DNA of 64,000 nucleotides from the NCBI RefSeq assembly GCF_040581405.1, contig NZ_CP137157.1:1802001-1866000 (forward strand). Reading direction: 5' to 3'. This document shows, one piece after another, positions 1 to 64,000 of the stretch. The position numbers were made by a program, and so were the translations under genes. Origin of the DNA: Komagataeibacter sucrofermentans DSM 15973 (GTDB lineage: Bacteria > Pseudomonadota > Alphaproteobacteria > Acetobacterales > Acetobacteraceae). The notes under the pieces were generated by a model. That model had not been told where the DNA came from and did not search any database. It saw only the letters and a list, made by a program, of their open reading frames with translations. Each line of letters begins with the position of its first letter. Within the stretch, counting starts at the first letter, position 1.

Positions 1-1
1 G

Positions 2-604
2 GAAAAGGGCGTGGGCATTGGCGCCCATCCCGGCCTGCCCGACCTGATGGGCTTTGGCCGCCGCACCATGGCCGTGTCCGATGCAGATATGGAATCCATG
101 ATGTGCTACCAGATCGGCGCGCTGCAGGGCATTGCCGCCCGCCACGGCCATCGGGTGACCCATGTCAGTTACCATGCCGCCTTTGGCAACATGGCCAATG
201 CGGATGAGGGCCTTGCCCTGCGCCTGACCCGCGCCATCGCGGCCCTTGACCGGAACCTGAGCGTGTTCTGCATGCCCGGCCAGGCGACCGAGCGTGCCGC
301 CGAGAAGGCCGGCCTGCGGGCACAGACCCTGTTCCTGGCCGATCGTGCCTATACCACGGCCGGCACGCTGGTGCCGCGCGGGCAGCCGGGTGCTGTCATT
401 CACGACCTTGCGGGCGTGCGGGCGCGTGTGAAGCAGTTCCTGCATGACGGATCGGTCACGACCATTGACGGCGCACGCCTGCCGGTCAGGGCGCAGTCCA
501 TTCTGGTGCACAGCGACACGCCGGGATCACTGGAACTCGCCCGCGCCATCCGCGCGGAAATCGAGGCAAGCGGGGGCGTGCTGACCCCTGCCTGCCAGCT
601 TTAA
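2..604 (+). CDS. LamB/YcsF family protein (5-oxoprolinase subunit A-like), 5' end missing
   Basis: The frame is open from the left edge, so the start lies outside the window; about 200 residues remain of a family that is usually about 250. The GAHPGLPDLMGFGRR stretch and the later ADRAYTTAGTLVPRG segment are typical of LamB/YcsF proteins, whose best known member PxpA works with PxpB and PxpC to open 5-oxoproline using ATP. Odd point: where PxpA usually has K-P-H-G-A-L-Y-N, this protein reads S-Y-H-A-A-F-G-N, so the conserved lysine and glycine are lost. No pxpB or pxpC follows; the next genes are two transporters. The family call is firm, but the substrate may not be 5-oxoproline. Confidence 0.8.
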   Translation, partial: EKGVGIGAHPGLPDLMGFGRRTMAVSDADMESMMCYQIGALQGIAARHGHRVTHVSYHAAFGNMANADEGLALRLTRAIAALDRNLSVFCMPGQATERAAEKAGLRAQTLFLADRAYTTAGTLVPRGQPGAVIHDLAGVRARVKQFLHDGSVTTIDGARLPVRAQSILVHSDTPGSLELARAIRAEIEASGGVLTPACQL

Positions 605-777
605 GGCCCAGGCATCCTCTACCCATAAGAATTTTCTATTGCACCGCAACGAACGCCTATGACCCGGAATCCGCCCCCTGCGTTACGGTGCCGCAACATG
701 AAGTGCGTGGGGGCACCCGGCAGCATTGATTGATGAAGCGCGCCGCTGTCCATGTCGTGCATTGAGGTACGGATAAA

Positions 778-1710
778 ATGAAGCATGACCTGAAACGTGG
801 CGCCCTTCTTCTGGCATCGGCAACGTTTTTTACCGCCGCCCTCAATGCCCTGCAGAAACTGACCGGCTCCACGCTTCCCGCACTCGAGATCATTTTCTTC
901 CGGAACCTGTTTTCGCTCCCCTTCGTGCTGCTGATTGCATCACGCAGCGGCATTGTGCTGAAAACACATCATTTTGGCGGCCATGTCCTGCGCTCGGTGG
1001 TGGGCCTGATCAGCATGATCATGGTCGTGATAACCGTGACCCGCCTGCCACTGGCCGAACAGCAGGTCCTGTCCTACACGCAGCCCCTGTTTCTGGTCCT
1101 GCTGTCGATACCGCTGTTGCATGAACGGCCCTCGCTCCAGCGCTGGGTTGCGGTCTCGATCGGGTTCTCAGGCGTGATCGTGGTGGCCCTTGGCAAGGGG
1201 CTGCTACATGGCCATGCCGCAACAGGCGCTGCCGTGCCCAACTGGGCCTATTTCGTGGCTCTGGCGCAGGGGGCCGTCGGCGCGCTGACCACCATGCAGA
1301 TACGCCAGCTTTCCGCCACGGAATCCAGCACCACAATCGCCCTGTGGCAGGCCATTCTCATGACGGTCATGACCGCGCTGCCGCTGCCCTTCATCTGGAC
1401 CACGCCGGGCCTGACCGAAGCGGGCTGCCTTGTTGCCGTGGGTGCCTTTGCCGGTATCGCGCAGGTGCTCCAGACCGAGGCCTTCGCCTCGGCGCAGGTC
1501 TCCGCCATTGGCCCGTTTGCCTATTCCGGGCTGCTCTGGGCCGCGCTGATCGGGTGGTTCGGGTTTGGCGAGATGCCCGGCATCGCCATGGGCATTGGCG
1601 GGCTGCTGATCATTGGCTCGGGCGTGTGGATGCTGCGCAATGACCGCCCGGCCAGGCAGAAAGTGGTGGCGGAAGGCACGATGGATGCCGCCACCGGCAC
1701 CCCGCCCTGA
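778..1710 (+). CDS. DMT superfamily (EamA) permease
   Basis: A 310-residue inner-membrane protein with about ten hydrophobic segments arranged as two EamA-like halves, the second beginning near residue 160. The E-x-x-F-x-R-N-x-F motif near residues 36-47 (EIIFFRNLFSLP) and the G-V-x-L-L-H-E-R-P region between the halves are typical of RhaT/EamA drug and metabolite transporters. A GAGG ribosome site lies about 10 bases before the ATG. It follows the LamB/YcsF gene by 173 bases and precedes an MFS transporter in the same direction, so the three could be co-expressed. The substrate cannot be read from sequence. Confidence 0.85.
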   Translation: MKHDLKRGALLLASATFFTAALNALQKLTGSTLPALEIIFFRNLFSLPFVLLIASRSGIVLKTHHFGGHVLRSVVGLISMIMVVITVTRLPLAEQQVLSYTQPLFLVLLSIPLLHERPSLQRWVAVSIGFSGVIVVALGKGLLHGHAATGAAVPNWAYFVALAQGAVGALTTMQIRQLSATESSTTIALWQAILMTVMTALPLPFIWTTPGLTEAGCLVAVGAFAGIAQVLQTEAFASAQVSAIGPFAYSGLLWAALIGWFGFGEMPGIAMGIGGLLIIGSGVWMLRNDRPARQKVVAEGTMDAATGTPP

Positions 1711-1766
1711 TCGCCATGCGCCACCCCTCCCTCTCGTAATTCATGGCACACCAGGAGTCCTAAAGC

Positions 1767-3020
1767 GTGACAACAGGTGAAATGACCACCGACGCCCGAA
1801 GCAGGCGCGCAATTCCTGCCCGCTACGTGTTCTTCTTTCTTGTCTTCCTGATGTACGCCATTAGCTATGGCGACCGCGCGGCGCTCTCCATCGCCCTGCC
1901 CACGATGGGCAGGGAGTTTTCGCTGACACCGGTGCAGATGGGCTGGGTCTCGTCGAGTTTCCTGTGGTCATATTTCCTGCTCAACCTGCCCTCGACCATC
2001 GTGCTCGACATGGTTGGCGCGCGCGCCATCGGCAGCCTTGCTGTGGGCGTATGGTCATTTGCCATGCTGCTCGGTGGCATGGCGCAGAACATTACACAGT
2101 TCCTGATGACCCGCGTGCTGCTTGGCGTGGGTGAGGCGCCAACCTTTGGCGTGGGGGCCACGGTGGTGCGCAACTGGGCGCAGCCACGCGAGCGCGGATC
2201 GGTCATGACCATGCTGCTCACGGGCATGCAGCTCGGGCTGGCGGGTGGCACGATTGCGGGGGCATACCTGATCACGTTCTTCGGGTGGCGGTGCGAGTTC
2301 ATGGCGCTGGGCGGCATAGGCATCGCCTGGGCGCTGGTGTGGTGGCTGGTGTACCGTAACCCGAAGGAAAAACCCGATGCCGCCCCACGCAGGCCCATTT
2401 CGGCCCGCGAGATCAGGAACCTGTTCCGCTCCTCCTCCTTTCTGGGGATACTGGCAGTGCAGTGCACCCAGAACTACCTGAACTTTCTGGTCATGTCCTG
2501 GATGCCGCTGTACCTGATCCATGAGCTGCACATCAACACCACCGGCACGGGCAACAGCACGGCCCTGTGTTATCTGGCCGCAGCCATTGGCGCGGTCGTT
2601 ATCGGGCGTATTCTGGAACATCTGGTCTTTCGCAGGGGCATTCATCCGCCCAACCGGCGTTTTGTTGTCGTAACCTGCCTGCTCGGCGCCGCCACGATCG
2701 GGCTGTTGCCGCAATTTCATACCATGATGCCCATCCTGCTCGTGCTGTCTGGCGCGCTGGCGTGCCTGATGGCGGCGAATGGCGCCAATACCGCGCTGCT
2801 GACCGATATGGTGGAAGACGGCAGCAAGATGGGCGCCGTGACGGGCGTGACCCTGACATGCAGCAACTCGCTGGGGCTGCTCTCGCCCATCCTGACCGGG
2901 TATATCGTGTCATGGACCGGCAGTTTTGACATGGCATGGTATATATGCGCCGCCGCCCTGCTCATTGCGGGCGGGCTGTCACTTGCCATGGTGCGCAACC
3001 CGATCCGGATGGACGGGTAA
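1767..3020 (+). CDS. MFS transporter, anion:cation symporter (ACS) type
   Basis: A 417-residue protein with about twelve membrane segments. The first segment carries a Y-x-D-R-A motif (YGDRAALS), typical of the ACS family that includes glucarate/galactarate and hexuronate carriers such as GudP and ExuT. The loop R-V-L-L-G-V-G-E-A-P near residue 115 also fits. I chose the GTG at 1767 because AGGAG lies nine bases upstream; an in-frame ATG is at 1782. It follows the EamA gene by 56 bases, so joint transcription is likely. The substrate is probably an organic anion, but this is inferred only from the family. Confidence 0.85.
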   Translation: MTTGEMTTDARSRRAIPARYVFFFLVFLMYAISYGDRAALSIALPTMGREFSLTPVQMGWVSSSFLWSYFLLNLPSTIVLDMVGARAIGSLAVGVWSFAMLLGGMAQNITQFLMTRVLLGVGEAPTFGVGATVVRNWAQPRERGSVMTMLLTGMQLGLAGGTIAGAYLITFFGWRCEFMALGGIGIAWALVWWLVYRNPKEKPDAAPRRPISAREIRNLFRSSSFLGILAVQCTQNYLNFLVMSWMPLYLIHELHINTTGTGNSTALCYLAAAIGAVVIGRILEHLVFRRGIHPPNRRFVVVTCLLGAATIGLLPQFHTMMPILLVLSGALACLMAANGANTALLTDMVEDGSKMGAVTGVTLTCSNSLGLLSPILTGYIVSWTGSFDMAWYICAAALLIAGGLSLAMVRNPIRMDG

Positions 3021-3086
3021 GGGCAGCATGCTGGCCTTCATAGGATTGTTGTATGGGGCCAGACAATTTTCACCGGTATCTAACCT

Positions 3087-3112
3087 GTAGCGAAACGATC
3101 TACGATCGCTAC
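3087..3112. promoter_or_regulatory. short inverted repeat upstream of the aminotransferase
   Basis: GTAGCGA at 3087-3093 is repeated in inverse as TCGCTAC at 3106-3112, about 50-75 bases before the aminotransferase start. It could be an operator or a small hairpin. No regulator gene is next to it. Confidence 0.3.
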
Positions 3113-3160
3113 GACCATCTAATATGCTGTTGCATTGAGTAAAATTGGAGAACGTGTCTG

Positions 3161-4363
3161 ATGCCCGGGTTTGCTGATCGACTGAATGGAATTGGGATTT
3201 CGGCTTCGGCCGCGATGACCGACAAGGCATCGGCACTGAAGGCTGAAGGGATGAAGATCATCAGCCTGTCATCGGGCGAGCCGGACTTTCCCACGCCCGA
3301 GCATGTGGTGGATGCCGCGATTGCCGCAGCCCGCGCGGGCGATACCAAATACCCGCCGCAGGATGGCAAGCCTGCGCTGAAAAAAGCGGTCCAGGCCAAG
3401 TTCCAGCGTGAAAACCACCTTGATTACGTCCTGAACGAGATCCTGGTGGCCAACGGCGCCAAGCAGATCATCTATGATGCCATGATGGCGACGATCAACC
3501 CCGGTGACGAGGTGGTCCTGCCCACCCCGAGCTGGATCAGTTATGCCGATATCGCCCGCCTTGCCGGAGCCTCCATCGTTTCCGTGCCCTGCCCTGCCGA
3601 AGGCGGGTTCCGCCTCTCGGCCGCAGCGCTTGAGGCCGCCATTACGCCAAAGACCAAGTGGCTGGTTCTCAACTTCCCCGGCAACCCCACCGGCGCGTGC
3701 TGCCCGCGCGCGGACATGGAAGCCATCGCCGCCGTGCTGATGAAGCATCCGCAGGTGTGGATCATGACCGATGATATCTACGAACACCTGATCTATGACG
3801 GCTTCACCTTCTGTACGATCGCCGAGGTCGAGCCGCGCCTGAAGGACCGTGTCCTCACCGTCAATGGCGTGTCCAAGGCTTATGCCATGACGGGCTGGCG
3901 CGTTGGCTATTGCGGTGGCCCGCGCGCGCTCATCGCCGCCATGAACAACATGCAGGGCCAGTCGACAAGCGGCATCAACACGCTGGCGCAGGCGGCGGCT
4001 GTTGCAGCCCTCAACGGCCCGCAGGACTTCCTCAAGGACCGCGCGGCTGAATATCAGGCGCGGCGCGACCTGGTGGTTTCCCTGCTCAACGCCATTCCCG
4101 GCGTGCAGTGCCATACGCCGCAGGGCGCGTTCTATGTCTATCCCGACATCAGTGGCTGCATGGGCAAGACTTCGGCAGGTGGTCGCCTGATCGCAACCGA
4201 TGCCGATTTTGTCATGGCCCTGCTTGAAGAACAGCAGGTCGCCTCCGTGCAGGGCGCGGCCTATGGCATGAGCCCGTTCTTCCGCATTTCCTACGCCACG
4301 GATACGGACACCCTGCGTGAAGGCTGCCGCCGGATCGCAGCCTTTGTGGACGGGCTGAAGTAA
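3161..4363 (+). CDS. class I/II PLP aminotransferase, aspartate aminotransferase type
   Basis: A 400-residue cytosolic pyridoxal-phosphate enzyme, full length for the AAT I-gamma group. Visible motifs are SSGEPDFPTPEHV near the N terminus, NFPGNPTGACC, TDDIYEHLIYDG (cofactor-binding Asp and Tyr) and NGVSKAYAMTGWRVGY, which carries the Schiff-base lysine. Members of this group transfer the amino group of aspartate to 2-oxoglutarate, and some also accept prephenate. GGAG lies about 11 bases before the ATG. It appears to be a single-gene unit with a hairpin terminator downstream. The exact substrate is inferred from the family. Confidence 0.88.
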   Translation: MPGFADRLNGIGISASAAMTDKASALKAEGMKIISLSSGEPDFPTPEHVVDAAIAAARAGDTKYPPQDGKPALKKAVQAKFQRENHLDYVLNEILVANGAKQIIYDAMMATINPGDEVVLPTPSWISYADIARLAGASIVSVPCPAEGGFRLSAAALEAAITPKTKWLVLNFPGNPTGACCPRADMEAIAAVLMKHPQVWIMTDDIYEHLIYDGFTFCTIAEVEPRLKDRVLTVNGVSKAYAMTGWRVGYCGGPRALIAAMNNMQGQSTSGINTLAQAAAVAALNGPQDFLKDRAAEYQARRDLVVSLLNAIPGVQCHTPQGAFYVYPDISGCMGKTSAGGRLIATDADFVMALLEEQQVASVQGAAYGMSPFFRISYATDTDTLREGCRRIAAFVDGLK

Positions 4364-4392
4364 GGTCTGGCCCCGACCAGACAAAACGGCAT

Positions 4393-4429
4393 GGGGCATG
4401 GTTATAATGATGTTTCATAACCATGCCCC
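4393..4429 (+). terminator. hairpin after the aminotransferase gene
   Basis: A perfect 13-bp stem: GGGGCATGGTTAT at 4393-4405 and ATAACCATGCCCC at 4417-4429, 30 bases after the stop codon. The following bases are only moderately T-rich. It lies between convergent genes. Confidence 0.65.
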
Positions 4430-4460
4430 TTCATCCATGCTTCATACATACATTACAGAT

Positions 4461-4493
4461 GTTGCCCCTGATCCGGTTTAATCAGGGCAACAG
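4461..4493 (-). terminator. hairpin after the formaldehyde dehydrogenase gene
   Basis: TGTTGCCCCTGAT and ATCAGGGCAACA form a stem with one bulged base, seven bases beyond the minus-strand stop at 4500. It is probably the terminator of the minus-strand gene; no long T-run follows. Confidence 0.5.
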
Positions 4494-4499
4494 ACCCGC

Positions 4500-5633
<1,134 letters not shown>

Positions 5634-5854
5634 TCATCCTGCCATGAAAAACAGGCAGGAAACACTAAACCGGGCAATATCGGGGCAGGTATGAAATGAC
5701 GACCGACCATTCTTGTATCCGGACATCTTTTCTGGCCACGAATATTCCCCGTGCGAGCTAACTTCTGGCGGCAATCCAGCCTACACGAGTACTGCCCGGA
5801 GTGCAGGTCCATATTGTGTTGAAGGTATAAAGTAATTCCATTCATATGGAAAAA

Positions 5855-7015
5855 CTAGATAACCAGATTACGCAGAAAATTCTCACACTCAGCCAGTTGC
5901 TCCAACGAAACAAATTCGTCTGCCTTATGTGCCTGCATGATCGAACCGGGACCACACACAACGGCGTCAATGCCAACCTGCTGGAACAGTCCCGCCTCCG
6001 TTCCGTATGATACGCAGCTACACTGCCAGTTTCCCAGCTTGTTCTTTATATCGTCAACCGCCGTGCATTGCAGCCCGGCCAGGGCAGGCACATTGGCGCG
6101 CCGGAACAGGGTCACCCCTGCATCAGGATCATCACGTCGCATTGCCGGTATGATGTCATGATCGATATAGTGCCGGATCGCCTGTTCTATGGCCTCGCCA
6201 TCTTCTTGTGGCAGGGAGCGGAACTGGAAGCTGAAATCACACAGGTCCGGCACCGTGTTGGTGGACAGGCCGCCTTCAATCGTGCCGACCGAAAACGTGG
6301 TGTACGGCGGATCAAAATCCGGGTCCTGCATTTTTTCATAACGGAAGGATGTTGCCATGCCATCAATAAAGTTGATGATTTTGGCGGCATAATTAATGGC
6401 GTTCACCCCGTCGGCCGGAGTTGAGGAGTGACACGCCCGGCCATGCACGCGGCATTCAAACACCCGCGATGCCTTGTGCGCGGTAACCGGAGTCATGTCC
6501 GTGGGTTCCCCCACAAGGCAGACACGCGGGCTGTAGCCACGCGCCACGATATCACGGATCATGAGCGGCGCGCCGATGCAGCCCAGTTCCTCATCAAACG
6601 ACAGGGCATAATGAAGCGGATATTGCAGGCGTTTTTGCGCAAATTCCGCAGCAAGGGCGATGGCAATCCCCAGAAAGCCCTTCATGTCGCACGCACCGCG
6701 GCCGTACAGCCTGCCGTCACGGATGGTGGCCACGAACGGGTCCGATGTCCAGTTTTGCCCCGCCACGGGCACGACATCCGTATGGCCTGACAGCACAAGC
6801 CCGTCATGCAGGCTACCATCGCGCCCCGGCAGGGTTGCAAACAGGTTGGCCTTTGTACCGGACTCGTTTCTTGTCAGTAATACATCCATGCCCAGTGCGC
6901 GAAAATGGGCCGCTACTTCCGTAACAAGCGCCATGTTGGAGCAGGAGGAAATACTTTCATGCGCGATCAGGCGCGTGATCCAGTCAAGGGATTGCTGGCT
7001 TGGCAGGGCGGTCAT
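5855..7015 (-). CDS. argE: acetylornithine deacetylase (M20 metallopeptidase family)
   Basis: A 386-residue cytosolic enzyme expected to hydrolyse N2-acetylornithine to ornithine and acetate in arginine synthesis. The M20 metal ligands are in place: His78 and Asp80 (SGHTD), Asp110 (GACD), Glu142-Glu143 (DEE), Glu170 (VGEPTD) and His363 near the C terminus. The protein aligns best with the ArgE/DapE branch, but related enzymes act on other N-acyl amino acids. It stands alone between the dehydrogenase and a TonB-dependent receptor; no other arg gene is nearby, so a catabolic role is possible. Confidence 0.82.
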   Translation of the reverse strand: MTALPSQQSLDWITRLIAHESISSCSNMALVTEVAAHFRALGMDVLLTRNESGTKANLFATLPGRDGSLHDGLVLSGHTDVVPVAGQNWTSDPFVATIRDGRLYGRGACDMKGFLGIAIALAAEFAQKRLQYPLHYALSFDEELGCIGAPLMIRDIVARGYSPRVCLVGEPTDMTPVTAHKASRVFECRVHGRACHSSTPADGVNAINYAAKIINFIDGMATSFRYEKMQDPDFDPPYTTFSVGTIEGGLSTNTVPDLCDFSFQFRSLPQEDGEAIEQAIRHYIDHDIIPAMRRDDPDAGVTLFRRANVPALAGLQCTAVDDIKNKLGNWQCSCVSYGTEAGLFQQVGIDAVVCGPGSIMQAHKADEFVSLEQLAECENFLRNLVI

Positions 7016-7042
7016 GAAAAGGCACGGGCTCCCGAGACAATA

Positions 7043-7076
7043 AAAAAGCCGGTATATGCCATACGGGCATATACCG
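7043..7076 (-). terminator. intrinsic terminator of the TonB receptor gene
   Basis: CGGTATATGCC at 7050-7060 pairs perfectly with GGCATATACCG at 7066-7076, and on the minus strand it is followed by a run of six T (7047-7042). It starts 27 bases after the receptor stop codon. This is a textbook rho-independent terminator. Confidence 0.85.
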
Positions 7077-7102
7077 ACTGCTGTTAGCGATCCTGCACGA
7101 TA

Positions 7103-9541
7103 TCAGAAGCTCGCGCTGAGCGAACCGAAGAACATCCGCGGTGCCCCCACCAGGAAGGACTGGTAGGCATCCGCCCCCTGCGACAGGCTCATCGGGTTGC
7201 CGTTTTCACCCATGGTAGAAATGTAGTGGGAGTTCGACAGGTTGGTTACGCTGAAGGAAAGGATAAGGTCCTTGGCCGGCGCGAGCTTGCGATGCACCGA
7301 ACCAATCTTGCTGAGGTTGTACTGCACGCCCAGGTTGGCCAGCCAGTAAGACGGCACCTTTACATCCCCCGTATAGCTGTAGTTACGGTGGCTGGTGAAG
7401 GTCGCGTCAACATAGGCCGTCAGGCCCTTGTAGTCATAGGACAGGCGGGTCTTGTACATAAAGCGCGGGTAATTGATGACCTGCACGCCCTTGGTGTGAT
7501 AGTTGATGCCGCCATCCAAAAGGTTGCTGTCATAGGTTGCATGGTTGTAGCTGAAGCTGTTGGTGAACGCCAGGCCGTGGACCGGCATGAGGGTAAGGGC
7601 CGCATCTACGCCATCCATGGTGACGCCGCCCACGTTGGCAACGGTTGAAATAGGGTTAATGCCGCCACCCGACGTGATCTGCTGCAGGCGGTTGTTGAAG
7701 TTCGTGCGGTAACCATACAGCGACAGCCCGGCATACTGGCTGGAATAGCGATAACCCAGCGCATAGGTCCAGTCCGTTTCAGGATGGATGGAATTACGCT
7801 CGGCATTGAACGCGGTCTGCGTTACGGCAAACGGCGAGGCGCAGAGCTTGTAGCCGCACTGTGCGTAGGTATGCACGTTTTCCGAAATATCGAAATACAG
7901 TTCATGATGCTTCATGAAATGCCAGTCCGCGCTGATATGCGGCAGGAAAGGCTTGGCGGTGGTCAGGCCAACGCCGCTGGCAAGCTGCGTGCCCGCGCCG
8001 TAATAATCCTGGTTGGCATAACCATTGCCAACACGCGTGGTGCTGAGAACGGACTTGAAGCCGAAATGCAGGGCAAGATGCTGGATCGGGCGATAAGTAT
8101 CCTGCACGAAGGCCGTAAAGGTGTTGGTGTTGTAATCCTGATTATAGATCTGGGCGAACGGGTTCTTCCAGTAGTTCAGCGGGTTGGGCAGGGCCTGCGT
8201 CAGCTGGCCGTTGACGATGTTGGGCATCTGGAAGTCATACTGGGGCGACTGGTAGCTGTTGTTTTCATACCATACACCACCGGCCAGCTGGTTCTTGGAT
8301 GTATCGTAATGCACCTGTGAAATGACGCCAAAACGACGGATGCCAGGGGACTTGCGCAGCTCGGACAGCGGCGAACCGTTGGGCGAGGGATAATAGGGTG
8401 TTGTCCATGTGGACTGGGTCGTCTCGCCATGGCCATAGGCCGTGGTGTCCCACGTTACATCGCGTGAAAGCTTGATATGCGCCTTCACGCCGCCAAAATA
8501 GTCCTCGCTGTTGAGAACCGCATCGTAATAGGCGGAATCCTGCGGGTCGGCCAGACCGGAGAATGATGAGGGGAAAATGCCATTGGCCGCATTGATCGCA
8601 GCCTGCAGGCCGCTCTGCTGGCCGTTATAATAGTTGGTCACGTTGTAACCGGCCTTGCGGATCACTTCCGGCGAGGCATCAGGCGTGGAGAACTGGTGCA
8701 TGTCGGCCCAGTCGAAATAGGCGGACAGGGAGCTTTCCTCGCCGATGGGCTGCACCAGCTTTGCATTGACCTGCTGGACAAACTGCTCGCCCGTTCCCTT
8801 CCAGATCTGACCGTCCTGACGGCTGTAGGATGTATAGAAACGCGTGCCGGTGCGGTTCAGGTCACCACTCTCCAGGCGCACGAACGTGTGATAATTGGCA
8901 AAGCTGCCAAAGCCCTGGCTGACCATGCCGCCCATCTTGTGCGACGGATCACGCGAGACATAGGCCATCGACCCACCAAGATTGTTGGTGGCGGCAATAT
9001 CTTCCGCGCCTGCGGACTGCGACACGTCGATACGCCCGACATTTTCAGACGAAATGGCAAGCAGCGCGTTGAAGCCATTATAGTTTCGCAGCGACTGTTC
9101 ACCGAGCGGCATGCCATCAAGCGTAAAGCCGATCTCCTGCTGCTGGAAGCCGTGCATGAAGATCTGCTCGGACCAGATATCCACGCCCTGCGCATCGGCG
9201 GACTGGAACATGACACCAGGCAACTGCCCGAGCGTCTTGAGCGGGTTGGTGCCTGCTGGTGCCTGTGACAGCAGCTTCTGGCCGACGGTGACCAGCGCGC
9301 CGTGGGAGACATGCTTGGACTTGACGTTAAACGTTTCCGACGTGGAGCTGACATAGACCGCTTCCTTGCCAGCGGCAGGCGTGGTCGCGTGCGCGGCGGT
9401 GCGGCCGGCGACATGATGCGCCCGGTCGCCTTCCTTCTCGGCGACCTGCGGTACCACCTGCGCCGAGGCAACGCCGGTGCCGATTGTAACGAGCGTGGTG
9501 GAAAAGAGACATAATTTCGATAACGAAATGTTCCGCACCAT
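7103..9541 (-). CDS. TonB-dependent outer-membrane receptor
   Basis: An 812-residue outer-membrane protein. Residues 1-27 form a signal peptide ending in VASA. A plug domain follows at about 75-200, including the FTLDGMPLG segment and a run similar to other TonB receptor plugs, and a beta-barrel fills the rest. The chain ends in an aromatic residue (SLSASF), as outer-membrane barrels do. TonB receptors import iron chelates, cobalamin or sugars using energy from the inner membrane. No siderophore or regulator gene is adjacent. The gene has its own terminator and probably its own promoter in the 158-base gap upstream. Confidence 0.92.
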   Translation of the reverse strand: MVRNISLSKLCLFSTTLVTIGTGVASAQVVPQVAEKEGDRAHHVAGRTAAHATTPAAGKEAVYVSSTSETFNVKSKHVSHGALVTVGQKLLSQAPAGTNPLKTLGQLPGVMFQSADAQGVDIWSEQIFMHGFQQQEIGFTLDGMPLGEQSLRNYNGFNALLAISSENVGRIDVSQSAGAEDIAATNNLGGSMAYVSRDPSHKMGGMVSQGFGSFANYHTFVRLESGDLNRTGTRFYTSYSRQDGQIWKGTGEQFVQQVNAKLVQPIGEESSLSAYFDWADMHQFSTPDASPEVIRKAGYNVTNYYNGQQSGLQAAINAANGIFPSSFSGLADPQDSAYYDAVLNSEDYFGGVKAHIKLSRDVTWDTTAYGHGETTQSTWTTPYYPSPNGSPLSELRKSPGIRRFGVISQVHYDTSKNQLAGGVWYENNSYQSPQYDFQMPNIVNGQLTQALPNPLNYWKNPFAQIYNQDYNTNTFTAFVQDTYRPIQHLALHFGFKSVLSTTRVGNGYANQDYYGAGTQLASGVGLTTAKPFLPHISADWHFMKHHELYFDISENVHTYAQCGYKLCASPFAVTQTAFNAERNSIHPETDWTYALGYRYSSQYAGLSLYGYRTNFNNRLQQITSGGGINPISTVANVGGVTMDGVDAALTLMPVHGLAFTNSFSYNHATYDSNLLDGGINYHTKGVQVINYPRFMYKTRLSYDYKGLTAYVDATFTSHRNYSYTGDVKVPSYWLANLGVQYNLSKIGSVHRKLAPAKDLILSFSVTNLSNSHYISTMGENGNPMSLSQGADAYQSFLVGAPRMFFGSLSASF

Positions 9542-9699
9542 TATTGACCCCTACTTACGACGCTTAACCGCAGGCAGACACCGCGCCCCGTTAGCATGAA
9601 ATGATGAAAGATGTTCAGCCCGGAGGCCATTGTCTGTCCTGGAAACAGGCTAAGTTGTCTATACGAGTACAGTCAATAAGATTCGTATCGGAATCGCAA

Positions 9700-11118
9700 T
9701 CACTCCGTCGTTTTTCCCTGCCCTGTGTTCCGCATGGCCACAGCGTAAACAAGCCCTGTCAGGGCAAGCCCGAACACCCATGACAGATCTGCCCCCCCGA
9801 ATGCATGGGCAAATGGTCCCATATACAGTTCATTAGCCAGAAACGGCACCTGCACAACCAGCCCGAACAGGTATGACAGCATAGCCCTGAGGTTAAAACG
9901 ACCATACACGCCCCCATCCGCGGCAAAGAAAGATGGCAGGTCATAGTTGCCATGGCGCAACAGGTAATAGTCGACAAGATTGATGGCCGACCAGGGCACC
10001 ATGATCGCCATGAGGAGTTCGAGGAAGCCTGCATAGGCCTTGTCGAACTGATCGGACATGACCACCGCCAGCATGGTCGCCACCAGCAGCAGCGTGATCG
10101 AGATCGCCACACGCCAGCCACGCCCGAAATGCCGGTGCGGGGCCAGGGTCTGGAACACGGTAATGGAAGAAAGCGCCCCGCAATAAAGGTTCATGGCATT
10201 GGCGATGATGATGCCCAGCGACAGCACGCCCAGAACTGGCGCGGCCAGCCAGCCGAGTTCATTGCCCAGCACGGCGGCAACATTGGCGCCCGTTACCACG
10301 CCGATCAGCATGGCGACGAACGACCCCAGCACGCAGCCCCAGTAAGTGGCATGGAAGGCCTGCCGCTCCCCCGCCCGGCTGCTCGGCAGGTAGCGTGAAT
10401 AGTCCGAAACATAGGGCGCGTAGGCAATCTGCCACAGGGCCGCAAGTGACATGGCACCCAGAAAACCCGGCACCGTGTCATGCCCGTCACTGACCCACCA
10501 CGCGGCGGTGCGCGGTATATGATACAACGCCACCACAAGGCATGTCAGCACGGCCGCACCGCACAGCACCGAGGCGATGCGGGTGGCACCGTGGATGGCC
10601 CTGTAGCCCAGCACCGCCGGCACCAGCGAGAGGAACGCCACGATCAGCATGCCCACCGTGCCACCCATATGCCCGTTCATCGTGGCCAGCCCCTGCGCCC
10701 CCAGCACAAGGTTGGAGGCGGAAAACCCCAGGAACATGATGACGATCAGGGCCGTCATGGGGGCCGCGCCGATCATGCCGAACTGCGCGCGCGACTGCAC
10801 CATCTGCGGTATGCCGAGATGCGGCCCCTGCGCCGCATGCAGCGCCATGAACAGCCCCCCTACCAGGTTGCCCACGATGGCCGCGATAATGGCGGTCAGC
10901 GGGGTCAGGTGAAATGTCCCGCGCATGACGCCGCCTGTCGTTACGGTCAGCATGGTCATGTTGGCGCCAAACCACAGGGCCAGCAGGTCACGCGCACGGC
11001 CGTGCCGTTCCGATGCCGCAACCGGATAGATCGTCTGGAATTCGACGGTTTTCTCGGGCAGGAAATCTTCGGGCAGTTCGGTAAGCTGTTCGATTTTTGT
11101 ACCTTGCGTGGTCATCAT
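9700..11118 (-). CDS. NCS1-family permease (purine/cytosine permease type)
   Basis: A 472-residue inner-membrane protein with about twelve hydrophobic segments, of the nucleobase:cation symporter-1 family (CodB and related carriers). The start region WFGANMTMLTVTTG and the later NAMNLYCGALSS stretch are family hallmarks. It is the last gene of a minus-strand set (oxygenase, binding protein, permease, ATPase, then this gene, 30 bases after the ATPase). NCS1 carriers move planar nitrogen heterocycles such as cytosine, allantoin and hydantoins. Its position at the edge of a histidine-utilisation locus suggests an imidazole compound such as urocanate as substrate; this is inference. Confidence 0.88.
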   Translation of the reverse strand: MMTTQGTKIEQLTELPEDFLPEKTVEFQTIYPVAASERHGRARDLLALWFGANMTMLTVTTGGVMRGTFHLTPLTAIIAAIVGNLVGGLFMALHAAQGPHLGIPQMVQSRAQFGMIGAAPMTALIVIMFLGFSASNLVLGAQGLATMNGHMGGTVGMLIVAFLSLVPAVLGYRAIHGATRIASVLCGAAVLTCLVVALYHIPRTAAWWVSDGHDTVPGFLGAMSLAALWQIAYAPYVSDYSRYLPSSRAGERQAFHATYWGCVLGSFVAMLIGVVTGANVAAVLGNELGWLAAPVLGVLSLGIIIANAMNLYCGALSSITVFQTLAPHRHFGRGWRVAISITLLLVATMLAVVMSDQFDKAYAGFLELLMAIMVPWSAINLVDYYLLRHGNYDLPSFFAADGGVYGRFNLRAMLSYLFGLVVQVPFLANELYMGPFAHAFGGADLSWVFGLALTGLVYAVAMRNTGQGKTTE

Positions 11119-11148
11119 GAAACGGCCCTGTCGGAAAAACGGTTCTGG

Positions 11149-11928
11149 TCACCCATGAGCAACCTCCATGAAGGTCTGGATACGCGGTGGTGCATTGGGG
11201 CCGAATATGTCGGCGGCTGATCCGCTCTCCGCTATGCGCCCCCCTTCGCAGAAGTGGACCGTATGGGCGATCGAGCGCACGAAACGCATTTCATGGGTCA
11301 CGATCAGCATGGTCATCCCCTCTGCCGACAGGTCGCGGATCACGCCCTGCACCTCCTGCACGAGTTGCGGGTCAAGTGCGCTGGTCGGCTCATCAAAAAG
11401 AATCAGCGCAGGCGACATGGCCAGCGCCCGCGCAATGGCGACGCGCTGCTTCTGCCCGCCCGAAAGCTGGTCGGGATAGAAATCCGCGCGCTCCAGCATG
11501 CCCACGCGCGCCAGGCAGTCGCGGGCCCTGTCGCGGGCCTCGGCCCGGCCACGACGCAGCACGACCACCTGGCCCTCCACCACGTTTTCCATGACCGTGC
11601 GGTGCGAAAACAGGTTGAAGTGCTGGAACACCATGGGCATGCGCGCCCGCGCCGCCTGCAATACACGCGGCTGAGCGATGCGGAAGATGTTGCTGTTGCC
11701 ATCTTCCGCGCACAGGAACTGCCCGAAGAACGTGATCTCCCCGCCATCGGGCCGCTCCAGAAAATTGAGGCAGCGCAGGATGGTGGACTTGCCCGTGCCG
11801 CTCGGGCCGATCAGGCAGGCGATCTCGCCTTCATGCAGGGACAGGTCCACCCCCCTGAGAACGGCGTTGCCCTGAAAGGTCTTGCGCAACTGGCGCACTG
11901 TCAGGACGGGAGGCTTTGAGCCGGTCAT
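11149..11928 (-). CDS. amino-acid ABC transporter ATP-binding protein
   Basis: 259 residues counted from the ATG at 11928, which overlaps the permease stop by four bases (ATGA); an upstream in-frame start at 11997 would lie deep inside the permease gene. Walker A is GPSGTGKST, the signature is LSGGQKQRVAIARAL and Walker B is LILFDEPTSALDP. The protein belongs to the HisP/GlnQ group that powers polar amino-acid import. One insertion is seen between Walker A and the Q-loop (around CAEDGNSNIFRIAQPR), also known in HisP-like members. It is translationally coupled to the permease gene. Confidence 0.93.
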   Translation of the reverse strand: MTGSKPPVLTVRQLRKTFQGNAVLRGVDLSLHEGEIACLIGPSGTGKSTILRCLNFLERPDGGEITFFGQFLCAEDGNSNIFRIAQPRVLQAARARMPMVFQHFNLFSHRTVMENVVEGQVVVLRRGRAEARDRARDCLARVGMLERADFYPDQLSGGQKQRVAIARALAMSPALILFDEPTSALDPQLVQEVQGVIRDLSAEGMTMLIVTHEMRFVRSIAHTVHFCEGGRIAESGSAADIFGPNAPPRIQTFMEVAHG

Positions 11929-12635
11929 CGCGCGCCCTCCTTGTCCATGGTCAATGGCACGCTGAGGGTGGCACGCCGGTTGGATGGGGTAAGCCACAGT
12001 TCAACGTAGCGGATGATCCGGGCACTGATAAAGCTCATCATGAAGTAGATGATCGCCACCATGATATATGTGTCCATGCTGTCAAACGTGTCGGAAATGA
12101 CAATCGTGGCATGGCGGAGCAGTTCATTGACCGAAATGAACGATACCAGCGAACAGTCCTTGAGCAGCGCGATGAAATACCCCCCCAGCGTTGGCAGGGA
12201 AGCCAGCGCCGCCTGCGGAATGATGACCCGGCAATAAACGGCCACGGGCGACATGCCAAGCGAGATGGCGGCCTCACGCTGACCTTTATCAACCGCCACG
12301 ATCGCCGCGCGGAACACCTCCGACAGGTAGGCGGCGAGGTTGAGCGTAAGCCCTGCAATGCCCGCCCAGAACGCACTCAGCACGATCCCGGCTTCGGGCA
12401 GGGAAAAATAGATCAGCAGCAGTTGCACGATCAGCGGCGTATCGCGCACGACCTCGACAAACGCATCAAGCGGCCAGCGCAGCGTGCGCCGGGGCGACAG
12501 CCGGCCCACCGCAAGGAAAAAACCCAGCAGCGTGCCCAGCAGCATCGAGATCAGCGAAAGCTCGACCGTAACCAGCGCGCCCTGAAGCAGGAAAGGGAAA
12601 TGCTCTGGCACCGCATAAAAGAAAAAATTGTACAT
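11925..12635 (-). CDS. amino-acid ABC transporter permease
   Basis: A 236-residue inner-membrane permease of the HisM/GlnP group. It has about five membrane spans; the cytoplasmic coupling loop (EAA motif) reads REAAISLGMSPVAVYCRVIIPQA, and VRDTPLIVQLLLIYF is typical of this group. It follows the binding-protein gene by nine bases and overlaps the ATPase gene. Only one permease gene is present, so the channel would be a homodimer. Confidence 0.92.
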   Translation of the reverse strand: MYNFFFYAVPEHFPFLLQGALVTVELSLISMLLGTLLGFFLAVGRLSPRRTLRWPLDAFVEVVRDTPLIVQLLLIYFSLPEAGIVLSAFWAGIAGLTLNLAAYLSEVFRAAIVAVDKGQREAAISLGMSPVAVYCRVIIPQAALASLPTLGGYFIALLKDCSLVSFISVNELLRHATIVISDTFDSMDTYIMVAIIYFMMSFISARIIRYVELWLTPSNRRATLSVPLTMDKEGAR

Positions 12636-12644
12636 GCCGCCCGC

Positions 12645-13511
12645 TCAGTCCTGTCCGGATGTTTTTACGAGATGGTCCTGCTGCGGTTCCCACACGCCGT
12701 AACGTTTCAGGATCGTGCGGATCGTTCCGTCTTCATGCATATCCTCCAGGGCGTGGTTTATCACGGCGAGCAGGTCGGTGCAGGCAGGCCGCACCACAAC
12801 CCCCTCGCTGCCCAGCCTGTAGGGGGCGGCGGCCTGAGCGCTGGCCCATTTCGGCTTGGGTGTATAGAAAATCGGCCCGCCCACCGTGCGCAGGCCCGCA
12901 AAATGCGCCTGCTGCGCGTGCAGCGTGCCCTGATCGACCACAACCGCATCGATCTGCTTGTTGCGCAGGGCAAGGAAGGGGTCGCCAAACGTATCGTAAT
13001 CCGCGACCGCGGCCCCCATCCCCTGCTCCACCAGGCGGTGGGCCGTGGCGGAATCATTGGTGCCCAGCACGGAACCGATGGTCCTGCCCTTCAGGTCGGC
13101 AAGGGAGTGGATGGGCGAATCCTGCGGCACGATCACGTAATCGTACAGCATGAAATACGGCATGGAAAAGCGCACATGCCCCATCACCTCACGCTCCTGC
13201 GTGATATGCACGTCGGACAGCACGATATCCCACCGCCTGGCCTTGAGGCCCGGCACGATGGTGGACCATTCCGTAATGACAAACTCCGAGCGGGGCAGCC
13301 CCATGCGGCGCGTCAGTTCGGCCAGGAGGTCGGCGTCAATGCCATGATAGACGCCATCATGGTCCTGCCACAGGGAGGGATGCGCGCCAAGCAGCCCGTT
13401 GCCCACCCGCATGACCCCTGCCTTGCGGATATCATCCAGACATCCCGCCCGGGCACCTGCCGGCACGCCAGCCGCCAGGAGGCCCAACACAAGCAGGAGG
13501 GGCGCCCTCAC
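12645..13511 (-). CDS. periplasmic amino-acid-binding protein (family 3)
   Basis: A 288-residue solute-binding protein with a signal peptide at about 1-22 (LLLVLGLLAAGVPAGARA). The segments MRVGNGLLGAHPSLW, YHGIDADLLAELTRRMG and GRTIGSVLGTNDSAT follow the SBP family 3 pattern (HisJ, GlnH and related proteins). The GTG start overlaps the stop of the upstream oxygenase gene by four bases (GTGA), so translation is coupled. Binding specificity is not readable; the hut context suggests histidine or an imidazole derivative. Confidence 0.88.
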   Translation of the reverse strand: MRAPLLLVLGLLAAGVPAGARAGCLDDIRKAGVMRVGNGLLGAHPSLWQDHDGVYHGIDADLLAELTRRMGLPRSEFVITEWSTIVPGLKARRWDIVLSDVHITQEREVMGHVRFSMPYFMLYDYVIVPQDSPIHSLADLKGRTIGSVLGTNDSATAHRLVEQGMGAAVADYDTFGDPFLALRNKQIDAVVVDQGTLHAQQAHFAGLRTVGGPIFYTPKPKWASAQAAAPYRLGSEGVVVRPACTDLLAVINHALEDMHEDGTIRTILKRYGVWEPQQDHLVKTSGQD

Positions 13512-14323
13512 GCCGGCGCCGTATAAAGGACTGGAAAATCGGGTCCTGCCAGCGAGTCACCATCCTTCAGGGCCAGATGCGCGAAAGGCGGCGAGCCTTT
13601 CCCCCCGCGTGAGGCGAAGACCGCGTCATCCCCCACCAGCCGCGCCGAGAAAACGCGCCGCCGGTTGACCGCCCCCGTGGTCGCCGCAGCACCATGAACG
13701 GTGCCAAAGTCAAACGCCACGGCATCACCCGGCGCCATGTCCCAGCTCAGGATAGGGTAGTCGCCACGGGCCGAATCGATATCGGGCATGGGCGGGCTGT
13801 CATCAACCGCGTAAAGGGGCGTCCCGTCAAAGCGCATGGGCCTGTGGTCGTACCCCCATCGGTGCGAGCCGGCCACGCATTCCAGCGCGCTGGCTGCGGG
13901 CACCGGATCGAGGGGGATCCAGAAGCTCACGGTCTGCGGGCCGCTGGCGCAGTAATAGGGGCGGTCCTGATGCCACGGGGTGACAAGCGACGTGCCCGGC
14001 TCCTTGACCAGCACATGGTCATGGAAAAAACGCACCTCATGCGCGCCCAGCAGTTCTCCCGCTATCTGGCCGAGGGGAGAATGCTCGACAAAATCGCGGA
14101 ATTCAGGGATACGCTGCCAGTTGCATAGATCCTGAAAAAAGGGGGCTGAGCCATCTGGCTGGTAGGAACGTTCAAGGGGGCTGGGGTCCGCCATCAGGCG
14201 CTCGACGCCTGCGCGCAGTGTCTCGACCCACGGGGCGAATACGCCACGCAGAACGATTGCACCGTTCTTGCGAAAATCCGCCGCCTGTCCGGTCGGGGGA
14301 AGCATTGATACTGCCTGGTTCAT
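13508..14323 (-). CDS. PhyH-family Fe(II)/2-oxoglutarate dioxygenase
   Basis: A 271-residue protein of the phytanoyl-CoA dioxygenase family. The iron triad is visible as His118-x-Asp120 (PWHQD) and His210 (DFGTVHGA), with arginines at about 222-224 to bind 2-oxoglutarate. Members hydroxylate many small molecules, including amino acids. It is the first gene of the minus-strand operon that continues with an amino-acid ABC transporter and an NCS1 permease, and it overlaps the binding-protein gene by four bases. Being the promoter-proximal gene of an importer operon, it probably acts on the imported compound. The substrate is unknown. Confidence 0.85.
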   Translation of the reverse strand: MNQAVSMLPPTGQAADFRKNGAIVLRGVFAPWVETLRAGVERLMADPSPLERSYQPDGSAPFFQDLCNWQRIPEFRDFVEHSPLGQIAGELLGAHEVRFFHDHVLVKEPGTSLVTPWHQDRPYYCASGPQTVSFWIPLDPVPAASALECVAGSHRWGYDHRPMRFDGTPLYAVDDSPPMPDIDSARGDYPILSWDMAPGDAVAFDFGTVHGAAATTGAVNRRRVFSARLVGDDAVFASRGGKGSPPFAHLALKDGDSLAGPDFPVLYTAPA

Positions 14324-14368
14324 TTTCTGGCCGTTCCCGATATGAGCGACAATGCAACGATGTTATGT

Positions 14369-14378
14369 TGTCTGTACA
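14369..14378. promoter_or_regulatory. candidate HutC operator upstream of the oxygenase-transporter operon
   Basis: TGTCTGTACA differs by one base from the TGTA-N2-TACA pattern that I recall for HutC of Pseudomonas. It sits in a near-perfect 12-base palindrome (14368-14379), 46-55 bases upstream of the PhyH start codon. Weaker than the three other sites in this locus. Confidence 0.45.
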
Positions 14379-14525
14379 ATAAGCGTCAATGCTGATTCGA
14401 AATAAAAAAAGGCGTCCGATCCTAAAAATTTAGCGAAATAAGACTGGTTCATCAAAAAGTTATCCAAGACAGATCCGGCCATGCAACCAATTAAATTTCG
14501 CTCGACCAACGAAATCTTATATGAT

Positions 14526-14535
14526 TGTATATACA
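14526..14535. promoter_or_regulatory. HutC operator upstream of the HisC-like aminotransferase
   Basis: TGTATATACA is a perfect 10-base palindrome and an exact fit to TGTA-N2-TACA. It ends 22 bases before the aminotransferase start codon, almost the same distance as the identical box before hutU. It lies in the divergent promoter region shared with the PhyH operon. Confidence 0.75.
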
Positions 14536-14557
14536 TGAACGAACAGGAGATCTGGTC

Positions 14558-15727
14558 ATGTCCGCCAAGCCCGCTTCCATAGCAAAGGTCAATGGTCCTG
14601 CATGTCGGCCGGAAGTCGCGCAGCTTGCACCCTATAATGCGGGCCTGAGCACGGAAGCCGTCCGGAGCCGTTACGGTGCAACAACCATTACCAAGCTGGG
14701 CAGCAACGAAAACCCTTACGGTCCTGCCCCCGCCGTAGCCACGGCCCTGCAGGAGCTTGTCAAACAGGTCGCACTCTACCCTGAGGCCGACCAGAAGCTG
14801 AAGGCCGCGCTCGCGGCAAGGCTGCATGAGCCCGCGTCATGCATCCTGCTGGGCAACGGCTCCGAGCAGATCATCCGCATGATTGCGGAAGCATATATCA
14901 ACCCCGGTGACCGCGTCGTGACCGTGGTGCCCTCCTTTGGCCTGCACATCATCACCGCCGAGGCCATGGGCGGCAAGGTTGAGGCCGTCCCCATGACACC
15001 GGCCTGTACATTCGACCTGCCCGCGCTGATGAAGGCGGTCTCCACCCCGCTCAAGGTGCTGATCTTCGCCAACCCCTCCAACCCCGTGGGCTGCATGATG
15101 AAGGCGGATGACATGCGCGCGCTGTTCGCCGCCTGCCCGCCCGACTGCCTGATCGTGGTGGATGAAGCCTATTACGAATATGCCCGCTTCGACGCCGCCT
15201 ACCCCGATGCCCGCACCATCCTGCGCGAGCAGGAGCGGCCGTGGTTGGTGCTGCGCACCTTCTCCAAGGCATACGGGCTTGCGGGGCTGCGGATCGGGTA
15301 TGCCATCGGCTCGGACCCGGCAATCATCGATTCGCTTGGCCGAATCCGCGATCCGTTCAACACCAATATCGCAGCACAGCTTGCCGCCCTTGGCGCGCTT
15401 GAAGGGCTGGAGCACATGGACCACAGCACGGGCCGCACCGTTGAGGCACGTGAAAAACTCCGTGGCGAGATGGAAGGAATGGGGCTGACGGTAGCCCCTT
15501 CCTACGGCAATTTCCTGTTCTTCCGGACCGAGCGCCCGTCGGGCGACATCGCCGAAGCCCTTCTGCATCACGGCGTGATCGTCAAACCATGGAAGGAGGC
15601 AGGCTATACACACTGGCTGCGTGTCAGCGTGGGCCTGCCCGATGAGAACGCCCGCTTCCTTGCCGCCCTGCAGGCGGTACTGCACCCTGCTCCTGCCACA
15701 GACACCGTTGGAGAATGCGTGAAATGA
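14558..15727 (+). CDS. HisC-like PLP aminotransferase (probably imidazole-pyruvate/histidine transaminase)
   Basis: A 389-residue class I/II aminotransferase of the histidinol-phosphate aminotransferase group. Motifs include KLGSNENPYGPAP, NPSNPVGCMM, VVDEAYYEYARF and RTFSKAYGLAGLRIGY with the Schiff-base lysine. I chose the ATG at 14558 because AGGAG lies eight bases upstream; a TTG at 14525 would put the HutC box inside the gene. It is the first gene of a plus-strand operon (FAD dehydrogenase, HutD, oxygenase) under a HutC box, with no histidine-biosynthesis gene nearby. A catabolic role on histidine or imidazole-pyruvate is therefore more likely than histidinol-phosphate synthesis; this is inference. 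Confidence 0.8.
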   Translation: MSAKPASIAKVNGPACRPEVAQLAPYNAGLSTEAVRSRYGATTITKLGSNENPYGPAPAVATALQELVKQVALYPEADQKLKAALAARLHEPASCILLGNGSEQIIRMIAEAYINPGDRVVTVVPSFGLHIITAEAMGGKVEAVPMTPACTFDLPALMKAVSTPLKVLIFANPSNPVGCMMKADDMRALFAACPPDCLIVVDEAYYEYARFDAAYPDARTILREQERPWLVLRTFSKAYGLAGLRIGYAIGSDPAIIDSLGRIRDPFNTNIAAQLAALGALEGLEHMDHSTGRTVEAREKLRGEMEGMGLTVAPSYGNFLFFRTERPSGDIAEALLHHGVIVKPWKEAGYTHWLRVSVGLPDENARFLAALQAVLHPAPATDTVGECVK

Positions 15728-17124
15728 CGACAGCCGACAGCATCGAACAGGCGATTGCCGAACTGCTTCCCCATTTTGGCGAACGCCTGTCACGCAGCCA
15801 GTCGGTGTGCGAGCATCATGGCCATGGCGAGGGCTATCACGCCCAACATGCGCCCCAGGCTGTCATCTTTGCCGAAACCACGGAGGACGTGGCCCACGCC
15901 CTGCGCGTCTGCAACGCCCACCGTGCGCCAGTCATACCCTTTGGGGCAGGCACGTCGCTTGAGGGGCAGGTCAACGCCATCGAAGGCGGCATATCCATAG
16001 ACCTGTCGCGCATGACCGGCCTGCTGGAACTCAATACAGGCGACATGGACTGCCGTGTGCAGGCGGGCATCACGCGGCAGGATCTCAACCTGCTGCTGCG
16101 TGATGAAGGGCTGTTCTTCCCCGTTGATCCGGGTGGGGAGGCAACCATTGGCGGCATGTGCGCCACGCGCGCGTCGGGCACGGGGGCCGTGCGTTATGGC
16201 ACGATCCGTGAAAACGTGCTGGGCCTGACCGTGGTGCTCGCCGATGGGCGCATCATGCGCGTGGGCCGCCGGGTGCGCAAATCCGCCATGGGCTATGACC
16301 TGACGCACCTCATGATCGGCTCGGAAGGCACGCTAGGCATCATTACGGAGGTGCAGTTGCGCCTGCATGGCATACCCGAGACCATGGCTGCCGCCGTCTG
16401 CCAGTTCGAGACACTGGCCGACTGCGTGGAAACGGCCGTGCAGGTCATGCAGATGAGCGTGCCGATCGGGCGCATGGAACTGCTGGATGATGTGCAGATG
16501 GATGCCTGCATCCGCTACGCCAAGCTCGATGGCTACCGCCCCATCCCCACCATGTTCTTTGAATTTGAAGGGGGGCCGGAAGCCGTTCGTGAGCAGATCG
16601 CGACAGTCGAGGCCATTGCCGACGACAATAACGGCTCAGCCTTTACATGGAGCACCCAGGCACAGGAACGCGCGGCATTGTGGAAGACACGCCACGCCGT
16701 ATTCTGGGCCTGCCTGGCCTATCGCCCGGGATATACCGGCATCTCGACTGATGCGATCGTGCCCATTTCCGCCCTGACCGAAATGATTTTGGGCGCCAAG
16801 CACGATATCGAGGAATCCGGCATTACCGCCCCCATCGTGGGCCATATCGGTGATGGCAATTTCCATACCGTCATGCTTGTGCCGCCGGGCGAGGCGGAAG
16901 TGGAAAAAGCCCGTGCGCTGGACCACAAGATCATCGCCCGCGCGCTCTCTCTTGGCGGGTCGGCCAGTGGCGAGCATGGCGTGGGCCTGGCCAAGATCGG
17001 GTTCATGCCAGCCGAGCATGATGCGGTAGCACTTGATGTCATGCGCACGATCAAGCGCGCGCTTGACCCGAACAATATCCTCAACCCGGGCAAGCTGCTT
17101 CCACCCCCTGCCCCGCCATGCTGA
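15724..17124 (+). CDS. FAD-linked D-2-hydroxyacid dehydrogenase (LDHD/GlcD type)
   Basis: 466 residues from the ATG at 15724, which overlaps the previous stop (ATGA) and has GGAG 11 bases upstream; an ATG at 15715 is a weaker choice. The FAD-binding PCMH domain covers about 40-220 (VIPFGAGTSLEGQ, VDPGGEATIGGMCATRASGT, MIGSEGTLGIITE). The C-terminal domain carries HIGDGNFHTV and SGEHGVGLAK, which hold the metal and substrate residues in D-lactate and glycolate dehydrogenases. Such enzymes oxidise D-2-hydroxyacids to 2-oxoacids and pass electrons to cytochrome c, quinone or a flavoprotein. Coupled to the HisC-like aminotransferase, D-imidazolyl-lactate is a plausible substrate. Confidence 0.85.
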   Translation: MTTADSIEQAIAELLPHFGERLSRSQSVCEHHGHGEGYHAQHAPQAVIFAETTEDVAHALRVCNAHRAPVIPFGAGTSLEGQVNAIEGGISIDLSRMTGLLELNTGDMDCRVQAGITRQDLNLLLRDEGLFFPVDPGGEATIGGMCATRASGTGAVRYGTIRENVLGLTVVLADGRIMRVGRRVRKSAMGYDLTHLMIGSEGTLGIITEVQLRLHGIPETMAAAVCQFETLADCVETAVQVMQMSVPIGRMELLDDVQMDACIRYAKLDGYRPIPTMFFEFEGGPEAVREQIATVEAIADDNNGSAFTWSTQAQERAALWKTRHAVFWACLAYRPGYTGISTDAIVPISALTEMILGAKHDIEESGITAPIVGHIGDGNFHTVMLVPPGEAEVEKARALDHKIIARALSLGGSASGEHGVGLAKIGFMPAEHDAVALDVMRTIKRALDPNNILNPGKLLPPPAPPC

Positions 17125-17699
17125 ACATCGCGGCACTGGATGCCTTCGCACCACGCCCATGGCGCAACGGGCGGGGCACCACGCGCGAAATCATGGCGCA
17201 TGATGCCCACCCGGCGCATTTCTGGCGCGTGAGCGTGGCAAGCATCGTGGGCGATGGTCCTTTTTCACTTTTTCCCGGTCTCGTGCGCCATCTGGCGCTT
17301 GCCTCCCCCGGCAGGCTGACACTGACCGGGATCGCACCGGGCGGCACGACACTGGAGCGCCCGGGCGACACCATCCGTTTTGACGGCGGCCTTGCGGTCA
17401 GTGCGTCATGCCATGGGCAGGCCGTGCAGGCCTTCAATCTCATGGCGGCACCCGCCGTGCCCGCGCGGCTGGAACGCTTTCAGGCTCCCTTCCGCCTGGA
17501 ACATGCCCATGCGGTCGCCCTCCTTCCCCTTCAGGGTGAATGGCGGACTGAAGGCTGCGACCGCACGCTGCCGACAGGCATGATTGCATGGGGGCAAACC
17601 ACCAGCGCGACCCGTGTCGCGCCCGTTGCCCCCGCCCTGCCCGCCTGTCTGCTGGCTGTCATCATTTCAACATCCCAAACTGAGAAAGTCATGCCATGA
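17118..17699 (+). CDS. hutD: HutD family protein
   Basis: A 193-residue cupin-like protein of the HutD/Ves family. The start PRPWRNGRGTTREI and the segments FWRVSVASIVGDGPFSLFPG and GDTIRFDGGLAV match family features. HutD is found in hut loci of many proteobacteria; in Pseudomonas it has been proposed to limit hut expression, perhaps by binding a pathway intermediate. It overlaps the upstream dehydrogenase by seven bases and the downstream oxygenase by four, so the operon is tightly coupled. Its presence in this unit rather than next to hutC is good evidence that the unit belongs to histidine metabolism. Confidence 0.85.
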   Translation: MLNIAALDAFAPRPWRNGRGTTREIMAHDAHPAHFWRVSVASIVGDGPFSLFPGLVRHLALASPGRLTLTGIAPGGTTLERPGDTIRFDGGLAVSASCHGQAVQAFNLMAAPAVPARLERFQAPFRLEHAHAVALLPLQGEWRTEGCDRTLPTGMIAWGQTTSATRVAPVAPALPACLLAVIISTSQTEKVMP

Positions 17700-18652
17700 G
17701 TGAGCCTGCCGGTCTTCCCATCATTGATCTCGGTCCCGCACGGCAAGGTGACTACGCAACAACCGGCGCCCTGATCAGCCATGCCTTCACCACATCAGGG
17801 TTCTGCTACATCCGCAATCACGGCGTGCCGGATGCGGTCATCGACCGCCTGCGGGCCCAGGCGCTGGATTTCTTCCATGCCCCCATGGAAGAAAAACTGA
17901 CCTGCAAACCCAAGGAAGCGGTGCGCGGCTTCAATGCCCTCAACCGCACGACCATGTACGGCGCGGAACAGCCTGATTACAAGGAGTTCTTCCAGATCGG
18001 GCTGGAACTCCCGGCCGATGATCCCGCCGTGCTTGCCGGCCAGCCCCTGCGTGGCCCCAACCAGTGGCCAGCCAGCCGCCCCGCCTTTCGCGACGCCATG
18101 ATGGACTACTTCAACGCCATCGGGGCATGCGGGCAGGTGCTGCTGCGCGCCGTTGCCCATTCACTTGGCATCGCGCCGGATTTCTTCGTGGGGAAATATG
18201 ACCGCCCGCTGCAACGCACGCAGGCCATCTGGTACCCACCGCACCCGGCAGAACGCGAGAAAGACCAGTTCGGCGTGGCGCCCCACACCGATTATGGCTG
18301 CATTACCCTGCTGTGGCAGGACCAGACCGGTGGGCTTGATGTCATGGGAGCGGATGGTAACTGGATTCCGGCCCCGCCCATTCCGGGCACGCTGGTCATC
18401 AATATTGGCGACCTGCTGTGCCGCTGGTCCAACCAGCGTTACAATTCCAACATGCACCGGGTCACGAACCGCTCAGGCAAGGAGCGCCTGTCCATCGCGA
18501 CCTTCTACGACCCGGATTACGACGCCATTGTCGATCCGCGCGACCTGAACCTGCCCACCGGCACGCAGCCGCTTTTCGAGCCGGTTTCCGCTGGTGATTA
18601 CATCATGGGCCGCATCCGCGATTCCCAGAAACCCCGCGCCACCAAAGCCTGA
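17696..18652 (+). CDS. isopenicillin-N-synthase-like Fe(II)/2-oxoglutarate oxygenase
   Basis: A 318-residue double-stranded beta-helix oxygenase with the DIOX_N region at about 6-125. The iron ligands are His197-x-Asp199 (APHTDYG) and His254 (NMHRVTN), and the cosubstrate pair is Arg264-x-Ser266 (RLS). The family includes isopenicillin N synthase, gibberellin oxidases and ethylene-forming enzyme; bacterial members hydroxylate or open small molecules. It overlaps hutD by four bases and ends the plus-strand operon headed by a HutC box. Its substrate is unknown; an imidazole or histidine derivative is suggested by context only. Confidence 0.85.
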   Translation: MSEPAGLPIIDLGPARQGDYATTGALISHAFTTSGFCYIRNHGVPDAVIDRLRAQALDFFHAPMEEKLTCKPKEAVRGFNALNRTTMYGAEQPDYKEFFQIGLELPADDPAVLAGQPLRGPNQWPASRPAFRDAMMDYFNAIGACGQVLLRAVAHSLGIAPDFFVGKYDRPLQRTQAIWYPPHPAEREKDQFGVAPHTDYGCITLLWQDQTGGLDVMGADGNWIPAPPIPGTLVINIGDLLCRWSNQRYNSNMHRVTNRSGKERLSIATFYDPDYDAIVDPRDLNLPTGTQPLFEPVSAGDYIMGRIRDSQKPRATKA

Positions 18653-18844
18653 CCCGCACAGCCCTGCCATGACCCGGCGGGGCTGCCATCAGGCATGCGG
18701 GGCGACTTTTGGGGTAATTTTTGGAAAATGACCAAAGGTCCGGGTTGCCGCCTTTTCATGAAGGCGGTGCCCGCAGAAACCTTTTTACAATTTCAGAACC
18801 TGTTTACGGCCAGCAGGTCAGGCAGCGTGCCGATGCGCGGCCTG

Positions 18845-19987
18845 TCAGAACCGCCACAGCGCCTTCTGGCCTGCTGCGCGCACGGCCTCGATATCACGCA
18901 GCCCCGCCAGGGCCATGACATCGCGCGTTTCCTGCGCCAGTACGTCAAGGGCGGCCGCCACGCCGGGCGCGCCACCTGCGGCAAGCCCCCAGACCCACGG
19001 GCGACCAATGGATACCGCATGCGCGCCAAGCGCCAATGCCGTCACCACATCCCCACCACGGCGGATGCCGCTATCAAGCATGATATCCAGCCGCCCGCCC
19101 ACCGCGGCCGCAATGCCGGGCAGCACGTCAAGTGTGGCGGGGGCAGGATCCATCTGGCGGCCACCATGGTTGGACACCACAATGCCATCCGCCCCGGCAT
19201 CTGCCGCACGCACGGCATCTTCAGGGCACATCACGCCCTTGACCACCAGGGTGCCATTCCAGTTTTCGCGCAGCCATGCCAGGTCATCCCAGTCCAGCGT
19301 GGGATCGATCTGGGCGGCAACGTCACGCGCCTGGCCCATGACGTTACGCGCGGTTGTATAGGCATCAATATTGCCCACCACGGGCATGCCGCCACGCAAC
19401 AGGCCCGCAACCCAGGCCGGATGGTTCAGCAGGCCCGCCATCTGCAATACGGTAGGGCGGGAAAGATGCCGGAAGCCATTGCGCACATCGCGCTCACGCA
19501 CGGGGGTGATGGCTGTATCAACGGTCAGGATAATGCCGGTTATGCCACACGCCCTTGCACGGGCCAGCATGTCGCGTGTCAGGGCACGGTCGCGCAGCAC
19601 GTAAATCTGCGCCATCACATCCGCGCCCGTTGCGGCCACTTTTTCCATGGGGGCGATGGAAAAGGTGGAAACGCCCATGCCCACGCCACGACTGCGCGCC
19701 GCATGGGCGGCGCCACGCTCGCCATGGTGGTGGAACATGCCCGCAAACCCGACCGGAGCGAGAAAGACCGGCAGCTTCCATGTCCGGCCAAAGCAGCGCG
19801 TGGTCAGGTCAATGGCTGACACATCGCGCAGGGCATGGGGCACGACGCCCCAGCGGGCAAAACTGTTACGGTTGCGGGCCATGGTGCGTTCACCATGGGC
19901 ACCGCCATCAATATAATCGGCAAATAGCCGGGGAAGACGACGGCGCGCCTTTCGCGCAGAGGCGATGAACGCGCCGTCATCCACCAT
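18845..19987 (-). CDS. FMN-dependent L-2-hydroxyacid oxidase/dehydrogenase (LldD family)
   Basis: A 380-residue (beta/alpha)8 flavoenzyme. Visible are the FMN region FLAPVGFAGMF, Lys250 (VVKGVM), the catalytic His274 with Arg277 (SNHGGRQMD) and the phosphate-binding stretch DSGIRRGGDVV followed by IGRPWVWGLAAGG. The family oxidises L-lactate, glycolate, mandelate and other L-2-hydroxyacids. The start codon overlaps the hutH stop by one base, so it is translated with hutU-hutH. No lactate permease or regulator is near. The context suggests L-imidazolyl-lactate (or another hut-linked hydroxyacid) rather than lactate; this is inference. Confidence 0.88.
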   Translation of the reverse strand: MVDDGAFIASARKARRRLPRLFADYIDGGAHGERTMARNRNSFARWGVVPHALRDVSAIDLTTRCFGRTWKLPVFLAPVGFAGMFHHHGERGAAHAARSRGVGMGVSTFSIAPMEKVAATGADVMAQIYVLRDRALTRDMLARARACGITGIILTVDTAITPVRERDVRNGFRHLSRPTVLQMAGLLNHPAWVAGLLRGGMPVVGNIDAYTTARNVMGQARDVAAQIDPTLDWDDLAWLRENWNGTLVVKGVMCPEDAVRAADAGADGIVVSNHGGRQMDPAPATLDVLPGIAAAVGGRLDIMLDSGIRRGGDVVTALALGAHAVSIGRPWVWGLAAGGAPGVAAALDVLAQETRDVMALAGLRDIEAVRAAGQKALWRF

Positions 19988-21534
19988 CAGGCGGCCTCGA
20001 CCGTGGGCAGGGACAGGGCGCCCGCCACTGCGGTGTTCAGCACACCGGCGGCGATCAGGGCATTGGCCTTTTCCATGTCGGGGGTGAACAGGCGGTCCTG
20101 CGCGAAGAAGGACACGTGCTCACGCAGGGCGGCGGCGGCCTGCGCCAGTGGCTGCGAGGAGGTTAGCGGCGCAAGGAAGTCAAGCCCCTGCACGGCTGCC
20201 AGATATTCAATGCCAAGAATGGTACGCACGTTGTCATTGATATCAGTTACGCGGCGGGCTGCAAAGGTTGCCATGGAAACATGGTCTTCCTGGTTGGCGG
20301 AGGTGGGCAGGCTGTCCACGCTGGCGGGATGGGCCAGCGTCTTGTTCTCCGACGCCAGCGCCGCCGCCGTGACCTGCGCGATCATGAAGCCCGAATTCAC
20401 GCCACTGTCATTGACCAGGAAGGGCGGCAGGCCGCTCATGCCCGGGTCGACCAGCAATGCGAGGCGGCGCTCGGCGATGGCGCCAATTTCCGATACCGCA
20501 ATCGCCATGAGATCCGCCGCGATGGCGACCGGCTCGGCATGGAAGTTACCGCCCGAAATCATCTCATCCGTATCGGGGAAATGGATGGGATTGTCGGAAA
20601 CCGCATTGGCCTCGATCAGCAGGACGCGGGCGGCATGGCGCAGGCTGTCCAGCGCGGCCCCCATGACCTGCGGCTGGCAGCGCAGGCAGTACGGATCCTG
20701 CACGCGCTCATCATCCACCTCATGGGAGGAACGGATGGCCGAACCTTCCATCAGCTTGCGATAGACCGCGGCACATTCGATCTGCCCCTGCTGGCCGCGC
20801 AGCGTGTGCAGGCGCGGATCAAAGGGCGCATCCGTGCCACGCGCGGCATCAAGCGTGAGCGAGCCGGTAACAAGGCCCGCCTGGAACAGGCGCTCGGCAT
20901 CGAACAGGGCAATAATGGCCAGTGACGTGGAAACCTGCGTGCCGTTGAGCAGCGCCAGCCCTTCCTTGGGGCCAAGGACAACCGGCTCCAGGCCCGCAGC
21001 CTTCAGCGCCGCAGCACCCGGCAGGCGCTCCCCCCTGTAGAAGGCTTCGCCCTCACCGATCAGGACGGCGGTCATGTGCGCGAGCGGGGCCAGATCGCCC
21101 GATGCGCCAACCGATCCCTTTTCGGGGATGACCGGAATGAGCCCCTTGGCCAGCATGTCGAGCAGGAGCTGCACGACCTCCGGCCGCACGCCCGAAAAAC
21201 CACGCCCGAGCCCGTTGGCCTTGAGCAGCATGATGAGGCGCACCACGCGCTCGGGCAGCGGCTTGCCGATGCCGGCCGCGTGGCTGAGAACCAGGTTGCG
21301 CTGGAGATCGCGCAGCCGGTCATCGGGGATGCGGGTCTTGGCCAGTTTGCCAAAACCGGTGTTGACACCATAAACCGCAGCGCCACCGGCCACGATCCGC
21401 TCGACCGAACGAGCGGCCGCCGCCAGGGTGGCCTGGGCCTCGGGGCTCAGGGTGACATCCATCCCCTCGAACACAAAGCGGCGCAGGGTAGCCAGATCAA
21501 GCTGACCGGGATGAAGAACGAGATTTTCTGACAT
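19987..21534 (-). CDS. hutH: histidine ammonia-lyase
   Basis: A 515-residue cytosolic enzyme that removes ammonia from L-histidine to give urocanate, the first hut step. The Ala144-Ser145-Gly146 triad ([10 protein letters not shown]) forms the MIO electrophile, and Tyr55 (VYGVNTGFG) is the usual active-site tyrosine. Length is normal. It lies six bases after hutU and overlaps the hydroxyacid oxidase gene, so hutU-hutH-oxidase is one unit, probably controlled by the HutC box before hutU. Confidence 0.97.
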
Positions 21535-21540
21535 CTGAAA

Positions 21541-23226
21541 TCAGCCTTTTTTGATCATGGGCAGGTCAAGCCCTTTTTCGTGGGCGCAATCGACCGCGAT
21601 GTCGTAACCCGCATCCGCATGGCGCATCACGCCGGTTGCCGGGTCATTCCACAGCACGCGCTCAAGGCGCTTTGCGGCATCATCCGTGCCATCAGCCACG
21701 ATCACCATGCCTGAATGCTGCGAGAAGCCCATGCCCACGCCACCGCCATGGTGCAGCGAAACCCATGTCGCACCCGATGCGGTGTTGAGCAGCGCGTTGA
21801 GCAGCGGCCAGTCGGACACGGCATCCGAGCCATCACGCATGGCTTCCGTCTCGCGGTTGGGGCTGGCGACAGAGCCACTGTCGAGGTGGTCGCGGCCGAT
21901 CACGATCGGCGCCTTGAGTTCACCCTTGGCGACCATTTCATTGAACGCGAGGCCAAGGCGGTGACGGTCGCCCAGCCCGACCCAGCAGATGCGTGACGGC
22001 AGGCCCTGGAAGTGGATCTTATCACGCGCCATATCGAGCCAGTTGTGCAGGTGCTTGTCGTCGGGCAGCAGTTCCTTCACCTTGGCGTCGGTCTTGTAAA
22101 TGTCTTCCGGGTCGCCCGACAGGGCCGCCCAGCGGAACGGGCCGATACCGCGACAGAAGAGCGGGCGGATATAGGCGGGCACGAAACCGGGGAACTCAAA
22201 AGCCTCCTCGCAGCCAACCTCAAGCGCCATCTGGCGGATGTTGTTGCCGTAATCGAAGGTGGGAATGCCCAGCCGGTGGAAGGCAACCATCGCCTCCACA
22301 TGCAGTTTCATGGATTCCTTGGCTGCTTTCTCGACCGCCGCCGGGTCGGTCACGCGCATCTTTGCCGCCTGGTCCAGCGTCCAGCCTGCCGGGAGGTAGC
22401 CGTTGAGCGGATCATGGGCGGAGGTCTGGTCGGTCACGCCATCGGGGTGGATGCCACGGCGCACCAGTTCGGGGAAAACTTCGGCCGCGTTGCCAAGCAG
22501 GCCGACGGAAACCGGCTTGCCGCTCTTGCATGCTGCATCGATGATCTCGAGCGCTTCATCAAGCGTGTCGACCTTGCGATCGAGATAGCCGGTCTGCAGG
22601 CGCTTCTCGATACGGCTGGGCTCACACTCGACTGCCAGCATGGATGCACCGGCCATGACCGCAGCCAGAGGCTGCGCGCCGCTCATGCCGCCGAGGCCGC
22701 CGGTCAGGATCCACCGGCCGGTCAGGTCGCCACCATAGTACTGGCGCCCCATCTCGACAAAGGTTTCATACGTTCCCTGAACGATGCCCTGGCTGCCGAT
22801 ATAGATCCAGGAACCGGCCGTCATCTGGCCATACATCATCAGCCCGGCACGATCGAGTTCGTTGAACTTATCCCAGTTCGCCCAGTGGGGAACGATGTTG
22901 GAATTGGCGATCAGGACGCGGGGGGCGTTCTCGTGCGTGCGAAATACGCCAACCGGCTTGCCGGACTGCACCAGCAGGGTCTGGTCGGCTTCCAGCGTCT
23001 TCAGCGTTTCGACAATACGGTCGTAGCACTCCCAGTTACGGGCGGCGCGGCCAATACCACCATAGACAACCAGCTCCGAAGGCTTTTCCGCCACTTCGGG
23101 GTCGAGGTTATTCATCAGCATCCGCATAGCAGCTTCAGTCTGCCAGCTTTTTGCCGTGATCTCCGGCCCATGCGCAGCATGGATAATACGATCGTTGGAC
23201 AGACGGGACGAGGTCGGGCTACTCAT
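21541..23226 (-). CDS. hutU: urocanate hydratase
   Basis: A 561-residue enzyme that adds water to urocanate to give 4-imidazolone-5-propionate, using tightly bound NAD as an electrophile. The sequence is full length and highly typical: AANCITGPLG-like features are replaced here by [13 protein letters not shown] and [13 protein letters not shown] in the NAD domain, and the C-terminal [16 protein letters not shown] segment is characteristic. An AAGGTG ribosome site precedes the ATG. The 20-base spacing between start codon and HutC box implies direct repression. It is the first gene of the hutU-hutH-oxidase unit. Confidence 0.97.
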
Positions 23227-23246
23227 GACATCACCTTGAATGTACT

Positions 23247-23256
23247 TGTATATACA
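23247..23256. promoter_or_regulatory. HutC operator upstream of hutU
   Basis: An exact TGTATATACA palindrome, 20 bases before the hutU start and between hutC and hutU. It is inside a wider inverted repeat, AATGTA at 23239-23244 and TACATT at 23253-23258. Confidence 0.78.
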
Positions 23257-23334
23257 TTCGTTTGCCGCAGACCCTCCCCCTTGTCAACATGAAAACGTAA
23301 TGAAATACCGTTTCAGAACAATGGGGGAGAAAGA

Positions 23335-24060
23335 TCAGGGCCTGTAGCGACCGACAAAGCTGAATCGGCTGCCGGAATAGGTGAAGATGCCTTTCATCAC
23401 GACTCGCCCCTCAACCCATGTGCGCCGCATGAGCTGCAGGCAGGCCTCGGGCTCATCAAGCTCGAGCAGTTCACAGATATCCAGGCTCGGGGTTACCGCG
23501 AACACCACGTGCTCGATCTCCTCGGGGTGGGAAATGCCCGAGAGATGACGGTGCGGATGGGTAAGGGAAAAGTCCTGATCCAGATAATCGGGCGCGAAAT
23601 GGGGCGAGACGAAACGCTCCTCGACCTGCAGCGGCGTATCATCTTCATAATGAACGATGATGGAATGGAAGAGTCGCGCACCGGGGCGCTGCTCGAACGC
23701 TGTTGCGAGATCACTGTTCGCGCGGATCGTATCAAGCGTGATGATGCGCGTGGTGTGCTCATGCCCGTTGGAGGCAATATCATCAGCAATATCACGCAGT
23801 TCCAGCAGTTCCACACGCTGGGCAGGCTCGGCGACGAATGTCCCCACACCCTGCGCGCGCGTGACAAGCCCTTCGGCTGTCAGTTCGCGCAGGGCACGGT
23901 GGACAGTCATGCGCGAGACACCGAGCAGTTCCACCAGTTCACTTTCCGACGGGAGTCGATGACCGATCGCCCACTCACCGGTTTCGATCCGCTCGGTGAT
24001 GTACAGCTTCACCTGCTCGTAACGGGCTGTGGGTTTATCCTTGCTTAAGACCAGTGACAC
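23335..24060 (-). CDS. hutC: GntR-family histidine utilisation repressor
   Basis: A 241-residue regulator with an N-terminal winged helix at about 10-76 (LPSESELVELLGVSRMTVHRALRELTAEG is the recognition region) and a C-terminal UTRA ligand domain. HutC repressors leave DNA when they bind urocanate. The GTG start has AAGGTG upstream. It lies between hutI and hutU on the same strand, with a HutC box just after its stop codon, so part of its transcription may come from the hutI promoter. It is the obvious candidate to bind the palindromes found at four places in this locus. Confidence 0.93.
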   Translation of the reverse strand: MSLVLSKDKPTARYEQVKLYITERIETGEWAIGHRLPSESELVELLGVSRMTVHRALRELTAEGLVTRAQGVGTFVAEPAQRVELLELRDIADDIASNGHEHTTRIITLDTIRANSDLATAFEQRPGARLFHSIIVHYEDDTPLQVEERFVSPHFAPDYLDQDFSLTHPHRHLSGISHPEEIEHVVFAVTPSLDICELLELDEPEACLQLMRRTWVEGRVVMKGIFTYSGSRFSFVGRYRP

Positions 24061-24139
24061 GCAATTACACCTTATTCAGAAGACGTTAGTCTATACTGGC
24101 ATAAGGGAGTGAGTACCATCCAGCGCTGATCTTAACTTT

Positions 24140-25372
24140 TTATTGCGGACAACCACCAAAAATCCGTGCGCTGGGCCTTACCCCTCCGATCCAGTACGAC
24201 AGTTCATGCGGACCGGCGATGTCCCACACCACCATGTCGGCCGCCATGCCCGTGCGCAGTTGCCCGACCGTATGCTCCAGCCCCAGCGCCTTTGCGGCGA
24301 TATGGGTATGCCCGGCCAGGGCCTCCCCCGGTGTCAGGCGGAAGAGCGTGCAGGCCATGTTCATGACCGCCGTGGGGCTGAGCACGGGCGATGTGCCGGG
24401 GTTGCAGTCCGTGGCCAGGCCCATGGGCACGCCATGCTTACGGAACAGGTCCACCGGGGGCTGTTTCGTTTCACGCACAAAATAGAAGGCGCCGGGCAGC
24501 AGCATGGCAACGGTGCCTGCATCCGCCATGGCCTGCACGCTGCTTTCGCTTGCATATTCAACATGGTCAGCCGACAGCGCATGCCACCGCGCCGCAAGCT
24601 TGCCCCCATCGAGATCGGACATCTGGTCGGCGTGCAGGCGCACGGGCAGCTTCCAGCGCTGGGCGGCCTCAAAGATACGCTCGACCTCGGCAGGCTGGAA
24701 GGCAATGGTTTCACAGAACGCATCGACACTGTCGGCCAGGCCGGCTTCCGCCACGGCAGGCAGCATTTCCGTGCACAGGAAGGTGACGTAATCATCCTGC
24801 CTGCCCGCGAATTCCGGCGGCAGCGCATGGGCGCCGAGAAAGGTGGTGTGCACCCGCACCGGCAGGTGCCGGCCTACCGCGCGCGCCACGCGCAGCTGCT
24901 TGAGTTCATCTTCCAGCCGCAGCCCGTAACCGGACTTGATCTCGACGGTGGTCACGCCATTTTCAACAAGGCAGCGCGCACGCCGCAGCGTAAGCCGCAG
25001 CAGTTCCTCCTCGCTCGCATCACGGGTGGCGCGCACGGTGGACAGGATACCGCCACCACGCCGCGCAATCTCCTGATAGGAGACGCCCTGCAACCGCTCC
25101 GCGAACTCGCCGCTCCTGTCACCGCCATAGACCAGGTGCGTATGCGGATCGACCAGGCCTGCGGTCATCCACTGCCCGTTGCACGAGATCACTTCGGTTG
25201 CGAGGCGTTCGGGCTCGCCGGGCAGGTCCGCCTTGGGGCCGACCCATACGATCTGCCCATCCCGGGCGGCAATGGCGCCATCAGGGATATGGCCGAAATC
25301 ATCCCCGCCCGGCTGCCCGGTTCCACTCGCATTGGTTGCCAGATTGACATCGACCCATAACCGATCCCACAT
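24140..25372 (-). CDS. hutI: imidazolonepropionase
   Basis: A 410-residue amidohydrolase that opens 4-imidazolone-5-propionate to N-formimino-L-glutamate. The metal-binding motif [13 protein letters not shown] is near residue 75, the substrate-helix [12 protein letters not shown] is near 110, and [10 protein letters not shown] near 325 carries the last metal ligand. Length is normal. It is divergent from hutF across a 93-base region containing a HutC box. hutC follows 79 bases downstream on the same strand. Confidence 0.96.
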
Positions 25373-25404
25373 GACGCACTCCCATTTCAGCGCTTGACCC
25401 TAAA

Positions 25405-25414
25405 CGTATATACA
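25405..25414. promoter_or_regulatory. candidate HutC operator between hutI and hutF
   Basis: CGTATATACA matches TGTA-N2-TACA with one mismatch at the first base. It lies 33-42 bases from the hutI start and 52-61 from the hutF start, so a single site may control both directions. Confidence 0.65.
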
Positions 25415-25465
25415 TGTCTAGTTTTGAAACCGTTCCAACGCAATGCTCTTCAAAACAGGCCCGTC

Positions 25466-26866
25466 ATGTCCTTATCGGTACAGATCCAGACCATTTTTGC
25501 CGGGCAGGCTCTCCTGCCCGAGGGGTGGCGTGACAATGTACGCCTCGGCTTTGATGCCAGTGGCCATTTCACCACGATAGAAGCCGACCAGCAGCCTGGG
25601 CCGGATGACAGGCGCGTTGATATCGCCCTGCCGCCCATGCCCAGCCTGCATTCCCATGCCTTTCAGCGCGCCATGGCCGGACTGACGGAAACCCGGCTTG
25701 ATCCGGCCGATTCATTCTGGAGCTGGCGGGAACAGATGTACCGCCTCGCCGCCGTAATCGACCCTGCCACACTCCGCGCCATTGCCGCCCAGCTTTATAT
25801 GGAAATGCTCAAGGCCGGTTATACGCAGGTTGCCGAGTTCCATTACCTGCACTGCGCACCCGACGGGCAGCAATACGCGCAGCCCGCCGAACTGCCGCTT
25901 GCCGTTATTGATGCGGCCCGGGATGCGGGTATTGGCATCACCATGCTGCCTGCCCTGTACCGCCATGCAGGCTTTGGCCGCCCGCTGGCGGCGGAACAGA
26001 AGCGCTTTGCCAGTTCGCCGGCATTCCTTGCGCGGGTCATTACCGAAATTACGGGCCGCCATGCTGGCGATCCTTTGGTGAATGCAGGCATTGCCCTACA
26101 TTCCCTGCGAGCGGCGAGCGGGGATGACATACGCGAAGTGCTTGCCCTGCTGCCTGGTGACATGCCAGTGCACATTCACATTGCCGAACAGATGAAGGAA
26201 GTGGATGACTGCGTTGCCTTCCTTGGCCGCAGGCCGGTTGCCTGGCTGCTCGATGAGATGCCGGTGAATGAGCGCTGGTGCCTGGTCCATGCAACGCATA
26301 TGGATCGGGACGAAACGCTGCGCCTGGCCCGCTCGGGCGCGGTTGCCGGCATCTGCCCCATTACCGAAGCCAATCTGGGCGATGGCTTCTTCCCCTTCAT
26401 GGATTACGTGGATGCGGGGGGCCGCTTTGGTATCGGCAGTGACAGCAATGTGCTGCTTAACGTAGCGGAAGAACTGCGCACACTGGAATACGGGCAGCGC
26501 CTCATATCGCAAAAACGCTGCCGCGCCCTGCCCTCGGACCAGACCGGATCCGTTGGTGGATACCTGTATGCACAGGCCCTGCGGGGCGGAGCGCAGGCCT
26601 GCGCGCATGGTGGCGGCCAACTGGCCGTGGGGCAGCGTGCCGATCTGTGCACGCTGGCCGATACCGCCCTGTCGCTGCCTGACCTGCGAGGCGATACCAT
26701 TATGGATTCACTTGTCTTTGCCCGCGCCACCCTGCCCGTGAGCGATGTACTGTGCGCAGGCCAATGGGTCGTGCGTGAAGGGCACCATATTCACGAAGAA
26801 CGCATTTCGACCGCATTTGGCAAGGCGATTACGACCTTACGTTCCGATCGGAGTTCACTGTCATGA
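25466..26866 (+). CDS. hutF: formimidoylglutamate deiminase
   Basis: 466 residues from the ATG at 25466; an upstream TTG at 25394 is in frame but would include the HutC box. This amidohydrolase converts N-formimino-L-glutamate to N-formyl-L-glutamate plus ammonia. The zinc motif MPSLHSHAFQRAMAG is near residue 50, further ligands are in VHIHIAEQ and LVHATHMD, and GIGSDSNVLL carries the aspartate near 330. It overlaps hutG by four bases. The presence of hutF with hutG shows the five-step pathway, not the one that releases formamide. Confidence 0.94.
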   Translation: MSLSVQIQTIFAGQALLPEGWRDNVRLGFDASGHFTTIEADQQPGPDDRRVDIALPPMPSLHSHAFQRAMAGLTETRLDPADSFWSWREQMYRLAAVIDPATLRAIAAQLYMEMLKAGYTQVAEFHYLHCAPDGQQYAQPAELPLAVIDAARDAGIGITMLPALYRHAGFGRPLAAEQKRFASSPAFLARVITEITGRHAGDPLVNAGIALHSLRAASGDDIREVLALLPGDMPVHIHIAEQMKEVDDCVAFLGRRPVAWLLDEMPVNERWCLVHATHMDRDETLRLARSGAVAGICPITEANLGDGFFPFMDYVDAGGRFGIGSDSNVLLNVAEELRTLEYGQRLISQKRCRALPSDQTGSVGGYLYAQALRGGAQACAHGGGQLAVGQRADLCTLADTALSLPDLRGDTIMDSLVFARATLPVSDVLCAGQWVVREGHHIHEERISTAFGKAITTLRSDRSSLS

Positions 26867-27663
26867 CCCCGCCCGTCTTTACGCATTCACGCGGCACGGC
26901 CCCTGTTCTTGTCACCATTCCGCACGCTGGCACGGCCCTTGCGCCCGGCATGGAAGAAAGCATGACGCCACGCGGGCGGTTACTGCCCGATACCGACTGG
27001 TATATGGAAAAACTCTATACATCGGCTACCGACATGGGCATCGGGGTTATTCGTGCCAATTATTCCCGCTATGTCGTTGACCTCAACCGGGGCGCGGATG
27101 ATGCCACGCTCTATCCGGGGCGGCCCAAGACCGGCCTCGTGCCGGATCTGGCCTTTGATGGCGCCCCGATCTACCAGCCCGGACAGGAACCGGATGAAGC
27201 GGAAATTGGCGAACGCCTGACCCGCTACTGGCAGCCCTATCATGATGCGGTGGCCGAAGAGCTTGCCCGGCTCAAGGCCCGGTGGGGCTGGGCGATATTG
27301 TGGGATGGCCATTCCATCAAGACGGAAATCCCGCGCCTGTTTGAAGGCTGCCTGCCCGACCTGAATTTCGGCACCAACCAGGGGGCCGCCTGCGCGCCAT
27401 CGCTCATCAACAGCGTTGTCAGTCTTGCTGCGCAGGACACGGATTATTCCCATGTCGTCAACGGGCGGTTCAAAGGCGGCTATACCACGCGCCATTATGG
27501 GCAGCCTGAACAGGGCATCCATGCCATACAGCTTGAAAAAGCCCAGAGAATCTATCTCGGCCACGAAGATGCGCCATGGCCGCTTGATACCGACAAGACC
27601 CGCAGGATCTCGGCCCTGATCGGCAGGTTACTGCACCAGGCAACGGCATGGCGGCCTGCGTAA
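26863..27663 (+). CDS. hutG: N-formylglutamate deformylase
   Basis: A 266-residue enzyme that hydrolyses N-formyl-L-glutamate to glutamate and formate, the last hut step. Motifs are VTIPHAGTAL near residue 25, DTDWYMEKLY near 48, and ILWDGHSIKTEIPRLF near 148, which carry the zinc and substrate residues. The start overlaps the hutF stop by four bases (ATGA). A strong hairpin follows the stop codon. Confidence 0.95.
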   Translation: MTPPVFTHSRGTAPVLVTIPHAGTALAPGMEESMTPRGRLLPDTDWYMEKLYTSATDMGIGVIRANYSRYVVDLNRGADDATLYPGRPKTGLVPDLAFDGAPIYQPGQEPDEAEIGERLTRYWQPYHDAVAEELARLKARWGWAILWDGHSIKTEIPRLFEGCLPDLNFGTNQGAACAPSLINSVVSLAAQDTDYSHVVNGRFKGGYTTRHYGQPEQGIHAIQLEKAQRIYLGHEDAPWPLDTDKTRRISALIGRLLHQATAWRPA

Positions 27664-27691
27664 CCTTTCTATTGCGGCCACAGACAGAGAG

Positions 27692-27723
27692 CCTGCCCGC
27701 TGGCAAAAGAACCAGCGGGCAGG
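27692..27723. terminator. bidirectional hairpin between hutG and the c-di-GMP gene
   Basis: CCTGCCCGCTGG and CCAGCGGGCAGG form a perfect 12-bp stem with an eight-base loop between two convergent genes. Neither side has a direct T-run, although a small hairpin with TTTTTT follows at 27732-27748. Confidence 0.65.
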
Positions 27724-27753
27724 TCAAGCCAGGTACGTCCTGCTTTTTTAACT

Positions 27754-29979
27754 TCAGGCCTCGGCCGATGGCTTGCCTGATGCTGACGGCTTTTCGGCCG
27801 CCTTGCGCATTGCAGGCATGATCATGCGGGGCTGCCTGAACCATGTTTCCAGATCTTTTGGCGCCATGGGTTTGGCGAACAGATAACCCTGCATGACATC
27901 ACAGTGCAGGCTTTCCAGCAGTTCGTATTGCGCTTCCGTCTCCACCCCCTCGGTCACGACAGTCATGCCCAGGCGGTTACCGATGCCAATTACTGCCGTT
28001 GTTACCGCCTGCGCATTCGCATCATGTTCAAGATTCATGATGAAGCTGCGGTCAATCTTGATTTCCGTCAGTGGCAGGCGGGTCAGCCGCGACAGTGATG
28101 AGTAGCCGGTGCCAAAATCATCCATGGACAGGCCGACATTCAGGGCACGAATGGCGTTCAGAACATCCATCGTATCCTTGTTTTCATCCATCATCACGCT
28201 TTCGGTAATTTCCACCGTCAGCCGTGCCGGGGCGATGCCAAAGCGGGTCAGCAGGTTCGAGATCATTTCAGGCAACTGCCGTTTACGGAAATGACCGGCT
28301 GACAGGTTGACCGATACGGCCGGGATCATGACACCATCACGGTCCCATGCCACGATCTGGCGGCAGGCTTCTTCCAGGCACCATGCGCCAATCGCCTCGA
28401 TCTGCCCGGTATCCTCCGCCACCGCAATGAAACGCGAAGGGAAAATATTGCCCAGATGCGGATGATGCCAGCGCGACAGCGCCTCCACACCATATAGCGC
28501 GCCCGTTTTGGCCTCGATCTGCGGCTGGTAATGCAGGTTGAGCAATCCCTTCGCCAGGGAATCACGCAAGGCGGAGCCAAGGACAAGGCGATCCTGTGCC
28601 GCGGTATGGTCCTCTGGCGTGGCGACGCGGAATGTTCCGCGGGCATCTTTCTTGGCAAGACGCATCGCGGCTTCGGCATGACCGATCAGGGATTCACTGT
28701 CCGGCCCGTTTTCAGGGAACATGCTGATGCCCACGCTGATCGAGGCCGTAATGAAGTTGCCCCCGATTTCGATGGGCGCTTCCATGCCGCCGATCAGCCG
28801 CTCGGCAAATGCCGTTGCAGGGGCTGCCTGTGTATCGGGCAATATGATGACGAACTCATCCCCCCCCGCGCGGCTGAGGATATAATGGCTCCGGCACAGG
28901 CTTTTGATCCGTGCCGCCACCGCCTTGAGAAAGTCATCGCCATTGGTATGCCCGAGCGCATCGTTGATATCGCGAAAACGATCGAGGTTGAGCATCAGCA
29001 CGGCAAAATGATTGTCACCCGGTTTGCCGACAAGGTTCCTGAGGACTTTATGGATGGCGGTCCGGTTGAGGAAGCCGGTCAGCGGGTCATAGTTTGCCAG
29101 CTGGGAAATATGATGGCGTGCTTCATACTGCTCGATCAGGACACTGCAGAACGGCACGCAGCCCGCCACGATTTTCTGTGGCCACTCACTGACCGTGCTG
29201 GTGTTGCGTGAAAAGAGCGCGAATATGCCCGATATCTTGCCATTGCACGCCTTGATCGCGGAGGCCCAGCAATTCTGCAGCCCCAGCGAAACCCCCAGCG
29301 ACCTGTAGCTTTCCCAGACAACGGTGGCGGCCTCGTCAAGGTCATTGGACAGGGCCATGATGTCAGCATCGGAGAGCGTGACATTTTCAAGTGCCGCGGC
29401 ATAGCGCCGTGGCAGGCCGGGGCCTGACAGGACATGAAGCCGGTGGTCTTCATCAATCAGGACAAGGATGGCGACCGTATTGGGGATGAAATTCTCCACC
29501 TCCCGGCACACGAGATCAGCCACGTCCTGGATCTGCATATCGGTTGAAAGGGACTGGAAGACCGTATTCTGCAGGTCCAGCAGTTTCTTGCGATGGTTTT
29601 CTTCCGTTACCGCCTTGATGGATGCAAGATAGTATTTCCTGCCTTTCGGGCCGACCTTGCTTGAAGAGAGCATCAGCTCCCCGGTGATGTAGTCACCGTG
29701 CCTGTTCTCGAAGATGATTTCACGCGTTGTACCGACAATGGCGTCAATATCCGTCGCGCCATGACTGGCAAAATCTGGGAACAGCATCCGCATGTTCTGG
29801 CCACGCACTTCATCCTGCGTATGACCCCAGAGTTTTTCCGCCCCTTTATTGAAAAAAATGACGTCATTGCGGTCGTCAATCACGACGATTGCCTCGGTCG
29901 CGTCGTGCAGCAGGCTCAGGGCGGCATCACCCGACAATGCCGACTTTGGGGAGGACGAGGTAAGGAGCAACTTGTTCAT
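27754..29979 (-). CDS. PAS-GAF-GGDEF-EAL cyclic-di-GMP enzyme
   Basis: A 741-residue soluble signalling protein: PAS at about 20-130, a GAF-like region at about 150-290, GGDEF at about 305-460 and EAL at about 480-725. The cyclase motif AGGDEF is intact, and the phosphodiesterase motifs EAL, EITES, DDFGTGYSS and EGVET are all present, so both activities are possible. The product inhibition (RxxD) site is degenerate (R-S-H-Y). The layout resembles the paired dgc/pdeA enzymes that control cellulose synthesis in Komagataeibacter. I see no obvious histidine matching the haem ligand of DosP in the PAS domain. It lies 81 bases after another GGDEF-EAL gene in the same direction. Confidence 0.92.
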   Translation of the reverse strand: MNKLLLTSSSPKSALSGDAALSLLHDATEAIVVIDDRNDVIFFNKGAEKLWGHTQDEVRGQNMRMLFPDFASHGATDIDAIVGTTREIIFENRHGDYITGELMLSSSKVGPKGRKYYLASIKAVTEENHRKKLLDLQNTVFQSLSTDMQIQDVADLVCREVENFIPNTVAILVLIDEDHRLHVLSGPGLPRRYAAALENVTLSDADIMALSNDLDEAATVVWESYRSLGVSLGLQNCWASAIKACNGKISGIFALFSRNTSTVSEWPQKIVAGCVPFCSVLIEQYEARHHISQLANYDPLTGFLNRTAIHKVLRNLVGKPGDNHFAVLMLNLDRFRDINDALGHTNGDDFLKAVAARIKSLCRSHYILSRAGGDEFVIILPDTQAAPATAFAERLIGGMEAPIEIGGNFITASISVGISMFPENGPDSESLIGHAEAAMRLAKKDARGTFRVATPEDHTAAQDRLVLGSALRDSLAKGLLNLHYQPQIEAKTGALYGVEALSRWHHPHLGNIFPSRFIAVAEDTGQIEAIGAWCLEEACRQIVAWDRDGVMIPAVSVNLSAGHFRKRQLPEMISNLLTRFGIAPARLTVEITESVMMDENKDTMDVLNAIRALNVGLSMDDFGTGYSSLSRLTRLPLTEIKIDRSFIMNLEHDANAQAVTTAVIGIGNRLGMTVVTEGVETEAQYELLESLHCDVMQGYLFAKPMAPKDLETWFRQPRMIMPAMRKAAEKPSASGKPSAEA

Positions 29980-30060
29980 GATGATAGGCCACAGTTCACA
30001 ATTGGATAGGCAGGATGCCTGCCTGCATGAAATGGAAAAGGCATGTGGAGCGCTCTGGCA

Positions 30061-32070
30061 TCAGGCCGTTTGCAGCCCCAGCGTTTCCGCGCAGGCGGGG
30101 CGACCGATCAGGAACCCCTGCCCCGCCACGCAGCCCTCGCCACGGAGCACTTCAAGCTGCCGGGGCGTTTCGATCCCTTCCGCCAGCACGGAGATGTTCA
30201 TGGTGCGGCCAAGCGCAAGGACCGAACGGACAATGGCAGCGGCATCGGAATTGGTTTCGATCCCCTGCATGAAACTGCCATCGAGCTTGATCCGATCAAA
30301 CGGGAAGGTGCGCAGTGTATCAATGGACGAATAACCCGTGCCGAAATCATCCAGCGCTATTGAAACGCCGAGTTCCTTGATCCGGCGTATGATTTCCAGA
30401 GCACGCTGCTTGTCATCAATGATTGAAGTTTCCGTTAATTCCAGTTCAAGCCGGTCGGGAGAGAGGCCCGTGTTCTCCAGCGTTTCCTTGACCAGTCGAT
30501 AAAGATCAGGATGAAAGAACTGCACGGGAGACAGGTTGACCGCCAGCTTGCACGAAGCATTCCACTTGGCCGCCTGTGCGCATGCGGTCTGCAGAACCCA
30601 TTCACCAAGCGGGATGATGAGGCCGTTTTCCTCGGCGACAGGAATGAACTGGGCGGGGGGCACCTCGCCCCGTTCGGGGCTGGTCCAGCGCAGCAGGGCC
30701 TCGTAGCCAAAGATCTCGCCCGTCGCAATGGCGGTCTGCACCTGGTAGTGCAGGCTCAGTTCGCCTTTTTCCATTGCCGTTTTCAGGTCCGCCGCAAGCG
30801 CGCGCGCCTCGCGTACCATTTCATCCATGGCAGGCTCGTAATAGGCCACGGTGCGCAACGGGTCCGCCTTGGCGCGATACATGGCAAGGTCGGCACGCGT
30901 TACGAGCGTTTCCTTGTCGGTTGCATCTTTGGGGAACAGGGCCAGGCCGACGCTTCCGCCGGTTGTCACTTCGTAGTCCTCGATCGGGATGGGCAGGTTG
31001 ATGGCTTCCTCGATGCGGGCGACAAAGGCATTCAGTTCATCAGGGTCGCTCGTCAGGTGGACTGCCGCGAATTCATCCCCGCCCAGACGGGCCACGAACT
31101 CGCCTTCTCCCAGCATCTCGCTAAAACGGTTGGCAATGGTGATCAGAACGACATCGCCTGCGGCATGCCCGCGCACATCGTTGATTTCCTTGAATTTGTT
31201 AAGGTCAATGCCAATCAGCGCGAACTGCGTACCCTTCGCTTTCGCCTCCTCGATCACCTGATCGAGATGATCATTGAAGCTGACGCGGTTGGGGAGCGCT
31301 GTCAGGGCATCATGCAGTGCCATCTGCCGCATGCGCTCATAAGATTCCGCGCGCGTTGCATCATCAATCGAAAAACTGTTGCCGCCCGTGGCCACAAGCA
31401 GGAGGGTGGTAATGGCCAGCGCAACGCCAAGCACGACAGGGGCATTGCCAGTCGCCATGAGGTCGGCGGACATCATGTGCGTGCGCATGGCGGACACACC
31501 GATAAAATGCAGCCCCGCGATAGCCGCGACGAACAGGATCGTGGCCAGAAGTTCACAATGCCGGTTCCCGCTACGCAGCAGGCACTGCAGGGACAACGTG
31601 CCAAAAACGATGCCCAGCAACAGGGACAATGCGATTGTCGGCATGCTCCATGCCATATGGCCGCCAAATTCAACGGCATACATGCCGGAATAATGCATTC
31701 CGGCAATAGCCAGGCCAAGCACGGCACCGCCAAGCGCTGGCCCCATCCGGCTTTTGCTGGTGGTGGCGATAATGGTCGCGGCCAGCACACCGACAGCTGC
31801 AATGACAAACGAAAATAGCGTAAGCGGAATACTCAACAGGCCCGCCACACCTGGCATGTATGCCAGCAGCGCCAGAAAGTGGGTGCACCATATGGTCGTG
31901 GCGCCCGCAGCCGCACATTGCAGATACCATGAATGATTCTGCCGCCCTGGGGTGGCGGCAATACGCGCCATGATGCGGACCGTAATCCATGAACCCGCGA
32001 TACACACAATGAGGGCGGAAATAAGGAGGGGCATGTTGGAATCCATTATCGTTTTTAACAATTGCAACAC
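30061..32070 (-). CDS. MHYT-GGDEF-EAL membrane c-di-GMP enzyme
   Basis: A 669-residue inner-membrane protein. Seven N-terminal membrane spans (about 10-245) carry MHYT-type motifs: CTHFLALLAYMPG, AGMHYSGMYAV and AGLHFIGVSAM. A GGDEF domain (RLGGDEF near 355) and an EAL domain (YEALLRW, ELTETS, DDFGTGYSS, EGIET) follow, both with intact catalytic residues; the RxxD site is degenerate (G-E-G-E). MHYT domains are proposed to sense O2, CO or NO through copper. A start at the GTG 32070 or the ATG 32046 is possible. It probably forms an operon with the PAS-GAF protein downstream. Confidence 0.9.
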   Translation of the reverse strand: MLQLLKTIMDSNMPLLISALIVCIAGSWITVRIMARIAATPGRQNHSWYLQCAAAGATTIWCTHFLALLAYMPGVAGLLSIPLTLFSFVIAAVGVLAATIIATTSKSRMGPALGGAVLGLAIAGMHYSGMYAVEFGGHMAWSMPTIALSLLLGIVFGTLSLQCLLRSGNRHCELLATILFVAAIAGLHFIGVSAMRTHMMSADLMATGNAPVVLGVALAITTLLLVATGGNSFSIDDATRAESYERMRQMALHDALTALPNRVSFNDHLDQVIEEAKAKGTQFALIGIDLNKFKEINDVRGHAAGDVVLITIANRFSEMLGEGEFVARLGGDEFAAVHLTSDPDELNAFVARIEEAINLPIPIEDYEVTTGGSVGLALFPKDATDKETLVTRADLAMYRAKADPLRTVAYYEPAMDEMVREARALAADLKTAMEKGELSLHYQVQTAIATGEIFGYEALLRWTSPERGEVPPAQFIPVAEENGLIIPLGEWVLQTACAQAAKWNASCKLAVNLSPVQFFHPDLYRLVKETLENTGLSPDRLELELTETSIIDDKQRALEIIRRIKELGVSIALDDFGTGYSSIDTLRTFPFDRIKLDGSFMQGIETNSDAAAIVRSVLALGRTMNISVLAEGIETPRQLEVLRGEGCVAGQGFLIGRPACAETLGLQTA

Positions 32071-33009
32071 GGCATTATTCCATCGGGAAGCACATGGTTA
32101 AGTATAGATACCGCCCGCGTGGTGACATAAAATCTCATCACACCAGATGGCATTTATTCATATAGCTGATATATTATTATTTATTTATATTAGTCTATAT
32201 TTCAGAACTGCTCTTTTTCATGATCTATATCATATATCCGTGATATAAATAATTTGTTGTACGCGATCTACCGTTTTTCGATCGCCGATCTAAACCTCTT
32301 CATACAAATCAACAAAAAGTGATGTATTATTTATTCTATATGGTATAATTGGTTTATTTAATTTCAATATCGTATCTTTTTAGCATTTTTGTGCTGTTAC
32401 ATAACAAAACAATCATCCATATTCCCTTGGTTTTCCGGTATATTTTCTTCCTGTCGGTTACTCTTCCCGCTCGGGGTTGGCAGCGACCTGCTCCAAAACA
32501 GACGGTGCTTATCAACATTTTTTTTAATATACTTTTCTGGGTAGCTGGCTTGTATACCCTCTGGGCCCATACCGATTCACGACATTGCTGCACGGTATGA
32601 CCTGTCAGATTCGACCCATCTGGATAAAGCAGGCAGCCCCGGCCCTGCACACTGGGCGGAATGACTGCGACCACCATTGACATCAGGCGAACAGACACCT
32701 GATCCGGTTGCGGCCACAATCCCGCTTACCGATAGCTTACCCTGTTCCTTCCGGCAGATCCGTCAGGGCAAACCGGAAAATCAGAACCACCCTGCGAAAA
32801 GCAACATCATATTAAAAACACATGCCCAAATCACCAAAACGGACGACGTGTTACAGTCAGATACAACCGACATGCTTATACATACATGGTTACGATTTAT
32901 ATCGTTTCAAGTATCTTCTTCCGTCTACAAAAACGCACCCTAATCCCAGGCCTGATGATCCATGGTGGAAACTGCGGCATTACAATAACAGCCACGGTTG
33001 CCCCCTTCC
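32071..33009. other. AT-rich gene-poor stretch
   Basis: 939 bases with no convincing gene. The part from about 32130 to 32460 is clearly richer in A and T than its surroundings. One weak small frame (32349-32600) is listed separately. The promoter of the MHYT gene is expected near the left end; nothing else is recognised. Confidence 0.5.
32349..32600 (+). CDS. possible small membrane protein with Pmp3/YqaE-like C terminus
   Basis: An 83-residue frame starting at a TTG, without a clear ribosome site. The C-terminal half contains INIFFNILFWVAGLYTLWAH, which resembles the second hydrophobic segment of the Pmp3/YqaE family (I-N-x-x-L-T-L-L-x-x-I-P-G-x-x-H-A-L-W), and a leucine-proline pair stands at the expected distance upstream. 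The proline of the P-G pair is alanine here, and the connecting loop is unlike the family. It may be a diverged gene, a damaged relic, or chance. Confidence 0.25.
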   Translation: MVYLISISYLFSIFVLLHNKTIIHIPLVFRYIFFLSVTLPARGWQRPAPKQTVLINIFFNILFWVAGLYTLWAHTDSRHCCTV

Positions 33010-34536
33010 CTATTCGCTCTCCGTCTTATTTTGCCAAGCGGCCTGACACACCGTTAACCCAACAACCAGCAGGAATGCGAGGAACATGAAGCTGCTGCTC
33101 ACGCTCAGGCTGGCGCTGATCGCGCCTTTGTAAGCCTGCATTACGTCAGCCTGCCTGGCGGGAGAAAGCGTCTGGATCGCAGCCATGCCTTTTTGCAGGA
33201 ATTCGGGCACGTCAATCTTCTCGGGCAACACCCCAAGCCGGTTCTGCAAGGTCAGCGCCATCACGCCGCCCGAAAGGGCCACGCCAAGCGAGCCGCCAAG
33301 CGAGCGGATGAAGGACATCATGGCCGTGGCGATACCGAGTGACCTCGTTGGCACGGCGTTCTGGATCATGACCGTCGCGTTGGGCATGCCAATGCCCATG
33401 CCCACGCCGAGACAGCCCAGGCTGAGCAGGAAGAACACAGCAGGCGCGCCATGATGGGCACAGGCCGCGATCAAAGTAAGGGCCGTGAATTCAATGCCAA
33501 CGCCGATGGAAAGCAGAAGCCCATAGCGTTGCGTTCTGGACGAAACATACCCGCCCAGCACCGAACTGATCATCATCGTGCCCACCTGCGGCAACATCAT
33601 CAGGCCCGATGTTGCTGGCGTCTCACCAAGAACAAGCTGATAATAAAGAGGCAGGAAGATCATCGAACCCAGCATGGCGAAAGACATAATCCCGGTCGCG
33701 GCGACGCATATGGAAAAAGTGGGGATACGCAGCAGATCCAGACTGATGAGCGGCTCCGGCGCCCGTCGTTCCTGCCAGATGAACGCAACGAACAGAAGCA
33801 TCGTGCCGCCAAAAAGGAGAAATGTAAGCGGCGATGTCCATGCCAGGGTGGTGCCGAGGGCATTGAACAGCAGCAGGAAGCCCGCCGTGGCAATGCTCAG
33901 GAGGGCCGCGCCGGGATAGTCGATGCGCGGCCTTGCTTCGGCCCGGCCAGCAGGCAGGCTCAGCATGATCAGCCCGAACGCGAGAAACCCGATTGGCAGA
34001 TTGACAAGAAAGACCCATCGCCAGGACAGCGAGCCTGTCAGTACGCCGCCCAGAAATGGCCCCGCCACACTGCTGACCGCAAACGCTCCGGTAAACAGCC
34101 CCTGATAGCGGCCCCGTTGCCGGGGCGATACCATATCGCCAATCACCGTCTGCGACAGCGTCATCAGCCCACCTGCCCCCACGCCCTGAAGGCCGCGGAA
34201 CAGGATTAGCTGCCACATATCCTGCGCAATTCCACACAGGAGCGAGGCACCGAGAAATGAACCGATACTGAACGCCATCAATGGCCGCCTGCCAAACATG
34301 TCGGACAGTTTGCCATAGAGCGGTGTGGCGATTGTTGAGGTCAGCATGAACGCTGTCACGACCCAGGACATATGAGCAAGGCCACCAAGGTCGCTGACAA
34401 TCGTGGGCAACGCGGTCGAGACTATGCTCTGGTCGAGCGCGCCCATGATCATGGTCAGGATAAGGCCGATGAAAACAAGCCGGCGTGTCGAAGGGCTATA
34501 AGCAGATGCCGTCTCTGGCACGGAAGATGACTGCAC
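33010..34536 (-). CDS. MFS drug exporter, DHA2 (14-span) family
   Basis: 508 residues from the GTG at 34536, which has AGGA eight bases upstream; a TTG at 34557 is in frame but lacks a site. The protein has about fourteen membrane spans and the DHA2 motifs: LDQSIVSTALPTI in span 1, GKLSDMFGRRP in loop 2-3, and GAGGLMTLSQTVIGDMVSPRQRG followed by GPFLGGVLTGSLSWRWVFLVNLP (motif C). Proteins like EmrB and QacA export drugs or organic acids using the proton gradient. No EmrA partner or TetR regulator is adjacent. The gene stands between two gene-poor stretches. Confidence 0.9.
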   Translation of the reverse strand: MQSSSVPETASAYSPSTRRLVFIGLILTMIMGALDQSIVSTALPTIVSDLGGLAHMSWVVTAFMLTSTIATPLYGKLSDMFGRRPLMAFSIGSFLGASLLCGIAQDMWQLILFRGLQGVGAGGLMTLSQTVIGDMVSPRQRGRYQGLFTGAFAVSSVAGPFLGGVLTGSLSWRWVFLVNLPIGFLAFGLIMLSLPAGRAEARPRIDYPGAALLSIATAGFLLLFNALGTTLAWTSPLTFLLFGGTMLLFVAFIWQERRAPEPLISLDLLRIPTFSICVAATGIMSFAMLGSMIFLPLYYQLVLGETPATSGLMMLPQVGTMMISSVLGGYVSSRTQRYGLLLSIGVGIEFTALTLIAACAHHGAPAVFFLLSLGCLGVGMGIGMPNATVMIQNAVPTRSLGIATAMMSFIRSLGGSLGVALSGGVMALTLQNRLGVLPEKIDVPEFLQKGMAAIQTLSPARQADVMQAYKGAISASLSVSSSFMFLAFLLVVGLTVCQAAWQNKTESE

Positions 34537-35377
34537 GAAAAAATCCTGTAATGACAAAAAATAGGCCGCATGCCGATTATGACGAACGCATGCGCTCCCG
34601 GTTGCTTCAGTTATCGTAGCACAGCAGGTTTAGCGCGATTCAAAATCTGGCTTGAAGGGGCATATCCCGATCAGCACTTGTGGCAGGCCGTTCAAGGCAC
34701 CGGACAATGCGTAGATGCCGCGGGCAGAATGCTGCATGGCAGGGCATGTAAAACCTTTCCGCCTTTTGGGAGGATTCCTGATCATGGTAGTTAACCTGAC
34801 AATGCTGTCGACAGCCGTGATGCAGTGATCTTATACTGATGAATATCATAGAATATATTGTATTTTTATTTATTAAAATCACAAAAAAAATCAAGTAGAA
34901 GAAAAAATGGCAATAATTGGTGGCATGTATTATATTAATATAAATCGGGCAAACTTACTTACAGTATATTAGGTAAATACAAAAATATTCATGGATGATA
35001 AGAGTTTTCTCCGGATTTTATACGGCTCATTGCGTACCGCCCCGAAAGAAAAGGGAATTGGCACAATGACGGGCGGCAGCCCCGTTACATCTGGCATGAT
35101 GGACAGCATGAAGCGGTTCATCAATGAAAGCAGCCTCTCAGCCAAAACCTATGCCGCAGTCATTCAAAGTCAGCAGCGTGTAGCGACGGAATACCGTGAT
35201 AATCGTGCCTTCCACGACGGGCAGCGATGCGACACGCATCTTTCAAACCAACCCGGCAAGGCCCGTAAAGCAACCTTAATACCATTCGCAATTTTATAAG
35301 AAGCGATAATTCCTAATTTAGGCTGCCAGAAATCCAAGGGGGATGATCCCTACAAGCCTTGAAGCCTGCCCTCACAC
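34537..35377. other. gene-poor stretch with AT-rich core
   Basis: About 840 bases between the exporter and the DUF72 gene. Bases about 34830-34990 are strongly AT-rich. A frame at 34991-35299 (or from an ATG at 35066 with a weak GGG site) encodes 77-102 residues with no recognisable family; I do not call it a gene. The exporter promoter should lie at the left end. Confidence 0.4.
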
Positions 35378-36121
35378 TTAATTCTCAATAATGCCTGTAC
35401 AGGCTTTCATAAGTTCAAACCCGTTCTGCACGGCGGCCCCATATGTTGTGTTGTCATAGATCGTCCAGACCTCAGTGCCGCGCGCGGCAAGGGCTGCAAC
35501 GACTTTTGCATGGGCCTCAACGGCTTCCTGCGTATAACGTGACTTATAGATGTCCGGCGAGCCATGTAGCCGGAAATAGACAAGCCCACCCCAGCCACCC
35601 GGTTGTGCCGCAGGGGCCGACCGGCCCGGATCGGCCGCGACGCGTGATATCTGCAGCCCTGCCAGCATATTGTCTATCGTTGGCAGGAACCAGCTTGCAT
35701 GTCTGGGCTCCACAACAATGGCCCCGGCCAACCTGACCCGCAGATCCTGAAAGAAACGCACGGCAACATCACCGGGATAAGCGAAACTGGGAGGAAACTG
35801 AACCAGCACAGGGCCGCGCTTTTCGCCAAGGCCATCCGTTTCCTCGGCAAAGCGGTCGATCAGCGCCTGACAGTCGTCCAGACGATGTTCATGCGTGATG
35901 GTTCGGGGCAGTTTTACGGAGAAGCGGAACGCAGGCGGCACGCTTGCCGCCCAGCGCGCGTAAGTCGTGCGCCGATGGGGGCGATAAAAACTGGAGTTGA
36001 TCTCGACAGTCGAAAAATAGGCGGCATACCGCTCAAGTTGCGTACCGGTAACAGGCAACTTCAATACTTTAGCCATCGCGGAAAAGGTCGACCAGCCCGC
36101 GATACCGACACGAATGGACAT
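35378..36121 (-). CDS. DUF72 (YecE) family protein
   Basis: A 247-residue TIM-barrel protein of the YecE family. The N-terminal VGIAGWS, the STVEINSSFYRPHRRTTYARW segment near residue 37 and RFSVKLPRTITHEHRL are hallmarks, followed by VLVQFPPSFAY and VVEPRHASWF. The function of the family is not established, although it is widespread. Its near neighbours are a DHA2 exporter and an MscS channel, neither of which explains it. Confidence 0.9.
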   Translation of the reverse strand: MSIRVGIAGWSTFSAMAKVLKLPVTGTQLERYAAYFSTVEINSSFYRPHRRTTYARWAASVPPAFRFSVKLPRTITHEHRLDDCQALIDRFAEETDGLGEKRGPVLVQFPPSFAYPGDVAVRFFQDLRVRLAGAIVVEPRHASWFLPTIDNMLAGLQISRVAADPGRSAPAAQPGGWGGLVYFRLHGSPDIYKSRYTQEAVEAHAKVVAALAARGTEVWTIYDNTTYGAAVQNGFELMKACTGIIEN

Positions 36122-36690
36122 GACCCCTTCCTTCCCGACAAAGCCAATAACGGGTTACTACAACCCGGTTTACGGCACTACCCGATGCATATCAGCACAT
36201 TGAGGATGTTATGCACCCTACGGACGTATTGCGGCATTTCTAAGCATGACCCCTACGGGCATTACGTTTTCAGCATATGGCAAGCCTGTTTTAACGGCGT
36301 GCCCTGAGGAACATTTCGTATGTCGTCGTCGGCTGCCCCGGTTCTTTCCGGCTATTGTGGGCATGGAACGGATCTACATGACTTCGGACTGTGTAAAGCA
36401 GCTTATAACGCTTTTGATATGATGGCCTGTTGACCTTCGGCCATCTCGCTAAAACACAAGATATCCAGTTCCGTTTTTTCGATCCTGAAATCAACCTGAC
36501 AGAAACACGCGTGTCACAGCAGGCGACGCGCACCTTTCATCATGTCCTGACAGACACGCGCGGCAGGGGAAGAAGGCAACAGGCCAATCAATGGACCTGT
36601 AATGGTTTTATGCCGGCCTGTTGCCGCATTGCACCCGTTTGGGCCCGAACGCGACAGACCGGCACAAATCCGTTACAGGTCCATTACGGA
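36122..36690. other. intergenic stretch with a large hairpin
   Basis: 569 bases without a recognised gene between the DUF72 start and the MscS stop. It contains the long inverted repeat at 36590-36685. Short frames here have no family resemblance. Confidence 0.5.
36590..36685. repeat. long imperfect hairpin after the MscS gene
   Basis: AATGGACCTGTAA at 36590-36602 pairs perfectly with TTACAGGTCCATT at 36673-36685, and the pairing continues inward through TGCCGGCCTGT and ACAGACCGGCA. In all about 32 bases per arm pair with five mismatches. It starts five bases after the mscS stop codon. No T-run follows, so it may be an mRNA-protecting hairpin or a small palindromic element. Confidence 0.7.
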
Positions 36691-37503
36691 TCACGCAGCG
36701 CTACGCGACGTGACCCCAAGACGGTATCCTTCCTTCTGAAGCACCTTGATCGAGGCTTCGGAATATTTTGCGACCAGACCCGACACGTCACCCGGCGCAC
36801 ACCAGAACCCAAGCGTGACCTGAATATTGGCAGGCTTGGGCAGGAAGGAAACAGAAGGCGCAGGATTCTTGAGCACCTGCGCGTCATTCTCCGTCAGGCC
36901 GAGCAGCAGTGCCCGTGCCTTGTCCAGATCATCATTGTAATCAATCAGCAGACTGACCGCGCCCGCAAGCCGGTCCGACTCTGAACGGTTGACCACGATA
37001 TTGTTTGATAATGTCCCGTTGGGAACATAAATAATCTCGTGATTGGCATCCAGCAGCACGGTACGGAACATCTCGATTGATGTAACCGTTCCTGAACTGC
37101 CACCTGCCGTAATTGAATCCCCGACCTTGAAGGGGCGGAACAGCAGGATCAGCACGCCACCGGCAAAGTTGGCGAGGCTGCCCTGCAGCGCCATGCCAAC
37201 CGCCAGCCCCGCAGCGCCCAGAACGGCCACGAACGATGTTGTGGCGATACCGACCATGGATGCCACGCTGATCAGCAGCAGGGCCTTCAGAAACAGCCCG
37301 ACCACGCTCAGCAGGAATCCACGCAATGTCGGCTCTATATGACTGGCCTCCATCATCCGGCCCATGGCCCGCGTTACGGCGTTGACAAGCTTCCAGCCTA
37401 CAAAAAGAACGATCAGAGCCAGAAAAAACTGACTTGCATATTCCAGTATAAGAGGAAGCAATCCGTCCAACTGCTCTAAAATTGAATGAATCTGCTTTTC
37501 CAT
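36691..37503 (-). CDS. small-conductance mechanosensitive channel (MscS family)
   Basis: A 270-residue inner-membrane channel that opens under membrane tension and releases solutes during osmotic downshock. There are three hydrophobic spans at about 20-110; the pore helix region is GLAVGMALQGSLANFAGGVLILLFRPFKVGD, as in MscS, with its glycine and alanine packing. The MscS beta domain (VTSIEMFRTVLLDANHEIIYVPN) follows and then a C-terminal vestibule domain. Size is close to E. coli MscS. It appears to be a single-gene unit with a large hairpin after the stop. Confidence 0.92.
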   Translation of the reverse strand: MEKQIHSILEQLDGLLPLILEYASQFFLALIVLFVGWKLVNAVTRAMGRMMEASHIEPTLRGFLLSVVGLFLKALLLISVASMVGIATTSFVAVLGAAGLAVGMALQGSLANFAGGVLILLFRPFKVGDSITAGGSSGTVTSIEMFRTVLLDANHEIIYVPNGTLSNNIVVNRSESDRLAGAVSLLIDYNDDLDKARALLLGLTENDAQVLKNPAPSVSFLPKPANIQVTLGFWCAPGDVSGLVAKYSEASIKVLQKEGYRLGVTSRSAA

Positions 37504-38126
37504 AACTATCCTTGGTCTATCTTTCCCGAGGGCACGGTAGCGACATACGCCCTCCAGGTTCTGTCAATATTGTACATTGTTTTATACATGGCCGTCACCA
37601 CCATGGCCTTACAAGATAATTTCAGCCGCGCCGTGCTCCTCCAGCACACGGCCATCCTGCCCGTCTTCTCCATTTAAATGAATGGACTTGGGAAAAGGTT
37701 CATCCCAATGGGCTAAATCTCGGTCATGGCCTCTTTCAAAAGGCTGAAAAGACATGAAAAATACATGCAATGACATCAAGAAACACGTCCGATCATCGTG
37801 ACCCAGAAATGCCCTACGGATAAATAGACAACCCGCGGCAGGGTTTCATGACCCGACCACCATGACCGGCACGGCGCCCGCCCGATATTGAATATGATTA
37901 ACAGATAGGATGGGACCGCCAGCCCCACAAAGAGCCCCGCCCCCCTATGGCGGGCGCGATCTGGACAAAGGTCTGCGGCATGTCCAGCACATATCCCCCC
38001 ATCATTGCCGTAAGAGAACCTGGCCTGGTCAAGCGGAATACCCGGGCTCTGGGCAATAGCCCCTTCTCTCTTTACCTATGGCAAAACCGCTCTGCCGACC
38101 CGGAAGCCAAGAGATGACGCACGCCA
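37504..38126. other. intergenic stretch with a damaged small frame
   Basis: 623 bases between the MscS start and the symporter stop. The left part should hold the MscS promoter. The right part holds a frameshifted minus-strand frame listed separately. Nothing else is recognised. Confidence 0.4.
37776..38005 (-). pseudogene. possible frameshifted small membrane protein
   Basis: On the minus strand an ATG at 38005 opens a frame reading MMGGYVLDMPQTFVQIAPAI, and the adjacent frame continues with AGLFVGLAVPSYLLIIFNIG and ends at 37776. The two are joined if one base is added to a run of six C at 37940-37945, giving about 76 residues with two hydrophobic stretches. It could be a relic, a slippage-controlled gene or a sequencing error. 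It lies 122 bases downstream of the symporter gene. I do not recognise the family. Confidence 0.3.
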
Positions 38127-39590
38127 TTATTGCCGGATTTTGCCAATGGCCCTCAGACCCAGACCATAGATAAACATCACGATGACACCCAGCGGAACCA
38201 GCCACGTAAAGGCGATTGTCGCACCATAAGGGTGCCAGAACATCATGGTGCCGCAGACCGTAACGACGGTCATGACAAAAGCAGGCAGAACCTCCCGCGT
38301 GAGCGCGCGCCTGCTGAACATGGCAAACACAAAGGCCCCCAGCATCGCCCCGTAAGAACACGACGCCACCGACAGCCCGAATACAACCGCAGGCCCATGG
38401 CTATGGGCAAATGCCAGCGCAGCAAGAACGAGCACTACAGCCCACAGCAGGGTTACCAGGCGGGCAAATGGCAGCGCAGACAGGCCGATCCGCCGCGCCA
38501 GGGCCCGACAGGGCATGACAAAATCCAGCAATGTCGCGCTGGTCATGGAATTGAGCGTGGCGGACAGGGACCCCATGGTCGCACTCAGCAGGCCCGCGAT
38601 CAGCAACCCTGCAAGCCCCTGCGGCAGGTCATGTACGATAAAGGCAGGGAATAGCGCATCCGATGTCTGCAGGCCCATCGCAGCCAGCGGTTTTTCATCA
38701 TTGCGTGCCCACAGCAGCATGCCCACGAGCGACAGCATGGCAAACAGGCATCCCACCATGAATCCACTGCCGACCAGTGCCTTTCTGGCATCCGTCAGAT
38801 TACGCGCGGCCAGAACGCGCTGGACCATCAACTGGTCCGTGCCATGCGATGCCATGGCCATGATCGCCCCCCCGATCATGGCCGCACAGGGTGTATAGGG
38901 ATCAAGGAAATAGTGGGGGGATTTGTGGAACAGGTGGAACCTGTTGGAGTGCCGCAGCGCATGGATCTGCATGTCTGTTGCATGATGGTACAACAGCCCC
39001 ATGCAGGCCGCCGTTCCCGCTACATAGACAGCAAGCTGTATGGCATCGGACCACACCACGGCCCGCAGGCCGCCAAGCATCGTGTAAAACAGCGTGAGGC
39101 CTACAATGACCAGCATGATCACCCAGTGTGGCAGGGGAAAGTGCATGGATGCCAGGATGGCTGCGACCGGCAGCATGCCTGCAAACAGCCTGATCCCTTC
39201 CGCGAGCACACGCATGATGAGAAACGTGGCGGATACGGTACGCTCCATCGCCTGCCCGAAGCGATGGCCCAGATACTGGTAGACGCTGCTGACCTGCCCG
39301 GAAAAATAACGCGGCAGAAACAGCCACGCGACAAGCGCGCGGCCAATGACATACCCCACCGCCAGCCCCACGAACACCATGCCGCTACCATAGGCGATGC
39401 CGGGTATGCTGATGATGGTGAGGGTGGAGGTTTCCGTCGCGACAAGGGACAGGCAGATAACCCACCACGGCAGATCATGGCCGCCGCCTACATAGGTGGA
39501 AACACAATCCTGCCGCCCCGACAGGGCGAAGGCAATGAATGGAAGGGTCAGGCAATAGATGCAGATAATCGCGATATCGATTGCGGACAT
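38127..39590 (-). CDS. sodium:solute symporter (SSS family)
   Basis: 487 residues from the ATG at 39590; the frame extends to a TTG at 39641 without a better ribosome site. About thirteen membrane spans are visible. The stretches ETSTLTIISIPGIAYGSG, VYQYLGHRFGQAMERT and the later GLLSATMGSLSATLNSMTSATLLDF are typical of SSS carriers. It is divergent from a serine hydrolase gene that leads murQ-gntR-anmK. The context suggests uptake of a cell-wall sugar such as N-acetylmuramic acid or its anhydro form, but SSS specificity cannot be read directly. Confidence 0.85.
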   Translation of the reverse strand: MSAIDIAIICIYCLTLPFIAFALSGRQDCVSTYVGGGHDLPWWVICLSLVATETSTLTIISIPGIAYGSGMVFVGLAVGYVIGRALVAWLFLPRYFSGQVSSVYQYLGHRFGQAMERTVSATFLIMRVLAEGIRLFAGMLPVAAILASMHFPLPHWVIMLVIVGLTLFYTMLGGLRAVVWSDAIQLAVYVAGTAACMGLLYHHATDMQIHALRHSNRFHLFHKSPHYFLDPYTPCAAMIGGAIMAMASHGTDQLMVQRVLAARNLTDARKALVGSGFMVGCLFAMLSLVGMLLWARNDEKPLAAMGLQTSDALFPAFIVHDLPQGLAGLLIAGLLSATMGSLSATLNSMTSATLLDFVMPCRALARRIGLSALPFARLVTLLWAVVLVLAALAFAHSHGPAVVFGLSVASCSYGAMLGAFVFAMFSRRALTREVLPAFVMTVVTVCGTMMFWHPYGATIAFTWLVPLGVIVMFIYGLGLRAIGKIRQ

Positions 39591-39874
39591 ACCGGTTCCA
39601 TCATGTCTGAAAAGCGAATCATATGACCGAATCAATACCATATGAAAGCCAAAAAAGAATCCGGAATCGAAACGTAATTTTGTATCACTTCAGCCAAAGA
39701 CGGCAACACTGAATGTTTATTCATTTGATTTAAAAGATATTTTTAATTCCCTCCCCGCCGCGCATGCCTCCATACCGGTCTGAAACAAACCCGATCGTTG
39801 TCATTGCAGGGAAAGAATGGTATTGTTCCTGTATCAGGCATCTGACATGCCGTCTTTTAACGGACTCTTTGCAT

Positions 39875-41050
39875 ATGCATGTTTTACCGGCTGCCACACG
39901 GCTGAAGCGCCGTCATGTCCTGATGCTGGCAGGCGCCACAACGGTTACGGCATGCGCGCCCCATGCACGCAGCGCCAGCCCCGACATGCGCGACGTGGAC
40001 CGCAGGCTGCGCCAGGCCGTGATCCGGGGCGAAGCGCCGGGAGTTGTCTGCGCCATCGGGCATGACCGGCAGATCGTGCATCGGGCCGCATATGGCAGGC
40101 GCGCCGTCACCCCCAGGGCCGAACCCATGACATGGGATACGGTATTCGACATGGCATCCCTGACCAAGCCGCTCATCACCGCGCCCTGCGTCATGCAGTT
40201 GTGGGAACAGGGACTGTTCGGGCTTGATGATCCTGTCTCGCGTTATCTGCCGCAATTCGCGGCGGCTGGTAAATCCACCATTACCATCCGGCACCTGCTG
40301 ACCCATTATTCCGGCCTGCCGCCTGATCTGGACCTCGACCACCCATGGCAGGGGCGCGATGCCGCATTCCGCCTGACCATGGGTACTGCACCATCACAAC
40401 CGCCAGGCAGCGGCTTCATCTATAGCGACATCAACTTCATCACGCTGGGTTTTCTGGTTGAAAAACTCTCGGGCATGACGCTCGATGCCTATGCCACGCG
40501 CTACATCCTTGCACCGCTGGGCATGCGCCAGTCACGTTTCCTTCCGCCTGAAACATGGCGGCCCCGCATTGCCCCCACCCAGCCGGATGAAAACGGTCAT
40601 ATGCTGCGCGGGCAGGTCAATGATCCCTCTTCCCGCCGCATGGGTGGGGTGGCCGGGCATGCGGGCCTGTTTTCCGATGCTGATGACATGTGCCTTTATG
40701 CACAGGCGCTGCTGGACCGCCGCGCGGGCAGGCCATCGGCCTTTCCGCTGCAACAGCAGACCGTCATGCTCATGACAACCGCGCAGCAGCCGGGCGGAAA
40801 ATCCGATCTGCGGGGACTGGGATGGGATATTTCCACGCATTATTCCTCCGTCCGGGGGGACAGGTTCCCCCTCGGCTCCTTTGGGCATACCGGCTTTACC
40901 GGCACGTCGCTGTGGCTTGATCCCGGTAGTGACAGCTATGTCCTGATCCTGACCAGCCGCCTGCACCCTGCAGGCCGTGGCAATGTCGTGCGCCTGCGCC
41001 ACGATGTGGCCACCGCGGCAGCCCTTGCCCTGTCTCCGCCGCAGGGCTGA
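39875..41050 (+). CDS. beta-lactamase-fold serine hydrolase, probable lipoprotein
   Basis: 391 residues from the ATG at 39875; an upstream in-frame start at 39764 would bury the signal. The N terminus has a twin-arginine-like KRRHVLMLAG stretch and a lipobox ending in Cys27 (VTAC). The class C/esterase residues are Ser95-x-x-Lys98 (SLTK), a Tyr183-Ser-Asp motif in place of Y-x-N, and FGHTGFTG. Such proteins include AmpC-like esterases and D-Ala-specific peptidases. Placed directly before murQ by 36 bases, it may trim peptides or lactyl groups from muropeptides in the periplasm. Function is inferred. Confidence 0.82.
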   Translation: MHVLPAATRLKRRHVLMLAGATTVTACAPHARSASPDMRDVDRRLRQAVIRGEAPGVVCAIGHDRQIVHRAAYGRRAVTPRAEPMTWDTVFDMASLTKPLITAPCVMQLWEQGLFGLDDPVSRYLPQFAAAGKSTITIRHLLTHYSGLPPDLDLDHPWQGRDAAFRLTMGTAPSQPPGSGFIYSDINFITLGFLVEKLSGMTLDAYATRYILAPLGMRQSRFLPPETWRPRIAPTQPDENGHMLRGQVNDPSSRRMGGVAGHAGLFSDADDMCLYAQALLDRRAGRPSAFPLQQQTVMLMTTAQQPGGKSDLRGLGWDISTHYSSVRGDRFPLGSFGHTGFTGTSLWLDPGSDSYVLILTSRLHPAGRGNVVRLRHDVATAAALALSPPQG

Positions 41051-41086
41051 CCCCCTTCATATCCCCATCCCCGGAGTTTATGGCCC

Positions 41087-42010
41087 ATGACCCCCGACCG
41101 CAGTGCGCCCGCGTTGCCCATCGCCACAGAAGGACAGGACCCACGTTATGCGGATGTGGATGTCTGGCCTGTTGCTTCTGTGCTGGATGCGCTGGTGGAA
41201 TCACAGATGAGCGCCATTGCCGCCGTGCGGGCCGCGACGCCGGAGCTTGAACGCGCCATCAACGCGGCCCTGCCGCGCCTGCTGGCGGGGGGGCGGCTGT
41301 TCTATGTTGGCGCAGGCACATCGGGGCGGATCGGCATGCAGGATGGGGTGGAACTGCTCCCCACCTTCGGCTGGGCGCCCGAACGGCTCGTGCTGCTGCT
41401 GGCAGGTGGCAATGATGCCATCTATCAGGCGGCAGAAGGGGCCGAAGACCGGGAAGACGTGGCGCGGACAGACATCCTCGCCCACGATCCCGGCCCGGAT
41501 GACGTGGTGCTGGGTATCGCCGCAAGCGGCTCCACCCCCTATACCTGCGCAGCAGTGGCGACCGCGCGCGCGGCGGGCAGCCTGACCATTGGCATCGCCT
41601 GCAATCGCGACAGCAGGCTCATGAATGTTGCGGATATGGGCATTGCCGTGGTGACAGGGCCGGAAGTCATTTCCGGGTCCACCCGGCTCAAGGCGGGCAC
41701 GGCGCAGAAAGCAACCCTCAATCTGATTTCCACCACGCTCATGATCCGTATGGGCCATGCCTATCGTGGGCAGATGGTGGATATGCGGGTGGTCAACGCC
41801 AAGCTGCGCCAGCGGGCCTGCCGCATGGTCCGCAACCTGAGCGGCAGCACCGAGCAGCAGGCCCTGAGCGCGCTCGAGGCCACGCGGTTCAATGTCAAAC
41901 GCGCTGTCATGATCTGTTCCGGCATTCCCGCCGACCGGATCGAACCGCTGCTTGCGGCGCATGATGGCAACCTGCGTTCGATCCTTGGGCAGGTGAATAC
42001 GCCAGATTAG
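41087..42010 (+). CDS. murQ: N-acetylmuramic acid 6-phosphate etherase
   Basis: A 307-residue SIS-domain enzyme that removes D-lactate from N-acetylmuramic acid 6-phosphate to give N-acetylglucosamine 6-phosphate. The phosphosugar site is VGAGTSGRIGMQDG, and the two catalytic acids equivalent to Glu83 and Glu114 of E. coli MurQ are at about Glu89 (VELLPTFGW) and Glu120 (GAEDRE). The C-terminal helical region includes the STRLKAGTAQKATLN stretch typical of the family. It is followed by a GntR regulator and anmK in the same direction, forming a cell-wall recycling operon. Confidence 0.95.
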   Translation: MTPDRSAPALPIATEGQDPRYADVDVWPVASVLDALVESQMSAIAAVRAATPELERAINAALPRLLAGGRLFYVGAGTSGRIGMQDGVELLPTFGWAPERLVLLLAGGNDAIYQAAEGAEDREDVARTDILAHDPGPDDVVLGIAASGSTPYTCAAVATARAAGSLTIGIACNRDSRLMNVADMGIAVVTGPEVISGSTRLKAGTAQKATLNLISTTLMIRMGHAYRGQMVDMRVVNAKLRQRACRMVRNLSGSTEQQALSALEATRFNVKRAVMICSGIPADRIEPLLAAHDGNLRSILGQVNTPD

Positions 42011-42157
42011 GCTGCCAGCAGGCGGCCTGCCCTGTCCACCGGCATGCTCCGTATGAAAGGGGCCGGGCTTGCGATGCACCACGATGCGCCGCTCAATATC
42101 ACGGCGCAGGGCTGCTCGCCGCCATCAACCGGCAATATGGAACGCGCGAAGGGTAAC

Positions 42158-42913
42158 ATGACACCGGAACAGCTTTTTACGGCGCTAACCCCCAGCCCGC
42201 ATGACAGGAAGCCCCTTTACCTGCAGGTGGGCGACCGCTTGCGTGACATCATTGCCAGCGGCGCGCTCAAGCGCGGGGATGCCATGCCCCCCGAGCGCGA
42301 ACTGGCAGACCGGATCGGGGTATCACGCGTGACCATCCGCAAGGCATTTGAGGAACTGGTCGGCGCAGGCATCCTGAGCCAGAAGCCCGGGGCGGGCACT
42401 TTCGTATCGGGCCAGATCGAACAGCCTTTCTCCATTCTTCAGAGCTTTTCGGAAGATATGCGCGCGCGCGGGTATGAACCCGGCTCGATCTGGCTGGACA
42501 AGCATGTGACGCGCACAAGCCCTGATGAGGCCATGGCACTGGGCATCGCGCCCACGGCCCGTGTCATGCGCCTCAAACGGATCCGGACCGCCAATGGCCA
42601 GCCCATGGCGGTAGAGACAGCCGTCATTTCAGCACATTACCTGGATGACCCCGACAGCGTGGGCAACTCCTTTTACGCCGTGCTCAGGCAACGTGACCTG
42701 CTGCCGGTCAGGGCGCTGCAACGCATCCGTTCGCGCCTTGCTTTCGTGCATGAAGCCGAACTGCTGCATCTCGATACACCAAGCGCCATACTGGATATTG
42801 AAAGACGCTCCTTTCTGCCCGATGGCCGGGTGCTTGAGGTCACATTCTCATCCTATCGCGCCGACCTTTATGATTTCGTGGCGGAACTCAGGACTGCGGG
42901 AATACCGGAATGA
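42158..42913 (+). CDS. GntR-family regulator (HutC/NagR subfamily) of the mur operon
   Basis: 251 residues from the ATG at 42158, with AAGGG five bases upstream; the longer frame from 42044 has no good site. A winged helix (about 15-85, MPPERELADRIGVSRVTIRKAFEEL) is followed by a UTRA domain that normally binds a sugar phosphate or small acid. It overlaps anmK by four bases. It probably controls murQ-anmK and the divergent symporter in response to an amino-sugar phosphate such as MurNAc-6-P; this is inference from position. Confidence 0.88.
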   Translation: MTPEQLFTALTPSPHDRKPLYLQVGDRLRDIIASGALKRGDAMPPERELADRIGVSRVTIRKAFEELVGAGILSQKPGAGTFVSGQIEQPFSILQSFSEDMRARGYEPGSIWLDKHVTRTSPDEAMALGIAPTARVMRLKRIRTANGQPMAVETAVISAHYLDDPDSVGNSFYAVLRQRDLLPVRALQRIRSRLAFVHEAELLHLDTPSAILDIERRSFLPDGRVLEVTFSSYRADLYDFVAELRTAGIPE

Positions 42914-44034
42914 ATCGCATGCTCACTGTCATCGGCCTCATGAGCGGCACGTCGCTTGATGGGGTGGATGCTGCTGTCATCCGCACGGATGGCGAGCGGA
43001 TCGAGGGATTTGGACCGGATCTGAGCCTGCCCTACCCGGCGGCACTGCGCCAGCGTGCCCGGAAAATTCTCGACAAGGCCGCCACCCTCTCCCCGGACAG
43101 CCCGGAACTGAAGGCCGTAGAGCATGAAATAACCCGGTACCATGTTGACGCAACGCGGCAGTTGCAGGCTCTTGTGCCTGAGGTCGATCTGATCGGTTTT
43201 CATGGCCAGACCATTCTCCATGCCCCTGACCACCATCACACATGGCAGATCGGAGATGCGCAGCTTCTGTCACGCGCAACGGGTCTGGCTGTAATCCATG
43301 ATTTCCGCAGCGCGGACGTCGCAGCCGGTGGCGAAGGCGCGCCACTGGTGCCATGGTTTCACGCCGCCCTGTTGCATGGCGCGCCCAAACCGGTCGCGGT
43401 GCTCAATATCGGGGGGGTGGCGAACATCACCCTGATTGATGCGGACGGCACCATTCATGCCTGTGATACCGGGCCTGGCAATGCCCTGCTTGATGACTGG
43501 GCCCTGCGCCATACGGGCACGGCATGTGACGTGGATGGGAAACTGGCGGCGATGGGCACGGTCAACCAGACGATTGTGGAAGACCTGCTGGCTGATCCCT
43601 ATTTTGCACGCCCTGCCCCGAAATCGCTGGACCGTCAGACATTCGCCGCGGCACTCGACCGGGTATCGGGCTGCACGCCAGCGGATGGGGCGGCAACGCT
43701 TGCCGCCTTTAGCGTTGAAGCCGTTCGTCGCACGCCCCTGCCCACGCGCCCGGCACACTGGTATGTTTGTGGTGGCGGGCGGCATAACCCTGTTCTCATG
43801 CACGCAATGCAGGCAGCGCTTGGGGCGCCGGTCGAGCCAGTGGACCGCCTTGGCTGGAACGGGGATGCGCTTGAGGCGCAATGTTTCGGTTTTCTGGCCG
43901 CACGCAGCGTGCGCGGCCTGCCGATCTCAGCGCCAACAATTACAGGCGGCCCGGATAACCTGTCAGGCGGCCGCCTGACCTGTGCTGGCCTTATGCCCGT
44001 ACCCTCATGGATCCGTAAAACCGGGGCAGCGTAA
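42910..44034 (+). CDS. anmK: anhydro-N-acetylmuramic acid kinase
   Basis: A 374-residue enzyme that opens and phosphorylates 1,6-anhydro-N-acetylmuramic acid to N-acetylmuramic acid 6-phosphate with ATP, the step before MurQ. Motifs are GLMSGTSLDGVDAAVIRTDG near the N terminus, LNIGGVANITLID near residue 165, DTGPGNALLDDW near 185 and CGGGRHNPVL near 290. The start overlaps the GntR stop (ATGA). Together with murQ it gives the route anhMurNAc -> MurNAc-6-P -> GlcNAc-6-P. Confidence 0.95.
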   Translation: MNRMLTVIGLMSGTSLDGVDAAVIRTDGERIEGFGPDLSLPYPAALRQRARKILDKAATLSPDSPELKAVEHEITRYHVDATRQLQALVPEVDLIGFHGQTILHAPDHHHTWQIGDAQLLSRATGLAVIHDFRSADVAAGGEGAPLVPWFHAALLHGAPKPVAVLNIGGVANITLIDADGTIHACDTGPGNALLDDWALRHTGTACDVDGKLAAMGTVNQTIVEDLLADPYFARPAPKSLDRQTFAAALDRVSGCTPADGAATLAAFSVEAVRRTPLPTRPAHWYVCGGGRHNPVLMHAMQAALGAPVEPVDRLGWNGDALEAQCFGFLAARSVRGLPISAPTITGGPDNLSGGRLTCAGLMPVPSWIRKTGAA

Positions 44035-44212
44035 CCTCCTCGGTCAACGCAGCCCACGAGCAAAGGCGCCATCGCCTACGGATACGACAAGACCATACCA
44101 AAAAATCGACCGGCCTGCATGGAACAGGGTGAACGGGTACATCTGGCCCCTGCCCGGAAAAGCGGGATGCCTCCCCCGGACGGAATTCAATCTGATCCGA
44201 CAGTGTCGTATT

Positions 44213-45670
44213 TCAGACTGCCACTGCGTTCAGGGCCGTGTCGATCACCGTCCAGTTCCCGCTTTTTGCGGCAGCCGCGACGTAACCATCGGGTCGCACC
44301 AGCCAGATACCGTTTTCATCGGGCGGCAGGCACATTTCGGGCCTCAGCAAGGATGCGTGACGCGCGATCATGGCCCGTGCCTCGGCGCTCTCCCTGGCAG
44401 CAAGTACAAAACGGGGTCTATCATTTGGCCCGGAACTCTGTCTTGCAACCAGTCGCTGCCCCGGCCCGGGGCCACGCAGTCCTCGGGCCGAACCCGTGTT
44501 GAGAGGGCTGTCAGGATAGTCGATCAGGATTCCGGAAAGCCGGTTGGCGATGGCACGACGCATTGGCGGAATGCGACAGGCCTGCCTTACAGTAAAATTG
44601 CGCACTCTCTGCGCCAGATGACTTCTGAGCAGGACAATCCTGGTCATACGGCTGGAATCCGACATTATCTGCAGCGCAACGCCGCTGCGTTCGATACTGT
44701 AGCTGTCCAGCAGGCGCGGCCCTGCTTCGTGCCGCTCGACAAGCGCCAGCTTCCAGGCAAGATTGAAGGCATCCTGCATGCCCATGTTCATGCCCTGGCC
44801 ACCAGCAGGGCTATGGATATGGGCTGCATCGCCAGCCAGAAACACGCGGCCCCTGCGGTAGTCCCGGACCCTGCGTTCATTGACCCCGAAATCCGACAGC
44901 CACACCGGATCAGACAGGATGACCCCGCCCGGTCCCCGCCGGTCGACAATACCCTGCATTTCCCCAAGATCGGGCATATGCAATGGAACCGAACCCAGAT
45001 CGGCGATAATACGGCAATGACCCCGCGCTATCGGAAAGACCATCACCGCGCCATCGGGGTGCCAGAAAATCGCCGGTTCGTCAGGCGGAATCGCAAGGCC
45101 CGCCACATGTACGTCAGCAATGACAAAACCCATGGGTAGCGTGTCTCCCTCGAATGCCATGCCGAGCCTGCCGCGCACAAAGGAATGCGCGCCATCACAC
45201 CCGATGAGCCACGCGGCTTCCAGCGTCTCGACCCTGCCTCGCGCATGCCTGAGCGTGCATGAAACGCCCTCCTCACTGTCAACAAAGTCTGCCAGTTCGG
45301 TCTCGCGCTCGACAGTATGGCCAAAAGTTTTGAGATGTTCTTCCAGCAGCCGCTCGGTTTCCGATTGCGGAAGCATCAACAGGTAACTGAAGGCAGAGGC
45401 GATCGTCCCGAACGGTATCCGGGCAAGTGTCCTGTCGCCAGCGTGAAGACTGACAGCATCTGCACGTAGCCCGGTGGCCACAAACGCACCCGCACAGCCC
45501 GCTGCATCTAGCAGTTCCAGCGTTCGGGGCCAGATGGCCAGGGCACGGGACTCGGTGGTGCGGGTCGGAAGCCTGTCGATAATCCTGACAGACACACCAT
45601 AACGGGCCAGTTCGGCGGCCATGATCAGGCCGACAGGCCCCGCACCGGTAACGAGAACGGGCTTTGACAT
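44213..45670 (-). CDS. FAD-dependent aromatic monooxygenase (PheA/TfdB type)
   Basis: 485 residues from the ATG at 45670, which places the dinucleotide motif at the N terminus; an upstream start at 45763 adds 31 residues without family resemblance. GAGPVG near residue 8 binds FAD ADP, and GRVFLAGDAAHIHSPAGGQGMNMG near 280 is the second FAD motif. The C-terminal part is a short thioredoxin-like domain. The family hydroxylates phenols and related aromatics with NAD(P)H and O2. No aromatic degradation gene is adjacent, so the substrate is unknown; it seems to stand alone. Confidence 0.85.
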   Translation of the reverse strand: MSKPVLVTGAGPVGLIMAAELARYGVSVRIIDRLPTRTTESRALAIWPRTLELLDAAGCAGAFVATGLRADAVSLHAGDRTLARIPFGTIASAFSYLLMLPQSETERLLEEHLKTFGHTVERETELADFVDSEEGVSCTLRHARGRVETLEAAWLIGCDGAHSFVRGRLGMAFEGDTLPMGFVIADVHVAGLAIPPDEPAIFWHPDGAVMVFPIARGHCRIIADLGSVPLHMPDLGEMQGIVDRRGPGGVILSDPVWLSDFGVNERRVRDYRRGRVFLAGDAAHIHSPAGGQGMNMGMQDAFNLAWKLALVERHEAGPRLLDSYSIERSGVALQIMSDSSRMTRIVLLRSHLAQRVRNFTVRQACRIPPMRRAIANRLSGILIDYPDSPLNTGSARGLRGPGPGQRLVARQSSGPNDRPRFVLAARESAEARAMIARHASLLRPEMCLPPDENGIWLVRPDGYVAAAAKSGNWTVIDTALNAVAV

Positions 45671-45806
45671 GGTTTTTATCCGAACGACAAAGAACTGTCC
45701 GGCCTTACGGACCGATGCCTCCACGTTAATGCCAGACGCGTCCTGACTGTTCCTGTCTGCCAAGATGTCATGAAGCGGTCATCCTTCCCGCAGCGCTAAC
45801 GATCTG

Positions 45807-45847
45807 CTTTCCTGCCCCGATGCAGGGATGCACCGGGGCAGGGAAAG
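45807..45847 (-). terminator. hairpin after the dihydroxyacetone-kinase-like gene
   Basis: CTTTCCTGCCCCG at 45807-45819 pairs with CGGGGCAGGGAAAG at 45834-45847 with one bulged base, starting three bases beyond the stop of the minus-strand kinase gene. It likely ends the L-erythrulose operon. Confidence 0.65.
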
Positions 45848-45849
45848 GA

Positions 45850-47646
45850 TCAGGACCGAAACGCGTCCAGCACCGGGTTTTCCTCGCTCATATGCCCCAT
45901 GGGGAGCATCGATACCGGCACGGGTTCGATCAGGGGCATCCCTTCTCCCGCCACGCGCAGGCACAGCGCCAGTGACAGGGCTCCGGCATCCGGGTGGCCC
46001 AGACTGCGCGCGCCATGGGTGCGGGCACGGCCCATGCGCGGCAGCAGGTCACGCGTGGCGTCCGCCGCCTTCTGCGCGGCATCCGCCGCCGCCTGCCAGG
46101 CATCGGGCAGGGAATGCCCCTGGTCGCACTCACGTTCCAGCGTTTCGACAAAAGGAACCAGCGCATCCATGAGCGTCTTGTCGCCAACCCGCGCCCGGCC
46201 CAGTTGCATGATACGTTCCATGGCGTACCGGGCACCGTGAGCCAGTTGCGGCGCATCGGGAACCGATACATCATCCAGCGCCGTACTGAAGGCACGCAGG
46301 CCTTCACCCCACAATGCGCCTGACGTGCCGCCCGCGCGGTCGGCCCATGCATCTGCCGCCGCCGCCAGCACGGTCGCAGCCCCCGCGTGGGCCTGGGCCG
46401 CCTGCCGCGCCGCCTGACGGGCCGCAGCCGACCCACGCGCCATGCCCTGCCCATGGTCGCCATCGCCCGCCACGGCATCGATACGGCCCAGTTCGCCCTC
46501 TGCCGCAGCCAGCGCCTGCGCCAGCCGCGCCATGGTTTCCGCCACGCACAGACCACCACGCTGGCCAGCCGGGGTTGCGGCCTGCGCATGGACAACAGGG
46601 GGCTCTTCCTCCATCACGCCATCAGTTGCGCCGGGTTCACCCATAATGCCCGCATGGCGCAGCACGGCCGTCTCGACCGGCGCGCGCCAGTAGCGCTCCA
46701 GTTCCTCATCCAGCCATGTCATGGTCAGCGAACAGCCCGCCATGTCCAGACTGGTCACGTATTCCCCCACCAGCGGCGCGATAACACTCAGGCCCGCCTG
46801 CGCCAGCAGGGGCGCAAGCGCCTCCCACAGCACAAACAGTTCTTCATGCTTGGTGCTGCCCAGCCCGTTGAGCACGATCGCAACCCGCCGGGGCGCATCA
46901 TCGGGCAACTCCTTCAGAATACGGTCAAACAGCACATGCGCCAGTTGCGCGGGCGGCGGAATGTCCTGTTCATCTATGCCTGGTTCACCATGCACGCCAA
47001 GGCCAAGCGCCATGCGGTTTTTGGGCACGTGGAACAGCAGGTCCGCCTCACCGGGCAGGGTGCAGCCTTCAAACGCCACGCCAAAGGTGCGGGTCTGGCT
47101 GTTGGCGCGCCGGCCCACGGCCTCGACCGCATCAAGGTCAAGCCCTGCCTCGGCTGCTGCGCCCACAATCCGGAACACCGTCATGTCACCCGCAATGCCG
47201 CGCCTGCGGGCCATGTCGCCCACGTCGGCGCTGGCCACGTCATCGGTCGTGGCCAGCAGGCGGGTGTCGATCCCTTCACGGCGCAGGCGTTCGGCTGCAA
47301 TGCCGAAGTTCAGCACATCGCCTGCATAATTCCCGAAGCCCAGGATCACCCCCCCGCCGCGCTCGGCCCTGCGCGCCACGGAATAGATGGCCTGCGTGGA
47401 AGGCGAGGCAAAGATGTCCCCCGCCACCGCCGCATCGGCAAAGCCTGTGCCGACATAGCCGTTAAAGGCGGGGTAGTGGCCCGAACCACCCCCCACAACC
47501 ACCGCCACCTTGCCCGCCCGGCCCGGTTTTGCCCGCACGACCCCACCGCGCACCATGCGCACGATGTCACGGTGGACAAGGCTGTAGCCATGCAGCGCGG
47601 ACTGGGCGAATTCGGCAGCATTGCCGCAGATTCTGGTCATTTTCAT
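45850..47646 (-). CDS. DhaK-DhaL fusion ketose kinase, probably L-erythrulose kinase
   Basis: A 598-residue ATP-dependent kinase. The DhaK domain (1-340) has GGGSGHYPAFNGYVG and the substrate-binding His219 (GLGVHGEPG), which forms a hemiaminal with the ketose. The DhaL domain (370-598) has the Mg-ATP motif AVAGDGDHGQGM (Asp395, Asp397). The family phosphorylates dihydroxyacetone and, in tetrose pathways, L- or D-erythrulose. It is last in an operon with a TIM-like isomerase, an RpiB-like isomerase and a sugar ABC transporter. That matches LerK of the L-erythrulose pathway known from Mycolicibacterium, giving L-erythrulose 1-phosphate. Assignment is by context. Confidence 0.85.
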   Translation of the reverse strand: MKMTRICGNAAEFAQSALHGYSLVHRDIVRMVRGGVVRAKPGRAGKVAVVVGGGSGHYPAFNGYVGTGFADAAVAGDIFASPSTQAIYSVARRAERGGGVILGFGNYAGDVLNFGIAAERLRREGIDTRLLATTDDVASADVGDMARRRGIAGDMTVFRIVGAAAEAGLDLDAVEAVGRRANSQTRTFGVAFEGCTLPGEADLLFHVPKNRMALGLGVHGEPGIDEQDIPPPAQLAHVLFDRILKELPDDAPRRVAIVLNGLGSTKHEELFVLWEALAPLLAQAGLSVIAPLVGEYVTSLDMAGCSLTMTWLDEELERYWRAPVETAVLRHAGIMGEPGATDGVMEEEPPVVHAQAATPAGQRGGLCVAETMARLAQALAAAEGELGRIDAVAGDGDHGQGMARGSAAARQAARQAAQAHAGAATVLAAAADAWADRAGGTSGALWGEGLRAFSTALDDVSVPDAPQLAHGARYAMERIMQLGRARVGDKTLMDALVPFVETLERECDQGHSLPDAWQAAADAAQKAADATRDLLPRMGRARTHGARSLGHPDAGALSLALCLRVAGEGMPLIEPVPVSMLPMGHMSEENPVLDAFRS

Positions 47647-47685
47647 ATATCCTCAGCTAACGGGAAACGTCGCATCAGGGCGTGG

Positions 47686-48702
47686 TCATGCCTCACGGTG
47701 CAGGTAGCGACGCGCCAGGGAATCAAAGGAGATGGCCAGCACGACAATCCCGCCGCTGACCACCGACTGCCAGTAAGGCGAGATGCCAAACAGCACGATG
47801 ATGTTCTCGATCATGCCGATGATGACGGCGCCCAGCACCGCCCCCACCGGGCTGCCCAGCCCGCCTGTAGTCGCGACACCGCCGATGACGGCGGCGGCAA
47901 TGGGGGCCAGCACCCACGTATCACCAATGGAGGGCTGCGCCGTGCCCAGCCGCGCCACCATCAGGATGCCTGCAAGGGCGGACAGGAAGCCCGCCGTGGC
48001 GAAGGCGGCGATACGGATGGCATCCACCCGCAGGCCCAGCATGCGCGCGGCCTCGGGGTTGCTGCCAATGGCATAGACGTAGCGCCCGATGGGCGTGCGC
48101 ACCATGACAAAGGCCACCACCCCCAGACAGGCCAGCAGCACGATGAAGGGCACCGGCACGCCATAAACCAGCCCCCGGCCTAGAAAGGAGATGTCACCGG
48201 GCACGCCGGTAATCGCCACCCCTTTGGTCGCCACCAGGATCGCGCCGCCATACACGCCCGCCATGCCGATGGTCAGCACCAGCGAATGCAGCCGCAACTG
48301 CGTGATCAGCACGCCATTGAGCATGCCGCACGCAGTGCCAAGCAGCAGGCACAGCACCAGTGACAGCCACGGGTTCAGCCCCGCCTGCACCATCAGCATA
48401 CCGCCCGCAATACCGGCAAGGCCGCCAATCGCCCCCACCGACAGATCGAGTTCGCCAAGGATCATCAGGATCGACTGCCCGATCGTGACCAGCCCGATAA
48501 AGGCCAGCGCGCGGGCCATGATCATCATGTTGAAGCCGGTCAGGAAATGCGGCGACAGCAGGCATGACACGCCAAAGATCAGGACAAGGGCCGCAATGAC
48601 GCCACCGAGCGGGTTGCGCATGCAGCGTGCGGCCAGCCTGCGCAGGGGGGGCAGGCGCGGCGGGGTGGGCGGCGTGGTGGGGAATGTGGTTTCAAGCGAC
48701 AT
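47686..48702 (-). CDS. sugar ABC transporter permease (RbsC type)
   Basis: 338 residues from the ATG at 48702, which has GGAGG seven bases upstream and overlaps the ATPase gene by 11 bases; the longer frame from 48942 is not credible. The protein has eight to ten membrane spans and belongs to the BPD_transp_2 group used for ribose, xylose and polyols. GELDLSVGAIGGLAGI and the later IGSNPEAARMLGLRVD are family motifs. It lies 39 bases before the kinase gene in the same operon. Confidence 0.92.
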   Translation of the reverse strand: MSLETTFPTTPPTPPRLPPLRRLAARCMRNPLGGVIAALVLIFGVSCLLSPHFLTGFNMMIMARALAFIGLVTIGQSILMILGELDLSVGAIGGLAGIAGGMLMVQAGLNPWLSLVLCLLLGTACGMLNGVLITQLRLHSLVLTIGMAGVYGGAILVATKGVAITGVPGDISFLGRGLVYGVPVPFIVLLACLGVVAFVMVRTPIGRYVYAIGSNPEAARMLGLRVDAIRIAAFATAGFLSALAGILMVARLGTAQPSIGDTWVLAPIAAAVIGGVATTGGLGSPVGAVLGAVIIGMIENIIVLFGISPYWQSVVSGGIVVLAISFDSLARRYLHREA

Positions 48703-50197
48703 GACGAACCTCCGGCGCGCCGATAATCGCGCCCACAAGTGTATTGATGTCGGTCGTGGCCTGATCGAACGAACCGGTGATCCGTCCGGCATGCATGGTG
48801 ATGATGCGGGTGGCGCAGCGTTGCAGCTCCGCCATTTCAGACGAGACGAGAATGATCCCCACCCCTTCTTCCGCCAGTTGCTGCATGATCCGGTAGATCT
48901 GGAACTTCGTGCCGATGTCGATGCCCTTTGTCGGTTCATCAAAGATCAGCACGCGCGGCCTGCGCGCCATGGCGCGGCCGATGATCGCCTTCTGCTGGTT
49001 GCCACCCGACAGGTACATGATCTTCTTTTCCGCCGATGACGTGCGCACATCGAAGCGCTCGATGGCATCGGCCACCACGCGCCGTTCCCGGCCCGATGAA
49101 ATGACGCCACCGCCCACGATCTGGTCCATGACCGATACGGCAATGTTCTCGCGCACGCTCAGCAGCGGGAAAATGCCGTGGTGCCGCCTTTCCTCAGGCA
49201 GGTAGAGCATGCCCATAGCCACGGCCCGGTCTGGCCTGCCGCGCGGGATCTCATGCCCGTCCAGCACGCACCTTCCCGCTGTTGCGCGGTGGTAGCCAAA
49301 CAGGGTCTGCATAAGTTCAGACCGCCCTGCCCCCACCAGCCCGGCAAAGCCGAGTATCTCGCCCCGGCGCAGGGTGAAGGACGCATCCGTAAAGCCGGGG
49401 CCGGACAGATGCGCCACATCGATGATGACATCCTCCGTGCCCGACGCGACGCCGGGCTGAAAGCGCTCATCAAGCTGCACGCTGTTGCCGGACATGAGGC
49501 GGATCAGTTCGCCTTCATCAAGCTCCGCCATGGAATGGGTGCCCACGCTGCGCCCGTTGCGCAGCACGGTTACCGTATCCCCCAGCGCGAAAATCTCCTC
49601 CATCCGATGCGAGACAAACACGATCGCGCATCCTTCATCGCGAAGCGTGCGCAGGATGGAAAACAGGTGTTCCGTCTCGCTCGATGTAAGCGAGGATGTG
49701 GGCTCATCAAGGATCAGCACCCGGAAATCCCCGGCACTGGCCGCGCGCGCGATCTGGAGCAACTGCTGGTCGGGCACGCTGATATGCCCCACCTTCTGCC
49801 CCGGCCGGGCATGCATGCCAAAGCGGGTCATGAGCTTCTGCGCTGCCGCTTCCATTGCCGTGCGTGATACGGTCATGCGCCCGAAACCGGATCTGGCGAA
49901 GGGCATGAACATGTTTTCCGCAACCGTCATGGTGGGGAACAGGCTGAGTTCCTGCGGCACATACGCCACGCGATCAAACAGGGCGTGATCGGCCAGCGCG
50001 TCATGGCCCTCTATGTCCACGCGCCCCGCATCCGGGGTGACAAGACCGGTGAGCACCTTGATGAGCGTGGATTTGCCTGCGCCATTTTCCCCCGCGAGGA
50101 TATGGACCTTGCCCGCTTCCAGCATCAGGTCGATATGGTCCAGCGCCACAACGCCGGGATAGGTCTTGCGCAGGGATGAAACGTGGAGAACCGTCAT
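48692..50197 (-). CDS. sugar ABC transporter ATP-binding protein (RbsA type, two ATPase domains)
   Basis: A 501-residue protein with two ABC domains. The first has Walker A GENGAGKST and Walker B LILDEPTSSLTSSE; its signature region is SVPDQQLLQIARAAS. The second has a degenerate Walker A (GLVGAGRSEL), signature LSGGNQQKAIIGRAM and Walker B LIFDEPTKGIDIG. This layout is normal for RbsA/XylG carriers. It follows the binding-protein gene by 30 bases and overlaps the permease gene. Confidence 0.94.
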   Translation of the reverse strand: MTVLHVSSLRKTYPGVVALDHIDLMLEAGKVHILAGENGAGKSTLIKVLTGLVTPDAGRVDIEGHDALADHALFDRVAYVPQELSLFPTMTVAENMFMPFARSGFGRMTVSRTAMEAAAQKLMTRFGMHARPGQKVGHISVPDQQLLQIARAASAGDFRVLILDEPTSSLTSSETEHLFSILRTLRDEGCAIVFVSHRMEEIFALGDTVTVLRNGRSVGTHSMAELDEGELIRLMSGNSVQLDERFQPGVASGTEDVIIDVAHLSGPGFTDASFTLRRGEILGFAGLVGAGRSELMQTLFGYHRATAGRCVLDGHEIPRGRPDRAVAMGMLYLPEERRHHGIFPLLSVRENIAVSVMDQIVGGGVISSGRERRVVADAIERFDVRTSSAEKKIMYLSGGNQQKAIIGRAMARRPRVLIFDEPTKGIDIGTKFQIYRIMQQLAEEGVGIILVSSEMAELQRCATRIITMHAGRITGSFDQATTDINTLVGAIIGAPEVRHVA

Positions 50198-50227
50198 GGT
50201 CGTTACTCCATCAATATCCGGGAAAGA

Positions 50228-51148
50228 TCAGATGTTCTTTTTGGTCAGGACATCTATGCCGGTATCTATGTATTTGGGCGTTTTCTGGCCCAGCGCGCGC
50301 TGCCATGCGGCAATGACCGCCCAGTAGCCCTGCATTTCGGGCCGGCTGGAGGCGGATGAATCCGCCACCCCGTCACGGATGAGCGCGATCATGTCGTTCA
50401 GGTTGTCCAGCCCCACTTCCTTGACCTTGCCCGTGCGCCCGCTTTCGCGGATGGCCTGGCCAATGCCCACCGGGCCTGCTGCATCGCACGCCACCCACCC
50501 GGCAAGATCGGGATGGGCCTGCATGATGGCGGAAGCCTGTTTCTGCGCGGTTTCGATACTGTCATTATCAATACCGGTCGCGACCACCCTGATCTGCGGA
50601 TATTTGGCAAACGTCGCCCGTTCGCATTCCGCGCGGCGGGTATGGTTGGGGGCGGTCGGCACGCCGATCATGATCGCAACCTCGCCCTTTTCCCCGATCA
50701 GTTCCGCAAGGCGCCGGGCTGCGATCGTGCCCTGTTCACAAAAATCGGCTCCGACCGCCGTGATGTCCATCCCTTCGGGCGGGAGGGAGTCAAACACCGT
50801 CATGGGCACCTTTTCATCCACGGCCTCGAGCATGGTCGCGTGGTTGCCCTTTTCATCCAGCAGGTCGAGGATCAGCCCGTCAGGGTGGGTTGCGATCGCG
50901 CGCTCGATAATATCGTTCTGTGAAGAGACATCTGCCGTTTCTGGCGCACGGTATTCAATTTCCACCTTGCGCCCCGTTGTCTTTCCCAGCAGGTCGGCCG
51001 CTGCCTGGGCGCCGGTATTCACCTTGTCAAACCACGGGTGAACGGTTTTGGGGATCAGCACAAAACGCAGCGGCGCGTGATCATCTGCCGCGCGTGCCGC
51101 CATTGGCGCAAGCACCAGTGCTGCGGCAAGAAGAAAAGCTGTTTTCAT
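50228..51148 (-). CDS. periplasmic sugar-binding protein of the RbsB type
   Basis: A 306-residue solute-binding protein with a signal peptide at about 1-20 (FLLAAALVLAPMAARA). The body has the periplasmic-binding-protein I fold pattern: FVLIPKTVHPWFDKVNTG at the start, AIATHPDGLILDL near 85, and GWVACDAAGPVGIGQAI near 215. The family binds ribose, xylose, autoinducers and polyols. The neighbouring C4 enzymes suggest L-erythrulose or erythritol as ligand. Confidence 0.9.
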   Translation of the reverse strand: MKTAFLLAAALVLAPMAARAADDHAPLRFVLIPKTVHPWFDKVNTGAQAAADLLGKTTGRKVEIEYRAPETADVSSQNDIIERAIATHPDGLILDLLDEKGNHATMLEAVDEKVPMTVFDSLPPEGMDITAVGADFCEQGTIAARRLAELIGEKGEVAIMIGVPTAPNHTRRAECERATFAKYPQIRVVATGIDNDSIETAQKQASAIMQAHPDLAGWVACDAAGPVGIGQAIRESGRTGKVKEVGLDNLNDMIALIRDGVADSSASSRPEMQGYWAVIAAWQRALGQKTPKYIDTGIDVLTKKNI

Positions 51149-51200
51149 TGTTATTGTTCTTTCGCTTTACTGCTCATCCGGCTGCACTTGCAGCCAGCAT

Positions 51201-51683
51201 TCAGCAGGTGGTAACGGCAGGCTCAGCGTGGGTATATTTCTCGCCCAGCGCATCAATACCTGCCACATTGCGGGCTGATGGGCCCTGCGGGTCAAAGGAA
51301 CAGGCGAGCCACGCATTGACGATGCTCTTGGCAACCTCCGGCCCGATCACGCGCGCGCCCATGGTAATGATGTGGGCATTATTGGACAGGGCGGCCCGTT
51401 CAGCGGAATAGGTGTCATGGGTCAGGGCCGCGCGGATGCCGGGTATCTTGTTGGCCGAAATACACACCCCGATCCCGGTGCCGCAGCACAGGATGCCCCG
51501 GTCGAATTGCCCTGACATGATGGCCTGCCCCACCCTCTCGCTCAGGCTGGCATACAGTTCGCTGCCACCGCCGGGGGGGGCGGACATGTCCAGCACGTCG
51601 TGCCCGCCGCGCTCTTTCAGGTACTGCGCAAGCATTCCCGCCATGCCGTTACCGGCGCTATCGCCACCAATGGCTATACGCAT
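51201..51683 (-). CDS. RpiB/LacAB-type isomerase, probably D-erythrulose 4-phosphate isomerase
   Basis: A 160-residue isomerase of the RpiB family. The active-site cysteine is at position 67 in [14 protein letters not shown], and [14 protein letters not shown] carries His104. In E. coli RpiB the N terminus reads D-H; here it is Asp8-Ser9, so the usual histidine is lost, which fits a substrate other than ribose 5-phosphate. In Brucella EryI and Mycolicibacterium DerI, homologues convert D-erythrulose 4-phosphate (D-3-tetrulose 4-phosphate) to D-erythrose 4-phosphate. It lies between a DeoR gene and the transporter genes in the same operon. Confidence 0.82.
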
Positions 51684-51720
51684 CGTTTTTCTCCCATTTG
51701 AGTAATGGAGTATCTTTTTA

Positions 51721-52536
51721 TTAAAGTTTTACCGCGTCACTGGCGCATAATCGCGCCACCTGCAGTGTAACGCCATGATCGAGCAGGCGGTCACGCGTTG
51801 CGTGATCAAGGCCGTCATCAGTTATCACCACATCGAATTCGGACAGGTCCGCCAGGCGGTTCAGCGCGTTACTGCCAAACTTCGTGCTGTCGGCCATCAG
51901 CACGCGCCTGTCCGCACTGCGCATGAGCGCGTGCTTGGCTTTGACGATATCCTGCTCCTGATGATAGGCGTTCACGCCATGCACGGCGGATACGGACATG
52001 AACAGGGTGCCCACCCGCAATGCCCCGATCGCCTGTTCGCACATCAGCCCGAAAAATGCGTCAAAGGTGGGGTGATACCGTCCGCCCAGCGCCATAAGGC
52101 TGATGGCGGGCATGGCCGCCAGAGTGGAGGCAATGCCAAGGCTGTTGGTGACCACCGTCAGGCCGCCCATCGTGGCCAGGTGATCCACCATGCAGCATGC
52201 CGTGGTCGAATCATCCAGCGCGATTACATCACCGGGCCCGATCATACCGGCCGCCAGCGCTGCCATGGCCTTCTTTTCACGCATGGCGCGACGCCTGCGA
52301 TACAGCATGCTGCTTTCGGCAATGCCGTTGGGCAGGGTTGTTACCCCGCCATGCACCCGGCGCAGCAATCCCTGTGCCGAGAGCGCCTGCAGGTCACGAT
52401 GGATGGTCATGCGGCTGGTTTCAAACCGCGTGACCAGTTCATCAATCTCCACATTGCCACGGTTCATGACATAATCGACCATGGCGCGCCTGCGGGTGGC
52501 AACCGTGCCGGTTTCAGCCAGATGCAACATGTTCAT
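51721..52536 (-). CDS. DeoR-family regulator within the TIM/RpiB operon
   Basis: About 271 residues from the ATG at 52536 (or 52530); the longer frame lies inside the isomerase gene. An N-terminal helix-turn-helix ([18 protein letters not shown]) is followed by a DeoR sensor domain with [14 protein letters not shown] and [10 protein letters not shown] motifs, which bind phosphosugars in GlpR and relatives. It overlaps the end of the TIM-like gene by about 20 bases. It is clearly paralogous to the second DeoR gene at 58037. It probably binds the palindromes before the TIM gene, with a tetrose phosphate as effector; both points are inferred. Confidence 0.88.
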
Positions 52537-53299
52537 GTACCACACTCCCGATAATCTGCCTGAAATCAGCGACACTCCACGCCGCGCGCCCAATAAAGAC
52601 GCCATCTACATTGGCAAGCCGTGCATAGCCCGATGCATTGGCGCGTGTAACGCTGCCGCCATACAGCAGCGGTACTTCATGCCCGATTTTCTCCCCCGCC
52701 ATCTCCACCAGCACCGCGCGCAGGCGTGCATGGGCATGGGCGACAAACGTGGCATCGGCTGCCTGCCCCCCTGCCCCGATGGCCCAGACCGGTTCATACG
52801 CCACCAACACCTGTGCCAGACGGACGGGCGGTACACCGTGCAGCGCAATGCGCAACTGGCGGGCCAGCACCTCATGCGTTACACCAAACGCATGTTCCTG
52901 CGCCGTATCGCCAATACACACCAGCGGGCGCATACCGTGGCGCAGCACGGCATGGACCTTCAGGTTGACGGTCCAGTCCGTTTCACCAAAATGGTCGCGG
53001 CGTTCGGAATGGCCGATTTCCACCAGTGTCGCGCCACATTCGGCCAGCATGACGGGCGAGATTTCCCCTGTCCATGCCCCTTCATCCTCCCAATGGGTGT
53101 TCTGTGCCCCCACCTGCACGGATGTGCCCTCCAGTATGGCGCAGACATCCTTGAGCGATGTAAAGGCCGGGATAACAAAAGGCTGCACCCCCACGGGCGG
53201 ATGGAAGGCAGCCAGTGCGCGCGCGGCCTCGATGGCGGCGGCTGGCCCCTTGTTCATTTTCCAGCTGGTGCCAATCCATAACGGTCTGGAATGCATCAC
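52514..53299 (-). CDS. TIM-like isomerase, probably L-erythrulose 1-phosphate isomerase
   Basis: A 261-residue triosephosphate-isomerase-family protein. Catalytic His97 (EIGHSERR) and Glu169 (AYEPVWAIG) and Lys14 are present, but the usual G-N-W-K-M-N start reads GTSWKMN, so the asparagine is serine. That same change is, as I recall, typical of EryH/TpiA2 and LerI proteins, which act on C4 rather than C3 phosphates. It is the first gene of the operon with DeoR, an RpiB-like enzyme, a sugar ABC transporter and a DhaK-type kinase. A second tpiA for glycolysis is expected elsewhere in the genome. Confidence 0.85.
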   Translation of the reverse strand: MMHSRPLWIGTSWKMNKGPAAAIEAARALAAFHPPVGVQPFVIPAFTSLKDVCAILEGTSVQVGAQNTHWEDEGAWTGEISPVMLAECGATLVEIGHSERRDHFGETDWTVNLKVHAVLRHGMRPLVCIGDTAQEHAFGVTHEVLARQLRIALHGVPPVRLAQVLVAYEPVWAIGAGGQAADATFVAHAHARLRAVLVEMAGEKIGHEVPLLYGGSVTRANASGYARLANVDGVFIGRAAWSVADFRQIIGSVVHEHVASG

Positions 53300-53341
53300 G
53301 GGTCTCCATATCTGGCAGGATGCACATACATAACAGTTTAC

Positions 53342-53357
53342 ATGATATATATATCAT
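53342..53357. promoter_or_regulatory. 16-base palindrome upstream of the TIM-like gene
   Basis: ATGATATATATATCAT is a perfect palindrome 43-58 bases before the start codon, overlapping the likely promoter. It is a candidate DeoR operator. Confidence 0.5.
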
Positions 53358-53385
53358 AAGTGGCGTTATCGTTGCGCCGCGCCTG

Positions 53386-53411
53386 TCATGAGAATGTTCA
53401 CGTTCTCATGA
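53386..53411. promoter_or_regulatory. 26-base inverted repeat upstream of the TIM-like gene
   Basis: TCATGAGAATG and CGTTCTCATGA flank TTCA, with one mismatch in 11 bp per arm. It lies 87-112 bases before the start codon, between the aldolase stop and the TIM operon. It could be an operator for a different regulator or a terminator of the upstream unit. Confidence 0.45.
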
Positions 53412-53490
53412 TCTGCAAAAATATATGCAATAATACCCTATCGTTCCAAAATAAAATTCAGGAACACAAAGTATAGGGTGAATGTCGCAA

Positions 53491-54489
53491 TCAGCCCATG
53501 ATGCCCATGCTGATCGGGCCATCGAGCAGCATGTTTTCGGTAATGCAGCGGTCAGCACCGAGCGGGCGTTCGGCACGCCGCCCCTTGCGGGCCAGGGCAT
53601 CATGATAGAAACAGGTTGCTTCATCTGGCGGAAGGTTGCCATCCGTGACATGGCGCATGGCCTGCACCAGCAGCATCGGGTCATCGGCATCAACAATCTT
53701 GCGCCCGAACAGGGCCGCCCGCGCGCCACAAGCCTGAGCCTGATGCAGCAGTTCAAGGCAGTCACGCGTCGTGCCGCTGCTGCCCCCCATGATCCCTACC
53801 ACCATGCGCGGATCGAATGCGCACAGTTCGGTCAGCGCAGCCGCGCCATTGAAGGGAATTTTCAGGAACTGCGGCCGTTCCGCCTGCCGCAGGCCGGCAA
53901 GGGCGCGGATAATCATGTCATTGAGGAAGACACCCCGATCCGGTTGCGCAATCCGCCCTTCATTGGGGTTGAAGACTTCAAGGAAATAGGAAAAACCATG
54001 CGCCTGCGCATCCTCGCGAAAGCTGCGGAAACATTCCAGCGCATGGGCATCGTGTTCCGCATTGCCATTGAAGGTCATGGAATACAGGCCAAGCCGGGTC
54101 TGCGCACCGGCCAGTGACGCGCTGCGAAACGGCACGGAACGCTGGGTGACATAGGGGCTGCCCCGTCCGCGCCACAGGTCGGTGGTATCATTGGCACGGA
54201 TGGCAGGCTGCACGCGGCTGTCGTTAAAAGCGCCTTCGCGCACCAGCGTTTCCAGGGTGGAGGCTGAGACCAGCATGATATCGACCACATCGAGTTCCAG
54301 CATGGCGCGGATATCATCCAGATATTCATCCCGGCAGCGATAGGGCGACAGCGCGCCCATGGCGCGGTTACGCCCCATGGCGCTGATGCCTGCCGCCATA
54401 TCGGCATCCTTGGCATCGGCCAGGATAAAGTCGGCACGCGTGTCGATCCCGGCGGCCATGCGGGCGATCTTGGTTTCATAGCGGTTCAT
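53491..54489 (-). CDS. class I aldolase-like protein (LacD/DhnA-type TIM barrel)
   Basis: A 332-residue protein whose end half resembles the class I aldolases of the LacD/LsrF/DhnA group: FLEVFNPNE near residue 169, FLKIPFNGAAALTELC with a candidate Schiff-base Lys210, then GIMGGSSGTTRDCLELLHQ and ALFGRKIVDADDP. It is placed three bases after the GlpD-like dehydrogenase and is the last gene of the kinase-dehydrogenase-aldolase unit. Known erythritol loci have the racemase EryC here, but this is not EryC. It may cleave or isomerise a tetrulose phosphate (for example to dihydroxyacetone phosphate plus formaldehyde); this is a guess. Confidence 0.75.
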   Translation of the reverse strand: MNRYETKIARMAAGIDTRADFILADAKDADMAAGISAMGRNRAMGALSPYRCRDEYLDDIRAMLELDVVDIMLVSASTLETLVREGAFNDSRVQPAIRANDTTDLWRGRGSPYVTQRSVPFRSASLAGAQTRLGLYSMTFNGNAEHDAHALECFRSFREDAQAHGFSYFLEVFNPNEGRIAQPDRGVFLNDMIIRALAGLRQAERPQFLKIPFNGAAALTELCAFDPRMVVGIMGGSSGTTRDCLELLHQAQACGARAALFGRKIVDADDPMLLVQAMRHVTDGNLPPDEATCFYHDALARKGRRAERPLGADRCITENMLLDGPISMGIMG

Positions 54490-54492
54490 TGT

Positions 54493-56199
54493 TCAGGCTC
54501 CGATCGGTTCGGGCTGCATGGATTTCGGGGCGGCCATGCGGGCGGCGAGATGATGTCGCGTTTCGGCTTCCTGCCAGGCCTCACGGGCCTGATGCCGGAT
54601 CGTGTCGGCATCCCACCCAAGGGTTTCGCCCGCGATGGCGGCCACTTCGTGCGTGACTTCGGGCGTTAACGCGCCGGACAGGGCAATGGTGGTGCGGCGG
54701 TAGAGAATATCCGCCACATGCCGGACCTGTTCATGGCGTGCGATGAACATGATTTCCCGGCTTGTATGGGATGGCAGGCTGCGCAGGGGCGCATCGGGCG
54801 CAAGACCGCAGAACCGCGCAATTTCCTCCGCCAGCGTGCCGTAACGGCCAAACAAAACGCGCGCCCGTTCACGCGCAATGGTGCTGGTCGTGGCCAGACG
54901 GTCAATATGGGCCTCAAGGTCCGCAGGGCGGGGATAACCGCGACCGCCCCCGATTGGCAGCGACCGGGTGGAGACCTGCCGCACCCGGCCCAGACGGGGC
55001 AGGATGGTGTCCGCCACTTCCTCCGCCAGCCCGCGAAACGTTGTCCATTTGCCCCCTACCAGCGAGAACAGCGCAACCGTTCCCAGCCGGTCCTCATGCA
55101 CGATATGGTCACGGCTGATCGCGCCAGGGTCGGACGCGTTACCCGCGGGCAAAGGGCGCACGCCACTGTAGCGGTAAATCACGTCGGACGCATCAAACCC
55201 GAAACCGGGGAACAGCGCGCCCAGCATATCGAGCATGTAGGACTGTTCCGCATCGGTGCAGATGGCCGCGTCCGGATCAGCAATAGGGATATCGGTCGAC
55301 CCCACCAGCACGTGGCCCAGAAAGGGATAGGCCAGGCAGATCCGCCCGTCCGGTGTGCCGAAATACACCATGTTCCCGCCCAGTTCGCGCAAAAGCCCCT
55401 CATGGCGCAGCACCAGGTGCGACCCCTTTGTGCCGCCGATATAACGGGTGGGCACGCCAAGGGCGGCATTGACCTGATCGATCCACGCCCCGCCCGCATT
55501 GACCACGACGGGCGCACGCGCCCGCCATGACTGCCCGCGTGGTCGGTCATGCAGGCTCACGATGCCATCATGAAAGAACTCAACATGGGTATAGGTCGCG
55601 ACATGACAGCCGTCCTGCGCCTGCACTGCATCGTGCACGCATTCATAGCCCAGCCGTTCGGGCTGGCTGATTGCTGCGTCATAATACTGCGCACAGGCCA
55701 TGACGGTGCTGCTCATATGCGGCCAGCGCGCCCGGGCCTGCCGGCCTGAAAACAGGCGGTGCCGGGGCATAACGCGGGCATGACGGCCAAGGAAGTCATA
55801 GATGAGCAGGCCCAGTTCGAGCACCAGCGCCCCCCGGTCCGTCATTTTGCCGCCCAGGCGCAGGAAGCGGCGTATGGAAGGCACGATCCCGCCAAACCAT
55901 GAGCGGACGGGCACGGTGGTGGGTAATGGATGAACGACATGCGGCGCATTGCGCAGCAGCAGGTTACGCTCCAGCGTGGATTGCGCGACCAGGCGGAACT
56001 CCCCGGTTTCAAGATATTTGATCCCGCCATGGATCAGGCGCGAGGGGGCGCTCGACGTGCCGCTACAGATATCTCCCCGGTCCACCAGCAGCACACGCAC
56101 ACCCTGCACGGCCAGTTCACGCATCAGCCCTGCGCCATTGATCCCGGCGCCGATGATGATGACATCATAATCCTTCACCGGAGGCAGGACGGTATTCAT
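54493..56199 (-). CDS. eryB: GlpD-family FAD dehydrogenase, probably erythritol 4-phosphate dehydrogenase
   Basis: A 568-residue membrane-associated flavoprotein of the glycerol 3-phosphate dehydrogenase family. The FAD-binding motif is DVIIIGAGINGAGLMRELA, followed by SGTSSAPSRLIHGGIKYLE; further motifs include GGAWIDQVNAALG and GTKGSHLVLRH. The C-terminal DAO_C domain is present. In erythritol pathways EryB oxidises L-erythritol 4-phosphate to L-3-tetrulose 4-phosphate and passes electrons to quinone. It overlaps the FGGY kinase gene by four bases. GlpD itself is possible, but no glpF or glpK is present; the kinase beside it is of the wider FGGY group. Confidence 0.78.
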   Translation of the reverse strand: MNTVLPPVKDYDVIIIGAGINGAGLMRELAVQGVRVLLVDRGDICSGTSSAPSRLIHGGIKYLETGEFRLVAQSTLERNLLLRNAPHVVHPLPTTVPVRSWFGGIVPSIRRFLRLGGKMTDRGALVLELGLLIYDFLGRHARVMPRHRLFSGRQARARWPHMSSTVMACAQYYDAAISQPERLGYECVHDAVQAQDGCHVATYTHVEFFHDGIVSLHDRPRGQSWRARAPVVVNAGGAWIDQVNAALGVPTRYIGGTKGSHLVLRHEGLLRELGGNMVYFGTPDGRICLAYPFLGHVLVGSTDIPIADPDAAICTDAEQSYMLDMLGALFPGFGFDASDVIYRYSGVRPLPAGNASDPGAISRDHIVHEDRLGTVALFSLVGGKWTTFRGLAEEVADTILPRLGRVRQVSTRSLPIGGGRGYPRPADLEAHIDRLATTSTIARERARVLFGRYGTLAEEIARFCGLAPDAPLRSLPSHTSREIMFIARHEQVRHVADILYRRTTIALSGALTPEVTHEVAAIAGETLGWDADTIRHQAREAWQEAETRHHLAARMAAPKSMQPEPIGA

Positions 56200-57800
56200 G
56201 AAGGAATTCCCCCCATGGCTGTCGCATGATGGGCGTGCAGATGCATGGCGGCAGGATGGGCCCCGGATACAGGCTCCGGCTGTAACGGTGCCGGGGGCGA
56301 CATATCATACAGCGCGCGCCAGAACGGGCGCATGACCTGCGCCAGCGCCACATAACGATGATAGATGCCATCATACACCGCCACCTGCGCCGGTTGCGGG
56401 CCATAGGTCCGCAGCGACACATCCAGCCCCGCCACGGCGTGTTCAAGATCGGGCTGCATGCCCACCGCCACCGCCCCGGTCAGGGCCGCACCGAGTGCGC
56501 CTGCTTCCCGCACGGAAGAGACATCGACCGGCCTGTCCAGCACATCGGCAAACAGTTGCGCGATTGCAGGCTGGCCGCTGCCGCCACCAGATATGCCCAC
56601 GCGCGCTACCGGCCCCGTCTGGCACAGTGCGCTGACATGCATGCGATGGTTGAACACCATGCCTTCCACCATCGCCTGCAACAGATCGGTCCGGTCATGC
56701 CATGACTGCACGCCAAAAAATGATGCGCTGGCAGGGGCTGCATAAGGGGAGCCGAACAGGAAAGGATGGAAAAGCGGAACCGTGCGCGCGTGACGGGCAG
56801 CGCTCAGGCGCTCTTCCACCTCGCGCATCAATATCGTCGTGGCATCCCCGTTTCCAGGCAGGAGCAGGCGTGCCATCCATTCCAGATTGCTCGACGACGC
56901 AGGCGAGATTGCCATGCAGTTCCACAATCCCCGGCGGTAGCCTGCGCGACAGGCCCAGCCCTCCCCTGTAACGGGCCTGTCGCGGAAGACCTCGTTTATA
57001 GAAAACGTACCAGCCGTAAGCGACATGTCGCCCGGCCGTGTGTGACCCATGCCCACGGCGGCGGCCGTTACATCATGCAACCCCGCCGAAACCGGCGTGC
57101 CCGCCAGCAGGCCCGTTGCTGCGGCGGCGCTGGCCGTGACCGTTCCGGCCCGTGCGCAGGAATCCAGCATGGGCGGCAGGCAGTCACGCATGGCCTCCAG
57201 GCCGAGAATATCCAGTATGGCGGCACTGTACTGCTGCGTATGCAGATCGGTAAAGGCCGTGCTGGCCTCGGTTATGTCTGTTGCGACTTCTCCCGTCAGG
57301 CACAGCCGGATCCAGTCCTTGGCAAACAGGATGGAGCCGATGGCATGATAGCGGTCCGGCTCATGCGCCCGTATCCATGCCAGCAGGGTATTGGCGGAAT
57401 AGGCATAAGACCGTTGCCCCGCCAGCGGCACAAGCTGATCCAGAACCCCGCTTTGCCGCCAGTGGTCATGCAGGTCAGTCGCGCGGCTATCGAGCGACAT
57501 GATCCCGCGCCCCAGCGGGTTGCCCATGCGGTCGAGCAGGAACAGCCCGTCGCCATGCGCTGTTACGCCCACTGCGGCAATGGCCTGACCGTTCAGGCCC
57601 GCATCATCGAGCGCCATGCGGATGGTTGCGGCCACGCCCTGCCAGACCTCGCCCATGTCGCGTTCGACATGGTGCGGGCGGTCCATATGCTGGGCCACGC
57701 GACTGCGCCCCGTGCCCACGATTTCACCTTCAGGGGAAAAAATGACCGCCTTGGTGGCGGTCGAGCCGCAGTCAATTCCGATAATGAAGTTCCGGCGCAT
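56196..57800 (-). CDS. eryA: FGGY-family carbohydrate kinase, probably erythritol kinase
   Basis: 534 residues from the ATG at 57800, which has AGGAGG seven bases upstream; a start at 57827 is in frame but has no site. The ATP-binding region at the N terminus reads FIIGIDCGSTATKAVIF, and the FGGY core motif is seen as GISGGGSGQPAIAQLFADVL near 445. The protein is of the xylulose/erythritol kinase type. Next to a GlpD-like dehydrogenase, and divergent from a DeoR regulator, it fits EryA, which phosphorylates erythritol to L-erythritol 4-phosphate. Other polyol or ketose substrates remain possible. Confidence 0.78.
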   Translation of the reverse strand: MRRNFIIGIDCGSTATKAVIFSPEGEIVGTGRSRVAQHMDRPHHVERDMGEVWQGVAATIRMALDDAGLNGQAIAAVGVTAHGDGLFLLDRMGNPLGRGIMSLDSRATDLHDHWRQSGVLDQLVPLAGQRSYAYSANTLLAWIRAHEPDRYHAIGSILFAKDWIRLCLTGEVATDITEASTAFTDLHTQQYSAAILDILGLEAMRDCLPPMLDSCARAGTVTASAAAATGLLAGTPVSAGLHDVTAAAVGMGHTRPGDMSLTAGTFSINEVFRDRPVTGEGWACRAGYRRGLWNCMAISPASSSNLEWMARLLLPGNGDATTILMREVEERLSAARHARTVPLFHPFLFGSPYAAPASASFFGVQSWHDRTDLLQAMVEGMVFNHRMHVSALCQTGPVARVGISGGGSGQPAIAQLFADVLDRPVDVSSVREAGALGAALTGAVAVGMQPDLEHAVAGLDVSLRTYGPQPAQVAVYDGIYHRYVALAQVMRPFWRALYDMSPPAPLQPEPVSGAHPAAMHLHAHHATAMGGIPS

Positions 57801-57844
57801 CTTCGACCTCCTGCTATCGAGCAGCATGATGACGGATTCACTAT

Positions 57845-57877
57845 GTTATATATAACAACTATAGTGTTATATATAAC
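57845..57877. promoter_or_regulatory. twin GTTATATATAAC palindromes upstream of the kinase gene
   Basis: Two perfect copies of the 12-base palindrome GTTATATATAAC stand at 57845-57856 and 57866-57877, 21 bases apart, i.e. two turns of the helix. They are 45-77 bases before the kinase start, in the region shared with the divergent DeoR gene. They are strong candidates for a DeoR operator. Confidence 0.7.
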
Positions 57878-57968
57878 GCATATTAATGTGATCCCAGAGG
57901 CCGGGAACCGGACCGGATTGTGTGCAGGAGGCTGGCCAGCCATTGCGATGGCCACATTGAATGTGACA

Positions 57969-57997
57969 CGCGTAACAGGTATCCCTTACGTTACGCG
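57969..57997. promoter_or_regulatory. inverted repeat before the divergent DeoR gene
   Basis: CGCGTAAC at 57969-57976 and GTTACGCG at 57990-57997 form an 8-bp inverted repeat, 40-68 bases before the DeoR start. It may be an autoregulatory site. Confidence 0.4.
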
Positions 57998-58036
57998 CCT
58001 ACCTGTTGACCCTGCGGATGAAGATCGATTGCCAGT

Positions 58037-58870
58037 ATGACCGACAACACGGGCCTGTCACATTCCCCGGCTTCCACGCGCCCGGCCCGACGGGGCGACA
58101 ACACGGCACGCCAGCAACGCATCCTTGACCTGCTGCTTGAAACGGGCAACGCCACCATTGACGCGCTGGCCGCCCATTTTGATGTCAGCCGCATGACCAT
58201 TCACCGTGATGCCAACGCGCTGGCACAACAGGGACTGGTGGAAAAGCTGCATGGCGGCCTTGCCCTGCGCAACCGCACCGCCACGCAGAAAACCGTAACC
58301 TACCGCACGGCCCTGGCCAGAGAGGGCAAGCAGGCGATCATTGCCCGCGCCATATCGCTGATCCGGCCGGAACAGGTTCTGGTGCTGGATGATTCAACCA
58401 CCGTAGCCGAGATGCTGCCCCTGCTGCCCGCGCTTGCCCCGCTGACCATCATTACAAACGCCATGGGCGTGATCGAGGCACTGGCCCCCTACCCCGACCT
58501 GCGCCTGATCTGCCTGGGGGGTGATTACAACCGGCCCCGCAATGCCTTTTTCGGTTTGATATGCGAACAGGCGGCGCAGGGCCTGCATGCCAATACAATG
58601 TTCCTGTCCACGTCCGTCATCCACAATGGCACGGCCTTCCAGAGCAACCCGGACATCATCAAGATCAAGCGCGTGCTCATGGAAATCTGCGACCAGACGG
58701 TTTTGCTGGTGGACAGTTCAAAATTCCGCAAAGGCGGCCTCTACCGACTGGCGGGCCTTGATACATTTGATCATGTACTGACGGATGCCCAGATCGAACC
58801 CGCCATGTATGAAAAACTGAAAGCTGCCAATATACCACTGGAAATCTGCCAGCCCCGCGATCGATCCTAG
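58037..58870 (+). CDS. DeoR-family regulator divergent from the kinase operon
   Basis: A 277-residue regulator. The HTH ([21 protein letters not shown]) is at about 50-70, and the sensor domain includes VLDDSTTVAEMLPLL, ICLGGDYNRPRNAFFG and LLVDSSKFRKGG. It is clearly paralogous to the DeoR protein at 51721. It starts 237 bases from the divergent kinase gene; twin palindromes in the gap suggest that it represses the kinase-dehydrogenase-aldolase unit. Its effector is likely a phosphorylated tetrose or polyol, by analogy with GlpR. Confidence 0.88.
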   Translation: MTDNTGLSHSPASTRPARRGDNTARQQRILDLLLETGNATIDALAAHFDVSRMTIHRDANALAQQGLVEKLHGGLALRNRTATQKTVTYRTALAREGKQAIIARAISLIRPEQVLVLDDSTTVAEMLPLLPALAPLTIITNAMGVIEALAPYPDLRLICLGGDYNRPRNAFFGLICEQAAQGLHANTMFLSTSVIHNGTAFQSNPDIIKIKRVLMEICDQTVLLVDSSKFRKGGLYRLAGLDTFDHVLTDAQIEPAMYEKLKAANIPLEICQPRDRS

Positions 58871-58929
58871 AGGCGGCCTGCATTCACGGATTTTATTTGA
58901 ATTCACGGCTTAAAGGAGCGCATGAGCCC

Positions 58930-59436
58930 TTAGGCCGCGGCATGCTGGTTTACGCTCATCGCGGCGATGTGCGTCAGTTTCTGGTCAGCAGATTTTTCTT
59001 CTTCAAGTGTGCGTTCCAGAACGGCCGCGCAGTCGGCACGGCCAAGCTGCCGGGCATAGGCGACAAGGCTGCCATAACGGGTTATTTCATAATGCTCGAC
59101 AGCCTGCGCCGCCGAGAGCATGGCAGCATCACGCACCTCGGGATCATCGCAGTCGCTGATGATATCCTTTGCCTCGGCAAGGATTCCATCCATGGCCTGA
59201 CAGGTCACGCCTTTAACAGGCTGACCATGCATCTGGAATACCTGCTCGAGCCTGCGTACATGCTCCTGTGTTTCGGTCAGATGATGCTGGAACGCGGCCT
59301 TAAGGTCCGGTTCAGTCGCCTTTTCCGCCATGGCGGGCAGGTTTTTCACGATCTGGTTTTCGGCATAATAGATATCCTGAAGCGTATGCACGAACAGATC
59401 ATCAAGGGTTTTTATCGGTTTTGAAAACAGGCCCAT
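58930..59436 (-). CDS. YciE-type ferritin-like protein (DUF892)
   Basis: A 168-residue four-helix protein. The start reads KTLDDLFVHTLQDIYYAENQIVKNLP, and Glu-His pairs in each half (e.g. AFQHHLTETQEHVRRLEQVF and SAAQAVEHYEITRYG) match the YciE/DUF892 iron-binding pattern. The family is linked to stress responses but its biochemical role is not settled. It is transcribed in the same direction as the KGG-type gene 118 bases upstream; these two families often occur together. Confidence 0.92.
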   Translation of the reverse strand: MGLFSKPIKTLDDLFVHTLQDIYYAENQIVKNLPAMAEKATEPDLKAAFQHHLTETQEHVRRLEQVFQMHGQPVKGVTCQAMDGILAEAKDIISDCDDPEVRDAAMLSAAQAVEHYEITRYGSLVAYARQLGRADCAAVLERTLEEEKSADQKLTHIAAMSVNQHAAA

Positions 59437-59506
59437 TGTTCTTCTCCATTTTCAAAAAGATATTCGTTACCTGACTGGCGTGGGGCAGATCGGAGACTGC
59501 CAACCT

Positions 59507-59540
59507 CCGGGAACGCCAGCGCTATTGCTGGCGCCCCCGG
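59507..59540 (-). terminator. hairpin between the KGG-type and YciE genes
   Basis: CGCCAGC at 59514-59520 pairs with GCTGGCG at 59527-59533, and the flanking CCGGG/CCCGG extend the stem. It lies 15-48 bases after the KGG-type stop codon. It may limit read-through into the YciE gene. Confidence 0.5.
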
Positions 59541-59554
59541 TCTTCAACATATAG

Positions 59555-59833
59555 TCAGCTGTTTTTATGGCTCTGCTGGCCAGCTTTTACATGCTGTTCA
59601 TGCGTGCCGCCCCGGGTGCCGGTAGTGTGCTGGCCCTCGTCTTTCCCACCATGCGACGTGCCGGTGTTCTTGTGGCTCTGCTCACCGGCCTTGACATGCT
59701 GTTCATGCGTGCCGCCCCGGGTGCCGGTGGTGTGCTGACCTTCGTCTTTCCCACCATGCGATGTGCCGGTGTTCTTGTGGCTCTGCTCACCGGCCTTGAC
59801 GTGCTGTTCATGGCTGCCGCCCTGATTTGCCAT
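59555..59833 (-). CDS. KGG-type hydrophilic repeat protein
   Basis: 92 residues from the ATG at 59833 with AAGGA eight bases upstream. The protein is strongly hydrophilic and made of two and a half copies of a 35-residue unit (105 bases per unit) with the pattern HEQHVKAGEQSHKNTG...SHGGKDEGQHTTGTR. It has no cysteine, almost no hydrophobic residue, and is rich in Gly, His, Gln and Lys, like GsiB and other desiccation-linked KGG proteins. It lies upstream of the YciE gene. Function is inferred from composition. Confidence 0.78.
   Translation of the reverse strand: MANQGGSHEQHVKAGEQSHKNTGTSHGGKDEGQHTTGTRGGTHEQHVKAGEQSHKNTGTSHGGKDEGQHTTGTRGGTHEQHVKAGQQSHKNS
59591..59800. repeat. 105-base tandem repeat within the KGG-type gene
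   Basis: The DNA repeats with a period of 105 bases (for example the same segment starts at 59591 and 59696), with few changes between copies, which points to recent duplication or to ongoing repeat-number change. Confidence 0.75.
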
Positions 59834-59872
59834 TGGTCCATTCCTTTTTGCTGATAGAGAACGGTCGTTCAT

Positions 59873-60426
59873 CCGACCGTCACATCACAAACCACTCGAC
59901 TTGAATTCAGTTTCAAAAATTCAGCAGAAAAATTATTTTTAAAAATAAAAACAAACAGGACCAACCATATATACTTAAATTATATTATTGTAGTGGAACG
60001 TTATAATTGATGATTATTCTCCACAAACGCACGCATGTGTCACAGGCATTCTGATACAGGCTGATACAGATGGCATCAGCATGAGGATGGCGAAAGGTCG
60101 CTTTCAGGGCATGCCATCAGTCTTTACCTGCATGGCGCAGGCCTGTACCCACGCCTGCTGCCCCGCTCACTCCCGGCGCGTTTGCAATATCATTGTCGAA
60201 AAATTTTCCCATAACAGTTCCAGTATTCATCCGATGTATATTGATATGGATTCATTCTCACGACAACGGGATAAAGAATTACCGGTATTATAATGGCCGC
60301 CAGACAGACGCCAGTGAAAATTCCATACACCCGTTTTCACGCATGACGGCGCAACCAGCGGCCCCCTCATGCCTTAAACCCTGTAACTGCCCCAGACAAA
60401 ACCAGATACCGCCGGAGCGATTTCCC
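59873..60426. other. gene-poor stretch before the aldehyde oxidoreductase operon
   Basis: 554 bases without a recognised gene. Bases about 59920-60010 are AT-rich and should hold the promoter of the KGG-type gene, and probably that of the paoABC-like operon is in the rest. Small frames here have no ribosome site or family. Confidence 0.4.
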
Positions 60427-60933
60427 ATGACCCGTGAGTCTGTCGCCATCCCGTGTCGCCTTCAGATCAATGGCCAGAGTTACGCTGCTGACCTGCCGCC
60501 ATCCGTCACGTTACTCGATCTGCTGCGCGAGCGGCTTGACCTGACCGGCACGAAAAAGGGATGCGATCATGGCCAATGTGGGGCCTGCACCGTGCTGGTA
60601 AATGGAAAGCGGGTCAAAAGCTGCCTTATCCTCGCTGTCTCGATCCCGGATGCCGCAATCACGACCATTGAGGGGATCAGCCAGAACGACCGGTTACACC
60701 CGATGCAGCAGGCCTTTATTGATTCAGATGCCTTCCAGTGCGGTTACTGCACGCCGGGACAGATCATGTCGGCCATTGCCCTGCTGGAGGAAGGTCATAT
60801 CCATTCCCGCGCGGAAATCCGTGAGTTCATGAGCGGCAATCTATGCCGTTGCGGCGCCTATAACGGCATAATCGACGCCATCGAACGGGTCGTGCGCCAG
60901 CAGCACCCCAACCCGGCCGGAGCGGCGGCATGA
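60427..60933 (+). CDS. paoA: aldehyde oxidoreductase, [2Fe-2S] subunit (PaoA/YagT type)
   Basis: 168 residues from the ATG at 60427, with GGAG ten bases upstream; an ATG at 60343 is in frame but the added part does not look like a signal peptide. The plant-ferredoxin cluster cysteines are 46, 51, 54 and 66 (GCDHGQCGAC), and the second cluster uses Cys105, 108, 140 and 142 (QCGYC, CRC). This small subunit passes electrons from the molybdenum centre. It overlaps the FAD subunit gene by four bases. E. coli PaoA has a Tat signal for export; none is clear here. Confidence 0.9.
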   Translation: MTRESVAIPCRLQINGQSYAADLPPSVTLLDLLRERLDLTGTKKGCDHGQCGACTVLVNGKRVKSCLILAVSIPDAAITTIEGISQNDRLHPMQQAFIDSDAFQCGYCTPGQIMSAIALLEEGHIHSRAEIREFMSGNLCRCGAYNGIIDAIERVVRQQHPNPAGAAA

Positions 60934-61937
60934 GAAGTTTTTCGTATTCCCGCCCCTCTACCTTCGCTGAAGCCTGCCATGATTCCGAACACACGCGCTT
61001 CCTCGCAGGCGGGACGAACCTGATCGACCTCATGAAATCAGATGTCGAACGCCCGCGTCATGTGGTTGATATCGGCTCCCTGCCGATGCGCCATATCGAG
61101 GACCGGCCCGATGGCGGGCTGCGTCTTGGCGCACTTGTAACCAATGCCGATACAGCGGCCCACCCCCTTGTGACCGACCGCTACCCCCTGCTCGCCTCGG
61201 CCATCCTTGCGGGCGCCAGCCCGCAGATCCGCAACATGGCCACCAATGGCGGTAACCTGAACCAGAGAACGCGCTGCCATTATTTTTATGATCCGGCCAT
61301 GGCTTGCAACAAACGTTCGCCCGGCACGGGATGCAGCGCACGGGGCGGTCGCAACCGGATCATGGCCGTGCTGGGCACCAGTGACGCGTGCATCGCCACC
61401 TTCCCCTCAGACATGTGCATTGCCCTCGCCGCCCTCAACGCCACGATCAACCTGCACGGCCCGAATGGCGAGCGCGTGGTTGGCATGCGTGACTACCATT
61501 GCCTGCCCGGTGATACGCCATGGCGCGATAACATCCTGCAACCGGGTGAAATCGTGACCGCCATCGACCTGCCGCCCGCGCCGTTCGGTCCGCACCATAC
61601 CTATCTCAAGGTGCGTGACCGGCTGTCCTTCGCGTTTGCAATCGTCTCGGTAGCCGTGGGCCTGCGCATGAAGGATGGCCAGATCGAACGTGGCAGCATC
61701 GCGCTTGGTGGCATGGGCACAAAACCGTGGTGCGTGCCGCAGGCCGAGGCGCTGCTTGAGGGCCAGTCGCCGTCGCATTCGCTTTTCCGCGATGTTGCCG
61801 GGCGGTTGCTACACGGAGCCGTGGCGGACCGTGACAATGCCGCCAAGATCCGGCTGGCGCCGCGCGTGATCGAACGTGCGTTGTGGCAGGCTGCATCCGG
61901 CACGCCGCAATCCCAGACAGACAAGACCATTCGCTGA
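60930..61937 (+). CDS. paoB: aldehyde oxidoreductase, FAD subunit (PaoB/YagS type)
   Basis: A 335-residue FAD-binding subunit of the xanthine dehydrogenase family. The FAD loop LAGGTNLIDLMK is near residue 25. The stretch TRCHYFYDPAMACNKRSPGTGC carries Cys116, 126 and 135, matching the extra [4Fe-4S] insertion found in E. coli PaoB but not in ordinary xanthine dehydrogenases. It overlaps paoA by four bases, and the molybdenum subunit follows 12 bases downstream. Confidence 0.92.
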   Translation: MRSFSYSRPSTFAEACHDSEHTRFLAGGTNLIDLMKSDVERPRHVVDIGSLPMRHIEDRPDGGLRLGALVTNADTAAHPLVTDRYPLLASAILAGASPQIRNMATNGGNLNQRTRCHYFYDPAMACNKRSPGTGCSARGGRNRIMAVLGTSDACIATFPSDMCIALAALNATINLHGPNGERVVGMRDYHCLPGDTPWRDNILQPGEIVTAIDLPPAPFGPHHTYLKVRDRLSFAFAIVSVAVGLRMKDGQIERGSIALGGMGTKPWCVPQAEALLEGQSPSHSLFRDVAGRLLHGAVADRDNAAKIRLAPRVIERALWQAASGTPQSQTDKTIR

Positions 61938-61949
61938 AGGATAGTCGCC

Positions 61950-64000
61950 ATGAACGTCCTACCCACGTCTATCGGGCAACCCGTCTCGCGGATCGATGGT
62001 ATTGCGAAAGTGACCGGACAGGCCAAATACGCCGCCGAACCCCACCCCCCGGGCATGCTGTATGGCGTTATTGTCAACAGCCCCATTGCACGCGGGCGGA
62101 TTGAAACCGTTCATGATGCCGAGGCGCGACAGGTAGTCGGCGTGGTCGAGGTCATGACCCACCTCAACCGGCCCCATACCGCATTGTTCGAGAAATCCTA
62201 CATGGATGGCCTGGGCGTGCCCGGTGCGCCCTACAGGCCGCTGCATGATGGTGAAATCCACTTCAACGGGCAGCCCGTCGCCGTTGTCCTGGCCGAAACC
62301 TTCGAGGCCGCGCGTGAGGCGGCCATGCTGGTCAGGGTCGATTATGAGCGGTGGCCGCATAATGCGGATTTTGAGGTGGCCCTGCATCAGAAATACATGC
62401 CATCGAAAACACGCAGCAATTACGTACCACCCAAACCCCGGGGGGATGCGGCTGCAGCCTATGCCATGAGCACCGTGCAGGTCGAGGGCCGCTATCATCT
62501 GGCCCCCGAACATCACAACCCGATGGAAATGCACGCCACAACTGTCATCGTTGAAGATGATGGCGCGTTGACAGTCTGGGACAAGACGCAGGGCCCGCAG
62601 GCGGTGCAGGCCTATCTGGCAAGCGCCCTTGCCCTGTCAAAGAAGCAGGTGCGCGTGCGTAACCCTTACGTGGGCGGCGCATTCGGCTCGGGCCTGCGGG
62701 CGGTGTATAATGTCTTCCTCGCCACGCTGGCGGCGAAAATGCTGAAGCGCTCGGTGCGCGTGACCCTGACGCGACCGCAGATGTTTACCCACACCTTCCG
62801 CCCCGAAGCCGTCATGGATATCGCCCTTGGCGCCAGCCGGGACGGAACGCTGCAGTCCATGATTGTCGAAGGGGTAACCGATACGTCGCGCTTCGAGCAC
62901 AATATGGAAAACATCGTCATCTGGGGGCTGATCAATTACAGGTGCCCGAACGCCACGGCTGATTACAAGGTCGCACCGCGCGACACCTATACGTCCAGCG
63001 ACATGCGGGCTCCCGGGGCTGCAACCGGCGTCAACCTTCTGGAAATGGCCATTGATGAAATGGCCCATGCCTGCGCCATGGACCCGCTGGCCTTCCGCCT
63101 GCACAACTACTCCGATATTGACGCCATGCATGACATGCCCCTGACCAGCAAGGCCCTGCGGGAGGCAATGGCCCAGGGCGCGCAGCATTTTGGCTGGTAT
63201 GACCGCTCCATGGCGCCCGGCAGCATGCGTGATGGCCGGGAACTGATCGGCTGGGGCATGGCAACGGGCATATGGGATGCCATGTTCTCCCCCACTTCCG
63301 CCCGCGCGCGGCTGGGTCAGGATGGGCGGTTGCATATCGCCACTGCCGCTTCCGACATCGGCACCGGAACCTATACCATTCTGGCGCAGACCGCAGCTGA
63401 CGCGTTCGGCATGCCGCTTGAGCGGATCGATATCGAACTCGGAGATTCCTCCCTGCCCCAATGCCCGACGGAAGGCGGATCATGGACAGCGGCCTCAGCC
63501 GGGGCGGCTGTGTGGCTGGCATGTCTCAGCCTGCGCAGGAAACTGATCGACATGCTCGCCAGAAGTAACAATGCCCCGGCATGGGTCAAGCAGGACACCG
63601 TGACGCTGGAAGGCGGCATCCTGCATGACATGACTGAAAACGGGCCGGTCAGTCTCTCTCTGCCCGATGCCCTGTCCCTGACGGGACACGACATGCTTGA
63701 AGCTGAAGAGACCGCGAAACCGGGACTACGTGGAAAAATCAGCCAGATGCGCAAGGCGCGTTTCACGCACAGCGCAGTTTTTTGCGAGGTGCGCGTGGAC
63801 CCGGAACTCGGCACCGTGCGCGTAACCCGTCTGGTCAATGCTGTTGCCGCCGGGCGGATCATGAACCCGAAAACAGCCGCAAGCCAGATACGCGGCGCCA
63901 TGGTGATGGCGACCGGCATGGCGCTGCATGAAGACTCCCTGATGGATGAGCGTGTTGGCCGTTTCATGAATCACAATTTTGCCGAATATCACATCCCGGC
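61950..64000 (+). CDS. paoC: aldehyde oxidoreductase, molybdenum subunit (PaoC/YagR type), 3' end missing
   Basis: The frame from the ATG at 61950 is open to the window end, giving about 683 residues of a family usually about 730. Motifs of the xanthine dehydrogenase molybdenum subunit are present: GKAKYAAE-like GQAKYAAE near the start, EMHATTVIVEDDG, YVGGAFGSGLRAV, DMRAPGAATGVNLLEMA and SDIGTGTYTILAQ. The C-terminal part with the catalytic glutamate lies outside the window. The enzyme oxidises aldehydes to acids and, as in E. coli PaoABC, prefers aromatic ones. Genes for cofactor insertion (paoD) may follow. Confidence 0.9.
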   Translation, partial: MNVLPTSIGQPVSRIDGIAKVTGQAKYAAEPHPPGMLYGVIVNSPIARGRIETVHDAEARQVVGVVEVMTHLNRPHTALFEKSYMDGLGVPGAPYRPLHDGEIHFNGQPVAVVLAETFEAAREAAMLVRVDYERWPHNADFEVALHQKYMPSKTRSNYVPPKPRGDAAAAYAMSTVQVEGRYHLAPEHHNPMEMHATTVIVEDDGALTVWDKTQGPQAVQAYLASALALSKKQVRVRNPYVGGAFGSGLRAVYNVFLATLAAKMLKRSVRVTLTRPQMFTHTFRPEAVMDIALGASRDGTLQSMIVEGVTDTSRFEHNMENIVIWGLINYRCPNATADYKVAPRDTYTSSDMRAPGAATGVNLLEMAIDEMAHACAMDPLAFRLHNYSDIDAMHDMPLTSKALREAMAQGAQHFGWYDRSMAPGSMRDGRELIGWGMATGIWDAMFSPTSARARLGQDGRLHIATAASDIGTGTYTILAQTAADAFGMPLERIDIELGDSSLPQCPTEGGSWTAASAGAAVWLACLSLRRKLIDMLARSNNAPAWVKQDTVTLEGGILHDMTENGPVSLSLPDALSLTGHDMLEAEETAKPGLRGKISQMRKARFTHSAVFCEVRVDPELGTVRVTRLVNAVAAGRIMNPKTAASQIRGAMVMATGMALHEDSLMDERVGRFMNHNFAEYHIP

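Follow-up and report, generated by a model that had tools for sequence, protein, structure and literature searches.

A predicted HutC regulon in Komagataeibacter sucrofermentans joins the hut genes to candidate enzymes of imidazolelactate salvage

The HutC regulons described by Leyn et al. (2016, PMC5343134) extend, depending on the lineage, to ABC transporters, COG1457 permeases and TonB receptors, and such lineage-specific transporters, together with HutC, its TGTA-N2-TACA operator, the enzymes HutHUIFG, and HutD, are common to those regulons and to the locus described here. The main text of that article makes no mention of aminotransferase, hydroxyacid, oxygenase, imidazole or HisC, whereas genes for such enzymes follow HutC-type sites at the present locus. 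HutC of Pseudomonas binds DNA and is released by urocanate (PMC12977541). A literature search returned no description of the enzyme module considered below and no genes assigned to imidazolelactate degradation. Degradation of imidazolyl-L-lactate was reportedly studied by Coote and Hassall in 1973 in Pseudomonas testosteroni, now named Comamonas testosteroni. Another strain of that species carries the genes of an FAD dehydrogenase and a HisC-like aminotransferase, here called hisC2, within its hut cluster (L107); in comparison, the set in acetic acid bacteria also includes an FMN enzyme and two oxygenases, and has more transporters.

The window analyzed here is the whole stretch of 64,000 nt from Komagataeibacter sucrofermentans DSM 15973 (NZ_CP137157.1, positions 1,802,001–1,866,000, forward strand; genome 3.44 Mb). 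We propose, with a probability of roughly 0.6, that a single HutC regulon with six predicted operators extends from ∼7100, or perhaps from 5855, as far as 27663, and that imidazolelactate salvage would provide its core added reactions. That one shared HutC regulon covers the locus appears highly probable from the sequence, and is put slightly lower than it might be because some related loci are without recognisable sites. The folds of the encoded proteins are clear from sequence, but a fold would not settle which substrate is used. The genes are as follows.

5855–7015, minus strand: M20 peptidase/ArgE-like deacylase (PF01546; PRK07522 over cut-off), on the strand of the TonB receptor and 87 bp past it
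7103–9541, minus strand: TonB-dependent outer-membrane receptor (PF00593, PF07715)
9700–11118, minus strand: NCS1 permease (PF02133)
11149–11925, minus strand: ABC transporter ATPase (PF00005); the ORF opens at 11997 and the start is uncertain
11925–12635, minus strand: ABC transporter permease (PF00528)
12645–13511, minus strand: periplasmic amino-acid-type binding protein (PF00497)
13508–14323, minus strand: PhyH-type Fe(II)/2-oxoglutarate oxygenase (PF05721)
14558–15727, plus strand: hisC2, hut-type HisC-like aminotransferase (TIGR01141 over cut-off)
15715–17124, plus strand: FAD-linked D-2-hydroxyacid dehydrogenase, LDHD/GlcD family (PF01565 and PF02913)
17118–17699, plus strand: HutD (PF05962)
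17696–18652, plus strand: isopenicillin-N-synthase (IPNS)-like Fe(II)/2-oxoglutarate oxygenase (PF14226 and PF03171)
18845–19987, minus strand: FMN L-2-hydroxyacid dehydrogenase/oxidase (PF01070), third in the hutU-hutH unit
19987–21534, minus strand: hutH, histidine ammonia-lyase (TIGR01225)
21541–23226, minus strand: hutU, urocanate hydratase (TIGR01228)
23335–24060, minus strand: hutC, GntR/UTRA repressor (TIGR02018, 262.6 bits against a cut-off of 220; PF00392, PF07702)
24140–25372, minus strand: hutI, imidazolonepropionase (TIGR01224)
25466–26866, plus strand: hutF, formimidoylglutamate deiminase (TIGR02022)
26863–27663, plus strand: hutG, N-formylglutamate deformylase (TIGR02017)

The predicted HutC sites are the following.

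9657–9664: core GTCTATAC, ∼120 bp upstream of the start of the TonB receptor
14369–14378: TGTCTGTACA, one mismatch, 51 bp from the PhyH start
14526–14535: TGTATATACA, exact, before hisC2
23247–23256: TGTATATACA, exact, before hutU
24089–24096: core GTCTATAC, before hutC
25405–25414: CGTATATACA, one mismatch, between the divergent hutI and hutF

Gene overlaps, among them one base between hutH and the FMN dehydrogenase gene, suggest the operons hisC2-FAD dehydrogenase-hutD-IPNS and hutU-hutH-FMN dehydrogenase; the M20 deacylase gene is possibly the last of the TonB-receptor unit, a membership that we infer. The six sites stand before each predicted transcription unit across ∼20 kb, 26–120 bp before the start codons, and those before hutU, hutC and hutI/hutF are predicted operators of the TGTA-N2-TACA or GTMTAKAC type. 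HutC control is likely, since sites occur before every predicted unit and are kept in relatives. An initial annotation of this DNA had listed the sites at 14369, 14526, 23247 and 25405, all of which are present with the mismatches it gave, and had correctly placed the exact copies 22 and 20 bases before the start codons of hisC2 and hutU. The cores at 9657 and 24089 are additional to that list, and the latter makes autoregulation of hutC probable. Profile searches agree with the genes it named (HisC-like aminotransferase, FAD D-2-hydroxyacid dehydrogenase, HutD, two oxygenases, ABC transporter, NCS1 permease and hutIUHFG), and its proposal that HutC controls the outer operons together with hut gains support from sites kept in four Komagataeibacter genomes and partly in Asaia and Acetobacter. 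The genes that it assigned to the regulon remain predicted members, but the extent it drew is too small: the TonB receptor, the FMN dehydrogenase (absent from its list) and hutC itself appear to belong as well.

In the profile searches the enzymes of all five steps, HutH, HutU, HutI, HutF and HutG (deformylase type), exceed curated cut-offs, and 2pkh is a relative of HutC. HisC2 shares its family with HisC (EC 2.6.1.9) and passes TIGR01141 (284.9 bits, cut-off 276.55), but it falls in a hut-linked clade distinct from other HisC proteins (tree support 99/95), and another HisC over the cut-off is encoded elsewhere in the genome. Its best-scoring model is PRK05166, the cut-off of which is missed (499.9 against 540). 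Hut enzymes lie within ∼10 kb in 37 of 50 rows of the hisC2 clade, compared with none of 33 outside it, and a survey of the genus finds hisC2 in 8 of the 10 genomes that have both HutI and a HutC above its cut-off, and in none of the other 9. Counts over related loci were made by tblastn; automatic gene calling picked shadow ORFs in GC-rich DNA. Within the stretch read, 31 of 40 loci with a hisC2 at least 44% identical contain a hut enzyme and 30 contain an FAD or FMN dehydrogenase (12 contain both), whereas among 40 loci below 44% identity the numbers are two and three. In five of the 40 close loci (three from Novacetimonas, L101 and L118), no hut enzyme and no HutC-like gene is seen. Six of nine Comamonadaceae loci, including that of C. 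testosteroni, have the order hutI-FAD dehydrogenase-hisC2-hutF-hutG. The initial annotation knew of no described parallel to the gene set; related sets occur in Acetobacter, Asaia, Pseudomonas, Halomonas, Pandoraea and Comamonadaceae.

The two flavin dehydrogenases share the domain make-up of the LDHD/GlcD and LldD families, but they are hut-linked and score below the GlcD and LldD cut-offs. The best solved relative of the FAD enzyme is D-lactate dehydrogenase 8jdc (E 9.4e-134), and the GlcD cut-off is missed (321.1 against 567.9). The FMN enzyme misses both LldD cut-offs (325.3 against 376 and 293.8 against 550) and is assigned to the PF01070 superfamily only. Outside Acetobacteraceae, FAD dehydrogenases adjoining hisC2 are mostly only 30–34% identical to that of the window. 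The FAD dehydrogenase alone was considered as a marker and rejected, good relatives (48–58%) being present in all 12 of the PhyH-bearing genomes.

In the proposed mechanism, HutC would repress the units when inducer is absent and would be released by urocanate, as the behavior of Pseudomonas HutC suggests. The TonB receptor, ABC importer and NCS1 permease would bring substrates across both membranes. D-imidazolelactate would be oxidized to imidazolepyruvate by the FAD enzyme and the L-isomer by the FMN enzyme, after which the HisC-like enzyme would form histidine from imidazolepyruvate and glutamate. HutH would convert this histidine to urocanate, which would also induce the regulon, and the salvaged histidine would thus pass through the five-step HutHUIFG pathway. 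Against this proposal, an older study of P. acidovorans reportedly named an NADP-linked imidazolelactate oxidoreductase rather than a flavoprotein, and neither oxygenase is needed for imidazolelactate. The five close hisC2 loci that show no hut enzyme or HutC-like gene, the low identity of the FAD dehydrogenases outside Acetobacteraceae and the partial conservation of the sites also count against it.

The strongest alternative accepts the regulon but would assign the added enzymes to a different imidazole compound, for example an N-methylated or N-acylated histidine, imidazolepropionate or histidinol. The two oxygenases (PhyH and IPNS-like), perhaps joined by the M20 deacylase, would carry out the entry steps, and the aminotransferase and dehydrogenases would clear side products or complete the route. 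Imidazolelactate would indeed call for less than a TonB receptor and two 2-oxoglutarate oxygenases, and close PhyH relatives lie inside six hut loci of other alphaproteobacteria, in two of them with TGTATATACA upstream. A second Komagataeibacter layout, in which the additional genes encode a homologue of histidinol dehydrogenase, a kinase-like protein, a monooxygenase resembling HpaB and an ArgE-like deacylase, points the same way, as does the resemblance of the binding protein to amino-acid binders. The Arg and Asp with which such binders hold the carboxylate and alpha-amino group look kept in alignments, and because of this resemblance the cargo of the ABC system may be histidine and not imidazolelactate; the best models for its ATPase are TcyN, EhuA and HisP, each below cut-off. 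The TonB receptor adjoins the NCS1 gene in Komagataeibacter, Asaia and Acetobacter, and COG1457 permeases are presumably NCS1-like. Nevertheless, hisC2 with the FAD and FMN dehydrogenases directly fits the interconversion of 2-hydroxyacid, 2-oxoacid and amino acid, and no oxygenase matches occur in the nine Comamonadaceae loci. Service to another imidazole compound is rather unlikely.

Alongside imidazolelactate salvage, the two oxygenases probably hydroxylate or demethylate other histidine-like compounds and so let them enter the pathway. PhyH relatives are common (64 of 289 genomes), and a general link between PhyH and hisC2 was rejected: 11 of 12 PhyH-bearing genomes are without a hut-type hisC2, seven having 34–37% matches only and four none at E ≤ 1e-50, and only one genome has a 43% hisC2. 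The IPNS-like family was likewise rejected as a hut marker, a hut enzyme being near only one of 22 alphaproteobacterial relatives outside its own genome in neighborhoods mostly read over ∼4 kb, with six at 9.8–19 kb; in two loci the IPNS-like gene adjoins hutC-like genes.

An opposite direction of flow, in which HisC2 would turn surplus histidine into imidazolepyruvate and the flavoenzymes would balance it with imidazolelactate in a branch that handles overflow or spares nitrogen, is very unlikely, since flavin 2-hydroxyacid dehydrogenases normally work as oxidizers, draining histidine while hutH is induced would make little sense, and the FMN dehydrogenase gene overlaps hutH. In its favor, transamination is reversible, and EC 2.6.1.38 is described as such (PMC6096522).

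Extension of the salvage reading to a general imidazole-salvage regulon under HutC in many Proteobacteria is tentative. In such a regulon histidine:2-oxoglutarate transamination would find its gene in the hisC2 clade, alongside dehydrogenases for D- and L-imidazolelactate, while PhyH, which recurs in hut loci of several alphaproteobacteria, would open an undescribed histidine-derived substrate (for example an N-methylhistidine or imidazolepropionate) and a HutC-controlled TonB receptor would import substrate in acetic acid bacteria. Histidine:2-oxoglutarate transamination is known from older enzymology, and genes would thereby be provided for a side pathway of histidine that is known chiefly through early biochemical work. 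The same reading would explain HisC-annotated aminotransferases and lactate-dehydrogenase-like flavoenzymes in proteobacterial hut clusters, correct their automatic names, and narrow the substrate range of two uncharacterised oxygenases to histidine-like compounds. Yeasts and animals make imidazole derivatives, so the pathway may be a cross-feeding route.

The frequency of the predicted sites was compared with controls. Exact TGTANNTACA occurs twice in the window against a shuffle mean of 0.17 (two or more in 1 of 100 shuffles), whereas with up to one mismatch it occurs 12 times against a mean of 6.48 (three shuffles reached 12), so that a copy with one mismatch is, by itself, weak evidence. 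On whether exact copies are rare and confined to this locus, as the initial annotation had asked, both genomic copies of TGTATATACA are found here; exact TGTANNTACA is rare (5 copies, reversed control 46), but three of the five lie elsewhere, two within ORFs and one in an AT-rich gap between ORFs. For GTMTAKAC, the core published for the HutC subfamily, the genome has 58 copies (control 168), of which five fall at 9657–25413, an enrichment with a Poisson P of 9e-6 to 3e-5 for an interval picked afterwards. Eight other genomic sites were read, four within ORFs (one with masked bases) and four between ORFs, upstream of genes; with 4 of the 53 other cores read, HutC may have weaker or additional targets outside this locus.

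Four Komagataeibacter genomes retain all six sites; Asaia retains five, Acetobacter two, and the second genus layout has fewer. The PhyH site is the same TTGTCTGTACAA in Asaia at 42 bp and exact TGTATGTACA in three Acetobacter loci at 48–49 bp. The TonB-receptor site is GTATATAC at 114 bp in Asaia and exact TGTA-N2-TACA at 114–118 bp in three second-layout loci; in the three Acetobacter loci none is found, even with one mismatch. Asaia hutI has only a weak site upstream, and the second layout has none, even with one mismatch, before hutU in three loci or before hutC in the one locus checked. That the extra operons merely adjoin hut and carry TGTA-N2-TACA copies by chance is the least probable explanation, for although one-mismatch copies are common and some units in related loci have no recognisable site, conservation and the genome counts speak against chance: Komagataeibacter, Asaia and Acetobacter differ in their flanks yet have the sites of PhyH and hisC2 at comparable distances, and TGTATATACA occurs 30 times in the 40 close hisC2 loci (763 kb) compared with 0 for the reversed control. 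Promoter and terminator scans gave 7 and 15 matches, close to the shuffle means of 4.6 and 12.8, and contribute little except one weak promoter-like match, the spacer of which spans the PhyH site.

Approximately 20 kb of the window likely constitutes a single regulon of the repressor HutC (inferred probability roughly 0.85). Profile searches bear out the gene content proposed in the initial annotation: an NCS1 permease, an ABC ATPase, permease and binding protein, the Fe(II)/2-oxoglutarate oxygenase PhyH, a HisC-like aminotransferase (hisC2), an FAD-linked oxidase (FADdh), HutD and a second, IPNS-like oxygenase. HutH, HutU, HutI, HutF, HutG and HutC score over the curated cut-offs, and a TonB receptor and an M20 deacylase are also recognised. 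An FMN-dependent 2-hydroxyacid dehydrogenase (FMNdh), missing from the initial list, overlaps hutH by one base, which makes it the likely third member of the hutU operon. The overlapping gene ends of hisC2, FADdh, hutD and the IPNS-like gene suggest a single operon.

14558–15727, plus strand: hisC2, HisC-like aminotransferase
15715–17124, plus strand: FADdh, FAD-linked D-2-hydroxyacid dehydrogenase
18845–19987, minus strand: FMNdh, FMN L-2-hydroxyacid dehydrogenase/oxidase

A second GntR/HutC-family regulator lies at 42218–42886 and scores 100 bits, under the HutC cut-off.

A motif search of the window locates the four predicted HutC sites at 14369, 14526, 23247 and 25405, as originally claimed. 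Across the 3.44 Mb genome the exact motif TGTANNTACA has five occurrences versus 46 for the reversed pattern, and TGTATATACA is confined to the locus, occurring twice, at 14526 and 23247. The core GTMTAKAC, published for the HutC subfamily (PMC4494728), occurs 58 times genome-wide (control, 168), and five of these cores fall within 9657–25413; Poisson estimates for this clustering range from 9e-6 to 3e-5 for intervals picked after the fact. Two of the five, at 9657 (ahead of the TonB receptor) and 24089 (ahead of hutC), are additional to the sites initially annotated. The PhyH site at 14369, 51 bp from the PhyH start, does not match this core; its counterpart is an exact TGTATGTACA at 48–49 bp in three Acetobacter loci, whereas Asaia has TTGTCTGTACAA, identical to the window's copy, at 42 bp.

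All six sites are retained, with some variation in flanking bases, in four closely related Komagataeibacter genomes (that of the window, G006, G008 and G013). Asaia (L104) carries sites ahead of the TonB receptor, PhyH, hisC2, hutU and hutC, and just a weak one-mismatch variant within the 310 bp examined upstream of hutI. The Acetobacter stretches compared (L078, L079, L118), which do not include hutU and hutC, have sites ahead of PhyH and hisC2 and none ahead of the TonB receptor. In a second Komagataeibacter layout (L036, L039, L040, L041; hisC2 56–58% identical), TGTATATACA precedes hisC2 in all four loci and an exact TGTA-N2-TACA precedes a TonB receptor in all three that extend that far; no recognisable site is found ahead of hutU in three loci, nor ahead of hutC in L036, the sole locus checked for it.

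Linkage of hisC2 to hut genes extends well beyond these relatives. Ten of 19 genomes of the genus have HutC over the cut-off, and HutI is present in exactly those ten; hisC2 (E ≤ 1e-60) is present in eight of these ten versus none of the remaining nine. A scan of genome contigs confirmed 573 hisC2-like loci, of which the best 80 were compared (see table).

Neighbours and sites in the best 80 of 573 confirmed hisC2-like loci, by hisC2 identity
Hut enzyme in the examined stretch: ≥44%, 31 of 40; <44%, 2 of 40
Hut enzyme or HutC-like gene: ≥44%, 35 of 40; <44%, 2 of 40
FADdh or FMNdh match: ≥44%, 30 of 40; <44%, 3 of 40
TGTATATACA copies (reversed control): ≥44%, 30 (0) in 763 kb; <44%, 8 (0) in 648 kb

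L120, which is itself a hut locus, accounts for four of the eight copies in the distant group. In a maximum-likelihood tree of 83 rows (two loci left out, one genome present twice), all 37 hut-linked rows fall within one 50-row clade (support 99/95), and none of the 33 rows outside it, the genome's other HisC among them, is so labelled; the label denotes a neighbourhood of at most 10 kb, and contigs ending early were scored as unlinked. Loci from Delftia, two Acidovorax, Comamonas, C. testosteroni and Hylemonella (L087, L095, L096, L103, L107, L110) share the order hutI-FADdh-hisC2-hutF-hutG on one strand, interrupted in L107 by an MFS transporter. Other Comamonadaceae (L092, L100, L135) have hisC2 inside the hut cluster in a different order or with no FADdh match.

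PhyH is a recurrent hut-linked gene, since all its relatives from other genera with 55% identity or more, in six loci (L190–L195, three from one genus), sit with hut genes. Hut enzymes lie beside five (L219, L221–L224), and the sixth (L220) has hutC-like genes, FADdh at 48% and hisC2 at 44%. TGTATATACA precedes PhyH in L190 and L192, GTATAGAC in L191, and only a one-mismatch variant in L193 and L194; L195 has no site there. The next three relatives (L196–L198, 51–54%) show no hut genes nearby. Of the 40 close hisC2 loci among the best 80, 14 carry the IPNS-like gene; its wider family is mostly unlinked to hut in the stretches examined. In L228 and L229, PhyH adjoins a hutH-like gene (~41% identity) with TGTATATACA between them, and the stretch examined shows no further hut genes.

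The initial annotation knew of no described hut locus with this gene set. HutC regulons described in PMC5343134 already include ABC transporters, COG1457 permeases and TonB receptors (Caulobacterales, Sphingomonadales). No description of the added enzyme module was found in the open papers searched, although print or RegPrecise tables may have one; the terms aminotransferase, hydroxyacid, oxygenase, imidazole and HisC do not occur in the main text of PMC5343134.

FADdh is of the D type, its nearest solved relative being D-lactate dehydrogenase, and FMNdh is of the L type, in the FMN hydroxyacid oxidase family. Because both dehydrogenases and a HisC-family aminotransferase adjoin hut genes, a route is suggested in which the dehydrogenase pair would oxidise imidazolelactate to imidazolepyruvate, which the aminotransferase would convert to histidine. 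Such salvage is somewhat favoured as the core function of the added enzymes. A 1973 paper reportedly concerned imidazolyl-L-lactate in Pseudomonas testosteroni, the present-day Comamonas testosteroni; L107 is from C. testosteroni strain JL40, which may differ from the strain of that study. A related study of P. acidovorans (now Delftia acidovorans) is said to have found an NADP-linked enzyme, which would speak against flavoenzymes for the L-isomer in that species. As to the transamination step, PMC6096522 states that a reversible transaminase, EC 2.6.1.38, turns imidazolepyruvate into histidine in E. coli-based labelling.

Other arrangements were also seen. Two Komagataeibacter hut loci from genomes without hisC2 (L035, L043; G001, G017) carry a hutH-like paralogue of just 36% identity and TGTATATACA ahead of hutI/hutF. 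In L162 (G005, second layout; 186–19844), hutGFI and a TonB receptor bearing an exact TGTA-N2-TACA site flank genes for an HpaB-like monooxygenase, a DUF1028-like protein (assigned by eye), LysR, an ArgE-like deacylase, an amidohydrolase, NCS1, a kinase-like protein, a histidinol-dehydrogenase homologue, an SDR and an alcohol dehydrogenase; together these are perhaps another imidazole catabolic module. In five further loci (L080, L084, L093, L099, L101), gene clusters assigned by eye and by resemblance to L162 contain genes for a hisC2-like protein, FMNdh, an SDR and a kinase-like protein, together with GTMTAKAC sites; four of the five also have a histidinol-dehydrogenase-like protein, and the module is possibly histidinol-related.
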